Shown: positions 1-50,098 of the stretch, piece by piece | How positions within the stretch are numbered: position 1 is the stretch's first letter | Layout: each line of letters starts with the position of its first letter | Origin: a virus | Strand: one strand, 5' to 3' | DNA: 50,098 nucleotides | Virus record (IMG/VR): IMGVR_UViG_3300006919_000086 | Span: 1 to 50,098 of that record | Notes under the pieces: generated by a model | Seen by the model: the letters and a program-made list of their open reading frames with translations, nothing else | The model's database searches: none | Told to the model about the DNA's origin: nothing | Translations under genes and position numbers: made by a program

Positions 1-54
1 CTGGCACTGTTGGGGTGTGCGATATGCATCCCGTACCGCGGTACACGGTGCCAG
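1..54 (+). other. foldable element, possible structured RNA
   Basis: The ends of this segment pair: CTGGCACTGT (1-10) with ACGGTGCCAG (45-54), ten pairs including one G-T. Inside, GGG..GTGC (13-20) can pair with GCATCCC (26-32), leaving one bulged base, and GTACCGCGGTAC (33-44) is a perfect palindrome. Together they could fold as a three-way junction. The GC content is clearly above the rest of the window. It does not look like a tRNA: there is no T-loop consensus. The window edge cuts the left side, so the element may be longer. Function is unknown. Confidence 0.3.
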
Positions 55-440
55 ATACCGCTCGATATAGCTTGATATGTACCACATATATACCGCATAT
101 GTACGTATTACATATATAATACCACAGGCGTTAATATCCATATATGGTGGCGTATGTGAAAAAAGGAAGTAGGGGGATTCATAACTCGCTCACATATCTA
201 CACCCCGACTTATATATACTTATCTACACCATGACAGTATATACTTATATTCAACATTATTGGAATAAATTGAAGACCCCCATAATGGGGGCCTTTTTTC
301 CCTTTGGAACGTTTTTGGATAAAAAACAAAAATGGCAACCTTTCTTTTTAAAAAAACCTCACGCCTCGGGAAAAATATATCTTAATTTTGAAACATATCA
401 ATCAATAAAATACCCAATATAAAAATTATAATATAACTCA
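55..440. other. non-coding region with terminator, no convincing gene
   Basis: This stretch has no supportable gene. A 92-codon open frame (144-422) runs straight through the terminator at 275-299 and has low-complexity composition, so I reject it. The left part is rich in repeated ATATAC/CATATAT words, for example CATATATACC near 89 and CATATATAATACC near 113. ATCTACACC occurs near 197 and 223, followed or preceded by TATATACTTAT. These could be protein-binding repeats or simple AT-rich drift. Together with the folded element at 1-54 and the terminator, the region could encode a small RNA. Confidence 0.4.
275..299 (+). terminator. rho-independent terminator
   Basis: CCCCC-ATAAT-GGGGG forms a strong GC stem directly followed by CC and a run of six T. 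It acts on rightward transcription, so it ends a transcript that starts left of the window or within 1-270. No gene is visible upstream of it in the window. Confidence 0.8.
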
Positions 441-842
441 TCATCTAACAAAATTTGGATCTTGACCCAAGGCCTTTAATGTATTTTTCACCGATTGAAT
501 CTGCGTAAACGCATCCGATGCATTTTTTGTAAATACTTTATTCGATTCACTTAATCTAACATTCATCGCATTAGTCATTTCTCCTAATTCTCCAATCTTT
601 TTATTAATTTCAGAGACCGACGCATATTGGTCTTTTTCCAACTTACTTTTAATATCTAATGTATACAGGTTTATTCTATCTATTTCCTCATCCATATCCC
701 CAAACCTAATTGAAGACAAATTCTGGTGAGATTGTAATCTCTCCATCGCATCAGCATACGATGATTGATTTTTCCGTAGTAATACTATCGAGTACACTAT
801 ACCAACCGTGAGAATACCCGAAATAAAATACAATAACTCCAT
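441..842 (-). CDS. small membrane-anchored coiled-coil protein
   Basis: A 133-residue protein, and the only leftward gene in the window. Residues about 3-22 form one hydrophobic membrane segment, followed by Arg-Lys (positive-inside, so the C-terminal part probably faces the cytoplasm). The rest is a long polar helix-rich region (about 30-125) with heptad-like spacing of Leu, Ile and Met, typical of a coiled coil. The layout resembles the 97-residue protein at 4101-4394, but I see no clear sequence match. A leftward promoter candidate lies at 955-984 and a hairpin at 878-921 would be in the leader RNA. A spanin or other lysis or membrane role is conceivable, but nothing in the sequence shows it. 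Function unknown. Confidence 0.7.
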   Translation of the reverse strand: MELLYFISGILTVGIVYSIVLLRKNQSSYADAMERLQSHQNLSSIRFGDMDEEIDRINLYTLDIKSKLEKDQYASVSEINKKIGELGEMTNAMNVRLSESNKVFTKNASDAFTQIQSVKNTLKALGQDPNFVR

Positions 843-877
843 TTTTTTATTTTTTATTTTTTAAAACACATAGCTTT

Positions 878-921
878 GGTCCTTGAGCCCCAAACTCCTT
901 TGTACACCTAACTCAAGGACC
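878..921. other. perfect 10-bp inverted repeat hairpin
   Basis: GGTCCTTGAG (878-887) pairs exactly with CTCAAGGACC (912-921) across a 24-nt loop. No T-run follows on either strand at terminator distance, so it is not a classical terminator. In leftward RNA it lies about 35-80 nt before the start codon at 842, and the loop then contains AAAGGAG. It could be an RNA regulatory hairpin or an operator. Confidence 0.45.
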
Positions 922-954
922 TCCACTATGCTCACCATTTTTTAATGACATCCC

Positions 955-984
955 TAATATAAGTAGATTAATTCACTATTCCAA
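955..984 (-). promoter_or_regulatory. Bacteroidota-type promoter candidate, leftward
   Basis: On the - strand the sequence reads TTG-N20-TATATTA. The spacing equals that of the stronger rightward promoters, but the -7 box lacks the TTT core. It would drive the gene at 441-842 with a leader of about 100 nt. Confidence 0.4.
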
Positions 985-1067
985 CCTATTTTTAAAATTT
1001 TTTTATAATAAGAACGTATATACGGATAGAAATAGGGGGTGATGTGGAGGTGAGGCCATTTAGGGCA

Positions 1068-1097
1068 ACAGGAAAAAAAACTTTTAACTTTTCCTGT
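1068..1097. other. 9-bp inverted repeat next to promoter
   Basis: ACAGGAAAA (1068-1076) and TTTTCCTGT (1089-1097) are exact complements across 12 nt. The dyad ends 7 bp before the -33 box of the promoter at 1105, a place where an activator or repressor would bind. Confidence 0.4.
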
Positions 1098-1104
1098 GGA
1101 TCCA

Positions 1105-1137
1105 TTTGGCTGCCCAAGAAGCCTTTCGTATATTTAC
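1105..1137 (+). promoter_or_regulatory. Bacteroidota-type promoter for DUF932 operon
   Basis: TTTG (1105-1108), 20 nt, then TATATTTAC (1129-1137). This fits the known Bacteroidota consensus TTTG-N19-21-TAnnTTTG except for the last G. The segment 1125-1152 recurs with 27 of 28 bases identical at 48412-48439, again at a promoter. The predicted start is near 1143, with a leader of about 35 nt. Confidence 0.75.
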
Positions 1138-1178
1138 AAGGTAAATGAGTTAATAATTAAAACAAACAAATAAAAGTT

Positions 1179-2063
1179 ATGCTAGATCTTCAAAATTCCG
1201 AATTCAAAACAATTAATGAGTTAAAAGAAATCGCTCCAAGTATTTTTACCACTAAACCATCCGAGGAGGTTTCGGATAAGTACTCACATATTCCTACTGA
1301 TCGATTGATTAAGGATATGGAATTATTAGGTTGGGGAGTTGTTGATGCCAAAGAGGTAAAAGCAAGAACCAATAAAACTAAAGGTTTTCAAAAACACCTT
1401 GTTGTTTTTAGAAATCCTGATATTGTAATTAATCAAATCCCTGAGGGAATGGTTAAATCGGATTCTTCACCTACTGGTTATAGAAATGCTGATGGTACTT
1501 TTGCTAAAAAATCATCTATTGATACTGTTTTTCCTCAAATTCTATTAACTAATTCCCATGATGGTAAAAATGCATTTACCTTTACTGCCGGTTTATTTAG
1601 AATGGTTTGTGAAAATGGGTTAGTTATTTCAACTAATGAATTTGATTCAGTATCAATCAGACATATGGGTTATGATTTTGATGAATTGCAAAAGCAAATT
1701 AATGAAATGGTTGAAAAATTACCATTAACTGTTGAATCAATGAATAAAATGATTAATACAAAGTTATCACAAGAAGCTATTATTGATTTTGCAAAAGATA
1801 TGCTTGCAGTTAGATTCCCAGAAGAGGAATTAAATAGAATTACTATTGATATGGATGATTTTATTACTCCAGTTCGAGATGAGGATAAAGGTGATGATCT
1901 TTGGAGTGTATTTAATGTAGTTCAAGAAAAGATTATTGATGGTGATTTTGAATATGTTGCTGGTAATAAGCTTAGAAAAGCTAGACAAATTAAAAACTTT
2001 AAACAAGATATGGAATTGAATAGTAAGATGTTTGATGTTGCACTTGAATATGTAAATGCTTAA
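1179..2063 (+). CDS. DUF932 (phage/plasmid-like) protein
   Basis: A 294-residue protein that I recognise as a DUF932 family member, common in phages and plasmids, with no settled biochemical function. The telling stretch is the middle part (about 125-175): a β-rich segment ending in FRMVCENGLVIS, followed by an acidic, helical C-terminal half. The start at 1179 is supported by a promoter 42-74 bp upstream and by comparison with the parallel promoter at 48392: both leaders end in an A-rich stretch and TTATG. An earlier ATG at 1145 meets a stop two codons later. It heads the first rightward operon, with the next gene 3 bp downstream, which fits early expression. Family fairly certain, role unknown. 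Confidence 0.85.
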   Translation: MLDLQNSEFKTINELKEIAPSIFTTKPSEEVSDKYSHIPTDRLIKDMELLGWGVVDAKEVKARTNKTKGFQKHLVVFRNPDIVINQIPEGMVKSDSSPTGYRNADGTFAKKSSIDTVFPQILLTNSHDGKNAFTFTAGLFRMVCENGLVISTNEFDSVSIRHMGYDFDELQKQINEMVEKLPLTVESMNKMINTKLSQEAIIDFAKDMLAVRFPEEELNRITIDMDDFITPVRDEDKGDDLWSVFNVVQEKIIDGDFEYVAGNKLRKARQIKNFKQDMELNSKMFDVALEYVNA

Positions 2064-2066
2064 ATT

Positions 2067-2258
2067 ATGAGTGAAAAAGAAATAAAACAAAACCAAAAAG
2101 CTTCTCTATTGGAGGAGCTTTTGGCCGTACAGGTTGTACAAGAGGAATTATGGTTATATCACCCTGATAATCCAGATAAAAAGGATATTACTAAGGAATA
2201 TGATGTGCTTAAACAAATCCAATCCCAAATAGAAAAGGAAATTAAAGACTTGAATTAA
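2067..2258 (+). CDS. small helical hypothetical protein
   Basis: A 63-residue, charged, probably all-helical protein (Glu/Lys/Gln rich), beginning 3 bp after the DUF932 stop. A central PDNPDKKD segment breaks two helices. The tight spacing argues for translation in the same operon. No family recognised and no catalytic motif visible. Confidence 0.65.
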   Translation: MSEKEIKQNQKASLLEELLAVQVVQEELWLYHPDNPDKKDITKEYDVLKQIQSQIEKEIKDLN

Positions 2259-2261
2259 TTG

Positions 2262-2270
2262 TATTTATAA
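2262..2270 (+). promoter_or_regulatory. TATTTATAA motif
   Basis: A copy of the recurring 9-mer TATTTATAA, ending 2 bp before the ATG at 2273. This spacing is too short for an ordinary promoter to give a translatable leader. Confidence 0.35.
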
Positions 2271-2272
2271 AC

Positions 2273-2449
2273 ATGAGTAAACAAATTCAAGGTAAAGTTG
2301 TAGAAGAGTTTGGTTTAAAAGCTGATAGAAAAGGGTTTTTTAAAGAATGGAGGGCACTTACATCTTCATTAGCACAAGAAAAGAATTTACCCTTACATGA
2401 GGCTGCAGAAAAAGCTTACTACGATTTAAAATTCCAAGGTAGTGAATAA
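2273..2449 (+). CDS. small hypothetical protein (58 aa)
   Basis: A 58-codon frame from ATG 2273 to TAA 2449. Its product starts MSKQIQGKVVEEFGLKADRK and continues with a helical, charged C-terminus. It fills an otherwise empty gap between two genes, sits in the same direction, and overlaps the next start by 8 bp, which supports it being real. Its composition is that of a soluble helical protein. No family recognised. Confidence 0.6.
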   Translation: MSKQIQGKVVEEFGLKADRKGFFKEWRALTSSLAQEKNLPLHEAAEKAYYDLKFQGSE

Positions 2450-2876
2450 AGACGATATATTTAACCTATTTGAAGATAATTCAGAAGAAAAAAAAATCCA
2501 AACTGTAACTATAGAAGAATTTCTTGAAAATTCTAAAATAGAAGTTGGGGTATTTCAAATTGGGATGTTTACTAAATTAATTAGTAATCACCATGTATTC
2601 CATACTAAACTAAAAAAGTTCTTTGAAGCTGAGGAGGTTAAATATGATTTTGAACAGTCTAAAAATGCTGCAAACTTTGCGGTGTACCATAGGGCATGGT
2701 TTTATATAAACCAAATCAAGGTTGATAATCCAAGTCATATTAAGGCTATTAAAGAATTTGAATCTACCGTATTATCAAAATCCCTGGATAGTGCAATTTT
2801 CTACTATGAAGAAAGGGAGGAATATGAAAAATGCGCTCATTTATTCAAGATTAAAAAGCTTATGAAAAAATCTTAA
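2442..2876 (+). CDS. hypothetical protein with GTG start
   Basis: A 144-residue protein. The start is GTG at 2442, inside the end of the preceding gene. The overlap of 8 bp suggests translational coupling. The sequence is acidic at the N-terminus (about 1-30) and helical after that, with aromatic-rich segments around residues 75-90. No motif that I recognise. It is the last gene before a promoter (2884) that starts a new transcription unit. Confidence 0.65.
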   Translation: MNKDDIFNLFEDNSEEKKIQTVTIEEFLENSKIEVGVFQIGMFTKLISNHHVFHTKLKKFFEAEEVKYDFEQSKNAANFAVYHRAWFYINQIKVDNPSHIKAIKEFESTVLSKSLDSAIFYYEEREEYEKCAHLFKIKKLMKKS

Positions 2877-2883
2877 AAATTAC

Positions 2884-2915
2884 TTGTCTCCCCAATTTTC
2901 CTCATGTACATTTAT
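2884..2915 (+). promoter_or_regulatory. Bacteroidota-type promoter for HD/sigma operon
   Basis: TTG (2884-2886, preceded by C rather than T), 20 nt, then TACATTTAT (2907-2915), a good TAnnTTT box. It would transcribe 3012-5110, which includes the late sigma factor. The start is predicted near 2921, giving an unusually long leader of about 90 nt. Confidence 0.6.
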
Positions 2916-3011
2916 CCTACGGGATTAGGAAAGGAGGAGAAATAGGGGGGAAGATAAGGGATATAATAAGGGATAAAGTTTAATACCCCGGGTGGGGATA
3001 AAGTTATAATT
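2916..3011 (+). other. G-rich leader with repeated GGGATAAAGTT
   Basis: The predicted leader RNA is purine-rich, with many G-runs (GGG, GG, GG, GGGGGG, GGG, GGG, GGG, GGGG). GGGATA occurs three times, twice as GGGATAAAGTT, and CCCCGGGTGGGG can form a hairpin at about 2987-2998. No reading frame is supported. It could fold as a G-quadruplex or serve as a protein or RNA binding leader. Confidence 0.4.
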
Positions 3012-3209
3012 ATGAGAAATAGAAATATATTAGAAAGAAAGTTAAATACACTAGAATCTACATTAACAACACTTATGAATATTGTTAATACTCAACAACC
3101 AATAGAAACTTATAAGATTAATGTAGTGAAAGCCCAAAACTTAGTTGAAGAAATTAGGGACATGATAGAACAAGAACCTATGTCACCTAGTGAAATAAAT
3201 AGAATTTAA
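3012..3209 (+). CDS. small coiled-coil hypothetical protein
   Basis: A 65-residue polar protein, predicted to be two helices around a QQPIET turn, with heptad-spaced Leu/Ile in the first helix. It is the first gene after the promoter at 2884. Its stop overlaps the ATG of the next small frame (TAATG). No family recognised. Confidence 0.6.
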   Translation: MRNRNILERKLNTLESTLTTLMNIVNTQQPIETYKINVVKAQNLVEEIRDMIEQEPMSPSEINRI

Positions 3210-3328
3210 TGAGAAGTATACCCAATAGATCCAAACTCAGATATATTGCCCATAATCCAACTTCAAGATTATTTATACTGTTAGTTAGATTATTTAAGGC
3301 GTTTTTATTAAGGAAAAAAAGAAAATAA
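3209..3328 (+). CDS. tiny basic hydrophobic peptide (39 aa)
   Basis: A 39-codon frame, ATG 3209 to TAA 3328, coupled to the previous gene by TAATG and ending 8 bp before the HD gene. It is strongly basic, ends in RKKRK, and has one hydrophobic stretch (about residues 21-34: LFILLVRLFKAFLL). It may be a small membrane-associated peptide. The only support is its position, its coupling and the absence of any other content in the gap. Confidence 0.45.
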   Translation: MRSIPNRSKLRYIAHNPTSRLFILLVRLFKAFLLRKKRK

Positions 3329-3336
3329 ATTAGGTT

Positions 3337-4104
3337 ATGACATTATCAGCTGAACAAATCCAGGTGAACTGGGAAATATTTCTTGACAACATTAATACCC
3401 ATATTACTGGGGATAGGAAAGAAAAATTAATTAGATTTTATAAGAAATATGAGGAGCGTGTTATACTAATGCCTGCTGCTCATAAAAAAGAATACCATAA
3501 TTCCTTCCCAGGTGGTTATGTAGAACATGTGAACCGGGTAGTTCGTTGTGCTTTAAAACAATATGAACTATGGAAAGAAGAAGGAGCAGATATGTCTACT
3601 TTCACTTTAGAAGAACTTGTTTTTTCTGCTATTAACCATGATTTAGGTAAAATGGGAGATGAAGAAAATGAATCATACATTCCCCAGACTGACCAGTGGA
3701 GAAAAGATAAATTGGGAGAGGATTATATGTTTAATACTAAGGTGGCATTTGCCTCTGTTCCTGATCGTGGTTTATTTATGCTCCAATCTCATGGTGTAGT
3801 TTATACATTTAATGAAATGCTAGCCATCCAGACACATGATGGTTTATATGATGAAGCAAATAAAAAATATCTTCATGCCTACATGCCAGAACAAAAGCCA
3901 CGTACTTGTCTCCCCTTTATTTTACATCAAGCAGATTTAATGGCATCCCGTATTGAATTTGAAAGAGAATGGTTACCTAAATTAAATGGTAAAAATAACT
4001 TGGAAAAGCCAAAAAAGGAATTTACATTGAAGGCCAAGACTAAGTCCAAAGCTTTAAATACTATATCCAGCCCAGGACTTAAGAATATGCTAGATAATTT
4101 ATGA
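3337..4104 (+). CDS. HD-domain phosphohydrolase
   Basis: A 255-residue protein of the HD superfamily, metal-dependent phosphohydrolases acting on nucleotides or other phosphoesters. The ligands are visible in order: His54 and His64 (FPGGYVEH), the diagnostic His101-Asp102 (INHDLGKMGD), His167-Asp168 and Asp200 (HQADLMA). The C-terminal 45 residues are Lys-rich and probably flexible. In phages such proteins are usually thought to act in nucleotide metabolism, but the substrate cannot be read from the sequence. It lies between small genes and the late sigma factor, and its stop overlaps the next start (ATGA). The HD family is confident, the substrate is open. Confidence 0.85.
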   Translation: MTLSAEQIQVNWEIFLDNINTHITGDRKEKLIRFYKKYEERVILMPAAHKKEYHNSFPGGYVEHVNRVVRCALKQYELWKEEGADMSTFTLEELVFSAINHDLGKMGDEENESYIPQTDQWRKDKLGEDYMFNTKVAFASVPDRGLFMLQSHGVVYTFNEMLAIQTHDGLYDEANKKYLHAYMPEQKPRTCLPFILHQADLMASRIEFEREWLPKLNGKNNLEKPKKEFTLKAKTKSKALNTISSPGLKNMLDNL

Positions 4105-4394
4105 TTGAAACTGTAATTACTTATAATATAATATTAGGTATTTTAATAACTATGGTCGGTATCTTAGGATATACGACCTTTAATCTTTTACGTAAAAATG
4201 AAAAGGCGGAAGATATAATAGTTTCTTACATTGAATTATTTGAGAAATTGTCTTCCTCAATCTCAGCATCAGAGAAAAGACTCAATGAAATTGATCAAAA
4301 AGGTACATTTAAATCAGATGATGAAATAGGATGGTTTTTTAATGAGATTAAGAAAATCCAAAATAACATTTCTCAGTACAAACCTAACCTATAA
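4101..4394 (+). CDS. small membrane protein with coiled coil
   Basis: A 97-residue protein. Residues about 6-30 form one membrane helix, followed by LRKNEK, then a polar helical region (45-90). It overlaps the HD gene by ATGA and ends 2 bp before the sigma gene. The single N-terminal anchor with a helical tail is the same design as the leftward 133-residue protein at 441-842. No family recognised. Confidence 0.65.
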   Translation: MIETVITYNIILGILITMVGILGYTTFNLLRKNEKAEDIIVSYIELFEKLSSSISASEKRLNEIDQKGTFKSDDEIGWFFNEIKKIQNNISQYKPNL

Positions 4395-4396
4395 TT

Positions 4397-5110
4397 ATGG
4401 TAAAGAAAAGAAGAAAAAAGAGTAAAAATTACTTTACTCAGGAGACAGAGGACTATATTGTAATATATAATAATTTAGATCCCATTAAGGATGAAGAAGA
4501 AAGAAGTAGAATATATGAAAGAAATATTCATTACCCCTTCTTTAAACTAACCCAGAATATAATACACACCTTTAAATTTTACCATACTGAGGTAGAAAAT
4601 TTAGAACACCTCCAACATGAAATAATTACATTTTTATTATCTAAAATCCATTTATTTGATCCTACTAGGGGTGCTAAAGCATATTCTTATTTTGGTACTA
4701 TAGTAAAACGTTGGTTAATTTTATATAATACTAAAAATTATAATAAAAAGGTTAAAAAAACAGATGTAGATGAATTATCTAAGGAAGGCTCATCCCATAC
4801 TTATAGTATTGAAGAAGAAAATAGCAAAAATGATTTAAATCTTTATATTGATATTTTTGTTGAACATGTTAGCAATAATATTTTTGAATTATTTCCTAAA
4901 AAGAATGACGCACAGATAGCAGATGCTATATTAGAGCTATTTAGAAAAAGAGAAGATTTAGAAGTATTTAATAAAAAAGCCTTATACATTTATATAAGAG
5001 AAATGGTTGAAGTAAAAACCCCTAAAATCACTAAAATAGCTGATAAACTTCACGATATATTTAAATCAAATTATATTTTTTATTTAGAAAACGGATATAC
5101 TAAATTCTAA
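4397..5110 (+). CDS. late-transcription sigma factor, T4 gp55-like
   Basis: A 237-residue protein resembling the late sigma factors of T4-like marine phages, which direct host RNA polymerase to short late promoters with only a -10-like box. The matching part is residues about 15-115: a helix starting TQETEDYIVIYNNL, then HYPFFKLTQNII, and an AYSYFGTIVKRWLI-type helix that resembles the DNA-binding sigma region 2. The first 12 residues are very basic. T4 gp55 is about 185 residues, so this one is longer, with extra C-terminal sequence. It is the last gene of an early-type operon and sits just before the structural block it would be expected to switch on. The C-terminal part (about 150-237) I cannot assign. 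Confidence 0.8.
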   Translation: MVKKRRKKSKNYFTQETEDYIVIYNNLDPIKDEEERSRIYERNIHYPFFKLTQNIIHTFKFYHTEVENLEHLQHEIITFLLSKIHLFDPTRGAKAYSYFGTIVKRWLILYNTKNYNKKVKKTDVDELSKEGSSHTYSIEEENSKNDLNLYIDIFVEHVSNNIFELFPKKNDAQIADAILELFRKREDLEVFNKKALYIYIREMVEVKTPKITKIADKLHDIFKSNYIFYLENGYTKF

Positions 5111-5126
5111 TTTTTTCCTAACTTAA

Positions 5127-5135
5127 TATTTATAA
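5127..5135 (+). promoter_or_regulatory. TATTTATAA motif before structural block
   Basis: TTAA-TATTTATAA, ending 10 bp before the ATG at 5146, at the very start of the tail gene block and directly after the sigma factor gene. Its complement contains TATAAATA, the T4 late promoter box, pointing leftward. Confidence 0.5.
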
Positions 5136-5145
5136 ACAAAATATT

Positions 5146-5499
5146 ATGGGAGCATTAGATAATATTGTATTTAAAAATAAAAAATTCTCTGATATACTCA
5201 GTGAGATCTACGATAACCAGAAAAAGAAAGAAAAACAAATTTCTGGTCTAATATCAGAACTTAAACCCCTTATAAGCGACATAGGAGATGCTACTTTAAT
5301 TGTTCCCTTAATTAAAGAGTACATGGAAATTGGTGTTCGTAACGATGAACAATTAATTAAAATGGCTACTATAATACAACGTACGCTTAATAATAGTTCA
5401 AGCGATGATTCATTGGGTATTACAGATGAGGAAAAACAACAATTAATGGCGGAATTGGATAAGTTAAATACTAATTTCGAAGAAAATAATAATGGCTAA
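5146..5499 (+). CDS. hypothetical protein at start of baseplate block
   Basis: A 117-residue, mostly helical, charged protein. The N-terminal third is rich in Lys and has the pattern SDILSEIYDNQKKKEKQ, followed by a central hydrophobic helix pair (45-75) and an acidic tail. I believe similar small proteins sit beside spike genes in marine T4-like phages, but the function is not known to me. It overlaps the spike gene by 8 bp, so the two are probably co-translated. Assembly chaperone or minor tail component are guesses from position. Confidence 0.65.
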   Translation: MGALDNIVFKNKKFSDILSEIYDNQKKKEKQISGLISELKPLISDIGDATLIVPLIKEYMEIGVRNDEQLIKMATIIQRTLNNSSSDDSLGITDEEKQQLMAELDKLNTNFEENNNG

Positions 5500-6751
5500 A
5501 TTTGGATTTTCTAGTTTAAACAATAACTTAAATTCTACAGATACTACTTCCAATTTAGGGAATCAAATTAATGAATTATTCTCTAAAACAATCGCTGTTA
5601 GAGTAAAAGATATCATTTTGGATGATACTTACCCTAATTTTGAAAAATTAGGTGGGTGGAATTCTGTAGGTACTATATTTTTTGAAGTAGTAGATATACA
5701 GAATAATAATCCACCTGAAAAACCTATTGCTAAACCCTTAATTCCTTATTTAAAAAATTATCCTTTAGTAAATGAGATAGTTTATTTAGTAAAACTCCCA
5801 GACTCAAATCTAGATTTATTTACTTCCTCAGAAAGATATTATTATTTAAATGCTGTAAATATTTGGAATCACCCTCACCATAATGCTTATCCTAATTTAT
5901 TAGAAAATCCTGAATTACCTCCCTCTCAGCAAAAAGATTATGAATCTATAGAAGGTGGGTCTGTTAGAAGAACTACAGATAATTCAACAGAAATAAACTT
6001 AAATTCCCCTAAGGTAGGAGGAACATTTGTAGAAAAATCTAATATTCACCCCATTTTACCATTTGCTGGGGACACTATATTAGAGGGAAGATTTGGTAAC
6101 TCAATTAGATTAGGAAATACTTCAAAATCTAAAAGTATTTTATATAAAAATAATTGGTCTGGAACAGGTAAAAATGGTGATCCAATTACAATATTAAGAA
6201 ATGGTCAACCAACAAATGCCTCCCCTTCAGGATGGTTACCTGTTATAGAAAATATAAACCAAGATTTATCTTCATTATATTTATCTTCTTACCAATCAAT
6301 TCCACTAAAATCTAATTTTACATCTTTTCCTGCCATTTCAACTAAATCCCCTGAATCTATAAGTTCATATAATAAACCTCAAATATTATTAAACTCAGGT
6401 AGACTAGTATTTAATAGTTATAATGATAGTATATTGTTAAGTTCAAATAAGGCAATATCATTATCTTCTGTTGAAGATATAGGATTATATTCTAGAAGTA
6501 ATAATGTAAATATAGAAGGCCAAAGTGTAAAATTAGGAGCCTCTTCAGCTTCAGAATCACTTATATTAGGGGATGCTTTTTTAGATGATTTAGCTGTATT
6601 ATTACAGTCATTAAACTTATTAATGAATTCTTTATCTAGTAATCCTACTTTAGGTCCTGCTGCTTTAGCGGCCGAAAATACTAAATTGCAAATTGATAAA
6701 ATTAAAGATAATTTAGAGAATTATAAATCTAAAATTGTAAAAACTTTATAA
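5492..6751 (+). CDS. baseplate central spike protein, T4 gp5-like
   Basis: A 419-residue protein of the central baseplate spike type. An OB-fold-like region (about 30-150) is followed by the conserved segment ILEGRFGNSIRLG (about 194-206) and GDPITILRNGQP (about 228-239), which I know from gp5-like hub and spike proteins of marine T4-like phages. Residues about 300-350 show short alternating β-strands (ILLSSNKAISLSS, IGLYSRS, VNIEG, VKLGA) typical of a trimeric β-helix needle. A helical tail follows. I see no lysozyme domain of the kind T4 gp5 has, so the protein would pierce rather than digest the envelope. It is followed 1 bp later by the next structural gene. Confidence 0.75.
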   Translation: MAKFGFSSLNNNLNSTDTTSNLGNQINELFSKTIAVRVKDIILDDTYPNFEKLGGWNSVGTIFFEVVDIQNNNPPEKPIAKPLIPYLKNYPLVNEIVYLVKLPDSNLDLFTSSERYYYLNAVNIWNHPHHNAYPNLLENPELPPSQQKDYESIEGGSVRRTTDNSTEINLNSPKVGGTFVEKSNIHPILPFAGDTILEGRFGNSIRLGNTSKSKSILYKNNWSGTGKNGDPITILRNGQPTNASPSGWLPVIENINQDLSSLYLSSYQSIPLKSNFTSFPAISTKSPESISSYNKPQILLNSGRLVFNSYNDSILLSSNKAISLSSVEDIGLYSRSNNVNIEGQSVKLGASSASESLILGDAFLDDLAVLLQSLNLLMNSLSSNPTLGPAALAAENTKLQIDKIKDNLENYKSKIVKTL

Positions 6752-6752
6752 A

Positions 6753-8300
6753 ATGTTAGACGAAGAACTTTTATTATTAGCTCAACAATTTTTAGATAGT
6801 CCTGAAGGTGAAAAACTTTTAAAAAATATTGGATTTAAACTTGATGTAGAAAGCATTAACCGTAAAATTAAAGAATCGGAGGATGATTTATCAAGAGAAC
6901 AAAGAAAAGAAGCTAGAAAGACTAAAAGGGAAGAAAGAAGAAACGAAAGGGAAAAAAGAAAGGAAGAAAGAAGGAAAGCTAGAAAAGAAGAAATCCAACA
7001 ATTAAGAGCCCAATTAAAAGCCAATATTCCCGTAATTAGAGAATATCCTATATCCGGAAAAGTTTATTGGTTACTAAATGCAAATGATAACCCTGACTAT
7101 TCGGGAGTATCCATAAAAATATTAAAAGGGGCATTAGTAAAAAAAGAAAATGGAGAAAAAATTCCTGAATCAAATTTACAAACTCAACCTGATGGTTCTT
7201 TTAATATAAGGATTAAAACAGTTGTTTTACCATCTAAAGTTACTATAAATGTAGGGAATGATAATGGTGAAAATGAAGAAAGAGAATTTTCATTTAGAGA
7301 TAACGATGTAGTTATCTTAAGACCACAACTTATTTTTACTAAAAATAATATCCCCCCTGTAATTAGAGATATTACTAATCGGGATAATACTATAAAAAGT
7401 GATTTAGGTACTAAAGTATTACTCACTGTAGAACAACAGGCTAAAGCGGCTGTTAATGAAGCTCAAATTAAAATTGATGAGGCTCAAAGTCAATTAAATC
7501 CCTTATATTATGATGCTGTTGAAAATGCTTTAACTATTAGAAGAGGTGTTATAATGGATGTTAATAATGTTATCAAAAGCAGATTAATACCTTTGGTTGT
7601 AACTTTATTAATATCTTTTGGTATAACTAAAATATCCCAATCTCCATTTAAAACTTGCCCTACCCCAGAACAATTACAAGATAATGTAAGAAGAAGAAAT
7701 AGGGTAGTAAGACAATTAAACCAAGCTTTTTCTACGATAGTGGTAAATATAGGTTTAGCTGCTACATTTAAAGTACTTCAAAATTTATTAAAAAATGTAG
7801 CTCAAACCTTAAGAAATGTACCTTTACCTTTAGCTACTCAACCATATTCTACCGTAGGACAATTACAAGAAGCAGAACAAACTATTGAAGAATTAGAGAA
7901 AGCTAATAAAGATTTAAATAGAGAAACAATTATTGCTTTAATATTTTTAGTTAGTAGTATTACTACTGTATTAGTTTTACTAAATGCTCTAGACAAATTA
8001 ACTGGAGAATGTGCAGGTGAATTAAATTTAGAATTTGAACCCATTAATGAAGAATTACAAGATTTAACTCAAGAACAAGTTGAAGAAGGATTTTCATTAA
8101 TTGCACAAGTAAATGGATTTACTATGGGTATAGAATTAGAAAAAAATACTATTGGATCCTTAACAAGGAGGTATGCCGTTGCTAAAAATAAACAAGGAGT
8201 TGTACAATTAAAAGGAGAACCTTCTTTTAGCGCCACCGATCAAGTATTAATTGATGAATTGGCATTTTATATAACCACAAATAATTTAAAAGCATTTTAA
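6753..8300 (+). CDS. structural protein with coiled coil and membrane-like segments
   Basis: A 515-residue protein. Residues about 35-95 are a highly charged Arg/Lys/Glu helix (coiled coil). About 97-180 form a β-domain starting ISGKVYW that resembles carboxypeptidase-regulatory-like (transthyretin-type) folds. About 280-300 (IPLVVTLLISFGI), about 325-345 and about 388-410 (IIALIFLVSSITTVLVLL) are hydrophobic enough to insert into a membrane. Between the last two is a helical coiled coil. Lying between the spike and gp25 genes, it is likely virion-associated. The hydrophobic helices suggest a role in penetrating the envelope or in the tail lumen, as in tape-measure-type proteins. No family assigned. 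Confidence 0.65.
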   Translation: MLDEELLLLAQQFLDSPEGEKLLKNIGFKLDVESINRKIKESEDDLSREQRKEARKTKREERRNEREKRKEERRKARKEEIQQLRAQLKANIPVIREYPISGKVYWLLNANDNPDYSGVSIKILKGALVKKENGEKIPESNLQTQPDGSFNIRIKTVVLPSKVTINVGNDNGENEEREFSFRDNDVVILRPQLIFTKNNIPPVIRDITNRDNTIKSDLGTKVLLTVEQQAKAAVNEAQIKIDEAQSQLNPLYYDAVENALTIRRGVIMDVNNVIKSRLIPLVVTLLISFGITKISQSPFKTCPTPEQLQDNVRRRNRVVRQLNQAFSTIVVNIGLAATFKVLQNLLKNVAQTLRNVPLPLATQPYSTVGQLQEAEQTIEELEKANKDLNRETIIALIFLVSSITTVLVLLNALDKLTGECAGELNLEFEPINEELQDLTQEQVEEGFSLIAQVNGFTMGIELEKNTIGSLTRRYAVAKNKQGVVQLKGEPSFSATDQVLIDELAFYITTNNLKAF

Positions 8301-8305
8301 TTTAA

Positions 8306-8314
8306 TATTTATAA
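8306..8314 (+). promoter_or_regulatory. TATTTATAA motif
   Basis: TTAA-TATTTATAA, ending 15 bp before the ATG at 8330 in a 29-bp gap. A promoter here would let the gp25-gp6 set be transcribed separately. Confidence 0.5.
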
Positions 8315-8329
8315 TAAATCACTATATAT

Positions 8330-8677
8330 ATGAAAATTACTGAATTAAAAAAAGTAATAAAGGAAACTGTAAAAGAGGCTATACAAGAAGAATTAAAAGA
8401 TATTCTTTTAGAGGCTATAAAATCTCCTAAGTCTAACATGGTGACAGAAACCCCAATTGTTAATAATACTTTCCCCTCTAAATCTAAGGAAGAAATTAGA
8501 GAAAATTATATGAAAGTATTAGATGGAATGAGACCCGGAGCTAATGGTACTATAACAGCCAATACTAACAGTATACCTTTACAAGTAAATGGTCCTATGG
8601 ACACTACAAGCCCTAATGGTAGCCTCCCCCAGGGAGAAGTTTCTATAGATCAAATAATGGGATTAATGAATAAATAA
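8330..8677 (+). CDS. hypothetical phage protein with amphipathic N-terminal helix
   Basis: A 115-residue protein. Residues 1-33 form an amphipathic helix with alternating Lys/Glu (starts MKITELKKVIKETVKE). The middle is a disordered, Asn/Thr/Pro/Gly-rich stretch (60-100) and a short helix ends the protein. The stop overlaps the gp25 start (TAATG). Proteins with this N-terminal helix are familiar from T4-like marine phages, but I know of no assigned function. Position suggests a minor tail or assembly component. Confidence 0.6.
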   Translation: MKITELKKVIKETVKEAIQEELKDILLEAIKSPKSNMVTETPIVNNTFPSKSKEEIRENYMKVLDGMRPGANGTITANTNSIPLQVNGPMDTTSPNGSLPQGEVSIDQIMGLMNK

Positions 8678-9084
8678 TGGCTATTGTAGTAAGAAAAATA
8701 TTTAAAAATGATTTAAGACCAAGAGTTGCTATTGGTTTTGATCTGCCTATTAATGGAGATGCAGTTTTTATCCAAAATTTTCTTACTAAGGATGCTATTA
8801 AAAACAATTTAATAAACTATTTCTTAACAAACCCAGGCGAAAGGGTAGGAAATCCTACTTTTGGAGCAGGTTTAAGACAATATGTTTTTAGTCAAATAGA
8901 AACAGGAAATTTAGATTTCATTACTGAAGACATACAACAAAAAGTTAGAGATAATTTTCCTAATATCATAATTAACTCAGTAAATATACTAAAACAACCT
9001 GAATATAATAGCATTATAATTCAATTAAAATACTCAGTACAAGATACAGGTATAAATGATGAATTAGAATTAACATTTACATAA
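8677..9084 (+). CDS. baseplate wedge protein, T4 gp25-like
   Basis: A 135-residue protein of the GPW/gp25 family, an essential part of the inner baseplate wedge that contacts the sheath. The family signature is plain: NPGERVGNPTFGAGLRQYVF (about 50-69), where the GER, P-x-FG and GL-R residues are the conserved core. A C-terminal β-hairpin (KYSVQDTGINDELELTF) completes the fold. The length fits the family (about 130). It is joined by TAATG to genes on both sides, with the gp6-like gene immediately after it, as expected for interacting wedge proteins. Confidence 0.92.
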   Translation: MAIVVRKIFKNDLRPRVAIGFDLPINGDAVFIQNFLTKDAIKNNLINYFLTNPGERVGNPTFGAGLRQYVFSQIETGNLDFITEDIQQKVRDNFPNIIINSVNILKQPEYNSIIIQLKYSVQDTGINDELELTFT

Positions 9085-10925
9085 TGGCAGTAAATAGAGA
9101 CATAAAATATTTAAATAAGGATTTTTCGGATTTTAGATCCCAATTAATTAATTTTTCTAAAAATTATTTTCCTAATACCTATACTGATTTTACTCCTTCT
9201 TCTCCTGGTATCATGTTTATGGAACAGGCTTCTTATGTAGGAGATGTCCTTTCATTTTATCTTGATAATCAATTACAAGAAACTTATCTACAGTATGTAA
9301 GACAAACTAGCAATATATTTGATTTAGCCTACATGTTTGGTTATAAACCAAAAGTAACAGGTTTATCTAATGTTAATGTAGAAGTATTTCAATTAGTCCC
9401 CTCAAAATTGGTAGGTGGTACTTATTACCCGGATTATGATTATGCCCTATTTTTTGATTCTAATACCCAGGTTACATCAACTACTAATTCAACTGTTTTT
9501 AATATAGAAGATCCTATTGATTTTTCTGTATCAAATTCTTTGGATCCTACAATTGTAAGTGTAGCCCAAATTTCTAGTAATACCCCAACATATTTTTTAC
9601 TAAAGAAAACAAGAAAAGCTTCTTCTGGAAATATAAATACTACAACTTTTAGTTTTGGAGATTTTGAAGAATTCCCTACTGTAACTATAAATGCCGAAAA
9701 TATAGCTGGTGTTATAGATATTTTTGATTCCGATAATAGTGAATATAATGAAGTTGATTACTTGGGGCAAGAAACAGTGTTTAAGGCATTAAAAAATACA
9801 AATGTTAATGATCCTAATAACTTTGTTAATAGTAATGATTCACCCTATATTTTACAAGTCAAAAAAGTCCAAAAAAGATTTGCTACTAGATTTATTGACA
9901 GTGGATCCCTTCAAATACAATTTGGAGCTGGAAATCCTTCTGATATAGATGAAGAAATTATTCCAAACCCTGATAATGTAGGTATAGGATTACCTTATGA
10001 AGTAAATAAATTAACTACTGCTTTTAGCCCTACTAATTTTATTTTTACAAATACTTATGGTATTGCCCCCACAAACACCACACTCACAGTTAGGTACACC
10101 ACAGGAGGTGGGGTTGCTTCAAATGTTCCTGCTAATAGTATAACTTCATTAGATACTTCAACTGTGAGATTTAACAATAATAACTTAAACAGTTCCACAG
10201 CACAATATGTATTTGATTCTATTGCTGTTAATAACCCTTCAGGTGCAACAGGCGGGCAAGATGGGGATAATGCAGAAGAAATAAGACAAAATACTTTAGC
10301 TAACTTTGGTTCACAATTAAGAAATGTGACCGCTGATGATTATTTAGTAAGAACTTTAAGTATGCCTTCAAGGTTTGGTATTGTTTCTAAAGCATATAGC
10401 CAAAAACCAAAAGCTAATGAAGGAAATAATACTGTAGATATTTATGTTTTAGGGTATGATAATAATAAAAATTTATCAACAGCTTCTAATACTTTAAAAG
10501 ATAATTTAAAAACCTATCTTAATCAATATAGGATGATTGGTGATTCTATAGGGATTAAGGATGCTTTTATTATTAATATAGCAGTTAACTTTGAGGTAAT
10601 AACTGTCCCTAATTTTAACAATAGTCAAGTTTTAAGTCAATGTGTAAATGAATTAATAGAATATTTTAATATAGATAATTGGCAAATTAATCAACCTATT
10701 TTAATAAAAGATATAGAATTATTAATAGATAGAATCCCTGGAGTACAAACAGTACAAAATGTTACTATTACTAACAAAGCAGGAACAAGTTCAGGTTATT
10801 CACAATATGCTTATGACATTAATGGAGCAACTCAAGGTAAATTAATTTATCCTTCAATTGATCCTTGTATTTTTGAAGTTAAGTTTCCAAACCAAGATAT
10901 TAAAGGAAAAGTGATAAATATTTAA
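9084..10925 (+). CDS. baseplate wedge protein, T4 gp6-like (baseplate J family)
   Basis: A 613-residue protein matching T4 gp6, about 660 residues, which forms the inner baseplate ring. The N-terminal part carries the recognisable sequence TDFTPSSPGIMFMEQASYVG followed by LSFYLDNQLQETYLQYVRQ (about 35-75). A β-rich middle (about 110-330) is followed by the J-like core beginning GGQDGDNAEEIRQNTLANFG (about 392-411), with conserved VTADDYLVR (about 417-425). The C-terminal domain (480-600) has the α/β pattern for dimer contacts. It overlaps gp25 by TAATG and is followed 2 bp later by another structural gene. Confidence 0.88.
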   Translation: MAVNRDIKYLNKDFSDFRSQLINFSKNYFPNTYTDFTPSSPGIMFMEQASYVGDVLSFYLDNQLQETYLQYVRQTSNIFDLAYMFGYKPKVTGLSNVNVEVFQLVPSKLVGGTYYPDYDYALFFDSNTQVTSTTNSTVFNIEDPIDFSVSNSLDPTIVSVAQISSNTPTYFLLKKTRKASSGNINTTTFSFGDFEEFPTVTINAENIAGVIDIFDSDNSEYNEVDYLGQETVFKALKNTNVNDPNNFVNSNDSPYILQVKKVQKRFATRFIDSGSLQIQFGAGNPSDIDEEIIPNPDNVGIGLPYEVNKLTTAFSPTNFIFTNTYGIAPTNTTLTVRYTTGGGVASNVPANSITSLDTSTVRFNNNNLNSSTAQYVFDSIAVNNPSGATGGQDGDNAEEIRQNTLANFGSQLRNVTADDYLVRTLSMPSRFGIVSKAYSQKPKANEGNNTVDIYVLGYDNNKNLSTASNTLKDNLKTYLNQYRMIGDSIGIKDAFIINIAVNFEVITVPNFNNSQVLSQCVNELIEYFNIDNWQINQPILIKDIELLIDRIPGVQTVQNVTITNKAGTSSGYSQYAYDINGATQGKLIYPSIDPCIFEVKFPNQDIKGKVINI

Positions 10926-10927
10926 AA

Positions 10928-12082
10928 ATGGCAGTATATAAATTCTTTCCAACTAAAGACGCTACTATATATTCATATTACCCAAATATGAACACAGGGA
11001 TTGATCCTATTCTTGAATTAGGAAACCTTAACCCTTTAACTAATCCCTCCCCCCAAGTATCTAGATTTCTTATTCAATTTAATCAAGCTGAAATTGAAAG
11101 TATTATAGATAACAGAGTAGGTTCTGGAAATAAATTTTCAAGTAGTTTAAAATGCTTTATAGCTGAAGCACAAGGAATAAATCAAGAAACAACAGTAGAA
11201 GCTTATCCTGTATATGGTTCATGGAATAATGGAACAGGTCAATATTTAGATTCACCTCAAACTACTAATGGTGTAACTTGGACTAACAGACTTTTATCCG
11301 GATCTGATAACCAATGGATTACATCTTCATTCCCAACATATGTAACAGGATCTTACACCTCAGGTAATGAAGGAGGAGGAAATTGGTACACAGGTTCAAA
11401 TGATACTAATAATACTAATTTAGTAGTTAGTCAAAGTTTAGCTTATAGAACTTTTAAAGATTTAAATTTAAATGTTACTGATATAATAAATGTTTGGTAT
11501 TCTAGTTCTAATTCAATTGGAGGGTTTACTGACATATCAAATGAAGGATTTATATTAAAATTCTCAAGTTCAGTTGAATTTGCTGCTGATTTTGATGTTC
11601 AACCTCAATTGCAATATTATGCAATAGATACTAATACAATTTACCCACCAGTATTAGAAATAAAATGGGATGATTCCTCTTTTGAAACTGGAAGTCTATC
11701 AGAAATTAACACTACAGATTTAGTAGTAGCTTTAGATAATAATCCAGGAATATTTTATAGTGAAAGTATAAATAGATTTAGATTAAATGTTAGAGAACAA
11801 TTTCCTGTTAGAACATTCCAAACAGCTTCTATTTATACCACTAACAAATATTTAAATAGTAGTTCATTATATGCTATAAAAGATTTAGATACTAATGAAT
11901 ATGTAATTGATTTTGATTCACAATTTACTAAAGTAAGTTGCGATTCAACTGGAAATTACTTTGATATATACATGAATGGTTTAGAACCAGAAAGATATTA
12001 TAAAATTTTAATTCAAACTACCATTAGTGGTAGTACTATAGTTAAAGATGATAAATATTACTTTAAAGTAGTTAATGGGTAA
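10928..12082 (+). CDS. virion structural protein, probable baseplate/fibre connector
   Basis: A 384-residue β-rich protein. The N-terminus (MAVYKFFPTKDATIYSYYPN) and the Arg-Phe-Leu-Ile-Phe stretch near residue 50 resemble DNRLRE-type β-sandwich domains found in surface proteins (about 1-235). The C-terminal part (about 255-384) is a second β-domain. Gly/Ser/Thr/Asn-rich loops fill the middle. By position after gp6 it may occupy the place of T4 gp7 or gp8, but I see no sequence signature of those. One stop/start overlap (TAATG) couples it to the next gene. Structural role likely, exact role open. Confidence 0.65.
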   Translation: MAVYKFFPTKDATIYSYYPNMNTGIDPILELGNLNPLTNPSPQVSRFLIQFNQAEIESIIDNRVGSGNKFSSSLKCFIAEAQGINQETTVEAYPVYGSWNNGTGQYLDSPQTTNGVTWTNRLLSGSDNQWITSSFPTYVTGSYTSGNEGGGNWYTGSNDTNNTNLVVSQSLAYRTFKDLNLNVTDIINVWYSSSNSIGGFTDISNEGFILKFSSSVEFAADFDVQPQLQYYAIDTNTIYPPVLEIKWDDSSFETGSLSEINTTDLVVALDNNPGIFYSESINRFRLNVREQFPVRTFQTASIYTTNKYLNSSSLYAIKDLDTNEYVIDFDSQFTKVSCDSTGNYFDIYMNGLEPERYYKILIQTTISGSTIVKDDKYYFKVVNG

Positions 12083-12519
12083 TGGCAGAAAAGATAGTAG
12101 ATTTAAAAAAGAATGTATATAATAAAGTTGAGTACTCTAAAACTATTGATACTAATTTTAGAGAACTAGGAGTTACATCTATTTCAGAAGATTTAGAAAA
12201 TCAAGTTTCTGTTGAACAATTCTTTACTTTATATAATGAACTTTTTTATGATATTCCACCAAACGGAAATACTAATTCTCATGAATTTTTAGTTCAACAA
12301 AGTGGTAATTATATAGGATTTGAAAATAAGTTAGAAGAAATTGAAGCATTACAATTAGAAATATCCCAATTAAGAAGAGATTTACTTAATTCTCAAATCC
12401 AAAATATAGAACTAACTACGGGACAAAAAGTTGAAATCAATTTAGATAATCTAGGCAATAACCCAGGTGAGATAGATAATGCTATAAAAGATATAAGAAA
12501 GGATTTAAATTTACCTTAA
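12082..12519 (+). CDS. hypothetical structural-block protein with coiled coil
   Basis: A 145-residue protein. The first half is globular α/β. Residues about 78-112 form a coiled coil (KLEEIEALQLEISQLRRDLL), and a short helical end follows. It lies between two structural genes, joined by TAATG upstream and 10 bp from the 2640-codon gene downstream. It may be an oligomerising adapter or chaperone for the giant neighbour. No family recognised. Confidence 0.6.
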   Translation: MAEKIVDLKKNVYNKVEYSKTIDTNFRELGVTSISEDLENQVSVEQFFTLYNELFYDIPPNGNTNSHEFLVQQSGNYIGFENKLEEIEALQLEISQLRRDLLNSQIQNIELTTGQKVEINLDNLGNNPGEIDNAIKDIRKDLNLP

Positions 12520-12529
12520 AAAAGTATAA

Positions 12530-15500
12530 ATGGAGGAAGAAATTAAAATAGTACCTATAAATCCAGATACGTTTGAAACACAAGAATATGATTCTTCAGA
12601 TAGGGAGTTATTAACTGTATCTATATTAGATACTAGTTTTTCTGGTTCTAGTGATTATATAGAATTAGCAATATATGATGAAAACCAAAATTTAATAGAG
12701 GAAGTAAGTAATTTAAATACTTATACTATTAAACAAGGCGATGTACTTTTAAACCCAGAACAAGATTTAATCAATTTAGGTTTAGATGTAGATTCATATT
12801 TTACTAATTATACTTTTTACAGAAAAAGATTATCTTCTTCCCCATCAGAAAAATATTATGTTAGTAACATCAGTTCAAATAGAACTGAAATAGAAATTTC
12901 TAGTAATCAAGTAGATGAAACAGAAATTTTATCCTCCACAAATGAATTTATACAATATAGAGAAAATGCTCCCTATTTTGTAGATTTTTATTTAAATTTT
13001 GGGGATAATCAAACTATTGTAGCAAATAATATAAAATTATCTAACAATAAAGTTTTAATAAAATTATATACACCCTTACCCTCAAATTATGATATTAAAT
13101 CCCAATTATGGATAGTAGAAGAAATATCTACCCCACAAGCATATAAAATTACTTTCCCCTCAGTTATTAAGGTAGCTGATGATTTTGTTTATATACAAGG
13201 CCCTAATTTTGGGTTAAAAGAAGAAACACCTAAAGGATCCTCAGGTGGGGACTTTTCATATAGTGAATTAACAAATACTTCACTAACTAGTTCCTACAAT
13301 GAAATACAAAATTTATTAACTAAAAAAGAAATTGAAGTTAATATTGATTACGAAGATTTTGGGGAATTTGTCCATTTTAGCTCAGCTAAAACTAGATTAG
13401 AAAATTTTTATTATAAAGTAGGTTTAATAGAATCCGCAAGTAATCAAATAAGTGATTTCTTAGAACAAATATCGGGTGGAACTTTAGATACTATTGCTTA
13501 TAGTGAAAGTAAAGCAACATTATCAAATCAAGTAGAAGAAATAATTAAAAACTTTGATGGATATGAAAGGTTTTTATATTATGATAGTGGATCTTTATTT
13601 TCTTATCCTAAATCTAATTTAACACCCCCATATAATTTATATTCAACTGGAAGTACAGAAGTATTAAATTGGTTAGGTAATGCCGATCCTTCTTCTGTTT
13701 ATTACGGTGGTATAGCTTTATCCGCTTCTAATTTTGACCAAGAAAATAAAGATTGGTTATATTGGACTATACCTCAATATTTAAGAGATGATCCTGAAAA
13801 TTCCCAATACGAACTATTTGTTGATATGGTGGGTCAACATTATGATAATGTTTGGGTTTATGTTAAAGATGTTTCAAAGAAATTTGATGCTGATAACAGA
13901 TTACAGTATGGTATATCTAAGGATTTAGTAGCACAAGCTATTAGAGACTTTAATGTTAAATTATACTCTAATAATTTTAATAGGGATGAATTATATACTG
14001 CATTTTTGGGATTAACCCCCTCAGGCAGTTTATTCCCATTCCCAGATATAACCGATACATTACCTGCTAATACTGGGTCTGAATATATAGATACTAAAGT
14101 ATCTTCTTCAAACGATGCTATCCCATTAGATGATGTAAATAAGCGTTTATATAAACGTATCTACCATAATATACCTTATTTATTAAAAACTAAAGGTACC
14201 CATAATGGTTTAAGAGCATTATTAACTTCATACGGTATACCAGATACAATATTAAGAATTAATGAGTTTGGTGGAAGTAAAAGACATACAACCACAGATA
14301 GAAATTTAGAAGAAAAAGTATTTAATTATGCCTTTGATACTGAAGGTCAATATTATTTTTCTTCTTCATTTTCAACTTTAGCAGCTTGGGAAGGTGGAAG
14401 TGGCACTCCAAATACAGTACAATTTAGATTCAAATCCCCAGGTATACCTACTACTGCTAGTTATTCACAATCACTATGGTCAATTGATGATGGTGCCTCT
14501 TCAGTAGTATTAGAATATACAAGTTCTGCTTTTACAAGTGGATCTTATTCCGGATCAGTAGTAGATCCTTATAATACCTATGCTACATTAAAATTTATTC
14601 CTGATAGTGGGGATACTACAAAAAGTGCTAGTTTATATTTCCCATTTTTTGATGGAGGATGGTGGTCAGTAATGACTATCTTACAAGGAGGTAATGCAAC
14701 TTTATATGCTGCTAATTCATTAGATGGAAATCTAAAATTTACAGGTTCAAATAGTATTAGTGGGTTCTCAAATGGACCTTATAGAGGGGATGAAATTCAA
14801 TTCCCCAATTCTAGCACGGTAACTATAGCGAGTAAAGATTATGAACCATTTTCTGGATCTTTTCAAGAAATAAGGTATTTTTCTCCAAGTTTAAGTGAAA
14901 GTATTTTCCATGATTATACTTTAAATCCTTATTCATTTGAAGGAAATAGTATAAATAGGGCTCCTTATGAATTAACTTTTAGAGCTGATTTAGGAACTCA
15001 ACTAAACACAGGAAGTAGAACTTCCATCCATCCTAAAGTTACAGGTTCGGCTAACTACCCTACAGCATCATTTACTGGCCCTACAAGTAATTACTTTTTA
15101 AGTAATGAAAACTTTACAACCAATAAAGAATCAATATACCTAAATGCTTTAGCCACGGGTATAAAAGATAGGGCAACTGTTAAAGCTACAATAAAGGAAA
15201 CAATTCTACCCGATAGTCCTAGTGGTTCTAACACGTCTATTACCGTGTTATCACCACTGCAATCATTACAACAAACATCCCCAACTACAGAAAGTTTCAC
15301 TGATGAAATTAACTATGTAGACATATCTTTTTCTCCTCAAGATCAAATTAATGATGATATTATTGCCCAATTAGGTAATTTTAATATAGGAGATTACATT
15401 GGAGATCCAAGACAAATTTATTCATCAAGTATCAATTATCCTGAGTTAGATGATTTAAGAGATGAGTACTTTGAAAAATATATTAAAAGTTATGATCTAA

Positions 15501-18500
15501 AAGATTTTGTAAGGTTAATAAAATATTTTGATAATTCACTATTCAAAATGATTAAAGACTTTACTCCTGCTCGTACTAGTTTAACTTCTGGGGTAACTGT
15601 AAAACAACATATTTTAGAAAGAAATAAATCTCCTTTCGTACAAGCAACTTCTAGTAATGAAACATTTAGTGGTTCAATTAAACCACAATCTAGAAATTAT
15701 AACACAGGATCAGGTGATGTAGGAGCTTATGAATATACTAGTGGATCTTCAATTTATAGATTTAGCGGTGGAACAGGAGGTTCATTTGAAAGATATAATA
15801 CTTTATCTGCTGACCCATATTATCAACCAACTTTATCTAATAGATTTTTCTTAACACAAAGTTATAGTGAATCAATTCAAGGATCAATTAATAGTACAGG
15901 TTCATTCCCTAATTATTCAAATAGAATTCCTGGGTTTACTTCAACTTCTAGTTTAGCTCTTTATAGAAATGCTAGAGCAGATCAAAGAGAATTTTATGAT
16001 GGGGAATTTAGTGGATCCCATATTGTAGCAACAACCCAATCTTTAAATCCAGAATGTGCCCCCTATTTAAAAGTAGTAGATACTTCTATTAGTTATAATC
16101 CATTATTTTTCCCAAACACTTCTGTTGGAAGTACTGAATTTAGCAAAAACACAAATAATCCAGTTAGTGGTGATGCTTGGGTGTATTATTCAGGTGAAAC
16201 TGTTAAACTTATAAAATTATCTTCAGCTGATTTAAATGGAGTTTTAGTTACTGATTATTTACAAGCTTCAGATAGGATAGAAATTGCATTCCCTGATTTT
16301 ACAGTCGGAGGAAGAACATCAGCAGAATATTATATTAATGGGGTTACCCCATTTGCCAATAGTGTATTATTAACTATAGATCAATCTCAAGGTGATATAA
16401 CCGTAACTGGTTCTGAAGTAGGAGGTTCCGAAAATTGGAGTTTACGAGCTAGTGGTAGTTATTCTAACGAGGGTCCTAGTGATAATGAATCACAAGGTGT
16501 ATTTGTATCACCGAGTAAAACTAATCAATCCCAAACATTTGTATATTGGAATGGTGGGACAGAAGATGCCCAAGGATTTTTTAATACTGGTTCCTCTTCT
16601 ACGACTTTAGCTGATATATTAGCTGGAATAAATACTAATTTTGGAGGATATGCTCCTAATAGAACCTCAAATATACCTTGGTTTTTTAGTTGTTCATTAT
16701 TTTATAGTGCATCCGATACTGATTTTGAAGGAGGAGTTACATCATCGGGGGTTTATCATTCGGCTAGTAGATACAGTGGAGGTGATTTAACAAATCAATC
16801 TTTTACTCTTATTAATAATAATGATAGTGGGATATATGTTCCTTCCCCAAGATTAGTAGACCTTAATTCTTTATACTTTACAAGCTCATATAATACACAA
16901 ATCCCCGGAAACTCAGGTTCAGGATTTGCTCAAGGAGGCCACCCACAAATAAAAAGTGCAGGTACAGGTTCAATTGATTTCCATTTCCCCTATTTAACCC
17001 TATCAGGAAGTGGGTTATCTATTACATCTAATCCTACACCATTTTCAGGTAGTACATTAAATGGTTTTAATGGTGATTTTAATGCAAAAGATGGAACTCC
17101 TGGAACTAATGTGTTAAGGTTATATGGTCATTCTGCCTCAAGGGATGGAGCTTTCCATTTTGACCAATCAGAAGCCGAAGATTACCAAGCTAATCATGCA
17201 GATGGGTATCCAGGTGATCCAACAGGTATACCAGTAAGTGTAACTTTTTTAACAGCTTCCAGTGTTGACTTTAGATATGAATTAACTGCTAGTGCTGGAT
17301 TAGATATTTCTGCATCTTTTCAATATGGTTCTGCTTCTCAATTTACTAATAACACCCAGAATACTATTGCAATATATAGAACAGCTAGTGATACTGGGAA
17401 TATTAATTATTTTCCAAAATTTGGATTTTCTATAAATGGAGCTAATGATGGTAGTGAAGTCTTAATGTTTAGACCAGTACTTAAATCTGGGGAAGACAGT
17501 TTTGACTACTACTTTGGATCAGCTTCATTATCATTAGATGCCAATTTTAATGTTGAATATGATTTAGGAGATGAAATTGTATCACAAACTGAAACCCGTA
17601 CTTTTAGTTTAGAATTAACCTCCCCAGTTCAAGGAGGTGGACTTAATGCCTTTACTTCATCAAATACATCTGAACCTACTAGTTCAGTGAATATACAAGT
17701 GCACTTAAAAGTAACAGGTTCGGATGGAGATGGTGCATATGAAAGAATAATAACAAGTTCAAATATATTATCAAGCCAAGGAATCTACCCAGGTGCCACG
17801 TTTACGTTTCCTGATAGCCCTATAGCAGATATATTTAATGGAGCTACACAAAGTGCCGATTCTTCAACTACTATTACTAGACAAAACGATATGTACTTTA
17901 TAGAATATTCTATGAGTAATTTTGTTGATAATTCTGATAATGTAATAGTAGACTTTTTAGAAAATGGAGACACAGGATCTAAAATTTTAATAAGTCAATC
18001 TTTTGGAGGTTCATTTACAGGAGTATATAATTTAACAGCCTCAGTATCAGTTGAACAATATAATTCCGAAACAGGCCAGTTCTTAAGAAATACTTTTACA
18101 CAACCTGAATTTATAATTCCTAATTCTAATTCAACAGGAAGAATAGAGGCATCAGGTTCATATATAGGCCAATTTAATCAAAATGATATATTTAGATTAA
18201 ACACTAAAGTAAATAAAACTTTAGAATCAGGATTAACTATTACTTCTTATACAATGAGTATATTTCCATCTTCATCTGTAGATAGTGAAATTACCTCTTC
18301 GGATAGTCCTGACTATGGGGTATATAGAGTGCCAACAAGCACTAACTTTATTGTTCCTACTTTCTTTGGAGAAAATATATTACCTTTTGATAAAGCATTA
18401 AATTGTCAACCTACTCTAAATAATTATATAGAAGCTAGAGATAATAGCTTTTTAATGGATGTAGATTATTCATTTAATACAGGTTCAAATACACCACAAA

Positions 18501-20452
18501 ATTTTAATTTAATTATTAATAATACAGCTACAAAAGCACAAACCCCAGATTCTAATTATACTGATACTGGTATTATTAATTCAAAATATAAAGGATCAAA
18601 ATCAACATCCCAAAGATTAAATGTTTGGACACCTACTGATAGAGGAACATATGGTAAATCTCCAACAGTAGAAAGCAGAAATGCATTTTTTGCTTATTAT
18701 AATTCTATTGAAAATTACTACCCATTAGTAAATGATACTATTGGGTTATATTTAAATTATTTAATAGATAAAGATGGTAATGCTATTCCACCTAGTTTAG
18801 AAGGAAATATATTCCAAGCTACTATCCAAAATACATTCCAAACATCAGATAAAGTTAGTTTAAGTTTACTAACAGGTAGTAAAAATTTACAAATATTAAA
18901 TGATCAATTTGATTTAGTAAAGTTGGGAGTTGTACCTGTTCCTATTTTATATAGCCAAAATGGAGGCCAAGCTTCAAGCTCTAACATTCCCATTACAAGT
19001 TCAAGAAGAATAAGTTTATACGATAATAGTGATGATAATTCATTTAACAATTATAGTTTTGTAGCTAATGGAACTGCTAGTTTTGCCGGAAATTATACTA
19101 GTACTTCTTCATTTAATATAATTTTAGACCCAACCCAAGAAATTACTTCAAGTGTTTCTGCATCTACAATTATAGAAGATGCAAAAGTAAAAAACTATTA
19201 CGAATCCAATAAAGGTATAATTTTATTTCCTGATGATCCTGATAGTCCTGGTAATAATGATTTATCCCAAGATTATTTAGTTAGTGTAAATACTTTATTA
19301 GATACTAGTTTCTTAAGAGAAGCTAATACTATAGAATTAGAAGTAAAATTAGCTTTAGAATATGATACCACAGGAGATAACTTCTCAGGGAATGAAGTAA
19401 ATATTCCCCCTACAATAGAAGATATACAATTATATGTTTATCAAAATGGTCAATCTAATCTTATAGGTTCTGTTGCTTTTGGGGATGACGATGTTATTAG
19501 ATATGTAACAGGTAGATTAACCAGAAATACAAGAAGACAAAGAAGAAAATATGGTTTAAATAAAAAAGATAGAAGAATAGGCTCTGAGGAACCTATAGTA
19601 AACCAAAATAATGAGATAGAATTTGTAGTTGAGAATTATGCCGTTAGAGAAATATTAAAAGCTAATGGATATAATTTGGATAACCCTTCGTATAGCCTAC
19701 AATGGAGAATCACAGCAAATTCAGGAAACAATAAATTTAAAAAACAATCTGCCTTAAGATGGAGGTTAAGTGCATTCACTAGAGGAAGTTCCAATGTAAT
19801 ATTTCCTGGAGCAACTCCATTAGCTTTACCTACTAAAATAAGATTAGAAGGTAATAAAGCACATTTGTATGCTAATGATAATACAGGTTCATTCCCATTT
19901 TGGGTATTTACAGGTTCAGCAGGAGGTGGTACAGATATTATAAGTTCTAGTGTATTGGTAATGTCATCTTCAAATTTAAATGAAGCATATGGAGAAGATT
20001 CATTCCAAGGAAAATTACCTTACACCCCAGGAGGAGCAACTCCAAATTTCCCTGGAGGAGTAGAACCTCCAGGAACACAATTTCCGGAAATATATTACCC
20101 AATGGTTTTATATCCTGGTGATGAAATTAGATTTGGTAATAATGAAAACCTATCTTATAGAATTAAAAGAGTAACCCCACCCCAGGAAAATATTGAAGGT
20201 GATGGAAGAGGTAGATTAAAAATAGAATTAGATGGTGATGTATCTGCCAATGTAAACAAGGATTTCTTCTTAGTTAGAAGATATATTCCTAATGCTAATA
20301 GTATGTTATTGGATGCCCAATTCCCATACTTAGCGAATGGTTCAGGATCTAATTCAACAGGTATAGCATTCCCTCCTTTTCCTGCAATAGGATTAGAAGA
20401 AAGTGCTTCAGCAATAATAGTAGATTTAACTAGTAAAGGAATAATAACTTAA
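12530..20452 (+). CDS. giant baseplate/tail-fibre protein with P2 gpI-like core
   Basis: A 2640-residue protein. The N-terminal 600 residues look like a baseplate wedge element: helical segments around 420-510 and the motif KTKGTHNGLRALLTSYGIP (about 552-570), which resembles the KGT..LR..L..G motif of P2 gpI-type tail proteins, the counterpart of part of T4 gp7. Residues about 600-805 resemble a laminin-G/concanavalin-like β-sandwich, a common sugar-binding fold. The rest consists of many Ser/Thr/Gly-rich β-domains (Tyr/Ser/Gly repeats such as FTGS, SGSY), as in fibre proteins. There are almost no Cys residues. T4 gp7 is about 1030 residues, so this one is far larger and may combine wedge and fibre. 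Baseplate position confident, domain assignments moderate. Confidence 0.7.
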   Translation: MEEEIKIVPINPDTFETQEYDSSDRELLTVSILDTSFSGSSDYIELAIYDENQNLIEEVSNLNTYTIKQGDVLLNPEQDLINLGLDVDSYFTNYTFYRKRLSSSPSEKYYVSNISSNRTEIEISSNQVDETEILSSTNEFIQYRENAPYFVDFYLNFGDNQTIVANNIKLSNNKVLIKLYTPLPSNYDIKSQLWIVEEISTPQAYKITFPSVIKVADDFVYIQGPNFGLKEETPKGSSGGDFSYSELTNTSLTSSYNEIQNLLTKKEIEVNIDYEDFGEFVHFSSAKTRLENFYYKVGLIESASNQISDFLEQISGGTLDTIAYSESKATLSNQVEEIIKNFDGYERFLYYDSGSLFSYPKSNLTPPYNLYSTGSTEVLNWLGNADPSSVYYGGIALSASNFDQENKDWLYWTIPQYLRDDPENSQYELFVDMVGQHYDNVWVYVKDVSKKFDADNRLQYGISKDLVAQAIRDFNVKLYSNNFNRDELYTAFLGLTPSGSLFPFPDITDTLPANTGSEYIDTKVSSSNDAIPLDDVNKRLYKRIYHNIPYLLKTKGTHNGLRALLTSYGIPDTILRINEFGGSKRHTTTDRNLEEKVFNYAFDTEGQYYFSSSFSTLAAWEGGSGTPNTVQFRFKSPGIPTTASYSQSLWSIDDGASSVVLEYTSSAFTSGSYSGSVVDPYNTYATLKFIPDSGDTTKSASLYFPFFDGGWWSVMTILQGGNATLYAANSLDGNLKFTGSNSISGFSNGPYRGDEIQFPNSSTVTIASKDYEPFSGSFQEIRYFSPSLSESIFHDYTLNPYSFEGNSINRAPYELTFRADLGTQLNTGSRTSIHPKVTGSANYPTASFTGPTSNYFLSNENFTTNKESIYLNALATGIKDRATVKATIKETILPDSPSGSNTSITVLSPLQSLQQTSPTTESFTDEINYVDISFSPQDQINDDIIAQLGNFNIGDYIGDPRQIYSSSINYPELDDLRDEYFEKYIKSYDLKDFVRLIKYFDNSLFKMIKDFTPARTSLTSGVTVKQHILERNKSPFVQATSSNETFSGSIKPQSRNYNTGSGDVGAYEYTSGSSIYRFSGGTGGSFERYNTLSADPYYQPTLSNRFFLTQSYSESIQGSINSTGSFPNYSNRIPGFTSTSSLALYRNARADQREFYDGEFSGSHIVATTQSLNPECAPYLKVVDTSISYNPLFFPNTSVGSTEFSKNTNNPVSGDAWVYYSGETVKLIKLSSADLNGVLVTDYLQASDRIEIAFPDFTVGGRTSAEYYINGVTPFANSVLLTIDQSQGDITVTGSEVGGSENWSLRASGSYSNEGPSDNESQGVFVSPSKTNQSQTFVYWNGGTEDAQGFFNTGSSSTTLADILAGINTNFGGYAPNRTSNIPWFFSCSLFYSASDTDFEGGVTSSGVYHSASRYSGGDLTNQSFTLINNNDSGIYVPSPRLVDLNSLYFTSSYNTQIPGNSGSGFAQGGHPQIKSAGTGSIDFHFPYLTLSGSGLSITSNPTPFSGSTLNGFNGDFNAKDGTPGTNVLRLYGHSASRDGAFHFDQSEAEDYQANHADGYPGDPTGIPVSVTFLTASSVDFRYELTASAGLDISASFQYGSASQFTNNTQNTIAIYRTASDTGNINYFPKFGFSINGANDGSEVLMFRPVLKSGEDSFDYYFGSASLSLDANFNVEYDLGDEIVSQTETRTFSLELTSPVQGGGLNAFTSSNTSEPTSSVNIQVHLKVTGSDGDGAYERIITSSNILSSQGIYPGATFTFPDSPIADIFNGATQSADSSTTITRQNDMYFIEYSMSNFVDNSDNVIVDFLENGDTGSKILISQSFGGSFTGVYNLTASVSVEQYNSETGQFLRNTFTQPEFIIPNSNSTGRIEASGSYIGQFNQNDIFRLNTKVNKTLESGLTITSYTMSIFPSSSVDSEITSSDSPDYGVYRVPTSTNFIVPTFFGENILPFDKALNCQPTLNNYIEARDNSFLMDVDYSFNTGSNTPQNFNLIINNTATKAQTPDSNYTDTGIINSKYKGSKSTSQRLNVWTPTDRGTYGKSPTVESRNAFFAYYNSIENYYPLVNDTIGLYLNYLIDKDGNAIPPSLEGNIFQATIQNTFQTSDKVSLSLLTGSKNLQILNDQFDLVKLGVVPVPILYSQNGGQASSSNIPITSSRRISLYDNSDDNSFNNYSFVANGTASFAGNYTSTSSFNIILDPTQEITSSVSASTIIEDAKVKNYYESNKGIILFPDDPDSPGNNDLSQDYLVSVNTLLDTSFLREANTIELEVKLALEYDTTGDNFSGNEVNIPPTIEDIQLYVYQNGQSNLIGSVAFGDDDVIRYVTGRLTRNTRRQRRKYGLNKKDRRIGSEEPIVNQNNEIEFVVENYAVREILKANGYNLDNPSYSLQWRITANSGNNKFKKQSALRWRLSAFTRGSSNVIFPGATPLALPTKIRLEGNKAHLYANDNTGSFPFWVFTGSAGGGTDIISSSVLVMSSSNLNEAYGEDSFQGKLPYTPGGATPNFPGGVEPPGTQFPEIYYPMVLYPGDEIRFGNNENLSYRIKRVTPPQENIEGDGRGRLKIELDGDVSANVNKDFFLVRRYIPNANSMLLDAQFPYLANGSGSNSTGIAFPPFPAIGLEESASAIIVDLTSKGIIT

Positions 20453-20454
20453 TA

Positions 20455-20463
20455 TATTTATAA
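20455..20463 (+). promoter_or_regulatory. TATTTATAA motif, with near-copy behind it
   Basis: TATTTATAA at 20455-20463 and TATTTATAT at 20471-20479, 28 and 12 bp before the ATG at 20492. This is the only gap in the tail block between 12.5 and 24.8 kb where such a motif occurs. Confidence 0.5.
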
Positions 20464-20491
20464 CATATAATATTTATATAAAAATTTAAAC

Positions 20492-21151
20492 ATGGGATAT
20501 CTAAATAACTCAGTAATAACGGTTGATGCAATTCTTACTAAAAAAGGTAGAGAATTATTAGCAAAAAACGATGGTTCATTCCAAATTACCCAATTTGCCT
20601 TAGCTGATGATGAAATAGATTATACTTTATATAATCCAAATCACCCATCAGGCTCGGCATACTATGGAGAGGCAATTGATAATATGCCCCTTTTAGAAGC
20701 CTTTCCAGATGAGCAACAAATAATGAAATATAAATTAGTAACTTTACCTAGAGGTACAGCTAAATTACCTGTGTTAGATTTAGGATATAGTGCTATAACA
20801 TTAAAACAAGGAGCTCAATTAGCAATTACACCCCAAACTTTAAATTACTTAGGTAATGTTCAAACTTTTGAATCTAGTGGGTATTCTGCTACTATTGGGG
20901 ATGTTAGATTATTTAGTACATTTAATGGTGTAGGAATTGATTCTACTACTGAAAGTAACAATTCAACTACTACTATTGGAACTAATGTTTCTAAAACAGT
21001 AACAGGAACTCAAATTAACTTAACTGCAACAACAGTTAATACTTTATTTGGAACTAACACCCAGTTAAAAACTACATTAACTGTAGTAGGATTAGATAGT
21101 GGAGCTAGATTATCAATTCCAGTAACAATTACTCAAAACCAACTAACATAA
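20492..21151 (+). CDS. virion structural protein (fibre-associated)
   Basis: A 219-residue protein. The N-terminal half (1-125) has the conserved-looking sequence MGYLNNSVITVDAILTKKGR and ...QITQFALADDEIDYTLYN, which I associate with small structural proteins of marine T4-like phages. The C-terminal half (125-219) is Thr/Asn/Ser-rich β-structure. It opens the second half of the structural block and is followed 6 bp later by another fibre protein. Attachment or adapter protein is the likely role. Confidence 0.65.
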   Translation: MGYLNNSVITVDAILTKKGRELLAKNDGSFQITQFALADDEIDYTLYNPNHPSGSAYYGEAIDNMPLLEAFPDEQQIMKYKLVTLPRGTAKLPVLDLGYSAITLKQGAQLAITPQTLNYLGNVQTFESSGYSATIGDVRLFSTFNGVGIDSTTESNNSTTTIGTNVSKTVTGTQINLTATTVNTLFGTNTQLKTTLTVVGLDSGARLSIPVTITQNQLT

Positions 21152-21157
21152 TAAAAT

Positions 21158-22186
21158 ATGGGCTTTAAAAGATTTGATCCAGAAGATTTTGTTGTAAGTT
21201 CTGATACAGTAACTTCAACAGTATGGTCTAATAATGCAGTAGAATTAAATAGTTATTTCACTTCATCAACTCAAACCCAAGGTAGCTCAGGAGAGTATTA
21301 TATAAATGTTTACCAAACAGCTTCTGATGATGCTAGTGCTGCAGTTCAATTTGCTATAGCTTATGCTGATAGTGAAGGAAGTGGATCATTATTATTTGAT
21401 GCTAATGTGGAAGGAAAATCTCCTTCAAGAAGTATTTATGGTCAATACAGAACATTACTTTTAGAAGATGAAAATGCCCAATTTGTATTTGGAGACAGTT
21501 ACTCAGGAAGTTATTTTTATATAATTAGTCCTGATAGGGCAAGATATAAAGAAAAATTACTTCCGGGTTCATTTAATTTAAGTCTAACTGGTAGCCGTGG
21601 AGGTGCAGGTGTTAAGTTGAAATTAACTGATAACTCTAAAGATGTAACATTACCTACTTTTTATGGTACCCAAAGAGCATATCAAATTGTAAGTGGTTCT
21701 GATGGTGCCGCTTATACAGGTACTGGATATACTACAAACTCTGGATCATATGGTTTATTTTTTCCTGATACTTCAACAATTATTTTAAATGGGGCTGCTT
21801 TAGATGATAATAATACTGAAGGTATTAATTTAAACACAGGAAGAGATAGTAATACTAATAACAACAACCCAGAAAAATTATATAATAATATCTCAGGATC
21901 TTTATCTACAGTATTTAAATTAAATTCTCAAGAAACAATTACATCAGATTATGTTTTCGTTAGAGCAAGAAATTCTGAATTTAACTACACAGAAAATCCA
22001 AGTTTTATTTCAGGTTCAACCGGTGAAGTAGTATATAATTATTTTATAGATAATCCACAAACATATGCTACAACTGTGGGAATGTATAATGATAGTAATG
22101 AATTACTAGCTGTAGCAAAACTTTCAAAACCCTTAGTTAAAGATTTTACAAAAGAATCATTAGTAAGGGTTAAACTAGATTTCTAA
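21158..22186 (+). CDS. virion structural protein, fibre family with FKRF N-terminus
   Basis: A 342-residue β-rich protein. It begins GFKRFDPEDFVVSS, a motif shared with the next two genes (FKRFDAQDISVSS and [13 protein letters not shown]), suggesting a common attachment segment of about 15 residues. Residues about 40-160 form a β-domain with DSYSGSYFYIISP-like strands. The C-terminal 85 residues (about 255-342, FNYTENPSFISGS through ELLAVAKLSKPL) are clearly related to the 112-residue protein at 36448. Likely a tail-fibre or whisker component. Confidence 0.7.
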   Translation: MGFKRFDPEDFVVSSDTVTSTVWSNNAVELNSYFTSSTQTQGSSGEYYINVYQTASDDASAAVQFAIAYADSEGSGSLLFDANVEGKSPSRSIYGQYRTLLLEDENAQFVFGDSYSGSYFYIISPDRARYKEKLLPGSFNLSLTGSRGGAGVKLKLTDNSKDVTLPTFYGTQRAYQIVSGSDGAAYTGTGYTTNSGSYGLFFPDTSTIILNGAALDDNNTEGINLNTGRDSNTNNNNPEKLYNNISGSLSTVFKLNSQETITSDYVFVRARNSEFNYTENPSFISGSTGEVVYNYFIDNPQTYATTVGMYNDSNELLAVAKLSKPLVKDFTKESLVRVKLDF

Positions 22187-22193
22187 AAATGGA

Positions 22194-24827
22194 ATGGCAT
22201 CAGGTAATGAGTATAAAGTACAATCTTTTAAAAGATTCGATGCACAGGATATATCAGTATCTTCGTTAAAAACCAATAAAAGGTTTTTATTTGAGGGTGG
22301 TGATCCTTTAACAGGTTCGAATGTTAATATTGATAGATTCATAGGAATCCAAGGTGATTATCTCACTACTCAATCTGAAACTGGAGAAATACCTGGTGAA
22401 GAACAATATAAGGTTCTTGTATATGATTCCATAAAACAACTTTATTATACTAACTATATCTCAGGGAGTGAAGGAGAAATTTCCTTTGCTAATACAGCTA
22501 GTTTCAACCCAGATGGAACTATAAGTCCATTTTCAGGATCTGATCCAAGATATCAAACTAGTTACTATAATTACGAAGGTACAACTTTAAATCCACAAAA
22601 AACATTTAATACCGAAAGTATAGGAGTTATATCTATCCCCAATAAATTATATGGGGATGTAATAGAACCAGGTACTTTTTACATTAATAGCCCAAAAAGT
22701 GGGGCTTTGTATGATGATGGAGAAGGAAGGTTGTATAGTACAGGTGAATCTGGTATTGGAGTTTATTATGTAGGTAATGTTATTTACCAACATGGTATAG
22801 TAACAATTACTGATCAACCCTCATCAGAATTAATATTCCCAACCCCATCACCAACTCCATCAATTACCCCTTCTATTTCTATAACCGCTACTCCAACAAA
22901 AACACCTACACCTTCTATTACTAGAACACCTTCTATTACTAGAACACCTAGTAGAACCCCTTCAATTACTAGAACACCAAGTATAACCCCTTCAGTAACA
23001 TTATCACCTAGTATATCAGTTACTTTAAGTATAACAAGAACTCCACCTGAATCTCCATCTCCATCACCTACAATAACATTAACACCTAGTAAATCCCCAG
23101 GAGCTAGTCCATCAATAACTCCCACCATAACACCTACTATAACCACAACTCCTACTAATACACCTTCGATTACACCTACATTAACTGCTACCAATACACC
23201 AACAATAACTCCCACTATTACCCCTAGTATTACATTTACTCCTACTAATAGCCCTACTCCAAGTATCACACTTACTCCTACAAGAACACCCTCACAAACT
23301 CCACCTGCTACTTACGATGTAACAGTTAGAGAATGTACTGGTGATACTACTGAATACTTCTTTAGGTTTGATACCACAAGTCCACCATTAGTAGGAAATG
23401 CTATTACCGTAAGTGGTGATGCTTTTGTAAATGGTAAAAATTGGGAAGTTTTAAATTTTACCCCTTCTGGGGAACCTGATTACACTGTCACATTATTAAC
23501 AGTCTCAGCTGATTGTACTTCTGTTACTAGTCCAACTCCTACTCCTACAATCACTCCTACAAATACACCTTCTATTAGCATTACCCCTAGTATTACATTT
23601 ACCCCTACTATTACTCCTAGTATTACACTTACTCCTACAAGAACACCTTCACAAACCCCACCTGCTACTTATGATGTAACAGTTAGAGAATGTACTGGTG
23701 ATACTACTGAATATCACTTTAGGTTTGATACCACAAGCCCACCTTCTATAGGAAATGCTATTACTGTAAGTGGTGATGCTTTTGTAAATGGTAAAAATTG
23801 GGAAGTTTTAAACTTTACCGCTTCTGGTGATCCTGATTACACCGTTACATTACTAACAGTCTCAGCTGATTGTGGTTCAGTTACTAGCCCAACTCCAACA
23901 CCTACTATCACACCTACTAATACACCTTCAATTTCTATTACTCCATCTATAACTCCAAGTATTACACTTACTCCTACTCCTACTAATACACCTACATTAA
24001 CACCTTCAAGAACACCCTCACAAACCCCACCTGCTACTTATGATGTAACAGTTAGAGAATGTACTGGTTCTACTACTGAATACTTCTTTAGATTTGATAC
24101 CACAAGCCCACCTTCTATAGGAAATGCTATTACTGTAAGTGGTGTTGCTTTTGTAAACGGTAAAGATTGGGAAGTTTTAAATTTTACCCCTTCTGGGGAA
24201 CCTGATTACACTGTTACGTTATTAACAGTTTCAATCGATTGTACCTCAGTTACTAGCCCAACCCCAACACCAACGATTACACCTTCAATTACACCTTCTA
24301 TTAGCATTACCCCATCTATAACCCCAAGTATTACAATTACACCTTCGATTAGTATCACACCTTCGATTACACCTTCGATTACACCAACATTAACTGCCAC
24401 TCCAACAGTAACTGACACACCAACTCCTACACCAACAGATACTCCTACACCTACTCCTTCTATTAGTATTACACCTTCTATTAGTATTACACCTTCTATT
24501 ACCCCAACAATAACACCAACACCCACCCCAACACCAACCATTACCCCTACAGTAACACCTTCAATTAGTGTATCACCAGTAGCAGGATGTAATGCAATCT
24601 CAGGTCTTGCATTTGAAGTTTCTATCTCAGATGCATGTGATCCACTTAACCAAACTCAAACCTATTATTCAAGTAATACAACTAGTTTACAAGATGGAAG
24701 TATAATGTTTACAAACTCTAGTTGTGTAAAACCTTTCAGAAGCCTTTCACGATACCTTTCAGATGGTAGTATATACGGTCAAACAAATACTTCTGGGGTA
24801 TTTACCAAGATAGGGGATTGTGTGTAA
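22194..24827 (+). CDS. tail-fibre protein with Thr/Pro/Ser linkers and three Cys domains
   Basis: An 877-residue fibre-type protein. Residues 1-213 are a globular domain nearly the same as that of the following gene. Then Thr/Pro/Ser/Ile linkers (TPSIT, TPTIT, TNTPSIT) alternate with three copies of an approximately 70-residue β-domain (about 372-442, 491-560, 614-683). The domain contains VTVREC, a central RFDTTSPP and a late Cys, so one disulphide per copy is likely. A Cys-rich C-terminal domain (about 798-877) follows a long TPSIS/TPTPT linker and may bind the receptor. Unlike the next gene, the linkers contain few Arg. The start at 22194 is chosen over ATG 22189, which lies in another frame. 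Family name unknown, fibre role inferred from repeats and place. Confidence 0.7.
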   Translation: MASGNEYKVQSFKRFDAQDISVSSLKTNKRFLFEGGDPLTGSNVNIDRFIGIQGDYLTTQSETGEIPGEEQYKVLVYDSIKQLYYTNYISGSEGEISFANTASFNPDGTISPFSGSDPRYQTSYYNYEGTTLNPQKTFNTESIGVISIPNKLYGDVIEPGTFYINSPKSGALYDDGEGRLYSTGESGIGVYYVGNVIYQHGIVTITDQPSSELIFPTPSPTPSITPSISITATPTKTPTPSITRTPSITRTPSRTPSITRTPSITPSVTLSPSISVTLSITRTPPESPSPSPTITLTPSKSPGASPSITPTITPTITTTPTNTPSITPTLTATNTPTITPTITPSITFTPTNSPTPSITLTPTRTPSQTPPATYDVTVRECTGDTTEYFFRFDTTSPPLVGNAITVSGDAFVNGKNWEVLNFTPSGEPDYTVTLLTVSADCTSVTSPTPTPTITPTNTPSISITPSITFTPTITPSITLTPTRTPSQTPPATYDVTVRECTGDTTEYHFRFDTTSPPSIGNAITVSGDAFVNGKNWEVLNFTASGDPDYTVTLLTVSADCGSVTSPTPTPTITPTNTPSISITPSITPSITLTPTPTNTPTLTPSRTPSQTPPATYDVTVRECTGSTTEYFFRFDTTSPPSIGNAITVSGVAFVNGKDWEVLNFTPSGEPDYTVTLLTVSIDCTSVTSPTPTPTITPSITPSISITPSITPSITITPSISITPSITPSITPTLTATPTVTDTPTPTPTDTPTPTPSISITPSISITPSITPTITPTPTPTPTITPTVTPSISVSPVAGCNAISGLAFEVSISDACDPLNQTQTYYSSNTTSLQDGSIMFTNSSCVKPFRSLSRYLSDGSIYGQTNTSGVFTKIGDCV
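23307..24242 (+). repeat. three direct copies of a Cys-containing domain
   Basis: Copies begin near 23307, 23664 and 24033. The DNA is highly similar, with occasional changes (for example GAT to GTT), separated by Thr/Pro linkers. Two more diverged copies lie in the next gene at about 33013-33218 and 33378-33590. Confidence 0.85.
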
Positions 24828-24842
24828 AATTTAGTAAGTAAA

Positions 24843-24851
24843 TATTTATAA
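24843..24851 (+). promoter_or_regulatory. TATTTATAA motif before giant fibre gene
   Basis: TATTTATAA ends 3 bp before the ATG at 24855. The + strand here also reads TATAAATA (24847-24854), the exact T4 late box, but directly abutting the start codon. The spacing is too short for a normal leader. Confidence 0.4.
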
Positions 24852-24854
24852 ATA

Positions 24855-27800
24855 ATGAGTACTTACAAAAAGTTCAAGTCTGAAAATATTCGAATTTCAC
24901 CATTGGAGATGAATAAGGGCTTTACTTTTTCAAGTGGAGATACTCTAACAGGTTCAAATACCAATATTGACAGATTCATAGGAATCCAAGGTGATTATTT
25001 GTCAACCCAATCTGAAACAGGACAAATCCCAGGAGAAGAACAATATAAAGTTCTTATTTATGATTCCATAAAACAACTTTACTATACCAATTATATATCG
25101 GGAAGTGGAGGTAGAATTTCTAATGCTAATACTGCTAGTTTTAATACTGATGGAACTGTAAGTCCCCTTTTAGGGTCTGATCCAAGATATCAAACTAGTT
25201 ATTATAATTATGAAGAAACTACTTTAAACCCCCAAAAAACATTTAACACTGAAAGTATAGGGGTTATATCTATTCCTAATAGATTATATGGAGATAATAT
25301 CGAACCTGGTTCTTTTTTCATTAATGCCCCTAGTAGTGGAGGTTTATATGATGATGGGGAAGGAAGAATATTTAGTAAAGGTGAAGGAGACACAGGAACA
25401 TATTATGTAGGTAATATTATTTACCAACATGGTATCATTACTATTACAGATCAACCTGCTAGAGAAATTATTGTACCATCTACAACTCCAACACCATCAC
25501 TTACACCATCAAGAACTCCATCACTTACTCCTACCAAAACACCAACTCCTTCAATTACAAGAACACCAAGTATTACAAGAACACCAAGTATTACCCCTTC
25601 AATTACAAGAACACCAAGTATCACCAGAACCCCTTCTAGAACTCCTGATGTAACAAGAACACCAAGTATCTCAGTAACACCAAGTATAACTAGAACGCCT
25701 AGTATTACACCTTCGATTACTAGAACACCTTCAATTACAAGAACTCCTAGTGTAACAAAAACACCAAGTCTTACTCCTTCAATTACTAGAACCCCTAGTA
25801 TAACTCGTACACCAAGTATAACAGTTACCCCTAGTATATCAATAACACCTACTCCAAGTATTACTAGAACCCCTTCATTAACTAGAACACCAAGTATCAC
25901 TAGAACACCTGGTGCTACAGTTACACCTAGTATCTCAACTACTTTAACACCTAGTGTATCTATAACAAGGACACCTACAATTACAAGAACCCCTAGTATA
26001 ACAGCTACACCTTCGATTACTAGAACACCATCAATCACTAGAACCCCTAGTGTATCAACAACTCCACCACCTAGTGTATCTATAACAAGAACACCTTCAA
26101 TAACAAGAACTCCTAGTATAACAAGAACACCTAGCATAACTGCAACCCCATCTATTACTAGAACACCTAGTGTATCAATAACTCCTCTACCTAGTGTATC
26201 TATAACAAGAACACCTACAATTACAAGAACCCCTAGTATAACTCGTACACCGTCAATTACTAGAACACCTAGTAGAACAGTTACACCTAGTATTTCAACT
26301 ACTTTAACACCTAGTGTATCAATAACAAGAACACCATCAATCACTAGAACTCCTAGTATTACTAGAACCCCAACAGTTACTAGAACCCCCTCAATAACTG
26401 TAACCCCTACAAGAAGTATTGGAGCTTCTCTTACACCTACTCCTACAAGAACACCATCAATCACTAGAACCCCTAGTATCACTAGAACCCCAACAGTTAC
26501 TAGAACCCCTAGTATATCAGTAACTTTAACTCCTAGTACATCAGTAACAAGGACACCAAGTATTACTAGAACCCCTAGTATAACAGCTACACCTTCAATT
26601 ACTAGAACCCCTAGTATAACAGCTACACCTAGTATTACTAGAACCCCTAGTATTACTAGAACTCCAAGTATAACCCGTACTCCTAGTATTACACCTTCAA
26701 TCACCAGAACTGCTAGTATAACAAGAACACCTAGTGTTACTAGAACACCCAGTATAACCCGTACTCCTAGTATTACACCTTCAATCACAAGAACTCCTAG
26801 TATTACTAGAACCCCAAGTGTAACTTCTACCCCATCAATTACTAGAACACCTAGTATAACTAGAACTCTATCAATCACTAGAACTCCATCAATTACTCCT
26901 TCAGTTACTAGGACTCCAAGTATTACTAGGACTCCAAGTATAACAGCAACACCTTCTATTACTAGAACACCAAGTATAACAGCTACACCTTCAATTACTA
27001 GAACTCCATCTATTACTAGAACCCCTTCTAGAACACCTGATGCAACAGTAACTCCTAGTATTACTAGGACTCCAAGTATAACTCGTACCCCTAGCATTAC
27101 CCCTTCTATCACTAGAACACCAAGTATTACTAGGACTCCTAGCATAACAGCTACACCTTCTATTACTAGGACTCCTTCTATAACCCCAAGTATAACCCGT
27201 ACCCCAAGTATAACTGTTACACCTTCAATTACAATAACACCATCAATTACTAGAACACCATCAATTACTAGGACTCCATCTATAACACCAAGTGTCACTA
27301 GAACACCAAGTATAACAAGAACACCAAGTATAACAGCTACACCTTCTATTACTAGAACCCCTAGTATAACTCGTACTCCTAGTATAACAGCTACACCATC
27401 AATCACTAGAACCCCCTCCAAAACCCCTGATGCAACTAGAACACCTAGTATAACTCGCACCCCTAGTATTACAAGAACACCTAGTATAACGGCTACTCCT
27501 TCAATTACTAGAACACCTTCAATTACTAGAACCCCTAGTGTAACAAGAACACCTAGTATCACACCTTCTATTACTAGAACCCCAAGTATTACTAGAACCC
27601 CAAGTATAACTGCTACACCTTCTATTACTAGAACACCAAGTATAACAAGAACACCTAGTATCACACCTTCTATTACTAGAACCCCAAGTATAACCCGTAC
27701 CCCAAGTATTACTGCTACACCTTCTATAACAAGAACTCCTAGTGTAACAAGAACACCAAGTATAACAGCTACACCTTCTATTACTAGAACCCCTTCTATT

Positions 27801-30800
27801 ACTAGAACGCCATCAATTACTAGGACCCCTAGTATTACAACCACCCCTTCTATTACTAGAACTCCTAGTATAACTCGCACCCCTAGTATAACAGCCACTC
27901 CCTCTATTACTAGAACACCTAGTATTACACCTTCTATTACTAGAACACCAAGTATAACTGCTACACCTTCTATTACTAGAACCCCCTCTAGAACTCCTGA
28001 TGCAACTAGAACACCTAGTGTAACCAGAACACCTTCAATTACCAGAACACCTTCAATTACTAGAACACCAAGTATAACAAGAACACCCAGTATTACTCCT
28101 TCAATTACTGCCACACCATCAATCACCAGGACTCCTAGTATTACCAGAACTCCATCTATTACACCTACAATTACAAGAACCCCCAGTATAACCCGTACAC
28201 CATCAATTACTAGAACCCCTAGTATAACTCGTACACCTTCTATCACCAGAACACCTAGTATTACTGCTACACCTTCAATTACTAGAACCCCTAGCATTAC
28301 TCCTTCAGTTACAAGAACACCGAGTATTACAAGAACACCAAGTATAACAGCTACACCTTCTATTACTAGAACGCCATCAATTACTAGAACACCATCAATT
28401 ACTAGAACACCAAGTATAACAGCTACACCTTCTATTACTAGAACCCCTTCTATAACCCCAAGTATCACAAAAACTCCTAGTATTACTAGAACTCCATCTA
28501 TTACACCTACAATTACAAGAACACCAAGTATAACAGCTACACCTTCTATCACCAGAACACCCTCCAAAACTCCTGATGCAACTAGAACACCTAGTGTAAC
28601 TAGAACACCTTCAATTACTAGGACACCAAGTATAACTGCCACCCCTTCAATTACTAGAACCCCTTCTATAACCCCAAGTATAACTCGTACCCCTAGTATA
28701 ACAGCTACACCTTCAATTACTAGAACCCCTTCTATAACCCCAAGTATAACTCGTACCCCTAGCATAACAGCCACACCATCAATCACCAGAACACCTAGTA
28801 TTACTGCTACACCTTCTATAACAAGAACTCCTAGTGTAACAAGAACACCAAGTATAACAGCTACACCTTCTATTACTAGAACTCCAAGTATTACAAGAAC
28901 ACCTAGTATAACAGCTACACCGTCAATTACTAGGACTCCAAGTATAACCCGTACACCTAGTATAACAGCTACACCGTCAATTACTAGAACACCTAGTGTA
29001 ACAAGAACACCAAGTATTACTGCTACACCATCAATCACTAGAACCCCTTCTAGAACACCAGATGCAACTAGAACACCAAGTGTAACTAGAACTCCATCTA
29101 TTACTAGAACCCCATCAATCACTAGGACTCCATCAATTACTAGAACACCAAGTATAACTGCTACACCTTCAATAACAAGAACTCCTAGCATTACTAGAAC
29201 TCCTTCTATTACACCTTCTATTACAAGAACCCCATCAATTACAAGAACACCAAGTATAACTGCTACACCTTCTATTACAAGAACTCCTAGTATAACTAGA
29301 ACCCCATCAATTACAAGAACCCCATCTATCACTAGAACTCCTAGCATAACCAGAACTCCTAGTATTACACCTTCAATTACTAGAACACCTAGTATTACTA
29401 GAACTCCCTCTATAACTCCTAGTATTACTAGAACACCAAGTATAACTAGAACCCCTAGTATAACTAGAACTCCTAGTATTACACCATCAATTACTAGAAC
29501 ACCAAGTATCACTAGAACTCCATCAGTTACTAGAACACCAAGTATCACTAGAACTCCTAGTATAACAGCTACACCTTCAATTACAAGAACTCCTTCTAGA
29601 ACCCCTGATGCAACTAGAACACCTAGTGTAACTAGAACTCCATCTATTACTAGGACTCCTAGTATAACTCGTACTCCTAGTATTACTAGAACTCCATCAA
29701 TAACAGCTACACCTTCAATAACAAGAACTCCTAGTATTACTAGAACACCAAGTATTACTCCTTCAATTACTAGAACACCAAGTGTGACTAGAACTCCATC
29801 AACCACCAGGACTCCTAGTATCACTAGAACTCCATCTATTACACCTACAATTACAAGAACCCCCAGTATAACAAGAACACCCAGTGTCACTAGAACTCCA
29901 TCTATTACTAGAACCCCTAGTATTACACCTTCAATCACAAGAACACCAAGTGAAACTAGAACTCCATCAATTACTAGGACTCCATCAATTACTAGAACCC
30001 CTAGTATTACACCTACAATTACAAGAACTCCCAGTATAACAAGAACACCTAGCGTAACTAGAACCCCTAGTATTACAAGGACACCTAGTATTACTGCTAC
30101 ACCTTCAATTACTAGAACACCAAGTATAACAAGGACACCTTCAATTACTAGAACCCCTAGTATAACAGCTACACCTTCAATTACTAGAACACCAAGTATA
30201 ACTCGCACTCCATCAATTACCCCTGACCCAACAAGAACTCCTAGTATAACAAGAACACCTTCAATCACAAGAACACCTAGTATCACTAGAACCCCTAGTA
30301 TAACGGCTACACCATCAATAACAAGAACTCCATCTATTACTAGGACTCCATCTATTACTAGAACACCTTCTAGAACACCATCTATCACTAGAACTCCCAG
30401 TATAACTCGTACCCCTAGTATAACGGCTACACCTTCAATTACTAGAACCCCTAGTATTACAAGAACAGCTTCAAGAACACCCTCAATAACACCTTCTAGA
30501 ACACCTTCAATAACGCCAAGTATAACTCGTACTCCTAGTATTACAAGGACACCAAGTATAACCCGTACCCCTAGTATTACAAGGACACCTAGTATTACAA
30601 AAACTCCATCTATAACCCCAAGTATAACCCGCACTCCTAGTGTAACTAGAACACCTAGTACTACTAGAACACCAAGTATTACTAGAACCCCTAGTATTAC
30701 AAGGACACCTAGTATTACTGCTACACCTTCCATTACTAGAACACCAAGTATAACTCGCACCCCATCAACTACTCCTGATCCAACTAGAACACCTAGTATT

Positions 30801-33800
30801 ACTAGGACACCAAGTATTACTAGGACACCAAGTATTACTAGGACACCAAGTATAACTCGCACCCCTAGTATTACTGCTACACCTTCAATTACTAGAACTC
30901 CATCTATCACTAGAACCCCTTCTAGAACACCATCTGTTACTAGAACACCTAGTATTACTAGGACACCAAGTATTACTAGGACACCAAGTATAACTAGAAC
31001 CCCTTCTAGAACACCATCTGTTACTAGAACACCTAGTATAACCCGTACCCCTTCAATTACTAGAACCCCTAGTATAACGGCTACCCCATCAATAACAAGA
31101 ACCCCATCTATTACCAGGACTCCATCTATCACTAGAACTCCTAGTATAACCCGTACCCCTTCAATTACTAGAACCCCTAGTATAACGGCTACACCTTCAA
31201 TCACCAAAACCCCATCAATCACCAGAACACCAAGTGTAACTAGAACACCTTCTAAAACACCATCAATTACTAGAACACCAAGTATTACTAGAACCCCTAG
31301 TGTAACTAGAACTCCATCTATCACTAGAACTCCTTCAAAAACACCATCTATAACAAGAACACCTTCTATAACAAGAACACCTAGTGTAACTAGAACACCA
31401 AGTATAACAAGAACTCCCTCTATAACCCCTAGTATTACTAGAACTCCTAGTGCAACTAGAACACCAAGTATTACTAGAACCCCTAGTGTAACTAGAACTC
31501 CATCTACCACTCCTGACCCAACAAGAACACCTAGTGTAACTAGAACTCCTAGTATAACTAGAACCCCATCTATCACTAGGACCCCATCTATAACTCCTAG
31601 TATAACTCGCACTCCTAGTATAACTCGCACACCTTCTATTACAAGAACACCTAGTAGAACACCTAGTATTACTAGAACACCTAGTATAACCCGGACACCT
31701 TCTATCACTAGAACTCCTTCAAGAACACCATCTATAACAAGAACACCATCTATAACAAGGACACCAAGTGTAACAAGGACACCAAGTGTAACAAGAACAC
31801 CTAGTAGAACACCTAGTGTAACAAGGACACCTAGTGTAACAAGGACACCATCTATAACAAGAACACCTAGTAGAACACCTAGTATAACTCGCACCCCTAG
31901 TATAACTCGTACACCATCTATCACTAGAACTCCCAGTAGAACACCTAGTATAACAAGAACACCTAGTGTAACAAGGACACCATCTATAACAAGAACACCA
32001 TCTATAACAAGAACACCTAGTAGAACACCATCTATAACAAGAACACCTAGTGTAACTAGAACTCCTAGTATAACTAGAACCCCATCTATTACTAGAACCC
32101 CTTCTAGAACACCATCTGTTACTAGAACACCTAGTATTACTAGGACACCAAGTATTACAAGGACACCAAGTATTACAAGGACACCTTCAAGAACACCATC
32201 TATAACAAGAACACCTAGTATTACTCGCACCCCTAGTATAACTCGTACACCATCTATCACTAGAACTCCCAGTAGAACACCTAGTGTAACAAGAACACCA
32301 TCTATAACAAGAACACCTAGTGTAACAAGAACACCTAGTAGAACACCTAGTATAACTAGAACTCCTAGTATAACTAGAACACCTTCTATCACTAGAACAC
32401 CTTCAAGAACACCATCCATCACTAGAACTCCTAGTATAACTAGAACACCATCTATCACTAGAACCCCATCTATCACTAGAACCCCTTCAAAAACACCATC
32501 TATAACAAGGACACCAAGTGTAACAAGAACACCATCTATAACAAGAACACCTAGTGTAACTAGAACTCCATCAATTACTAGAACCCCTTCTATTACTCCA
32601 ACAAGAACACCTAGTATATCAATTTCACCCTCTATTACACCATCAATTACTAGAACCCCCTCAGTTTCACCTATTCCTTCTTTTACCTATACATTAAGTA
32701 ATAATGGACCAGTGGATGGTATGGTATTTAGATATAAACCTGATGGAGGTTGTTATATTCCAAAAACTTTAACAGTTACAGTAGATGCAGAAAGCTTTGT
32801 AGTTATTTGTGCATGTTCAACCCCAGCCCCAGTATATGAAAGTGGTGGAGGTGGTTCAGGAAACTCTAGTGTAGTACAAGGAGCTCCGTGTAGCTTACAA
32901 AGTCCAACACCAACTCCATCTATAACAAGAACTCCTTCTATAACTCCTAGTATTACTAGAACACCTAGTTTAACCCCTACTAGAACAATAACACCTAGCC
33001 TTTCACCCCCAGCAACTTATGATGTCACTGTAAGAGAATGTCATGGATCCCCTACTACTTATGGATTTAGATTTGATACTACAAGTCCACCAATAGTAGG
33101 AAATGTTATTACTGTAAGTGGTAATGCCTTTGTAGAAGGTAAACAATGGGAAGTTATAGATTTTAGCCCTGGAAGTATAGACTATAATGTTACTCTATTA
33201 ACTGTTTCTGCCAACTGCCCTTCTCCAACACCAACACCTACATCAACACGAACCCCATCACGTACACCTTCATTAACAAGAACACCTTCTAAAACACCTT
33301 CTAAAACACCTTCGTTAACTAGAACTCCTAGTAGAACCCCATCTATTACAGCTACACCCTCACTTACCCCTCCAGCAACTTATGATGTAACAGTTAGAGA
33401 ATGTACTGGTTCTCCTACTACTTATGGATTTAGATTTGACACTACAAGTCCACCTTCTGTAGGAAATTCTATTACAGTAAGTGGTAATGCTTTTGTAAAT
33501 GGTAAAGATTGGGAAGTTTTAAACTTTAGCCCTTCACAAATAGATTATACTGTTACATTATTAACAGTTTCAATTAATTGTGCTGCAGTTATTAGTCGTA
33601 CTCCTACCCCTACAAGAACTCCTTCATTAACTAGAACACCCTCAATTACTAGAACCCCTAGTATAACTCGCACCCCTTCTATTACTAGAACCCCTAGTAT
33701 AACACGTACCCCTAGTAATACAAGAACTCCTAGTATAACTCGCACCCCTTCTATCACTAGAACTCCTAGTATAACACGTACTCCTTCTATTACTAGAACC

Positions 33801-35708
33801 CCTAGTATAACTCGCACCCCTTCTATTACTAGAACACCTAGTATAACAGCTACACCATCAATAACAAGAACACCTAGTATAACTAGAACACCAAGTATCA
33901 CTAGAACCCCATCTACTACCCCAGGTGAAACCCCTTCTAGAACCCCATCACGAACACCTAGTATAACTAGAACACCAAGTATCACTAGAACCCCATCTAC
34001 TACCCCAGATGAAACCCCTTCTAGAACCCCATCACGAACACCTAGTATAACTAGAACACCTAGTATAACTAGAACTCCAAGTACAACAAGAACCCCAAGT
34101 ATAACAAGAACACCTAGTGTAACAAGAACTCCTTCTTTAACACGTACTTTAACACCAACTAGAACACCAAGTGAATCTCCTGGTGCTACTCCTTCAAGAA
34201 CACCAAGTATAACACCTTCACCTTCAATTACAAGAACACCTAGTGTAACAAGAACACCAAGTGTAACAAGAACACCAAGTGTAACTCGCACCCCTAGTAT
34301 TACAAGAACACCTAGTATTACAAGAACACCCTCAGCATCTCCTGCAGGAAGTAACATTACTTTTATAACATCTGGTTCATTAATAGTAGATACAGGTGGA
34401 GAAACTTTATCCATCACAGGCATTCAAGCAGATGATCTTATAATAGTCACAGGAACATCTGACAGTGTACAACCAGATACCCCTTCAGGATTTACATTTT
34501 TAGAAGATGATGAAGGCTCAAACAACCCAGGAGGAGTAGCATCATATAAATTTGCAACAGGTACCTCAGAAGATGTTACTTTACCTAATCAAGGAGGTTC
34601 AGGAGCAAATCAAATTATATGGGCATATCAAGTATTTAGAAATGTTAGTACTACTCAGCCAATTGAAGCCAGTTCACAAAACCATAATGATGGTACAAAT
34701 CGAATTAATCTCCCATCAGTAAATACTACAGTATCTAACTGTATGATAGTAGTATATGGAATGATAGATGATGATGGATATGCTCAAGGAGCCATATCCC
34801 TCCCTTCAGGTTATACAGAAGGAGTATTTAATGCCACTGGAGTAGGATTAAATTCAAATTTTTCTACTGTTATTGGAGGTTATAAATTAGAATCTTCCAC
34901 AGGTACAATTAGTCCTGGAGCGATACTTCTTACTGAAAATGATGGTAGAGATGGATATACAATAGCATTAAGACCTGATACTGCACCTGATCCTTCTCCA
35001 ACTCCAACACCATCAAGAACCCCTTCTATAACAAGAACACCAAGTATAACTCCTACACGAACATTAACACCTTCACCATCTCGTTCCCAGGGTGCACCAG
35101 CAGATGATATTACATTTGTTGCAGATACAACAGGTGATATAGTCAATGGAGGTACTGTAACATTGTCTGGTATACAATCAGGAGATGTAGTTGTAGCTAA
35201 TCTAACAAGTGGATTTACAGGTATAGGTCTTAGTAGTGGATGGACAAATGTACGAAATAAAAACTCTGATTTATATCAAAGAGTGGCATATATAGTATCA
35301 ACTGGAACAAGTGTCACTTATACTGTACCGGGTGGAGATTACTGTGCAGTAGTTTTAACTGCATTTAGAAATGTTGATAATACAACACCTTTAGATGTAA
35401 CAAGAACAACCGTAAACCGAAATAGTAACCAAACTAATATAACACCTAATGATATTACAACAGTATCAAATGGTAGTATGATAGTTACTATGATGGGAGT
35501 AGGAGGAAATAGAACATCAAGCCTTACCGGACCTTCAGGTTATACTAATTCAGAAGTAGTCAACGGCGGTAGTTTTTTCGGCATTCAGTCTACAAATAGT
35601 ATAGATTATAAACTTCAAACAACAGCAGGAACTGAATCACCCGGTGCTTACAACTGGACTTCAGGTGAATTTTCAACATGTACTACATTAGCACTAAGAA
35701 AAGCTTAA
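24855..35708 (+). CDS. giant TPSITR-repeat fibre protein (3617 aa)
   Basis: Residues 1-206 match the N-terminal domain of the preceding gene. Residues about 207-2605 are an almost unbroken tract of the hexad T-P-S-I-T-R and variants ([30 protein letters not shown]). Then come a Cys/Gly-rich domain (about 2608-2683), two copies of the VTVREC domain (about 2720-2788 and 2841-2912) and a second TPS tract (about 2914-3165). Two related β-domains close the protein (about 3167-3378 and 3415-3617), both with GIQ-D and P-GY signatures and ending IALRP or LALRK. The tract is rich in Arg, hence very basic, and rich in Thr/Ser, which makes it mucin-like. Pro every six residues favours an extended stalk. 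Likely an exceptionally long tail fibre with distal binding domains. The neighbouring glycosyltransferases suggest it may be glycosylated, which is inference. Confidence 0.8.
25480..32675 (+). repeat. 18-bp periodic tract encoding TPSITR hexads
   Basis: About 7.2 kb in phase with an 18-bp period, roughly 400 hexads by length. The protein motif is kept while codons are scrambled: Ser as AGT, AGC, TCA, TCT, TCC, TCG; Arg as AGA, AGG, CGT, CGC, CGG; all Thr and Pro codons are mixed. TPD-containing units recur every 490-740 bp over most of the tract. Confidence 0.9.
33871..34038 (+). repeat. 84-bp tandem duplication
   Basis: Two adjacent 84-bp units (33871-33954 and 33955-34038) differ in one base only (GGT to GAT, Gly to Asp). 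The 28-residue unit adds [18 protein letters not shown]-type sequence. It is in frame and looks recent. Confidence 0.85.
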
Positions 35709-35712
35709 ACAA

Positions 35713-35895
35713 ATGAATTTAATAGAAAGTAAATCAATAGAAATAAGATACGGAGAACCGGAAGTAAGTCAATCTTTTATTATATACCAATATGAAGATC
35801 AAGGTGTTACATTCTGGACTGGATCCTGTACTACAGATCCTAATTGGTTTACTGATAGAAATATAAGTGATTATACAACAGTAAAACCTTATTAA
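35713..35895 (+). CDS. small hypothetical protein (60 aa)
   Basis: A 60-residue protein starting 4 bp after the giant fibre stop and ending 2 bp before the methyltransferase. It has an aromatic-rich middle (FIIYQYEDQGVTFWTGSC) and an acidic charge. The sequence has the look of a short β-rich structural peptide. The tight spacing supports translation. No family recognised. Confidence 0.6.
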   Translation: MNLIESKSIEIRYGEPEVSQSFIIYQYEDQGVTFWTGSCTTDPNWFTDRNISDYTTVKPY

Positions 35896-35897
35896 AT

Positions 35898-36407
35898 ATG
35901 TTAATTCCTAATAATTTATTAAACATTTATAGTGGTTCAACATTTAGTGTAGAATTAACTAATGGTAATTATTCTTTTAGGGACTATTTATATACTGATG
36001 GAGTCCTAATAAATGATGCAAGTTATTTAAATATGTTTGTACAACGCAATAAAATTTCTTATAACTCTGTATTAATAGGAGGATTGGGTATAGGATTTTT
36101 ACCTTATTGGATTTCCCAAAACACAGATTGTAATGTTATAGATGTAATTGAAAAAAATGATGAATTAGCTTCTTGGGTACAATCTAATAATCATTTAGAC
36201 CCTAATATTAATATAATTGTAAGTGATATTTATAATTATTCTACTTCAAAAACTTACGATTTAATTTTAATGGATCTATGGTGGGGTAAAGATTTTGAAA
36301 ATATAGATGAAAATCAACCTAAATTAGTTGACCAATTTTCAGATAATGTAAACCAAAATGGGTGTATATATTTTTGTTTAACTAATTATATTTGGACAAA
36401 AAGTTAA
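35898..36407 (+). CDS. SAM-dependent methyltransferase, spermidine-synthase-like fold
   Basis: A 169-residue Rossmann-type enzyme. Motif I is VLIGGLGIGFLPYW (58-71), motif II has the acidic Glu85 after a β-strand (VIDVIEKND), motif III includes Asp110 (IIVSD) and motif IV is DLILMDLWWG (121-130). The order and spacing match the spermidine-synthase/methyltransferase fold. At 169 residues it is short, about half of a true spermidine synthase, so amine transfer is unlikely and methyl transfer is the better guess. It lies between fibre genes and the sugar operon, so modification of a fibre or a sugar is possible. Substrate unknown. Confidence 0.7.
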   Translation: MLIPNNLLNIYSGSTFSVELTNGNYSFRDYLYTDGVLINDASYLNMFVQRNKISYNSVLIGGLGIGFLPYWISQNTDCNVIDVIEKNDELASWVQSNNHLDPNINIIVSDIYNYSTSKTYDLILMDLWWGKDFENIDENQPKLVDQFSDNVNQNGCIYFCLTNYIWTKS

Positions 36408-36423
36408 AAATTAAAAATTTTAA

Positions 36424-36432
36424 TATTTATAA
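36424..36432 (+). promoter_or_regulatory. TATTTATAA motif
   Basis: TTAA-TATTTATAA, ending 15 bp before the ATG at 36448, in a 40-bp gap. Confidence 0.5.
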
Positions 36433-36447
36433 TTATAATATAAAAGT

Positions 36448-36786
36448 ATGGCTACCCCTAGGGATATTTATAATAATTTTTTAAATACATACATTACTGG
36501 TTCTGATGTAACAATGTCATTCTCTAGTTCTTATACAATTTTTGAAACTCAATATAATTGTATTATAGGAGCAGATGAATATAACTATTCAAACAATCCT
36601 ACACTACTTTCTGGAAGTGAAGGGTTTGTATATGATTTTGTAACAGGTTCTTATTTTGCTCCTTATGTTACTACTATAGGACTATATGATAATGATTTTA
36701 ATTTGTTAGCAGTAGCAAAATTAGCAAAACCCCTACCTACATCTAAAATTACAGACACTAATATTATTATTAATATAGATAGATAA
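36448..36786 (+). CDS. small structural protein, paralogue of the 21158 C-terminal domain
   Basis: A 112-residue protein. Residues about 30-112 align with the C-terminus of the 342-residue protein at 21158. Shared features are Y-NC-I or FV-RA before an aromatic NYS-NPT or NYTENPS segment, then SGS-G-V, YV-TTIGLYD or YATTVGMYN, and LLAVAKL(A/S)KPL. It appears to be a stand-alone version of this domain, perhaps a fibre cap or a competing subunit. It is the last structural gene before the sugar operon. Confidence 0.7.
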   Translation: MATPRDIYNNFLNTYITGSDVTMSFSSSYTIFETQYNCIIGADEYNYSNNPTLLSGSEGFVYDFVTGSYFAPYVTTIGLYDNDFNLLAVAKLAKPLPTSKITDTNIIINIDR

Positions 36787-36791
36787 AATTA

Positions 36792-36823
36792 TTTGGAAGT
36801 TAAAAAATAAGGTTTTACATTTT
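36792..36823 (+). promoter_or_regulatory. Bacteroidota-type promoter for sugar operon
   Basis: TTTG (36792-36795), 20 nt, TACATTTT (36816-36823). The spacing equals that of the other candidates. It lies 17 bp before the ATG at 36841, so the leader would be about 10 nt. It would give the glycosylation genes host-type (early or middle) expression, separate from the fibre gene. Confidence 0.55.
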
Positions 36824-36840
36824 AATATAAGTTATACATA

Positions 36841-38259
36841 ATGGGTAAACATAAAGGTTTAGGTGATTCTATAGAAGTTTTTACTAGATACACTGGTATA
36901 AAATGGTTAGTTAAAAAAATAATAGGTGAAGATTGTGGTTGTGATGAAAGACAAGAAAAACTTAATAAATTAGTTTCCTATAAACAAAATAAAAAAGACA
37001 CCATCTTTATACAGATGGCAGCTTATAGAGACCCTGAACTAGTTAATACTCTTGAAGATCTTCTTGCAACAGCTAAACACCCAGAAAATTTAAGAATTTG
37101 TATAGCATGGCAACATTCAGATGATGATGTATGGGATATAATTCCAGAAAAATTTTGGAATGATAAAAGGTTTAATATTCTTGATATACCCTATGAACAA
37201 GCAGAAGGAGTATGCTGGGCTCGTAATTTAATCCAACAATATTATAAAGGAGAAAGATATACATTACAATTAGATTCCCATCATAGATTTGTTCAAAACT
37301 GGGATGAAGAATTAATTCTTATGTATAAAGATCTACAAAATAAAGGCAGTAAAAAACCCCTAATTACTTCATACCTCCCATCATATTTCCCAGAAAATGA
37401 CCCTGGGGGAAGACTTCAAGAAGTATGGAAAATGGATTTTAATAGATTCACTCCTGAAGGGTATATTTTTACTTTTCCCTCTTTAATTGAGGGGTGGCAA
37501 GATAAAACATCACCACTCCCAGCAAGATTTTATTCTGCCCATTTTGCTTTTACTACAGGTAAATTTGTTGAAGAAGTTCCCCATGATCCTAACATGTACT
37601 TCCATGGTGAGGAACCTAGTATAGCAGCTAGGGCTTTTACTTGGGGTTATGATTTATTTCATCCCCATAAAATTATAGGTTGGCATGAATATACAAGGGA
37701 AGGGAAAAAAAGACATTGGGATGATAGTGATGATTGGCAAGAAAAAGATGATTCTTCACATTTTAGATATAGATTAATGCATGGTATGGATGGATTAACT
37801 TGTAGTCCTTGTGCCCAAAGAAAGTTAAAACCATATTATTTCGGTGAAGAAAGAACATTAGAAGAGTATGAAAAATATATAGGAGTTAGGTTTAAAGATA
37901 GAAAAGTACAACAATATACTTTAAATTTAAAATACCCACCTAACCCCAAACCTTATGATTATGAAAATTCATTATTATCTCATTTTAAACATTGTATTGA
38001 TATTCACACCACTCACTTTAAAGAATTAGATTATGATTTTTGGGTAGTATCTTTTGAAAAGGAAGATGGAACAGTTATATCTAGAGAAGACGCCGACATT
38101 AATGAAATTCATAGTTTAATGTCTACAGCAGAAAATGGAGATGGAGTAATTAGAATTTGGAGGGAATTTTTTGGAGAATACCCAAATAAATATATTATAT
38201 GGCCTCATTCTAAATCTAAAGGATTTATAACCGAGGAACGAATAGAAAAAGTATTATGA
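36841..38259 (+). CDS. GT60-like (GlcNAc family) glycosyltransferase 1
   Basis: A 472-residue enzyme. The catalytic domain (about 53-330) shows AAYRDPEL (60-67), WARNLI (126-131) and the metal/nucleotide-binding motif LQLDSHHRF (142-150, Asp-Ser-His as DxD variant). These are the hallmarks of the PF11397 GlcNAc family, to which CAZy GT60 belongs, including Skp1 hydroxyproline GlcNAc transferase and trypanosomal Thr GlcNAc transferases. A later segment HGYDLFHPH-like (WGYDLFHPHK) is also conserved. The C-terminal 120 residues are a domain shared with the next gene. The N-terminal 50 residues are an extra basic helix and the motif DCGCDERQEKLN (31-42), perhaps a metal or partner-binding tag. 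It probably transfers a sugar from UDP-GlcNAc or a similar donor. The acceptor is unproven. Confidence 0.8.
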   Translation: MGKHKGLGDSIEVFTRYTGIKWLVKKIIGEDCGCDERQEKLNKLVSYKQNKKDTIFIQMAAYRDPELVNTLEDLLATAKHPENLRICIAWQHSDDDVWDIIPEKFWNDKRFNILDIPYEQAEGVCWARNLIQQYYKGERYTLQLDSHHRFVQNWDEELILMYKDLQNKGSKKPLITSYLPSYFPENDPGGRLQEVWKMDFNRFTPEGYIFTFPSLIEGWQDKTSPLPARFYSAHFAFTTGKFVEEVPHDPNMYFHGEEPSIAARAFTWGYDLFHPHKIIGWHEYTREGKKRHWDDSDDWQEKDDSSHFRYRLMHGMDGLTCSPCAQRKLKPYYFGEERTLEEYEKYIGVRFKDRKVQQYTLNLKYPPNPKPYDYENSLLSHFKHCIDIHTTHFKELDYDFWVVSFEKEDGTVISREDADINEIHSLMSTAENGDGVIRIWREFFGEYPNKYIIWPHSKSKGFITEERIEKVL

Positions 38260-39518
38260 GAAAAATAATGTTACATCTTCCTGCTTATAGGGAACCCGAA
38301 TTAATACCTACTATTAAGGATGCTTTAGCCCAAGCTAAACACCCTGAAAGAATACACTTTGGAATTTGTAGACAATACAATCCAGAGGATGGTTTTGATA
38401 ATATAGATGAATACAGAGATGATCCTAGATTTAAAATTTATGATATGCCCTATGAAAAGGCTAAGGGACTAGCCTATGCTAGAGCAATTATAAATGATAA
38501 ATTATTAGAGGACGAAGATTTTGTTTTACAATTAGATTCTCATCATAGATTTGATAAGCATTGGGATTCTACTTTAATTGGGTGGTATGATGAACTAAAA
38601 GAAGAGGGACATAATCCTTTAATTTGTGGTTATTTGCCTTATTATAATCCATTTAACGATCCTAAAGATAGGGTACAAGAACCTTGGTATAGTGAAGCAG
38701 CTTCTTTTTATCCTCATGGTACTATCTTTATTAGACCCACAGGATTCAGAGAAGACTGGAAAAAATTAACCAAACCAGCCCCTGCAAGGTTTATTTCAGG
38801 TCATTTTTGTTTTGGTCCTAATGAATGGGCTAAAACTATTAAACATGATCCTGATATTTTCTTTGCAGGAGAAGAAATTAACCTCACAGTAAGAAGTTAC
38901 ACCCATGGTTATGATTTATTTCACCCTCATAGAGTTGTAGTTTGGCATGCTACTATGAGAGAAGAACGTGATGGTATGTTAGTATGGGATGATCAATATA
39001 AAAGAGGTGAAGATGCTTGGTGGAAAGAAAATGATAGAGGTAGATCTAAAATACGTCAATTATTTGGTATAGAAGATAATGGATTTGATCTAACTGGGTA
39101 TGATTTAGGAACAGTTAGAACTTTAAGAGATTATGAAAAATATGCCGGCATACATTTTGAAAAAAAATCCTTTCAAAAATATACTAAAGATAATTTTTTT
39201 CCTCCTAATCCTGTAATTGAAAATGAAGAGGAATGGGAAAACAGCTTTATGGTTTCTTTTTATCATTTAGTGGATGTTCAACCTGAATATTTACAAGGTA
39301 AGGATTATAATTTTATTTTAGTTGCTTTTGATGATGAAAATGGTATAGGTATAGATTCTGAATTTATAGATGATAATAGATTAAAATTATTTTTAAGTGA
39401 AAATAAACCTATACATTACGAAAAAATGTTTATGACTGATAAAACCCCATCTAAAGTAATATACTGGGGCCATAGTGAAACAAGAGGATGGGCCGAAAAA
39501 CACGAAATTAACCTTTAA
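38256..39518 (+). CDS. GT60-like (GlcNAc family) glycosyltransferase 2
   Basis: A 420-residue paralogue of the preceding gene, joined by ATGA. Matching motifs are PAYREPEL (9-16), YARAII (74-79), LQLDSHHRF (91-99), PARFISGHFCFGP and HGYDLFHPHRVVVWHATMRE. The C-terminal domain with VDVQPEYL and VIYWGHSETRGW matches IDIHTTHF and IIWPHSKSKGF of its neighbour. The N-terminal DCGC extension is missing here. The two enzymes have diverged throughout, so they may have different acceptors or act in sequence, for example core sugar first and extension second. Confidence 0.8.
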   Translation: MRKIMLHLPAYREPELIPTIKDALAQAKHPERIHFGICRQYNPEDGFDNIDEYRDDPRFKIYDMPYEKAKGLAYARAIINDKLLEDEDFVLQLDSHHRFDKHWDSTLIGWYDELKEEGHNPLICGYLPYYNPFNDPKDRVQEPWYSEAASFYPHGTIFIRPTGFREDWKKLTKPAPARFISGHFCFGPNEWAKTIKHDPDIFFAGEEINLTVRSYTHGYDLFHPHRVVVWHATMREERDGMLVWDDQYKRGEDAWWKENDRGRSKIRQLFGIEDNGFDLTGYDLGTVRTLRDYEKYAGIHFEKKSFQKYTKDNFFPPNPVIENEEEWENSFMVSFYHLVDVQPEYLQGKDYNFILVAFDDENGIGIDSEFIDDNRLKLFLSENKPIHYEKMFMTDKTPSKVIYWGHSETRGWAEKHEINL

Positions 39519-40489
39519 TGAGTAAAACAGCATTAATAACAGGAATTACAGGACAAGATGGTTCATATCTTGCAGAATTATTATTATCTAAAGGTTATAA
39601 AGTAATAGGTACAATTAGAAGACACTCTTTTAATACAAATTTATCTAACACCAGAATTTCCCATCTAGTTGATAAGATAATATTAGAATATGCTGATGTA
39701 ACTGATTTAGATTCTTTACAAAAAGTTACTAAAAAATATCACCCGGATGAACTTTATAATTTGGCAGCCCAATCTGATGTTAGAATTAGTTTTGATAATC
39801 CTGTTTATACTAATAATACTATATCAACAGGTACCCTAAATGTGCTAGAATGTATAAAAAATATATCCCCTACTACTAAAGTATACCAGGCTTCTTCTTC
39901 AGAAATGTTTGGAAACAATATAGATAAAGATGGGTATCAAAGGGAAACTACTCCTTTTAATCCTAATAATCCTTATGCTTGTTCCCGTGTATTTAGCTAT
40001 AATATATGCAATACCTATAAAGAGGCATATGATATGCACATTAGCACAGGAATAGCATTTAATCACGAATCTCCACGAAGAGGAGATAATTTTGTTACTA
40101 CAAAAGTTGTAAAGGGAGCAGTTAATATCTATAAGAACCAACAAGATAAATTAAAATTAGGAAATTTAGATGTTTATAGAGATTGGAGCCATGCTAAGGA
40201 CCATGTTAATGCTATGTGGCTTATCTTACAACAATCTACCCCTGATAATTTTATATGCTCATCCGGGGAACTTAATAGTTTAAAGTATTTATGTGAATAT
40301 GTTTTTTCAAGTTTAGGTATGGATTATGAAAAATATATTGAAACTGACCCTAATATGTTAAGACCTAAAGAAATTAAGTTAACAAAAGGAGATCCTTCTA
40401 AATTAGAAAAAGTAACTGGGTGGAACCGTAAGTATAGTTTTAAGGAAATGTTAGATGAAATGATAGAATATTGGAAGGATAAACTATGA
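39518..40489 (+). CDS. GDP-mannose 4,6-dehydratase-like enzyme
   Basis: A 323-residue short-chain dehydratase/epimerase fold enzyme. The NAD(P) motif TGITGQDG is at 8-15, the GMD-type IRRHSFNT at 34-41, the active-site SSSEMFG at 126-132, and the family-specific FNHESPRRGDNFVT at 181-194. A C-terminal RPKEIKLTKGDPSKLEKVTGW-type segment is typical of GDP-mannose 4,6-dehydratases, which start GDP-fucose, rhamnose and perosamine pathways. Odd: the usual catalytic Tyr-xxx-Lys reads YACSR (153-157), with Arg (codon CGT) in place of Lys. At 323 residues it is somewhat shorter than the common 340-375. It would supply a deoxysugar donor for the operon unless the Lys change alters or removes activity. 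No gene for the next step is in view. Confidence 0.8.
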   Translation: MSKTALITGITGQDGSYLAELLLSKGYKVIGTIRRHSFNTNLSNTRISHLVDKIILEYADVTDLDSLQKVTKKYHPDELYNLAAQSDVRISFDNPVYTNNTISTGTLNVLECIKNISPTTKVYQASSSEMFGNNIDKDGYQRETTPFNPNNPYACSRVFSYNICNTYKEAYDMHISTGIAFNHESPRRGDNFVTTKVVKGAVNIYKNQQDKLKLGNLDVYRDWSHAKDHVNAMWLILQQSTPDNFICSSGELNSLKYLCEYVFSSLGMDYEKYIETDPNMLRPKEIKLTKGDPSKLEKVTGWNRKYSFKEMLDEMIEYWKDKL

Positions 40490-41508
40490 AGAAAACCAAT
40501 AATAAATTACTAATATTTCATTCTGCAATAGGACCAACATATAAAAAAAGGTTTTTAACAAATATAAAAAATTTTCCTGCTTATAAATACTTTGATATTT
40601 TAGTAATGACTGATGATGTCGAATATTTTAGTTCGGTATCTCATATGGATAACATTTTTATAGAAGATATTTTTGATATAAGAAAAGATTACCCTTGGTC
40701 TATTGAACATGAAATTTTTCCCAAAGAAAAAAGAGATGAAGTTGAGTATGCCAATGAATTAATGGATTATACTAATGTTACGTATAAGATACAACTTCCA
40801 AGTTTTTTCCATAGATTTGCTTTAAATTGGAAACATTCCCAAGAATATAAAGGATTTTTATTTCCCTGTTTAGATGTTCATCCTATAATAAGTGATGATG
40901 ATCAATTTAAAAAATTTGAAAGTTATTTTACTTTGCATAATGAAAATGAAAGAATTACTTTTTTACCCTGTGGTGAAATTGATAAAAATCATTTAACCTA
41001 TTCTAGGTTAAAAGAAAATTCTGATAGTCTAAATGAAACTTTAAATATTAATCCATCTCCACCTAACATATTCCACCATAGTGACCATAATGTTTTCTTT
41101 TTAAAGGTACCTAATAAAAATGATATTCCACTACTTTTTAAAACTTTAAATAATATATGTAAAGAAGTTATTTTAAAACCACAAAAATATTTCTATTTAA
41201 ATGGGCATTCAATGTGGAGGCTACACGCAGAACATATATTTGCTATTGCTGGGAATTTATTAGAATTTGAATTTCCTCCAAAACCAATCCCATTATGTTT
41301 TGGTTCACATCCTGGACATCACTGGAAAATATGTTGTTATCCTGAGGATAGGTTTTGGAATTTTTATTACCCTTTTGTATTTGGAGCTACTCCATATGAA
41401 TTAATACCATCTCAAAAAGGGCAAGAAGATTTTATACAAAATAATTTTGAGTCCCTAAAAGCTTTTTATAGATTACGTTTACAACCATTTCCTTATACAA
41501 AAAAATAA
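40486..41508 (+). CDS. unknown protein of sugar operon, possible glycosyltransferase
   Basis: A 340-residue protein overlapping its neighbours in the operon (ATGA upstream). It starts with an α/β stretch (LLIFHSAIGPTYKKRFL, FDILVMTDD) like the first strands of a GT-A glycosyltransferase, and LDVHP (129-133) might serve as the acidic motif. Later parts are rich in His and aromatic residues (HSMWRLHAEHIF, GSHPGHHWKICC). No family recognised with confidence. Operon context makes a sugar-transfer role plausible. Confidence 0.55.
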   Translation: MKKTNNKLLIFHSAIGPTYKKRFLTNIKNFPAYKYFDILVMTDDVEYFSSVSHMDNIFIEDIFDIRKDYPWSIEHEIFPKEKRDEVEYANELMDYTNVTYKIQLPSFFHRFALNWKHSQEYKGFLFPCLDVHPIISDDDQFKKFESYFTLHNENERITFLPCGEIDKNHLTYSRLKENSDSLNETLNINPSPPNIFHHSDHNVFFLKVPNKNDIPLLFKTLNNICKEVILKPQKYFYLNGHSMWRLHAEHIFAIAGNLLEFEFPPKPIPLCFGSHPGHHWKICCYPEDRFWNFYYPFVFGATPYELIPSQKGQEDFIQNNFESLKAFYRLRLQPFPYTKK

Positions 41509-41511
41509 ATT

Positions 41512-42381
41512 ATGATTAAATACTTAAAACCCTACAAAACTGACTCTCCTAAAATTAGATTAGGAGCTAACCAAGATGGAGGTTATGTTGCTTCCCAAAT
41601 TGCTTTCGAAAAATGTGATTTTTTAATGGCTTATGGCTATGGAGGTGATAAAACTTATGAAGATGACTTTGCTAAAAAGTTTAATAAACCTGTCTATTTA
41701 TTTGACCACACAGTACCAGATAATAAGTGGACTCAAGGACTAGTAAATTTCTTCCCAGAGGGGTTAGGTTCTGATAATGTAAATGAAGCCGAAAAGTTAT
41801 ACCATATTTCTCAACTTGAAGATAATATTAATAGTCTAAACACCCACTTAAAATCTCTCCAAAAAAATATAAGTACTGATGATTTAAAAAAATCTATAGG
41901 TGCTTTAGACCAATTTAAAGCCCAATTAATGGGATTAAATGATATTATTAGTTTAAAAGGAGTAAGAGAACACTATAATTCTTTAAATTTAGAAGGTAAG
42001 GCTTTTTTAAAAATAGATACTGAAGGAGCGGAGTATGGGTACTTTTATGATACTGATATTAAAGATTTAGCTTCATTTGTAACTGGGATGACTATTGAAT
42101 TCCATAATCTTGAACAACCTATTTATCAAACTAAATTAGGTGTAATAATGGAAAAGTTAAAAAATAATTTTATATTAACCCACATACATGGAAATAACTG
42201 GGGGGGTGAAATACAAATTGGGAATTATACAATACCTAGAGTAGTAGAATTATCATTCCTTAATAAAGAATATGCTTCTAATATTGAAGTTGATAATACT
42301 TCTTATCCTTTACCTAATTTAGATTTTGCTAATAATCCAAATATCCCGGATTGTAATATGGAATTTTTGAATCAAATATAA
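41512..42381 (+). CDS. FkbM-type methyltransferase with coiled-coil insert
   Basis: A 289-residue enzyme with the FkbM signature LKIDTEGAEYGYF (166-178) and an N-terminal R-GANQDGGYV segment (16-26) seen in this family. FkbM enzymes use S-adenosylmethionine to O-methylate sugars or polyketides, and in sugar operons usually act on glycan hydroxyls. Residues about 98-145 are a helical, heptad-like insertion between the early strands and the DTEGAE motif, which is not usual. It lies 3 bp after one gene and 3 bp before the next. Methylation of the glycan made by this operon is the natural guess. Confidence 0.75.
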   Translation: MIKYLKPYKTDSPKIRLGANQDGGYVASQIAFEKCDFLMAYGYGGDKTYEDDFAKKFNKPVYLFDHTVPDNKWTQGLVNFFPEGLGSDNVNEAEKLYHISQLEDNINSLNTHLKSLQKNISTDDLKKSIGALDQFKAQLMGLNDIISLKGVREHYNSLNLEGKAFLKIDTEGAEYGYFYDTDIKDLASFVTGMTIEFHNLEQPIYQTKLGVIMEKLKNNFILTHIHGNNWGGEIQIGNYTIPRVVELSFLNKEYASNIEVDNTSYPLPNLDFANNPNIPDCNMEFLNQI

Positions 42382-42384
42382 AAT

Positions 42385-43224
42385 ATGATTTATATATCTT
42401 TAACTACAGTCCCCCAAAGACTAAGTAATTGGGAACATTTTAAAGTAAATTTAGACTCATTAGTCAATCAAAAGACAAATAATGAGTATAAAGTTATACT
42501 AAACATTCCTTATTTCTATAAAAATAAAGAAATAGAATATGAAATTCCCCAAGAATTACTTGATTATCAACTACAAAATAATAAATTAATAATAAATAGA
42601 GTAGAGGAAGATTATGGGCCTGTAGTTAAACTAACTGGTGTATTAGAATATACTCAAAATCCTGATGATATTTTAATTGTTTTAGATGATGATCAAAAAT
42701 ATCATGAGGAAATGTTAGAATATCATTTGAAAAAAAGAGCTCAACATCCTGAAGATATTATTTGTTTTAGGGGAGATATACCTTTAAGAAAAGTTACATG
42801 GGAAGATGAAAATCAAAAGTTCCTTATGTTTAGAACTACTCATAGATATTTCCCTGTACAATCTGATTGCTACATGAGAATCCCAGGTCATTGGCATTCT
42901 GTAGGATATAAAAGAAGTTTTTTTGATGAGGATTTTCTTTCTAATGAAAATTTATCTATATCAGTTAATGATGATATTATTTGTAGTTATTATTTTTTGA
43001 AAAAAGAAATATTTTTTAGATGTGTTTTTTGGGATAAGGAAGTAGATTGGAGACCAGTAAACGATAATGGAAGAGGAGCTTGGAGTTTTCCAATAGTAGA
43101 ACAATTACCTGCCTTTGAGGCTTTTGGAGAATTTAGAAAACAAAATGGAGATCATCTAGGAAGAACTGATAGTGAAGCATTCAATTTTATATCTAATTAT
43201 GAAACTATATACAAAATAAAATGA
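42385..43224 (+). CDS. GT-A glycosyltransferase (first of a tandem pair)
   Basis: A 279-residue enzyme. It starts MIYISLTTVPQRLSNW, followed by β-α units and the metal-binding triad Asp-Asp-Asp in VLDDDQKYH (99-106). A second conserved region has a SVGYKRSFFDEDF segment, and VNDDIICSYYF is an acidic helix that may supply the base. Its order resembles small GT-A enzymes of capsular polysaccharide operons. The next gene is a paralogue, overlapping by ATGA. Donor and acceptor are unknown. Confidence 0.7.
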   Translation: MIYISLTTVPQRLSNWEHFKVNLDSLVNQKTNNEYKVILNIPYFYKNKEIEYEIPQELLDYQLQNNKLIINRVEEDYGPVVKLTGVLEYTQNPDDILIVLDDDQKYHEEMLEYHLKKRAQHPEDIICFRGDIPLRKVTWEDENQKFLMFRTTHRYFPVQSDCYMRIPGHWHSVGYKRSFFDEDFLSNENLSISVNDDIICSYYFLKKEIFFRCVFWDKEVDWRPVNDNGRGAWSFPIVEQLPAFEAFGEFRKQNGDHLGRTDSEAFNFISNYETIYKIK

Positions 43225-44069
43225 GTAAAGTAATTTTAACCCTAACTACAATCCCATCAAGATTAACGGCAACTCATGATGAAGGAATTAAAGCAAACCT
43301 ATCATCATTATTAAACCAATCATATGAGGATTATGAAATACACTTTAATGTTCCCAAGTTATCCACAAATACTGGAAAAACATATGAAATTCCTGAATGG
43401 ATAAGAACCTTATCAGAGGAAAACCCTAAATTTAAAATATTTGAAGATGTATTAGATATAGGACCTATCACTAAATCTTTTTATACTATTAATAGGAGTA
43501 CTGATCCGGAAGATATAATTATTGTAGTAGATGATGATTTAGTGTACCATGAAGATTTAATTAGTGAACATATAAATAACCAAGAAAAATTCCCAGGATG
43601 TGCTGTTGGATATGATGGAATGAGATCTAGAGATAATTTTTTTAATGATCAAAGAGATCATTATTTTACTTCTAATTATAAATCCTCAGTTGTTGATGTA
43701 TTACAACATTATAAATCTATATCCTATAAAAGGAAATATTTTGAAGATGATTTTAATGAATTTTTTAGAACTAACTCTGATCAATGGAATGATGATTATA
43801 TTATATCAGCATATTTAGCTACTAAAAATATAGATAGAATTGCTACTTACCATAGTTCAGATACAAAATTTGAAACTTTAGATGAATGGATAAATGGTGG
43901 TGGTGTAGCTACATTCCCTGTTTTAAGACATACTGCTCATGAAGGTCAAGAAGGGTGTTGGTATTTTAGAAACAATCCTGAAATTAAGGAAAAAGCCCTC
44001 CAATTATTAATAAAATATATAGACCCAGAAAGACATAGATATCTCCAAAATTTACAAAACAATGGATAA
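43221..44069 (+). CDS. GT-A glycosyltransferase (second of the pair)
   Basis: A 282-residue paralogue of the previous gene. Matching parts are LTLTTIPSRL at the start, VVDDDLVYHEDL (102-113) with the Asp triad, SISYKRKYFEDDF, and WNDDYIISAYLATK. Sequence has diverged considerably, so duplication is old. It ends in a helical tail with LQNLQNNG. It overlaps the next gene by 8 bp. It may add a different sugar from its partner. Confidence 0.7.
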   Translation: MSKVILTLTTIPSRLTATHDEGIKANLSSLLNQSYEDYEIHFNVPKLSTNTGKTYEIPEWIRTLSEENPKFKIFEDVLDIGPITKSFYTINRSTDPEDIIIVVDDDLVYHEDLISEHINNQEKFPGCAVGYDGMRSRDNFFNDQRDHYFTSNYKSSVVDVLQHYKSISYKRKYFEDDFNEFFRTNSDQWNDDYIISAYLATKNIDRIATYHSSDTKFETLDEWINGGGVATFPVLRHTAHEGQEGCWYFRNNPEIKEKALQLLIKYIDPERHRYLQNLQNNG

Positions 44070-45783
44070 AAACTATACTATAGTTTCAGGTTTATGGGAT
44101 TTAAACAGGGGGGAGCATCTAAATGATGGTAGAAAATTTGAGGACCATTATTTACCTAGGTTTAAAGAATTTCTCCAAATAGATGCATATATGATACTTT
44201 TTATTCCCTTGGAATTAGAAGAATTTGTATGGAAATATAGAAATACCTCTAATACACTTTGTCGCATAATGGAATTAGAGGACATAAAAAATGGTTTATA
44301 TCAACCTCATTGGGACCAAACCCAAAAAATAAGAGCCAATCCTGATTGGCTAAAAATCACAGGAGAAGGAGGATGGTTAACTAATAGCCCCCAGGCTAAA
44401 TTAGAATACTATAATCCAATAGTACAATCTAAAATGTTTATGTTGCATGATGCATCTATTTTTAATCATTTTAACACTGATTATTATTATTGGGTTGATG
44501 CTGGTTTAACAAATACTGTACCTTTTACCCATTTAGCTGAAAATAAATGTTTAGACAATTTAAATAAATATGTAGATTCATTTTTATTTTTGGGCTATCC
44601 ATATGATGCTACAGATGAGATTCATGGGTTTAACTTTGAACAAATGAATGAAATCGCTGGGGAAAAAGTAAAATATGTTTGTAGAGGAGGATTATTTGGT
44701 GGACATAAAGATTATATTAGAGAAGCAAATGGTACTTATTATTCTTTATTAAATTCTACTTTAGAAAAGGGTTTAATGGGAACTGAAGAAAGTATTTTTG
44801 CTATTATGGCTCATAAAGAGCCTCATATTTATAGAAATTTTATGCTAGATGGAAATGGTTTAGTAGTAAAATTTACAGAAGCATTAGTTAAAGATAATGT
44901 AAAATTGCAACCAATTCCTAAAAACTATAAACCCACCCCTAAAGTTATAGACCAGGAACACATTAGTAATCTTAAAACTAATTTATATATATTAACCTTT
45001 AACTTCCCAGAACAATTACTTCACACTATAGAATCAATGAAAAAAGTTCCTGAATGGCTTGAAAAACCCCATTTAGTTCTTTTAGATAATTCTACTAATA
45101 GTAAGGCTAAAACTAAAAATAAAAGAATAGCTAAAAAATATAATTTTGAATATATTCACTTAGGTAAAAATTCTGGTATATGTGGGGGTAGACAAGCAGC
45201 AGCAGAACACTTCCACGAATCAGATGCTGATTACTATTTCTTTTTTGAGGATGATATGACATCTAATAATCAAGAAGAAGAAGGAAATTTTTGCAGAAAT
45301 GGTTTAAGAAAATATATACCTAATTTATATGAAATTTTACATAAAATTATTATAAAGGAAGATTTTGATTTCTTAAAATTGTCATTTACTGAAGTTTATT
45401 GGGACAACAATATTCAAACTAGTTGGTATAATGTACCTCAAAATATTAGAACAGAATTTTGGCCTGATTATGATAAATTACCCATCAATGGGTCAGATCC
45501 TAATGCCCCTAGAACTAAATTTAATATAGTAAATAACGTAGATGGTATTTCTTATATAGATGGAGAAGTAACTTATACTAACTGGCCTATGATTATGTCT
45601 AAAAAAGGCAACCAAAAAGTATTTATAGATACAAAGTGGGCTAATCCTTATGAACAAACTTGGATGTCATATGTTTTCCAAGAACAGAAAAAAGGTAATA
45701 TTAAAGCTGCTGTTTTATTAGCTTCCCCAATATGGCACGATAGAATAAAATATTATAAGCCTGAAGAACGAAGAGAAAATTAA
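44062..45783 (+). CDS. two-domain glycosyltransferase (HtrL-like plus GT2-like)
   Basis: A 573-residue fusion. The N-terminal domain (about 1-290) looks like the WlaTC/HtrL family of putative sugar transferases: IVSGLWDLNRG at the start, the acidic YYYWVDAGLT (141-150), and GGLFGG (209-214). The C-terminal domain (about 305-573) begins NLYILTFNFPEQL, has LDNS (341-344), GKNSGICGGRQAA (368-380) and the metal motif FFEDDM (394-399) of GT2-type enzymes. Two active domains in one chain suggest successive additions. It is the last gene of the operon before a TATTTATAA motif and a nuclease gene. Confidence 0.7.
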   Translation: MDKNYTIVSGLWDLNRGEHLNDGRKFEDHYLPRFKEFLQIDAYMILFIPLELEEFVWKYRNTSNTLCRIMELEDIKNGLYQPHWDQTQKIRANPDWLKITGEGGWLTNSPQAKLEYYNPIVQSKMFMLHDASIFNHFNTDYYYWVDAGLTNTVPFTHLAENKCLDNLNKYVDSFLFLGYPYDATDEIHGFNFEQMNEIAGEKVKYVCRGGLFGGHKDYIREANGTYYSLLNSTLEKGLMGTEESIFAIMAHKEPHIYRNFMLDGNGLVVKFTEALVKDNVKLQPIPKNYKPTPKVIDQEHISNLKTNLYILTFNFPEQLLHTIESMKKVPEWLEKPHLVLLDNSTNSKAKTKNKRIAKKYNFEYIHLGKNSGICGGRQAAAEHFHESDADYYFFFEDDMTSNNQEEEGNFCRNGLRKYIPNLYEILHKIIIKEDFDFLKLSFTEVYWDNNIQTSWYNVPQNIRTEFWPDYDKLPINGSDPNAPRTKFNIVNNVDGISYIDGEVTYTNWPMIMSKKGNQKVFIDTKWANPYEQTWMSYVFQEQKKGNIKAAVLLASPIWHDRIKYYKPEERREN

Positions 45784-45792
45784 TATTTATAA
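45784..45792 (+). promoter_or_regulatory. TATTTATAA motif
   Basis: TTAA-TATTTATAA, overlapping the stop region of the sugar operon and ending 14 bp before the ATG at 45807. Confidence 0.45.
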
Positions 45793-45806
45793 TAAATTTA
45801 ATTATC

Positions 45807-46286
45807 ATGAGTTGGACCTATAAAAATACAAAAATAGGGGACATTACTCAATTTCCAGAAAATACATTTGGTTTTATTTATATTGTTTCCCATAATCCCT
45901 CTGGAAAATCTTATATCGGAAAAAAAGTCTTATATTATACACGTAAAGTAAAAATTGGAAAACGAGAATTAGAAAAACTACAAGGTGTAGTAGGTCGTCG
46001 TCCCTCTTATAAATTAGCTGTTAAAGAATCTGATTGGTTAAACTATTATGGTTCCCAAAAAGAAATAAAACAATTGTTACTTGAAGGTAAAAAAGATGAA
46101 TTTGAACGTACTATTTTAAAAATATGTAATGATAAAAAATCATTAACTTATTTTGAAGTAAAATACCAAATGATATATCAAGTATTAGAAAAACCAGATG
46201 AATTTTTTAACGATAATATTTTAGGTAAGTTTTACACTAGGGATTTAATTAATACTGAGTTTGAAGAACCTAAAGAATTTCAATAA
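45807..46286 (+). CDS. GIY-YIG endonuclease, SegE-like
   Basis: A 159-residue protein. Residues 22-40 carry the pair of motifs in variant form: GFIYIVSHN then GKSYIGKK (GIY as FIY, YIG intact), the order of GIY-YIG nucleases. A conserved Glu candidate is in TYFEVKYQMIYQ (about 114-125). Such enzymes in T4-like phages (Seg family) are free-standing homing endonucleases that nick or cut DNA. It stands alone between operons, as homing genes often do. No intron or interrupted gene is seen nearby. Some phage members may have tail or repair roles. Confidence 0.7.
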   Translation: MSWTYKNTKIGDITQFPENTFGFIYIVSHNPSGKSYIGKKVLYYTRKVKIGKRELEKLQGVVGRRPSYKLAVKESDWLNYYGSQKEIKQLLLEGKKDEFERTILKICNDKKSLTYFEVKYQMIYQVLEKPDEFFNDNILGKFYTRDLINTEFEEPKEFQ

Positions 46287-46291
46287 ATTTT
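46260..46291 (+). promoter_or_regulatory. Bacteroidota-type promoter candidate before holin-like gene
   Basis: TTTG (46260-46263), 20 nt, TAAATTTT (46284-46291), again with N20. It starts inside the end of the nuclease gene. A TATTTATAA motif lies just behind at 46295, so two signals overlap here. AT-rich sequence makes chance matches possible. Confidence 0.4.
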
Positions 46292-46294
46292 ATA

Positions 46295-46303
46295 TATTTA
46301 TAA
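46295..46303 (+). promoter_or_regulatory. TATTTATAA motif
   Basis: Ends 27 bp before the ATG at 46331, the longest spacing of the series together with 20455. It precedes a gene expected to be expressed late. Confidence 0.45.
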
Positions 46304-46330
46304 CAAATAATTTTTTTAAACACACTTATC

Positions 46331-46600
46331 ATGGGAGAAGTAACTGACAAATTTCAAGAATTTAAATCATGGTACCAATCTAAAACTATCATTGGTATTA
46401 TAATTTCCTCAGTTTCAGGAGTTGTTTTTGCTGTATCAAACGGAACAGTAGATGTTTCAGGAGCAGTAAATGAAACTCTTTCAGGAGCTGAAACTTTAGC
46501 AGGTGAACTCGACAACGTCTGGGCATCAGTAACATTTGTTATTGGCCAAGCAGTAGCTATTTGGGGTCGTATTTCAGCTAAAGCTGGTATCAAGAAATAA
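46331..46600 (+). CDS. small two-segment membrane protein, holin-like
   Basis: An 89-residue protein. Hydrophobic segments are at about 18-38 (KTIIGIIISSVSGVVFAVSN) and about 64-80 (VWASVTFVIGQAVAIW), joined by a small acidic loop, with a charged Lys-rich end. Size, two-segment layout and basic tail match holins, which form holes in the inner membrane at lysis. No endolysin is next to it in the window, so the assignment rests only on shape. A terminator follows 23 bp after the stop, so it ends a transcript. Confidence 0.55.
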   Translation: MGEVTDKFQEFKSWYQSKTIIGIIISSVSGVVFAVSNGTVDVSGAVNETLSGAETLAGELDNVWASVTFVIGQAVAIWGRISAKAGIKK

Positions 46601-46623
46601 AAACTTGAATTAATAGAAAGAAC

Positions 46624-46650
46624 AAAGCCGGTTTTTTACCGGCTTTTTTT
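46624..46650 (+). terminator. rho-independent terminator
   Basis: AAAGCCGGT (46624-46632) pairs with ACCGGCTTT (46638-46646) around a five-T loop and runs into a T-stretch. It separates the holin-like gene from the primase, whose own promoter starts directly after it. Confidence 0.9.
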
Positions 46651-46658
46651 AATATTTG

Positions 46659-46688
46659 TTGGAAAATAACAAAAAGTTTTATATATTA
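46659..46688 (+). promoter_or_regulatory. Bacteroidota-type promoter candidate for primase
   Basis: TTG (46659-46661), 20 nt, TATATTA (46682-46688), the same form as the leftward candidate at 955-984. It starts 8 bp after the terminator. A start about 6-7 bp beyond the box would place the RNA start near the ATG at 46695, that is, a leaderless or nearly leaderless message. Confidence 0.4.
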
Positions 46689-46694
46689 CCATTT

Positions 46695-47624
46695 ATGGTA
46701 AATCAATTATTAGTTACACTAGTAAATTCCGTACTTGGATCTGGAAAGGCAACAGCTAGAAATAATTATGCTTACCATTGCCCTTTTTGCCATCATCATA
46801 AACCTAAATTAGAGGTCAATTTGACCGAAAATAGAGAAGGTAAAAACCCTTGGCATTGTTGGGCTTGTAATGTTAGAGGGACTACAATATATAATTTATT
46901 TAAACAATTAAAAGTAGATAGTAGTAAATTTACTGAGTTGAAATCATTAGTAAAAACTTCTAAATCTATAAAGGAAACACAAGTTGTATCTAGTATTTCA
47001 TTACCTGATGAATTTATTTCCCTTTCTTCTGGTGAATTAAACGGAATTACTGCCAAACACGCATTAGCGTACCTTAAAAAAAGACATATAAGTAAATACG
47101 ATATTCTTAAGTATAATATTGGATATTGTAAAAGTGGTTTATATAATAATATGATTATAATACCCACTTATGATGAATATGGTAGGTTAAATTATTTTAC
47201 AGCACGTTCTTTCGAAAAGGATCCTTATATAAAATATAGAAACCCTTCATCCTCAAGGGATATAATCCCAAATGAACATTTAATAAATTGGAAATTACCT
47301 ATTGTTATTTGTGAGGGATTATTTGATGCCATTGCCATAAAAAGAAATGCAATTCCTTTATTAGGAAAAAATATACAAAGTAGCTTAATGAAAAAAATAG
47401 TTACTTCATTAGTAGATAAAATTTATATAGCATTAGATAGGGATGCTATGAAACAAGCTTTACGGTTTTGTGAAATGTTATTAGCAGAAGGTAAAGAAGT
47501 CTATCTTGTTGATTTACAAGATAAGGATCCAAGTGAAATGGGTTTTAAAAATTTCACCAAACTAATCCAAAATACTGTTCCTTTAACCTATTATGATTTA
47601 ATGGAAAGAAAATTAGCATTATGA
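46695..47624 (+). CDS. DNA primase, T4 gp61-like
   Basis: A 309-residue primase that makes RNA primers on the lagging strand with the replicative helicase (gp41 in T4). The N-terminal zinc ribbon is CPFC (29-32) and CWAC (55-58). The Toprim-like catalytic domain has VICEGLFDAIAI with Glu207 and IALDRD with Asp248 and Asp250. I prefer ATG 46695 over TTG 46656. The first 13 residues from the TTG have no family counterpart, the frame before the ATG overlaps the promoter, and the usual start precedes the zinc ribbon by about 28 residues. Its stop overlaps the next gene (ATGA). Confidence 0.88.
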   Translation: MVNQLLVTLVNSVLGSGKATARNNYAYHCPFCHHHKPKLEVNLTENREGKNPWHCWACNVRGTTIYNLFKQLKVDSSKFTELKSLVKTSKSIKETQVVSSISLPDEFISLSSGELNGITAKHALAYLKKRHISKYDILKYNIGYCKSGLYNNMIIIPTYDEYGRLNYFTARSFEKDPYIKYRNPSSSRDIIPNEHLINWKLPIVICEGLFDAIAIKRNAIPLLGKNIQSSLMKKIVTSLVDKIYIALDRDAMKQALRFCEMLLAEGKEVYLVDLQDKDPSEMGFKNFTKLIQNTVPLTYYDLMERKLAL

Positions 47625-48388
47625 TAAAAAAATCCTATGATCGGATTCTAGAAATATCTGATGATCACAAGCAAATAACCCTCCCAGATTCGCGTTATTA
47701 CAGACGTAATGGAGAATTTTATCCATCTGTAACTTATGTTTTAAACTCATATCCTAAAGGTAAATACTTTGAAGATTGGCTTAAAAAAGTAGGGTATAGT
47801 GCAGATTGGATTGTTAAAAAAAGTGCTGAGGAAGGTACTGCTGTACATGAATTAATAGAGGAATATTTTGAAGGCAAAGAATTAAATTTTTTAAATGAAT
47901 ATGGTAACCCTAAAATGAATCCTGATGTTTGGAAAATGTTTTTAAATTTTGTTGATTTTTGGGAAACATACAAACCTGTTCTAGTTGAAACAGAAACCCA
48001 CTTATTTTCAGATGAATTAAAAGTAGCCGGTACCGTAGATTGTATTTGTGAAATTGATAATGAATTGTGGGTTATTGATTTTAAGACATCAAATCATTTA
48101 CAAACTGTTTATGACTTACAAGGAGCAGTTTATGCTAAATGTTATGAAGAATGTTTTGGTAAAGAAATAAATAGGGTAGGTGTACTATGGTTAAAATCCA
48201 AATCAAGAGGACCAGATAAAGCTGGGAAAAAAATAAAAGGCAAGGGATGGGAATTACATGAATCACCTAGAACCCAGGGAGAAAATTTAGAAATATTTAA
48301 TTCAGTTAAAAAAATATTTGATCTAGAAAACCCAAAACATAAACCTGCTACAACTTCCTTTCAAACAACTGTAAAGAGAAACGTGTAA
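47621..48388 (+). CDS. PD-(D/E)XK exonuclease, RecB/Cas4-like
   Basis: A 255-residue nuclease of the PD-(D/E)XK superfamily. Motifs in order: GTAVHELIEEYF (72-83), Glu125 in VETETHLF, GTVD (137-140), IDFKTS with Asp153 and Lys155, and QGAVYA (167-172). This is the arrangement of RecB-family and Cas4-like exonucleases. It follows the primase with ATGA overlap, so a replication, recombination or DNA-end processing role is likely. No cysteine cluster for an iron-sulphur centre of the Cas4 kind is evident. Confidence 0.8.
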   Translation: MIKKSYDRILEISDDHKQITLPDSRYYRRNGEFYPSVTYVLNSYPKGKYFEDWLKKVGYSADWIVKKSAEEGTAVHELIEEYFEGKELNFLNEYGNPKMNPDVWKMFLNFVDFWETYKPVLVETETHLFSDELKVAGTVDCICEIDNELWVIDFKTSNHLQTVYDLQGAVYAKCYEECFGKEINRVGVLWLKSKSRGPDKAGKKIKGKGWELHESPRTQGENLEIFNSVKKIFDLENPKHKPATTSFQTTVKRNV

Positions 48389-48391
48389 AGG

Positions 48392-48424
48392 TTTGGCTAC
48401 CTAGGATACTGTTCGTATATTTAC
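48392..48424 (+). promoter_or_regulatory. Bacteroidota-type promoter, twin of the 1105 promoter
   Basis: TTTG (48392-48395), 20 nt, TATATTTAC (48416-48424). The segment 48412-48439 matches 1125-1152 in 27 of 28 bases, and TTTGGCT at the -33 box is also shared. It starts the last operon in the window. Confidence 0.75.
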
Positions 48425-48458
48425 AAAGTAAATGAGTTACAAATTAAAAATAAAGGTT

Positions 48459-48632
48459 ATGTTTGATACAGTTGAAAGATTTTTTACTTGCGGTTTAACA
48501 GGAGATGAATGTGCAATCATTATTCGTAATGGTTCAAGAATTTGTGTAACAGCTAATGAGGCTTGGGATATAGAAGCCCAATCTCAGGCACGTCACGATG
48601 CTTATGTTCAACGTCAAGAAAGAGGATGGTAG
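48459..48632 (+). CDS. small hypothetical protein (57 aa)
   Basis: A 57-residue protein. I choose the ATG at 48459 rather than that at 48432. In the twin promoter at 1105, the equivalent upstream ATG is followed by a stop after one codon, while the real start there is at the position matching 48459, both preceded by AAAG-TT. The product begins MFDTVERFFTCGLTGDE, has one Cys-rich/β segment (about 8-35) and a helical, charged end. Its stop overlaps the ATG of the esterase gene. No family recognised. Confidence 0.6.
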   Translation: MFDTVERFFTCGLTGDECAIIIRNGSRICVTANEAWDIEAQSQARHDAYVQRQERGW

Positions 48633-49093
48633 GAAAAGAAATAATTTATTTACATGGGTTAGAAAGTGAACAGGGAGGTCCTAAGGTTGATTTCTTAGCT
48701 ACAAAAGGGTTTGTTTATGCTCCTTCTATTGATTACAAAAACTTTACCTATAATGATTTTTATGATTTACTTTTTCATGTAGATTCTGATAGTATTATAA
48801 TAGGTTCAAGTATGGGAGGGTATTTAGCAGATATTATTGCTTCACATAAGAGATGTACCGCATTATTGTTTAATCCTGCGCTTCACTCCCGTTCATTAAA
48901 AATAGACCCCAACATTAAGTATGGTTATAGTTATGCTGACAAAGTAGTGGTTTTAGGTGAAGAAGATGAGGTTATTAACCCTATTACCACAAAAGCAATG
49001 TTAGATGGGACAGAAAGAATAGAAATAATTGAGAAAATGGGCCATCAAACACCACTTAATATATTTATCGATATTTATAATAAATATTTTTAA
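48626..49093 (+). CDS. YqiA-like serine esterase (α/β hydrolase)
   Basis: A 155-residue small α/β hydrolase of the YqiA (UPF0227) type. Motifs: IIYLHGLES (6-14, oxyanion loop HG), nucleophile Ser62 in GSSMGG (60-65), Asp114 in VLGEEDEV, and His140 in KMGHQ. These are a full catalytic triad in the order of the family. The start at 48626 overlaps the preceding stop. A longer frame upstream (to 48563) would lie inside the previous gene. It may cut ester bonds of host lipid or polysaccharide, but the substrate is unknown. Confidence 0.8.
   Translation: MVGKEIIYLHGLESEQGGPKVDFLATKGFVYAPSIDYKNFTYNDFYDLLFHVDSDSIIIGSSMGGYLADIIASHKRCTALLFNPALHSRSLKIDPNIKYGYSYADKVVVLGEEDEVINPITTKAMLDGTERIEIIEKMGHQTPLNIFIDIYNKYF
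49072..49080 (+). promoter_or_regulatory. TATTTATAA motif inside gene end
   Basis: Within the last codons of the esterase gene, 13 bp before the ATG at 49094. Because it also encodes protein (codons for Asp-Ile-Tyr-Asn), chance is more likely here than in the intergenic copies. Confidence 0.3.
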
Positions 49094-49642
49094 ATGATAA
49101 AGTTAATAAATCTCCTAAAAGAATCGGATCTTCCTCAAAATCAATGGGTTTACCTTAATGATGAAGAAAAAGAGGAATTTGCTGATGAAATTTTTAAAAT
49201 AATTGATAGTGCCTATAAACCAATTGGAGGTCATCCAAATTTTAAATCTTCTCAAGATGTTTTAGGCTCACAGAAAGATGCTGAATATTTAGTAATTGAT
49301 TTGGATGATGACCCTGATATCGATGCTGTAAAAATATCTAAAAAAAAGGAAGCAGGTACTAAATCTGTTGGGATGGGTCATGACGGAAGTCAAGCAGCCA
49401 AAAATGCCGTTATCCGTATTTCAGCTTTATTGTTAAAAAATCCTGGGTATTATGCAGAAGTATCAGGAAAGTTAAAAGACATTTTAAGATCAAAATATAG
49501 ATCTCCTATTGTTAGGGATGAAGAAGTCATCCGTAAGGTTTTAAAAGGAAAAGATGTTGAAATAAATGATGATGGTTCTTATCAAAGAAAAATTGGTGAT
49601 AAGGTTTATACAAAAATATTAATGGGAAAACCAAATGTATGA
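49094..49642 (+). CDS. hypothetical protein with LLKES N-terminus
   Basis: A 182-residue protein. It begins MIKLINLLKESDLPQ, matching the start of the next gene (MISLVQLLKESQGQ). The body is α/β with an acidic β segment (about 70-85, LVIDLDDDPDIDAVKI), a KSVGMGHDGSQAAKNA stretch, and EVSGKLKDIL. I recall similar phage proteins, some loosely called acetyltransferase-like, but I cannot confirm that. The N-terminal LKE-Ser could be a processing site of a prohead protease of the T4 gp21 type. It overlaps the next start by ATGA. Confidence 0.6.
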   Translation: MIKLINLLKESDLPQNQWVYLNDEEKEEFADEIFKIIDSAYKPIGGHPNFKSSQDVLGSQKDAEYLVIDLDDDPDIDAVKISKKKEAGTKSVGMGHDGSQAAKNAVIRISALLLKNPGYYAEVSGKLKDILRSKYRSPIVRDEEVIRKVLKGKDVEINDDGSYQRKIGDKVYTKILMGKPNV

Positions 49643-50098
49643 TAAGTTTAGTACAATTATTAAAAGAATCACAAGGCCAACCTAAAGCTATTCTATTAGC
49701 AGGAGCCCCAGGAGCAGGTAAAGGACATATTTTGGATGACTTAGATTTATCTGGTTTAAAAATACTAAACTTAGATAAGACAATATCAGCTTTATCTAAA
49801 ACAGATGGATTTACATTGGACCAAAAAGTAGCAGATGCTGGGGATAGAAAGAAATTTATGGCAGCTATGGTTCAAGCCACAGATAAATTAAAAGGTAATC
49901 TTAAAAAAAATATAAAAGGAGATATACCTCAAACCATAGAAAAGGGAGAATCTTTTATATTAGATGGTACATCATCATCAAAAAACCAAACTACTAAATT
50001 AGTTAATAAGTTAAAAGAAGCAGGATATGAAGTAATGATGTTATATGTTTATACTGATTTAGAAACATCTTTAAAACGTAATCAAGAACGATTTGAAA
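49639..50098 (+). CDS. P-loop kinase/zeta-toxin-like protein, cut by window end
   Basis: A frame open from ATG 49639 to the window end (153 codons), coupled by ATGA to the gene before. The Walker A motif GAPGAGKG is at 22-29, preceded by a short hydrophobic strand (AILLA). A β-strand around FILDGTSS (about 104-111) and a late LKRNQERF arginine segment look like the mobile lid of small nucleotide or zeta-toxin-type kinases. Like its neighbour, it starts with h-x-LLKES. The C-terminus lies outside the window. Kinase fold confident, substrate not. Confidence 0.75.
   Translation, partial: MISLVQLLKESQGQPKAILLAGAPGAGKGHILDDLDLSGLKILNLDKTISALSKTDGFTLDQKVADAGDRKKFMAAMVQATDKLKGNLKKNIKGDIPQTIEKGESFILDGTSSSKNQTTKLVNKLKEAGYEVMMLYVYTDLETSLKRNQERFE

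Follow-up and report, generated by a model that had tools for sequence, protein, structure and literature searches.

Can a virus of bacteria carry and use its own machinery for coating its virion proteins with sugars? This question is raised by a 50,098-nucleotide stretch of viral DNA (the window; IMG/VR record IMGVR_UViG_3300006919_000086, which is incomplete), in which an initial annotation had placed a candidate O-glycosylation system, with GT60-like enzymes beside a mucin-like fibre, at positions 24855-45783. To our knowledge, phage virion glycosylation is known in only a few cases. Mucin-type initiation by GT27 and GT60 enzymes has been characterised in eukaryotes, where GT60 members also add alpha-GlcNAc to hydroxyproline of cytosolic Skp1. 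A literature search returned no relevant paper on PF11397 or GT60 in phages.

Tail cassette and split tail gene

The system occupies an exchangeable fibre/modifier cassette, all of whose genes are on the plus strand. Its left border, outside the system, consists of two conserved tail-locus genes (20492-22186) that are 78% and 50% identical to their homologues in Flavobacterium phage immuto, with gene order kept. The right border, also outside, is a SegE-type GIY-YIG protein (45807-46286; PF19835, 85 bits), which is likewise found in contigs L015, L095, L274 and L331; immuto and Mel-JY01 have a gene at the matching place. The glycosyltransferase genes lie between these borders, that is, inside the tail cassette, a position that fits virion glycosylation.

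The two Thr/Pro/Ser-rich fibre ORFs described earlier were confirmed upstream of the enzymes. The first (22194-24827, 877 aa) encodes a tail-locus protein whose mucin-like segments (586 residues in Thr/Pro/Ser-rich stretches) follow an N-domain and are interrupted by a repeated domain. The second (24855-35708) encodes a giant mucin-like protein of 3,617 aa, the proposed acceptor, which contains 1,005 Thr, 547 Pro, 570 Ser and 383 Arg, with 3,013 residues in Thr/Pro/Ser-rich segments; repeat analysis identified 244 exact TPSITR units. Together the segments of both proteins comprise 3,599 residues (30% T, 17% P and 16% S), a composition expected of mucin-like acceptors, although Arg makes up 10.6% of the window's stalk, unlike T. 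cruzi mucins. Neighbouring 18-nt units of the 24855 array differed 460 times at codon position 3 versus 172 and 113 times at positions 1 and 2, in a comparison not conditioned on exact TPSITR units, and part of the position 1/2 differences were AGY/TCN serine swaps. The array is thus under selection as a plus-strand peptide. A 2,341-aa minus-strand ORF is the mirror image of this repeat and was rejected as a gene.

The N-domain is common to both stalk ORFs and is homologous to a tail-locus gene of about 320 aa that is intact in relatives; in 24855 it spans residues 1-210, which match immuto gp105 and the intact gene in 47 relatives. Homology and alignment placed the C-terminal half of the same ancestral protein in a separate gene 3' of the stalk (36448-36786), whose product shares 63% identity with the C-terminal region of L274:16604 and has homology to residues 235-329 of immuto gp105. 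The ancestral tail-locus gene has been split by the stalk, its N-domain opening the fibre ORFs and its C-terminal half forming 36448. For the anchor domain, a model built from 42 sequences (pLDDT 79) found nothing significant in the PDB and resembled no known tail structure. Between the stalk and the C-terminal half lies a gene for a small protein (35898-36407) with a possible SAM-methyltransferase-like motif (GGLGIGFLPYW, noted by eye) and no family in a Pfam search; its homologues L095:1216 and L015:9077 occupy the same place.

GT60 enzymes

Beginning 1.1 kb 3' of the giant stalk ORF are two genes for GT60 glycosyltransferases of 472 aa (36841-38259) and 420 aa (38256-39518). Profile search bore out the family assignment of the initial annotation, with PF11397 scores of 233.9 and 168.3 bits, respectively (cut-off 21 bits; profile positions 1-351, in two stretches). 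Both enzymes contain the LQLDSHHRF motif and thereby DxH in place of DxD, a replacement that characterises GT27 and GT60, two neighbouring retaining families (PMC7185993). Among 64 phage and bacterial homologues D145 and H147 were invariant, and a GEE motif and a C-terminal His were likewise conserved. Residues 1-50 of 36841 form a separate CGCD phage mini-domain. The second enzyme is an old and distinct paralogue, placed in a separate seven-member clade on a long branch (support 100/100). We propose that 36841 is an initiating polypeptide transferase and that 38256 may serve a second acceptor site or a second step.

Searching PDB sequences with the profile of GT60 gave no match, and therefore a fold search was used. 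The predicted structure of 36841 alone (pLDDT 93) had a ppGalNAc-transferase fold, its first 29 PDB matches all being GT27 polypeptide GalNAc-transferases; the model thus assigns 36841 a GT-A fold and places it closest to the retaining polypeptide transferases. The GT27 enzymes that initiate animal mucins are the closest solved folds, belong to the same retaining-family clade, and share the DSH metal motif and Thr/Ser/Pro-rich acceptors. However, the window enzymes are only 11-16% identical to them, are not members of GT27 by sequence, have no recognised lectin domain, and would be cytosolic and prokaryotic or viral. With the eukaryotic GT60 enzymes, T. cruzi TcOGNT-2 and Dictyostelium Gnt1/Gnt2, they share family and DxH motif; they differ in being of a phage/bacterial type that has an extra C-terminal domain, no membrane anchor and an operon with HtrL_YibB/GT2. 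In T. cruzi, the activity responsible for alpha-GlcNAc-Thr on mucins is encoded by TcOGNT-2 (PMC3769586). A candidate acceptor peptide for 36841 and 38256, with Mn2+ and UDP-GlcNAc or UDP-GalNAc, would be KPPTTTTTTTTKPP.

Other operon genes

The genes from 36841 to 45783 are packed as tightly as had been described, with junctions of -8 to +3 nt, and no strongly hydrophobic membrane segment was found in the operon proteins (maximum KD19 1.15). The gene earlier described as resembling a GDP-mannose 4,6-dehydratase (GMD; 39518-40489) matched PF16363 with 357.8 bits; we call it GMD-like only, since it scored 345 bits against the NCBIfam gmd equivalog TIGR01472, whose cut-off is 415. Similarly, the supposed FkbM methyltransferase (41512-42381) matched PF05050 below its gathering cut-off (19.3 versus 22.7 bits). 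These two may be optional donor-sugar and capping genes, respectively. A GMD alone yields only a keto-sugar intermediate; because of this and of the two low scores, the earlier view that donor synthesis, transfer and capping are united in one operon is weak, and donor synthesis by the operon is weakly supported, by the GMD-like gene only. The 340-aa product of 40486-41508 had no match in Pfam, PHROGs or NCBIfam.

The three additional glycosyltransferase genes were all recovered. Two are GT2-like: 42385-43224, which scored 22.3 bits against PF00535 (cut-off 23.3) and clusters with its neighbour, and 43221-44069, which scored 24.7 bits. The third (44062-45783) encodes an HtrL_YibB domain (PF09612, 39.5 bits) fused to GT2 (PF00535, 25 bits) and is proposed to extend the chain. 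Of 57 distinct phage GT60 loci, 42 contained relatives of HtrL, which were always on the same strand (67/67) and are the most constant partner of GT60; those of 43221 occurred in 8 of the 57, also on the same strand (15/15).

Coupling of GT60 to Thr/Pro/Ser-rich proteins

The link between GT60 and the fibre was tested by comparing loci of other phages. Among the best 80 phage GT60 loci, ranked by similarity to the window, 44 had a Thr/Pro/Ser-rich ORF within about 10 kb, compared with 3 of 80 GMD control loci (p=1.5e-13); when duplicates were removed from the GT60 loci, the fraction was 25/52 against the same 3/80 (p=1e-9). A NodU carbamoyltransferase scan gave 9 loci, too few for use as a control. 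At 13 of 25 loci the Thr/Pro/Ser-rich ORF lay upstream of GT60 on its strand and ended less than 500 nt away, whereas other genes within these loci gave an expectation of 3.2 (p=5e-5). Reciprocally, GT60 was carried by 21 of 50 phage contigs picked solely by a 10-residue coding pattern, versus 1 of 49 tail-lineage contigs (p=9e-7), 4 of 50 GMD contigs (p=1e-4) and 0 of 22 reversed-pattern contigs, many of which were short. Within the window's tail lineage all GT60-positive cassettes were Thr/Pro/Ser-positive, a trait otherwise rare (p=2e-5), and in records of at least 100 kb such an ORF was present in 9 of 10 with GT60 versus 4 of 15 without (p=0.004). GT60 is statistically coupled to Thr/Pro/Ser-rich proteins, in both directions.

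The initial annotation held that finding the fibre without the operon and the operon without the fibre would speak against the system, and this was seen in part. Two contigs from the window's own lineage, L274 and L331, have a Thr/Pro/Ser-rich tail protein and no GT60, and about 10 of 12 GMD contigs with Thr/Pro/Ser-rich proteins likewise lack GT60. On the other hand, 36 of the 80 GT60 loci had no such ORF within about 10 kb, and for 32 of these 36 no pattern match was found anywhere on the recovered contig, most contigs being fragments. No clear difference in acceptor motif was observed between phages with and without GT60, the sequence around TP being similar.

A related arrangement was found in Xanthomonas phage XacN1, whose single GT60 homologue (ORF334) is 45% identical and lies 12 kb from the Thr/Pro/Ser-rich ORF350. 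Like the window, XacN1 encodes an HtrL_YibB protein; it has a carbamoyltransferase in place of GMD. In the available part of its description, virion proteomics revealed 'at least two glycoproteins', given without protein names or linkage, which the authors tied to glycosyltransferases ORF328 and ORF334; the same part states that no tail fibres were seen (PMC5852040). Stenotrophomonas RAS14/CM1 is likewise an isolated phage with GT60, and RAS14, like XacN1, has Thr/Pro-rich proteins. In bacteria, whose GT60 carriers include Jiulongibacter and Trinickia, some GT60s adjoin twin-arginine Thr/Pro-rich exported proteins, and at 12 Burkholderiaceae loci GT60 and a T6SS VgrG spike bearing a Ser/Thr repeat tail are 3.7 kb apart. 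Actinobacterial loci were excluded from the bacterial adjacency statistic because their high-GC composition inflates Thr/Pro-rich ORFs. The GT60 family is paired with Thr/Pro-rich proteins in many phages and some bacteria.

Proposed mechanism and alternatives

Family membership, fold, tail-locus position, the split of the ancestral gene and the statistical coupling support the view that this phage encodes a cytosolic, mucin-type O-glycosylation of its own tail stalk, which we consider probable; upstream adjacency and the XacN1 glycoproteins also argue for it. We infer the enzymatic activity, donor, acceptor residues and order of steps as follows. In late infection GT60-A (36841), joined in the window's lineage by the distinct GT60-B (38256), would glycosylate Thr (and Ser) in the stalks of 22194 and 24855; the sugar added is most likely alpha-GlcNAc, with host UDP-GlcNAc as its donor. 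The chain might then be extended by the HtrL_YibB-GT2 and GT2-like enzymes, with variable sugars supplied or capped by the GMD-like and FkbM-like genes. Anchored via the N-domain of the tail-locus protein, the stalk would become part of the virion, forming a stiff, hydrated, sugar-coated appendage of presumed benefit to the phage.

The operon might instead act on the surface sugars of the infected host, altering LPS or capsule, for instance to block superinfection, with its proximity to the fibre incidental. Such a role would suit GMD and GT2 genes, which are common in polysaccharide islands, the surface-modifying enzymes that phages often bear, and E. coli HtrL_YibB, which sits among LPS-core genes. 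However, enzymes of the GT60/GT27 fold act on polypeptides, the operon genes include no recognisable flippase, polymerase or lipid-linked initiating transferase, the operon is inside the tail cassette, and it is GT60 loci, not sugar-gene GMD loci, that are rich in Thr/Pro/Ser ORFs; we regard this role as unlikely. Modification of DNA, as performed by many phage glycosyltransferases that act on hypermodified bases, seems very improbable: 44062 weakly matches a beta-glucosyl-HMC-alpha-glucosyltransferase (phrog_842, E 7.5e-4), but only over its GT2 domain, GT60 does not belong to the DNA-modifying families, and the scanned window proteins included no recognisable base hydroxymethylase.

There is also a small chance that the true target is a protein of the capsid, the tail tube or the host, and that Thr/Pro/Ser-rich stalks just happen to be common in large aquatic phages, as the GT60 loci and Thr/Pro/Ser-rich ORFs that occur apart might suggest. 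Mycobacteriophages use glycosyltransferases of their own to decorate virion proteins, namely capsid and tail-tube subunits, at the C-termini (Freeman et al. 2023, cited in PMC12619734 and PMC11256854); the available parts of these two accounts mention no pairing of GT60 and mucin-like stalk such as the window has. Against such a target, the coupling runs both ways and holds against tail-matched controls, the Thr/Pro/Ser-rich ORF is often immediately upstream of GT60, and the pairing recurs in bacteria with unrelated Thr/Pro clients.

Glycosylation of the stalk itself could be one case of something wider. GT60 may be central to a prokaryotic equivalent of the mucin-type O-glycosylation of animals, in which a cytosolic module of GT60 with HtrL_YibB as extender puts sugars on Thr/Pro/Ser-rich appendages, both those of contractile-tail machines (phage tails and T6SS VgrG spikes) and those of exported twin-arginine/T9SS surface proteins. 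The module would have passed between phages and bacteria. This we put forward tentatively, leaning slightly against it. Our results offer a lead to the function of PF09612 (HtrL_YibB), a family of unknown function, and of the Ser/Thr repeat tails that certain VgrG proteins of bacteria carry; a soluble polypeptide glycosyltransferase of bacterial origin would also help in the production of mucin glycopeptides. If stalk glycosylation is true, large aquatic phages of a common type produce a mucin coat of their own, with consequences for their adsorption, their binding to mucus or particles and the way in which they are recognised.

GT60 enzymes of the window

Profile searches confirmed the initial annotation of a GT60-like gene pair beside mucin-like fibre genes. 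The products of genes 36841 (GT60-A) and 38256 (GT60-B) both belong to the polypeptide glycosyltransferase family GT60 (PF11397; 234 and 168 bits, respectively; cut-off 21), and the neighbouring ORF 24855 encodes 1,005 Thr. D145 and H147 (DxH), G256-E257-E258 and H282 were invariant in 64 phage and bacterial GT60 homologues. The first 29 PDB matches of the AlphaFold2 model of 36841 (pLDDT 93, pTM 0.86) were human GalNAc-T2, T4, T12 and T7, mammalian GalNAc-T1, Drosophila PGANT9 and Toxoplasma GalNAc-T3, GalNAc-transferases that begin mucin-type chains on Ser/Thr. A survey of GT-A enzymes found that DxH replaces DxD in GT60 and in GT27 (polypeptide GalNAc-transferases), two retaining families that it grouped in a single clade (PMC7185993). 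T. cruzi has a GT60 activity that forms alpha-GlcNAc-Thr on mucins with UDP-GlcNAc and Mn2+ (PMC3769586).

Two GT60 genes were present in only 6 of 57 distinct loci. In the tree, seven phage paralogues that have changed slowly formed a clade on a long branch; 38256 belonged to it and stood apart from 36841. Thus, the two genes are not a recent duplication of one another, and their placement suggests that they probably do different jobs. Residues 1-50 of GT60-A (window 36841-36990) are a fused helical CGCDxRQExLN mini-domain. This mini-domain also occurs unfused: contigs L020-L025 encode it as an ORF of 64-66 aa upstream of GT60, and podovirus MW202828.1 as an independent protein of 56 aa.

Tail cassette and Thr-rich stalk

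The IMG/VR virus record (50,098 bases) is probably a fragment. Its closest backbone is that of Flavobacterium phage immuto, whose homologue of gene 20492 is 76-78% identical and lies in the same gene order. The conserved tail-locus genes 20492/21158 and the SegE-like GIY-YIG gene 45807 (all on the + strand) flank a cassette whose content varies among relatives. Immuto has tail fibre and spike genes there, and Microcystis phage Mel-JY01 has other tail genes; the window has two Thr/Pro/Ser-rich ORFs (22194 and 24855), two small genes and an operon of eight genes whose junctions range from -8 to +3 nt.

The larger ORF, here called the stalk (24855-35708, + strand, 3,617 aa), also contains 570 Ser, 547 Pro and 383 Arg, and includes 244 exact TPSITR units encoded by a DNA repeat with a period of 18 bases. 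Adjacent units showed 460 differences at the third codon position versus 172 and 113 at the other two, so the stalk peptide, rather than the DNA, is what selection keeps. A Val/Leu/Gly/Ile-rich open frame of 2,341 aa on the - strand (25451-32476) was rejected as a gene, being the mirror of the TPSITR array.

In 47 relatives, the stalk position is occupied by a single intact gene of 280-420 aa (mostly ~320), which corresponds to the N-domains of 22194 and 24855 in its N-terminal part and to 36448 in its C-terminal part. In the window and contigs L095 and L015 the stalk and the small gene 35898 lie between these halves. The stalk thus grew inside a tail-locus protein, and this is the best evidence for the stalk as a virion part. 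The predicted structure of the intact gene product (pLDDT 79) had no match among solved structures, and the label 'fibre' is thus based on position, not fold.

Association of GT60 with Thr/Pro/Ser-rich ORFs

An ORF was counted as Thr/Pro/Ser-rich when it contained a stretch of 60 aa in which at least 12 residues were Thr, at least 9 were Pro or Ser, and at least 55% were T, P or S. Among the best 80 phage GT60 loci, ranked by similarity to the window, 44 had such an ORF within ~10 kb, versus 3 of 80 control loci retrieved with the GMD-like gene of the operon (p=1.5e-13), one of these three being L095, the closest relative of the window, which itself has GT60. After removal of near-copies the fraction was 25/52 (p=1e-9 versus the same control). 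In 13 of these 25 loci the ORF ended less than 500 nt upstream of GT60 on the same strand, when 3.2 were expected from random genes of the same loci (p=5e-5). Within the lineage of the window, such an ORF was present in only 4 of 80 tail loci, and GT60 was seen there only together with it (p=2e-5).

Reciprocally, 50 contigs were picked solely by a pattern scan for DNA coding for TPS/I-type repeats (75 of 80 of the scan's loci proved to be real Thr/Pro/Ser-rich ORFs) and then searched for PF11397, which was found in 21 of them, compared with 1/49 lineage contigs, 4/50 GMD contigs and 0/22 reversed-pattern contigs (many of them short). In records of at least 100 kb, repeats occurred in 9 of 10 with GT60 versus 4 of 15 without it (p=0.004).

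It should be noted that the link is not exclusive among the phage loci compared, and GT60 is thus one possible modifier among several. Thr/Pro/Ser-rich proteins and GT60 do occur apart: contigs L274 and L331, from the window's lineage, carry Thr/Pro/Ser-rich tail proteins with GT60 absent from the contig, and of the 36 GT60 loci that had no Thr/Pro/Ser ORF nearby, 32 showed no pattern match in the entire record (mostly fragments). Of 12 GMD contigs that bear repeats, about 10 lacked GT60, and the sequence around TP did not clearly differ between repeat-bearing phages with and without it. Some GT60s may serve other clients. The L274 cassette (L274:11723-16585 and L339:3295-6152) encodes two sulfotransferases and an APS kinase, and its fibre is perhaps sulfated rather than glycosylated.

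Operon partners and donor sugar

The most constant GT60 partner was HtrL_YibB (PF09612): 42 of 57 distinct phage GT60 loci had it, on the same strand in 67/67 cases and mostly as a fusion with GT2 like that of 44062 (window 44062-45783). It also lies near GT60 in the isolated phage XacN1 (L009:20312-21952) and adjoins it in a Saprospiraceae contig (L178:11437-13143). This constancy suggests that HtrL_YibB may be a glycosyltransferase acting after GT60. NodU-type carbamoyltransferases, GT2, FkbM-like and nucleotide-sugar genes varied between loci, a pattern expected of a fixed initiator-extender pair plus variable caps. Donor synthesis within the operon, as initially proposed, is at best partial, since the GMD-like gene did not reach the NCBIfam equivalog cut-off and its neighbours included no recognisable GDP-fucose or rhamnose reductase.

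GT60 in isolated phages and bacteria

XacN1 ORF334 is the same GT60 (45% identity); its ORF350 is Thr/Pro/Ser-rich and adjoins a structural gene, and the giant ORF325, beside baseplate genes, has a TPTP-rich C-terminus. The XacN1 report describes at least two virion glycoproteins, and its authors propose as their source ORF328 and ORF334, glycosyltransferases of the phage itself (PMC5852040). In phage RAS14, too, GT60 (40% identity) has a giant protein nearby whose tail is rich in Thr and Pro.

In bacteria, a Thr/Pro/Ser-rich ORF was adjacent to GT60 in 6 of 13 loci (1.7 expected, p=8e-4). Neighbours include small exported proteins that combine a twin-arginine leader with a Thr/Pro/Ser-rich domain and that adjoin GT60 at L176:8959-9747 (Jiulongibacter), L178:8555-9700 (Bacteroidota, with a C-terminal T9SS sorting domain), L179:2684-3412 (Bacteroidota) and L220:10042-10521, overlap it at L207:8478-10019 and lie 1.7 kb away at L217:13282-13752. 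Twin-arginine substrates are exported already finished in the cytosol, and the leader would fit cytosolic glycosylation. The Saprospiraceae-type GT60s of L178 and L179 sit inside a phage clade with L047 and L053 (tree support 99/95), a placement that suggests gene flow between phages and bacteria.

In 12 Burkholderiaceae loci (L186, L195, L199, L201, L202, L203, L204, L211, L212, L213, L215 and L218), GT60 lies ~3.7-4.0 kb from VgrG, with Phage_GPD, Gp5_trimer_C and Phage_base_V domains in the four loci scanned. Their C-terminal repeats ((PT)n, PPPTE, PEPST, PPQTEE, DETP, PPPSEE and others) have about one Ser or Thr per unit; the sequence drifts between species, and the hydroxyl residue is kept. 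VgrG is the type VI secretion homologue of the tail spike, which makes this a second tie of GT60 to tail machines. This link is a lead that could reflect a single inherited gene order; glycosylated type VI secretion spikes are possible.

Proposed role of the system

That GT60 glycosylates the phage's own fibre, as the initial annotation held, is supported comparatively by family, fold, conserved active-site motifs, coupling and tail-locus position; its chemistry we infer. Enzymes and stalk would be co-expressed late, HexNAc would be moved onto Thr in the cytosol, chains would be lengthened by HtrL_YibB-GT2 and GT2 and optionally capped, and the coated stalk would be built into the tail. Remodelling of the host surface by the operon is less likely: GT60-A folds like the polypeptide transferases, none of the operon genes was recognised as lipid-linked machinery, and Thr/Pro/Ser ORFs are not common at the loci of GMD, a sugar gene.

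Phage virion glycosylation and GT60 chemistry are already known, and the window system would be a variant of these. It has a real chance of belonging to a broader prokaryotic mucin-type glycosylation, of which it would be the part now visible.
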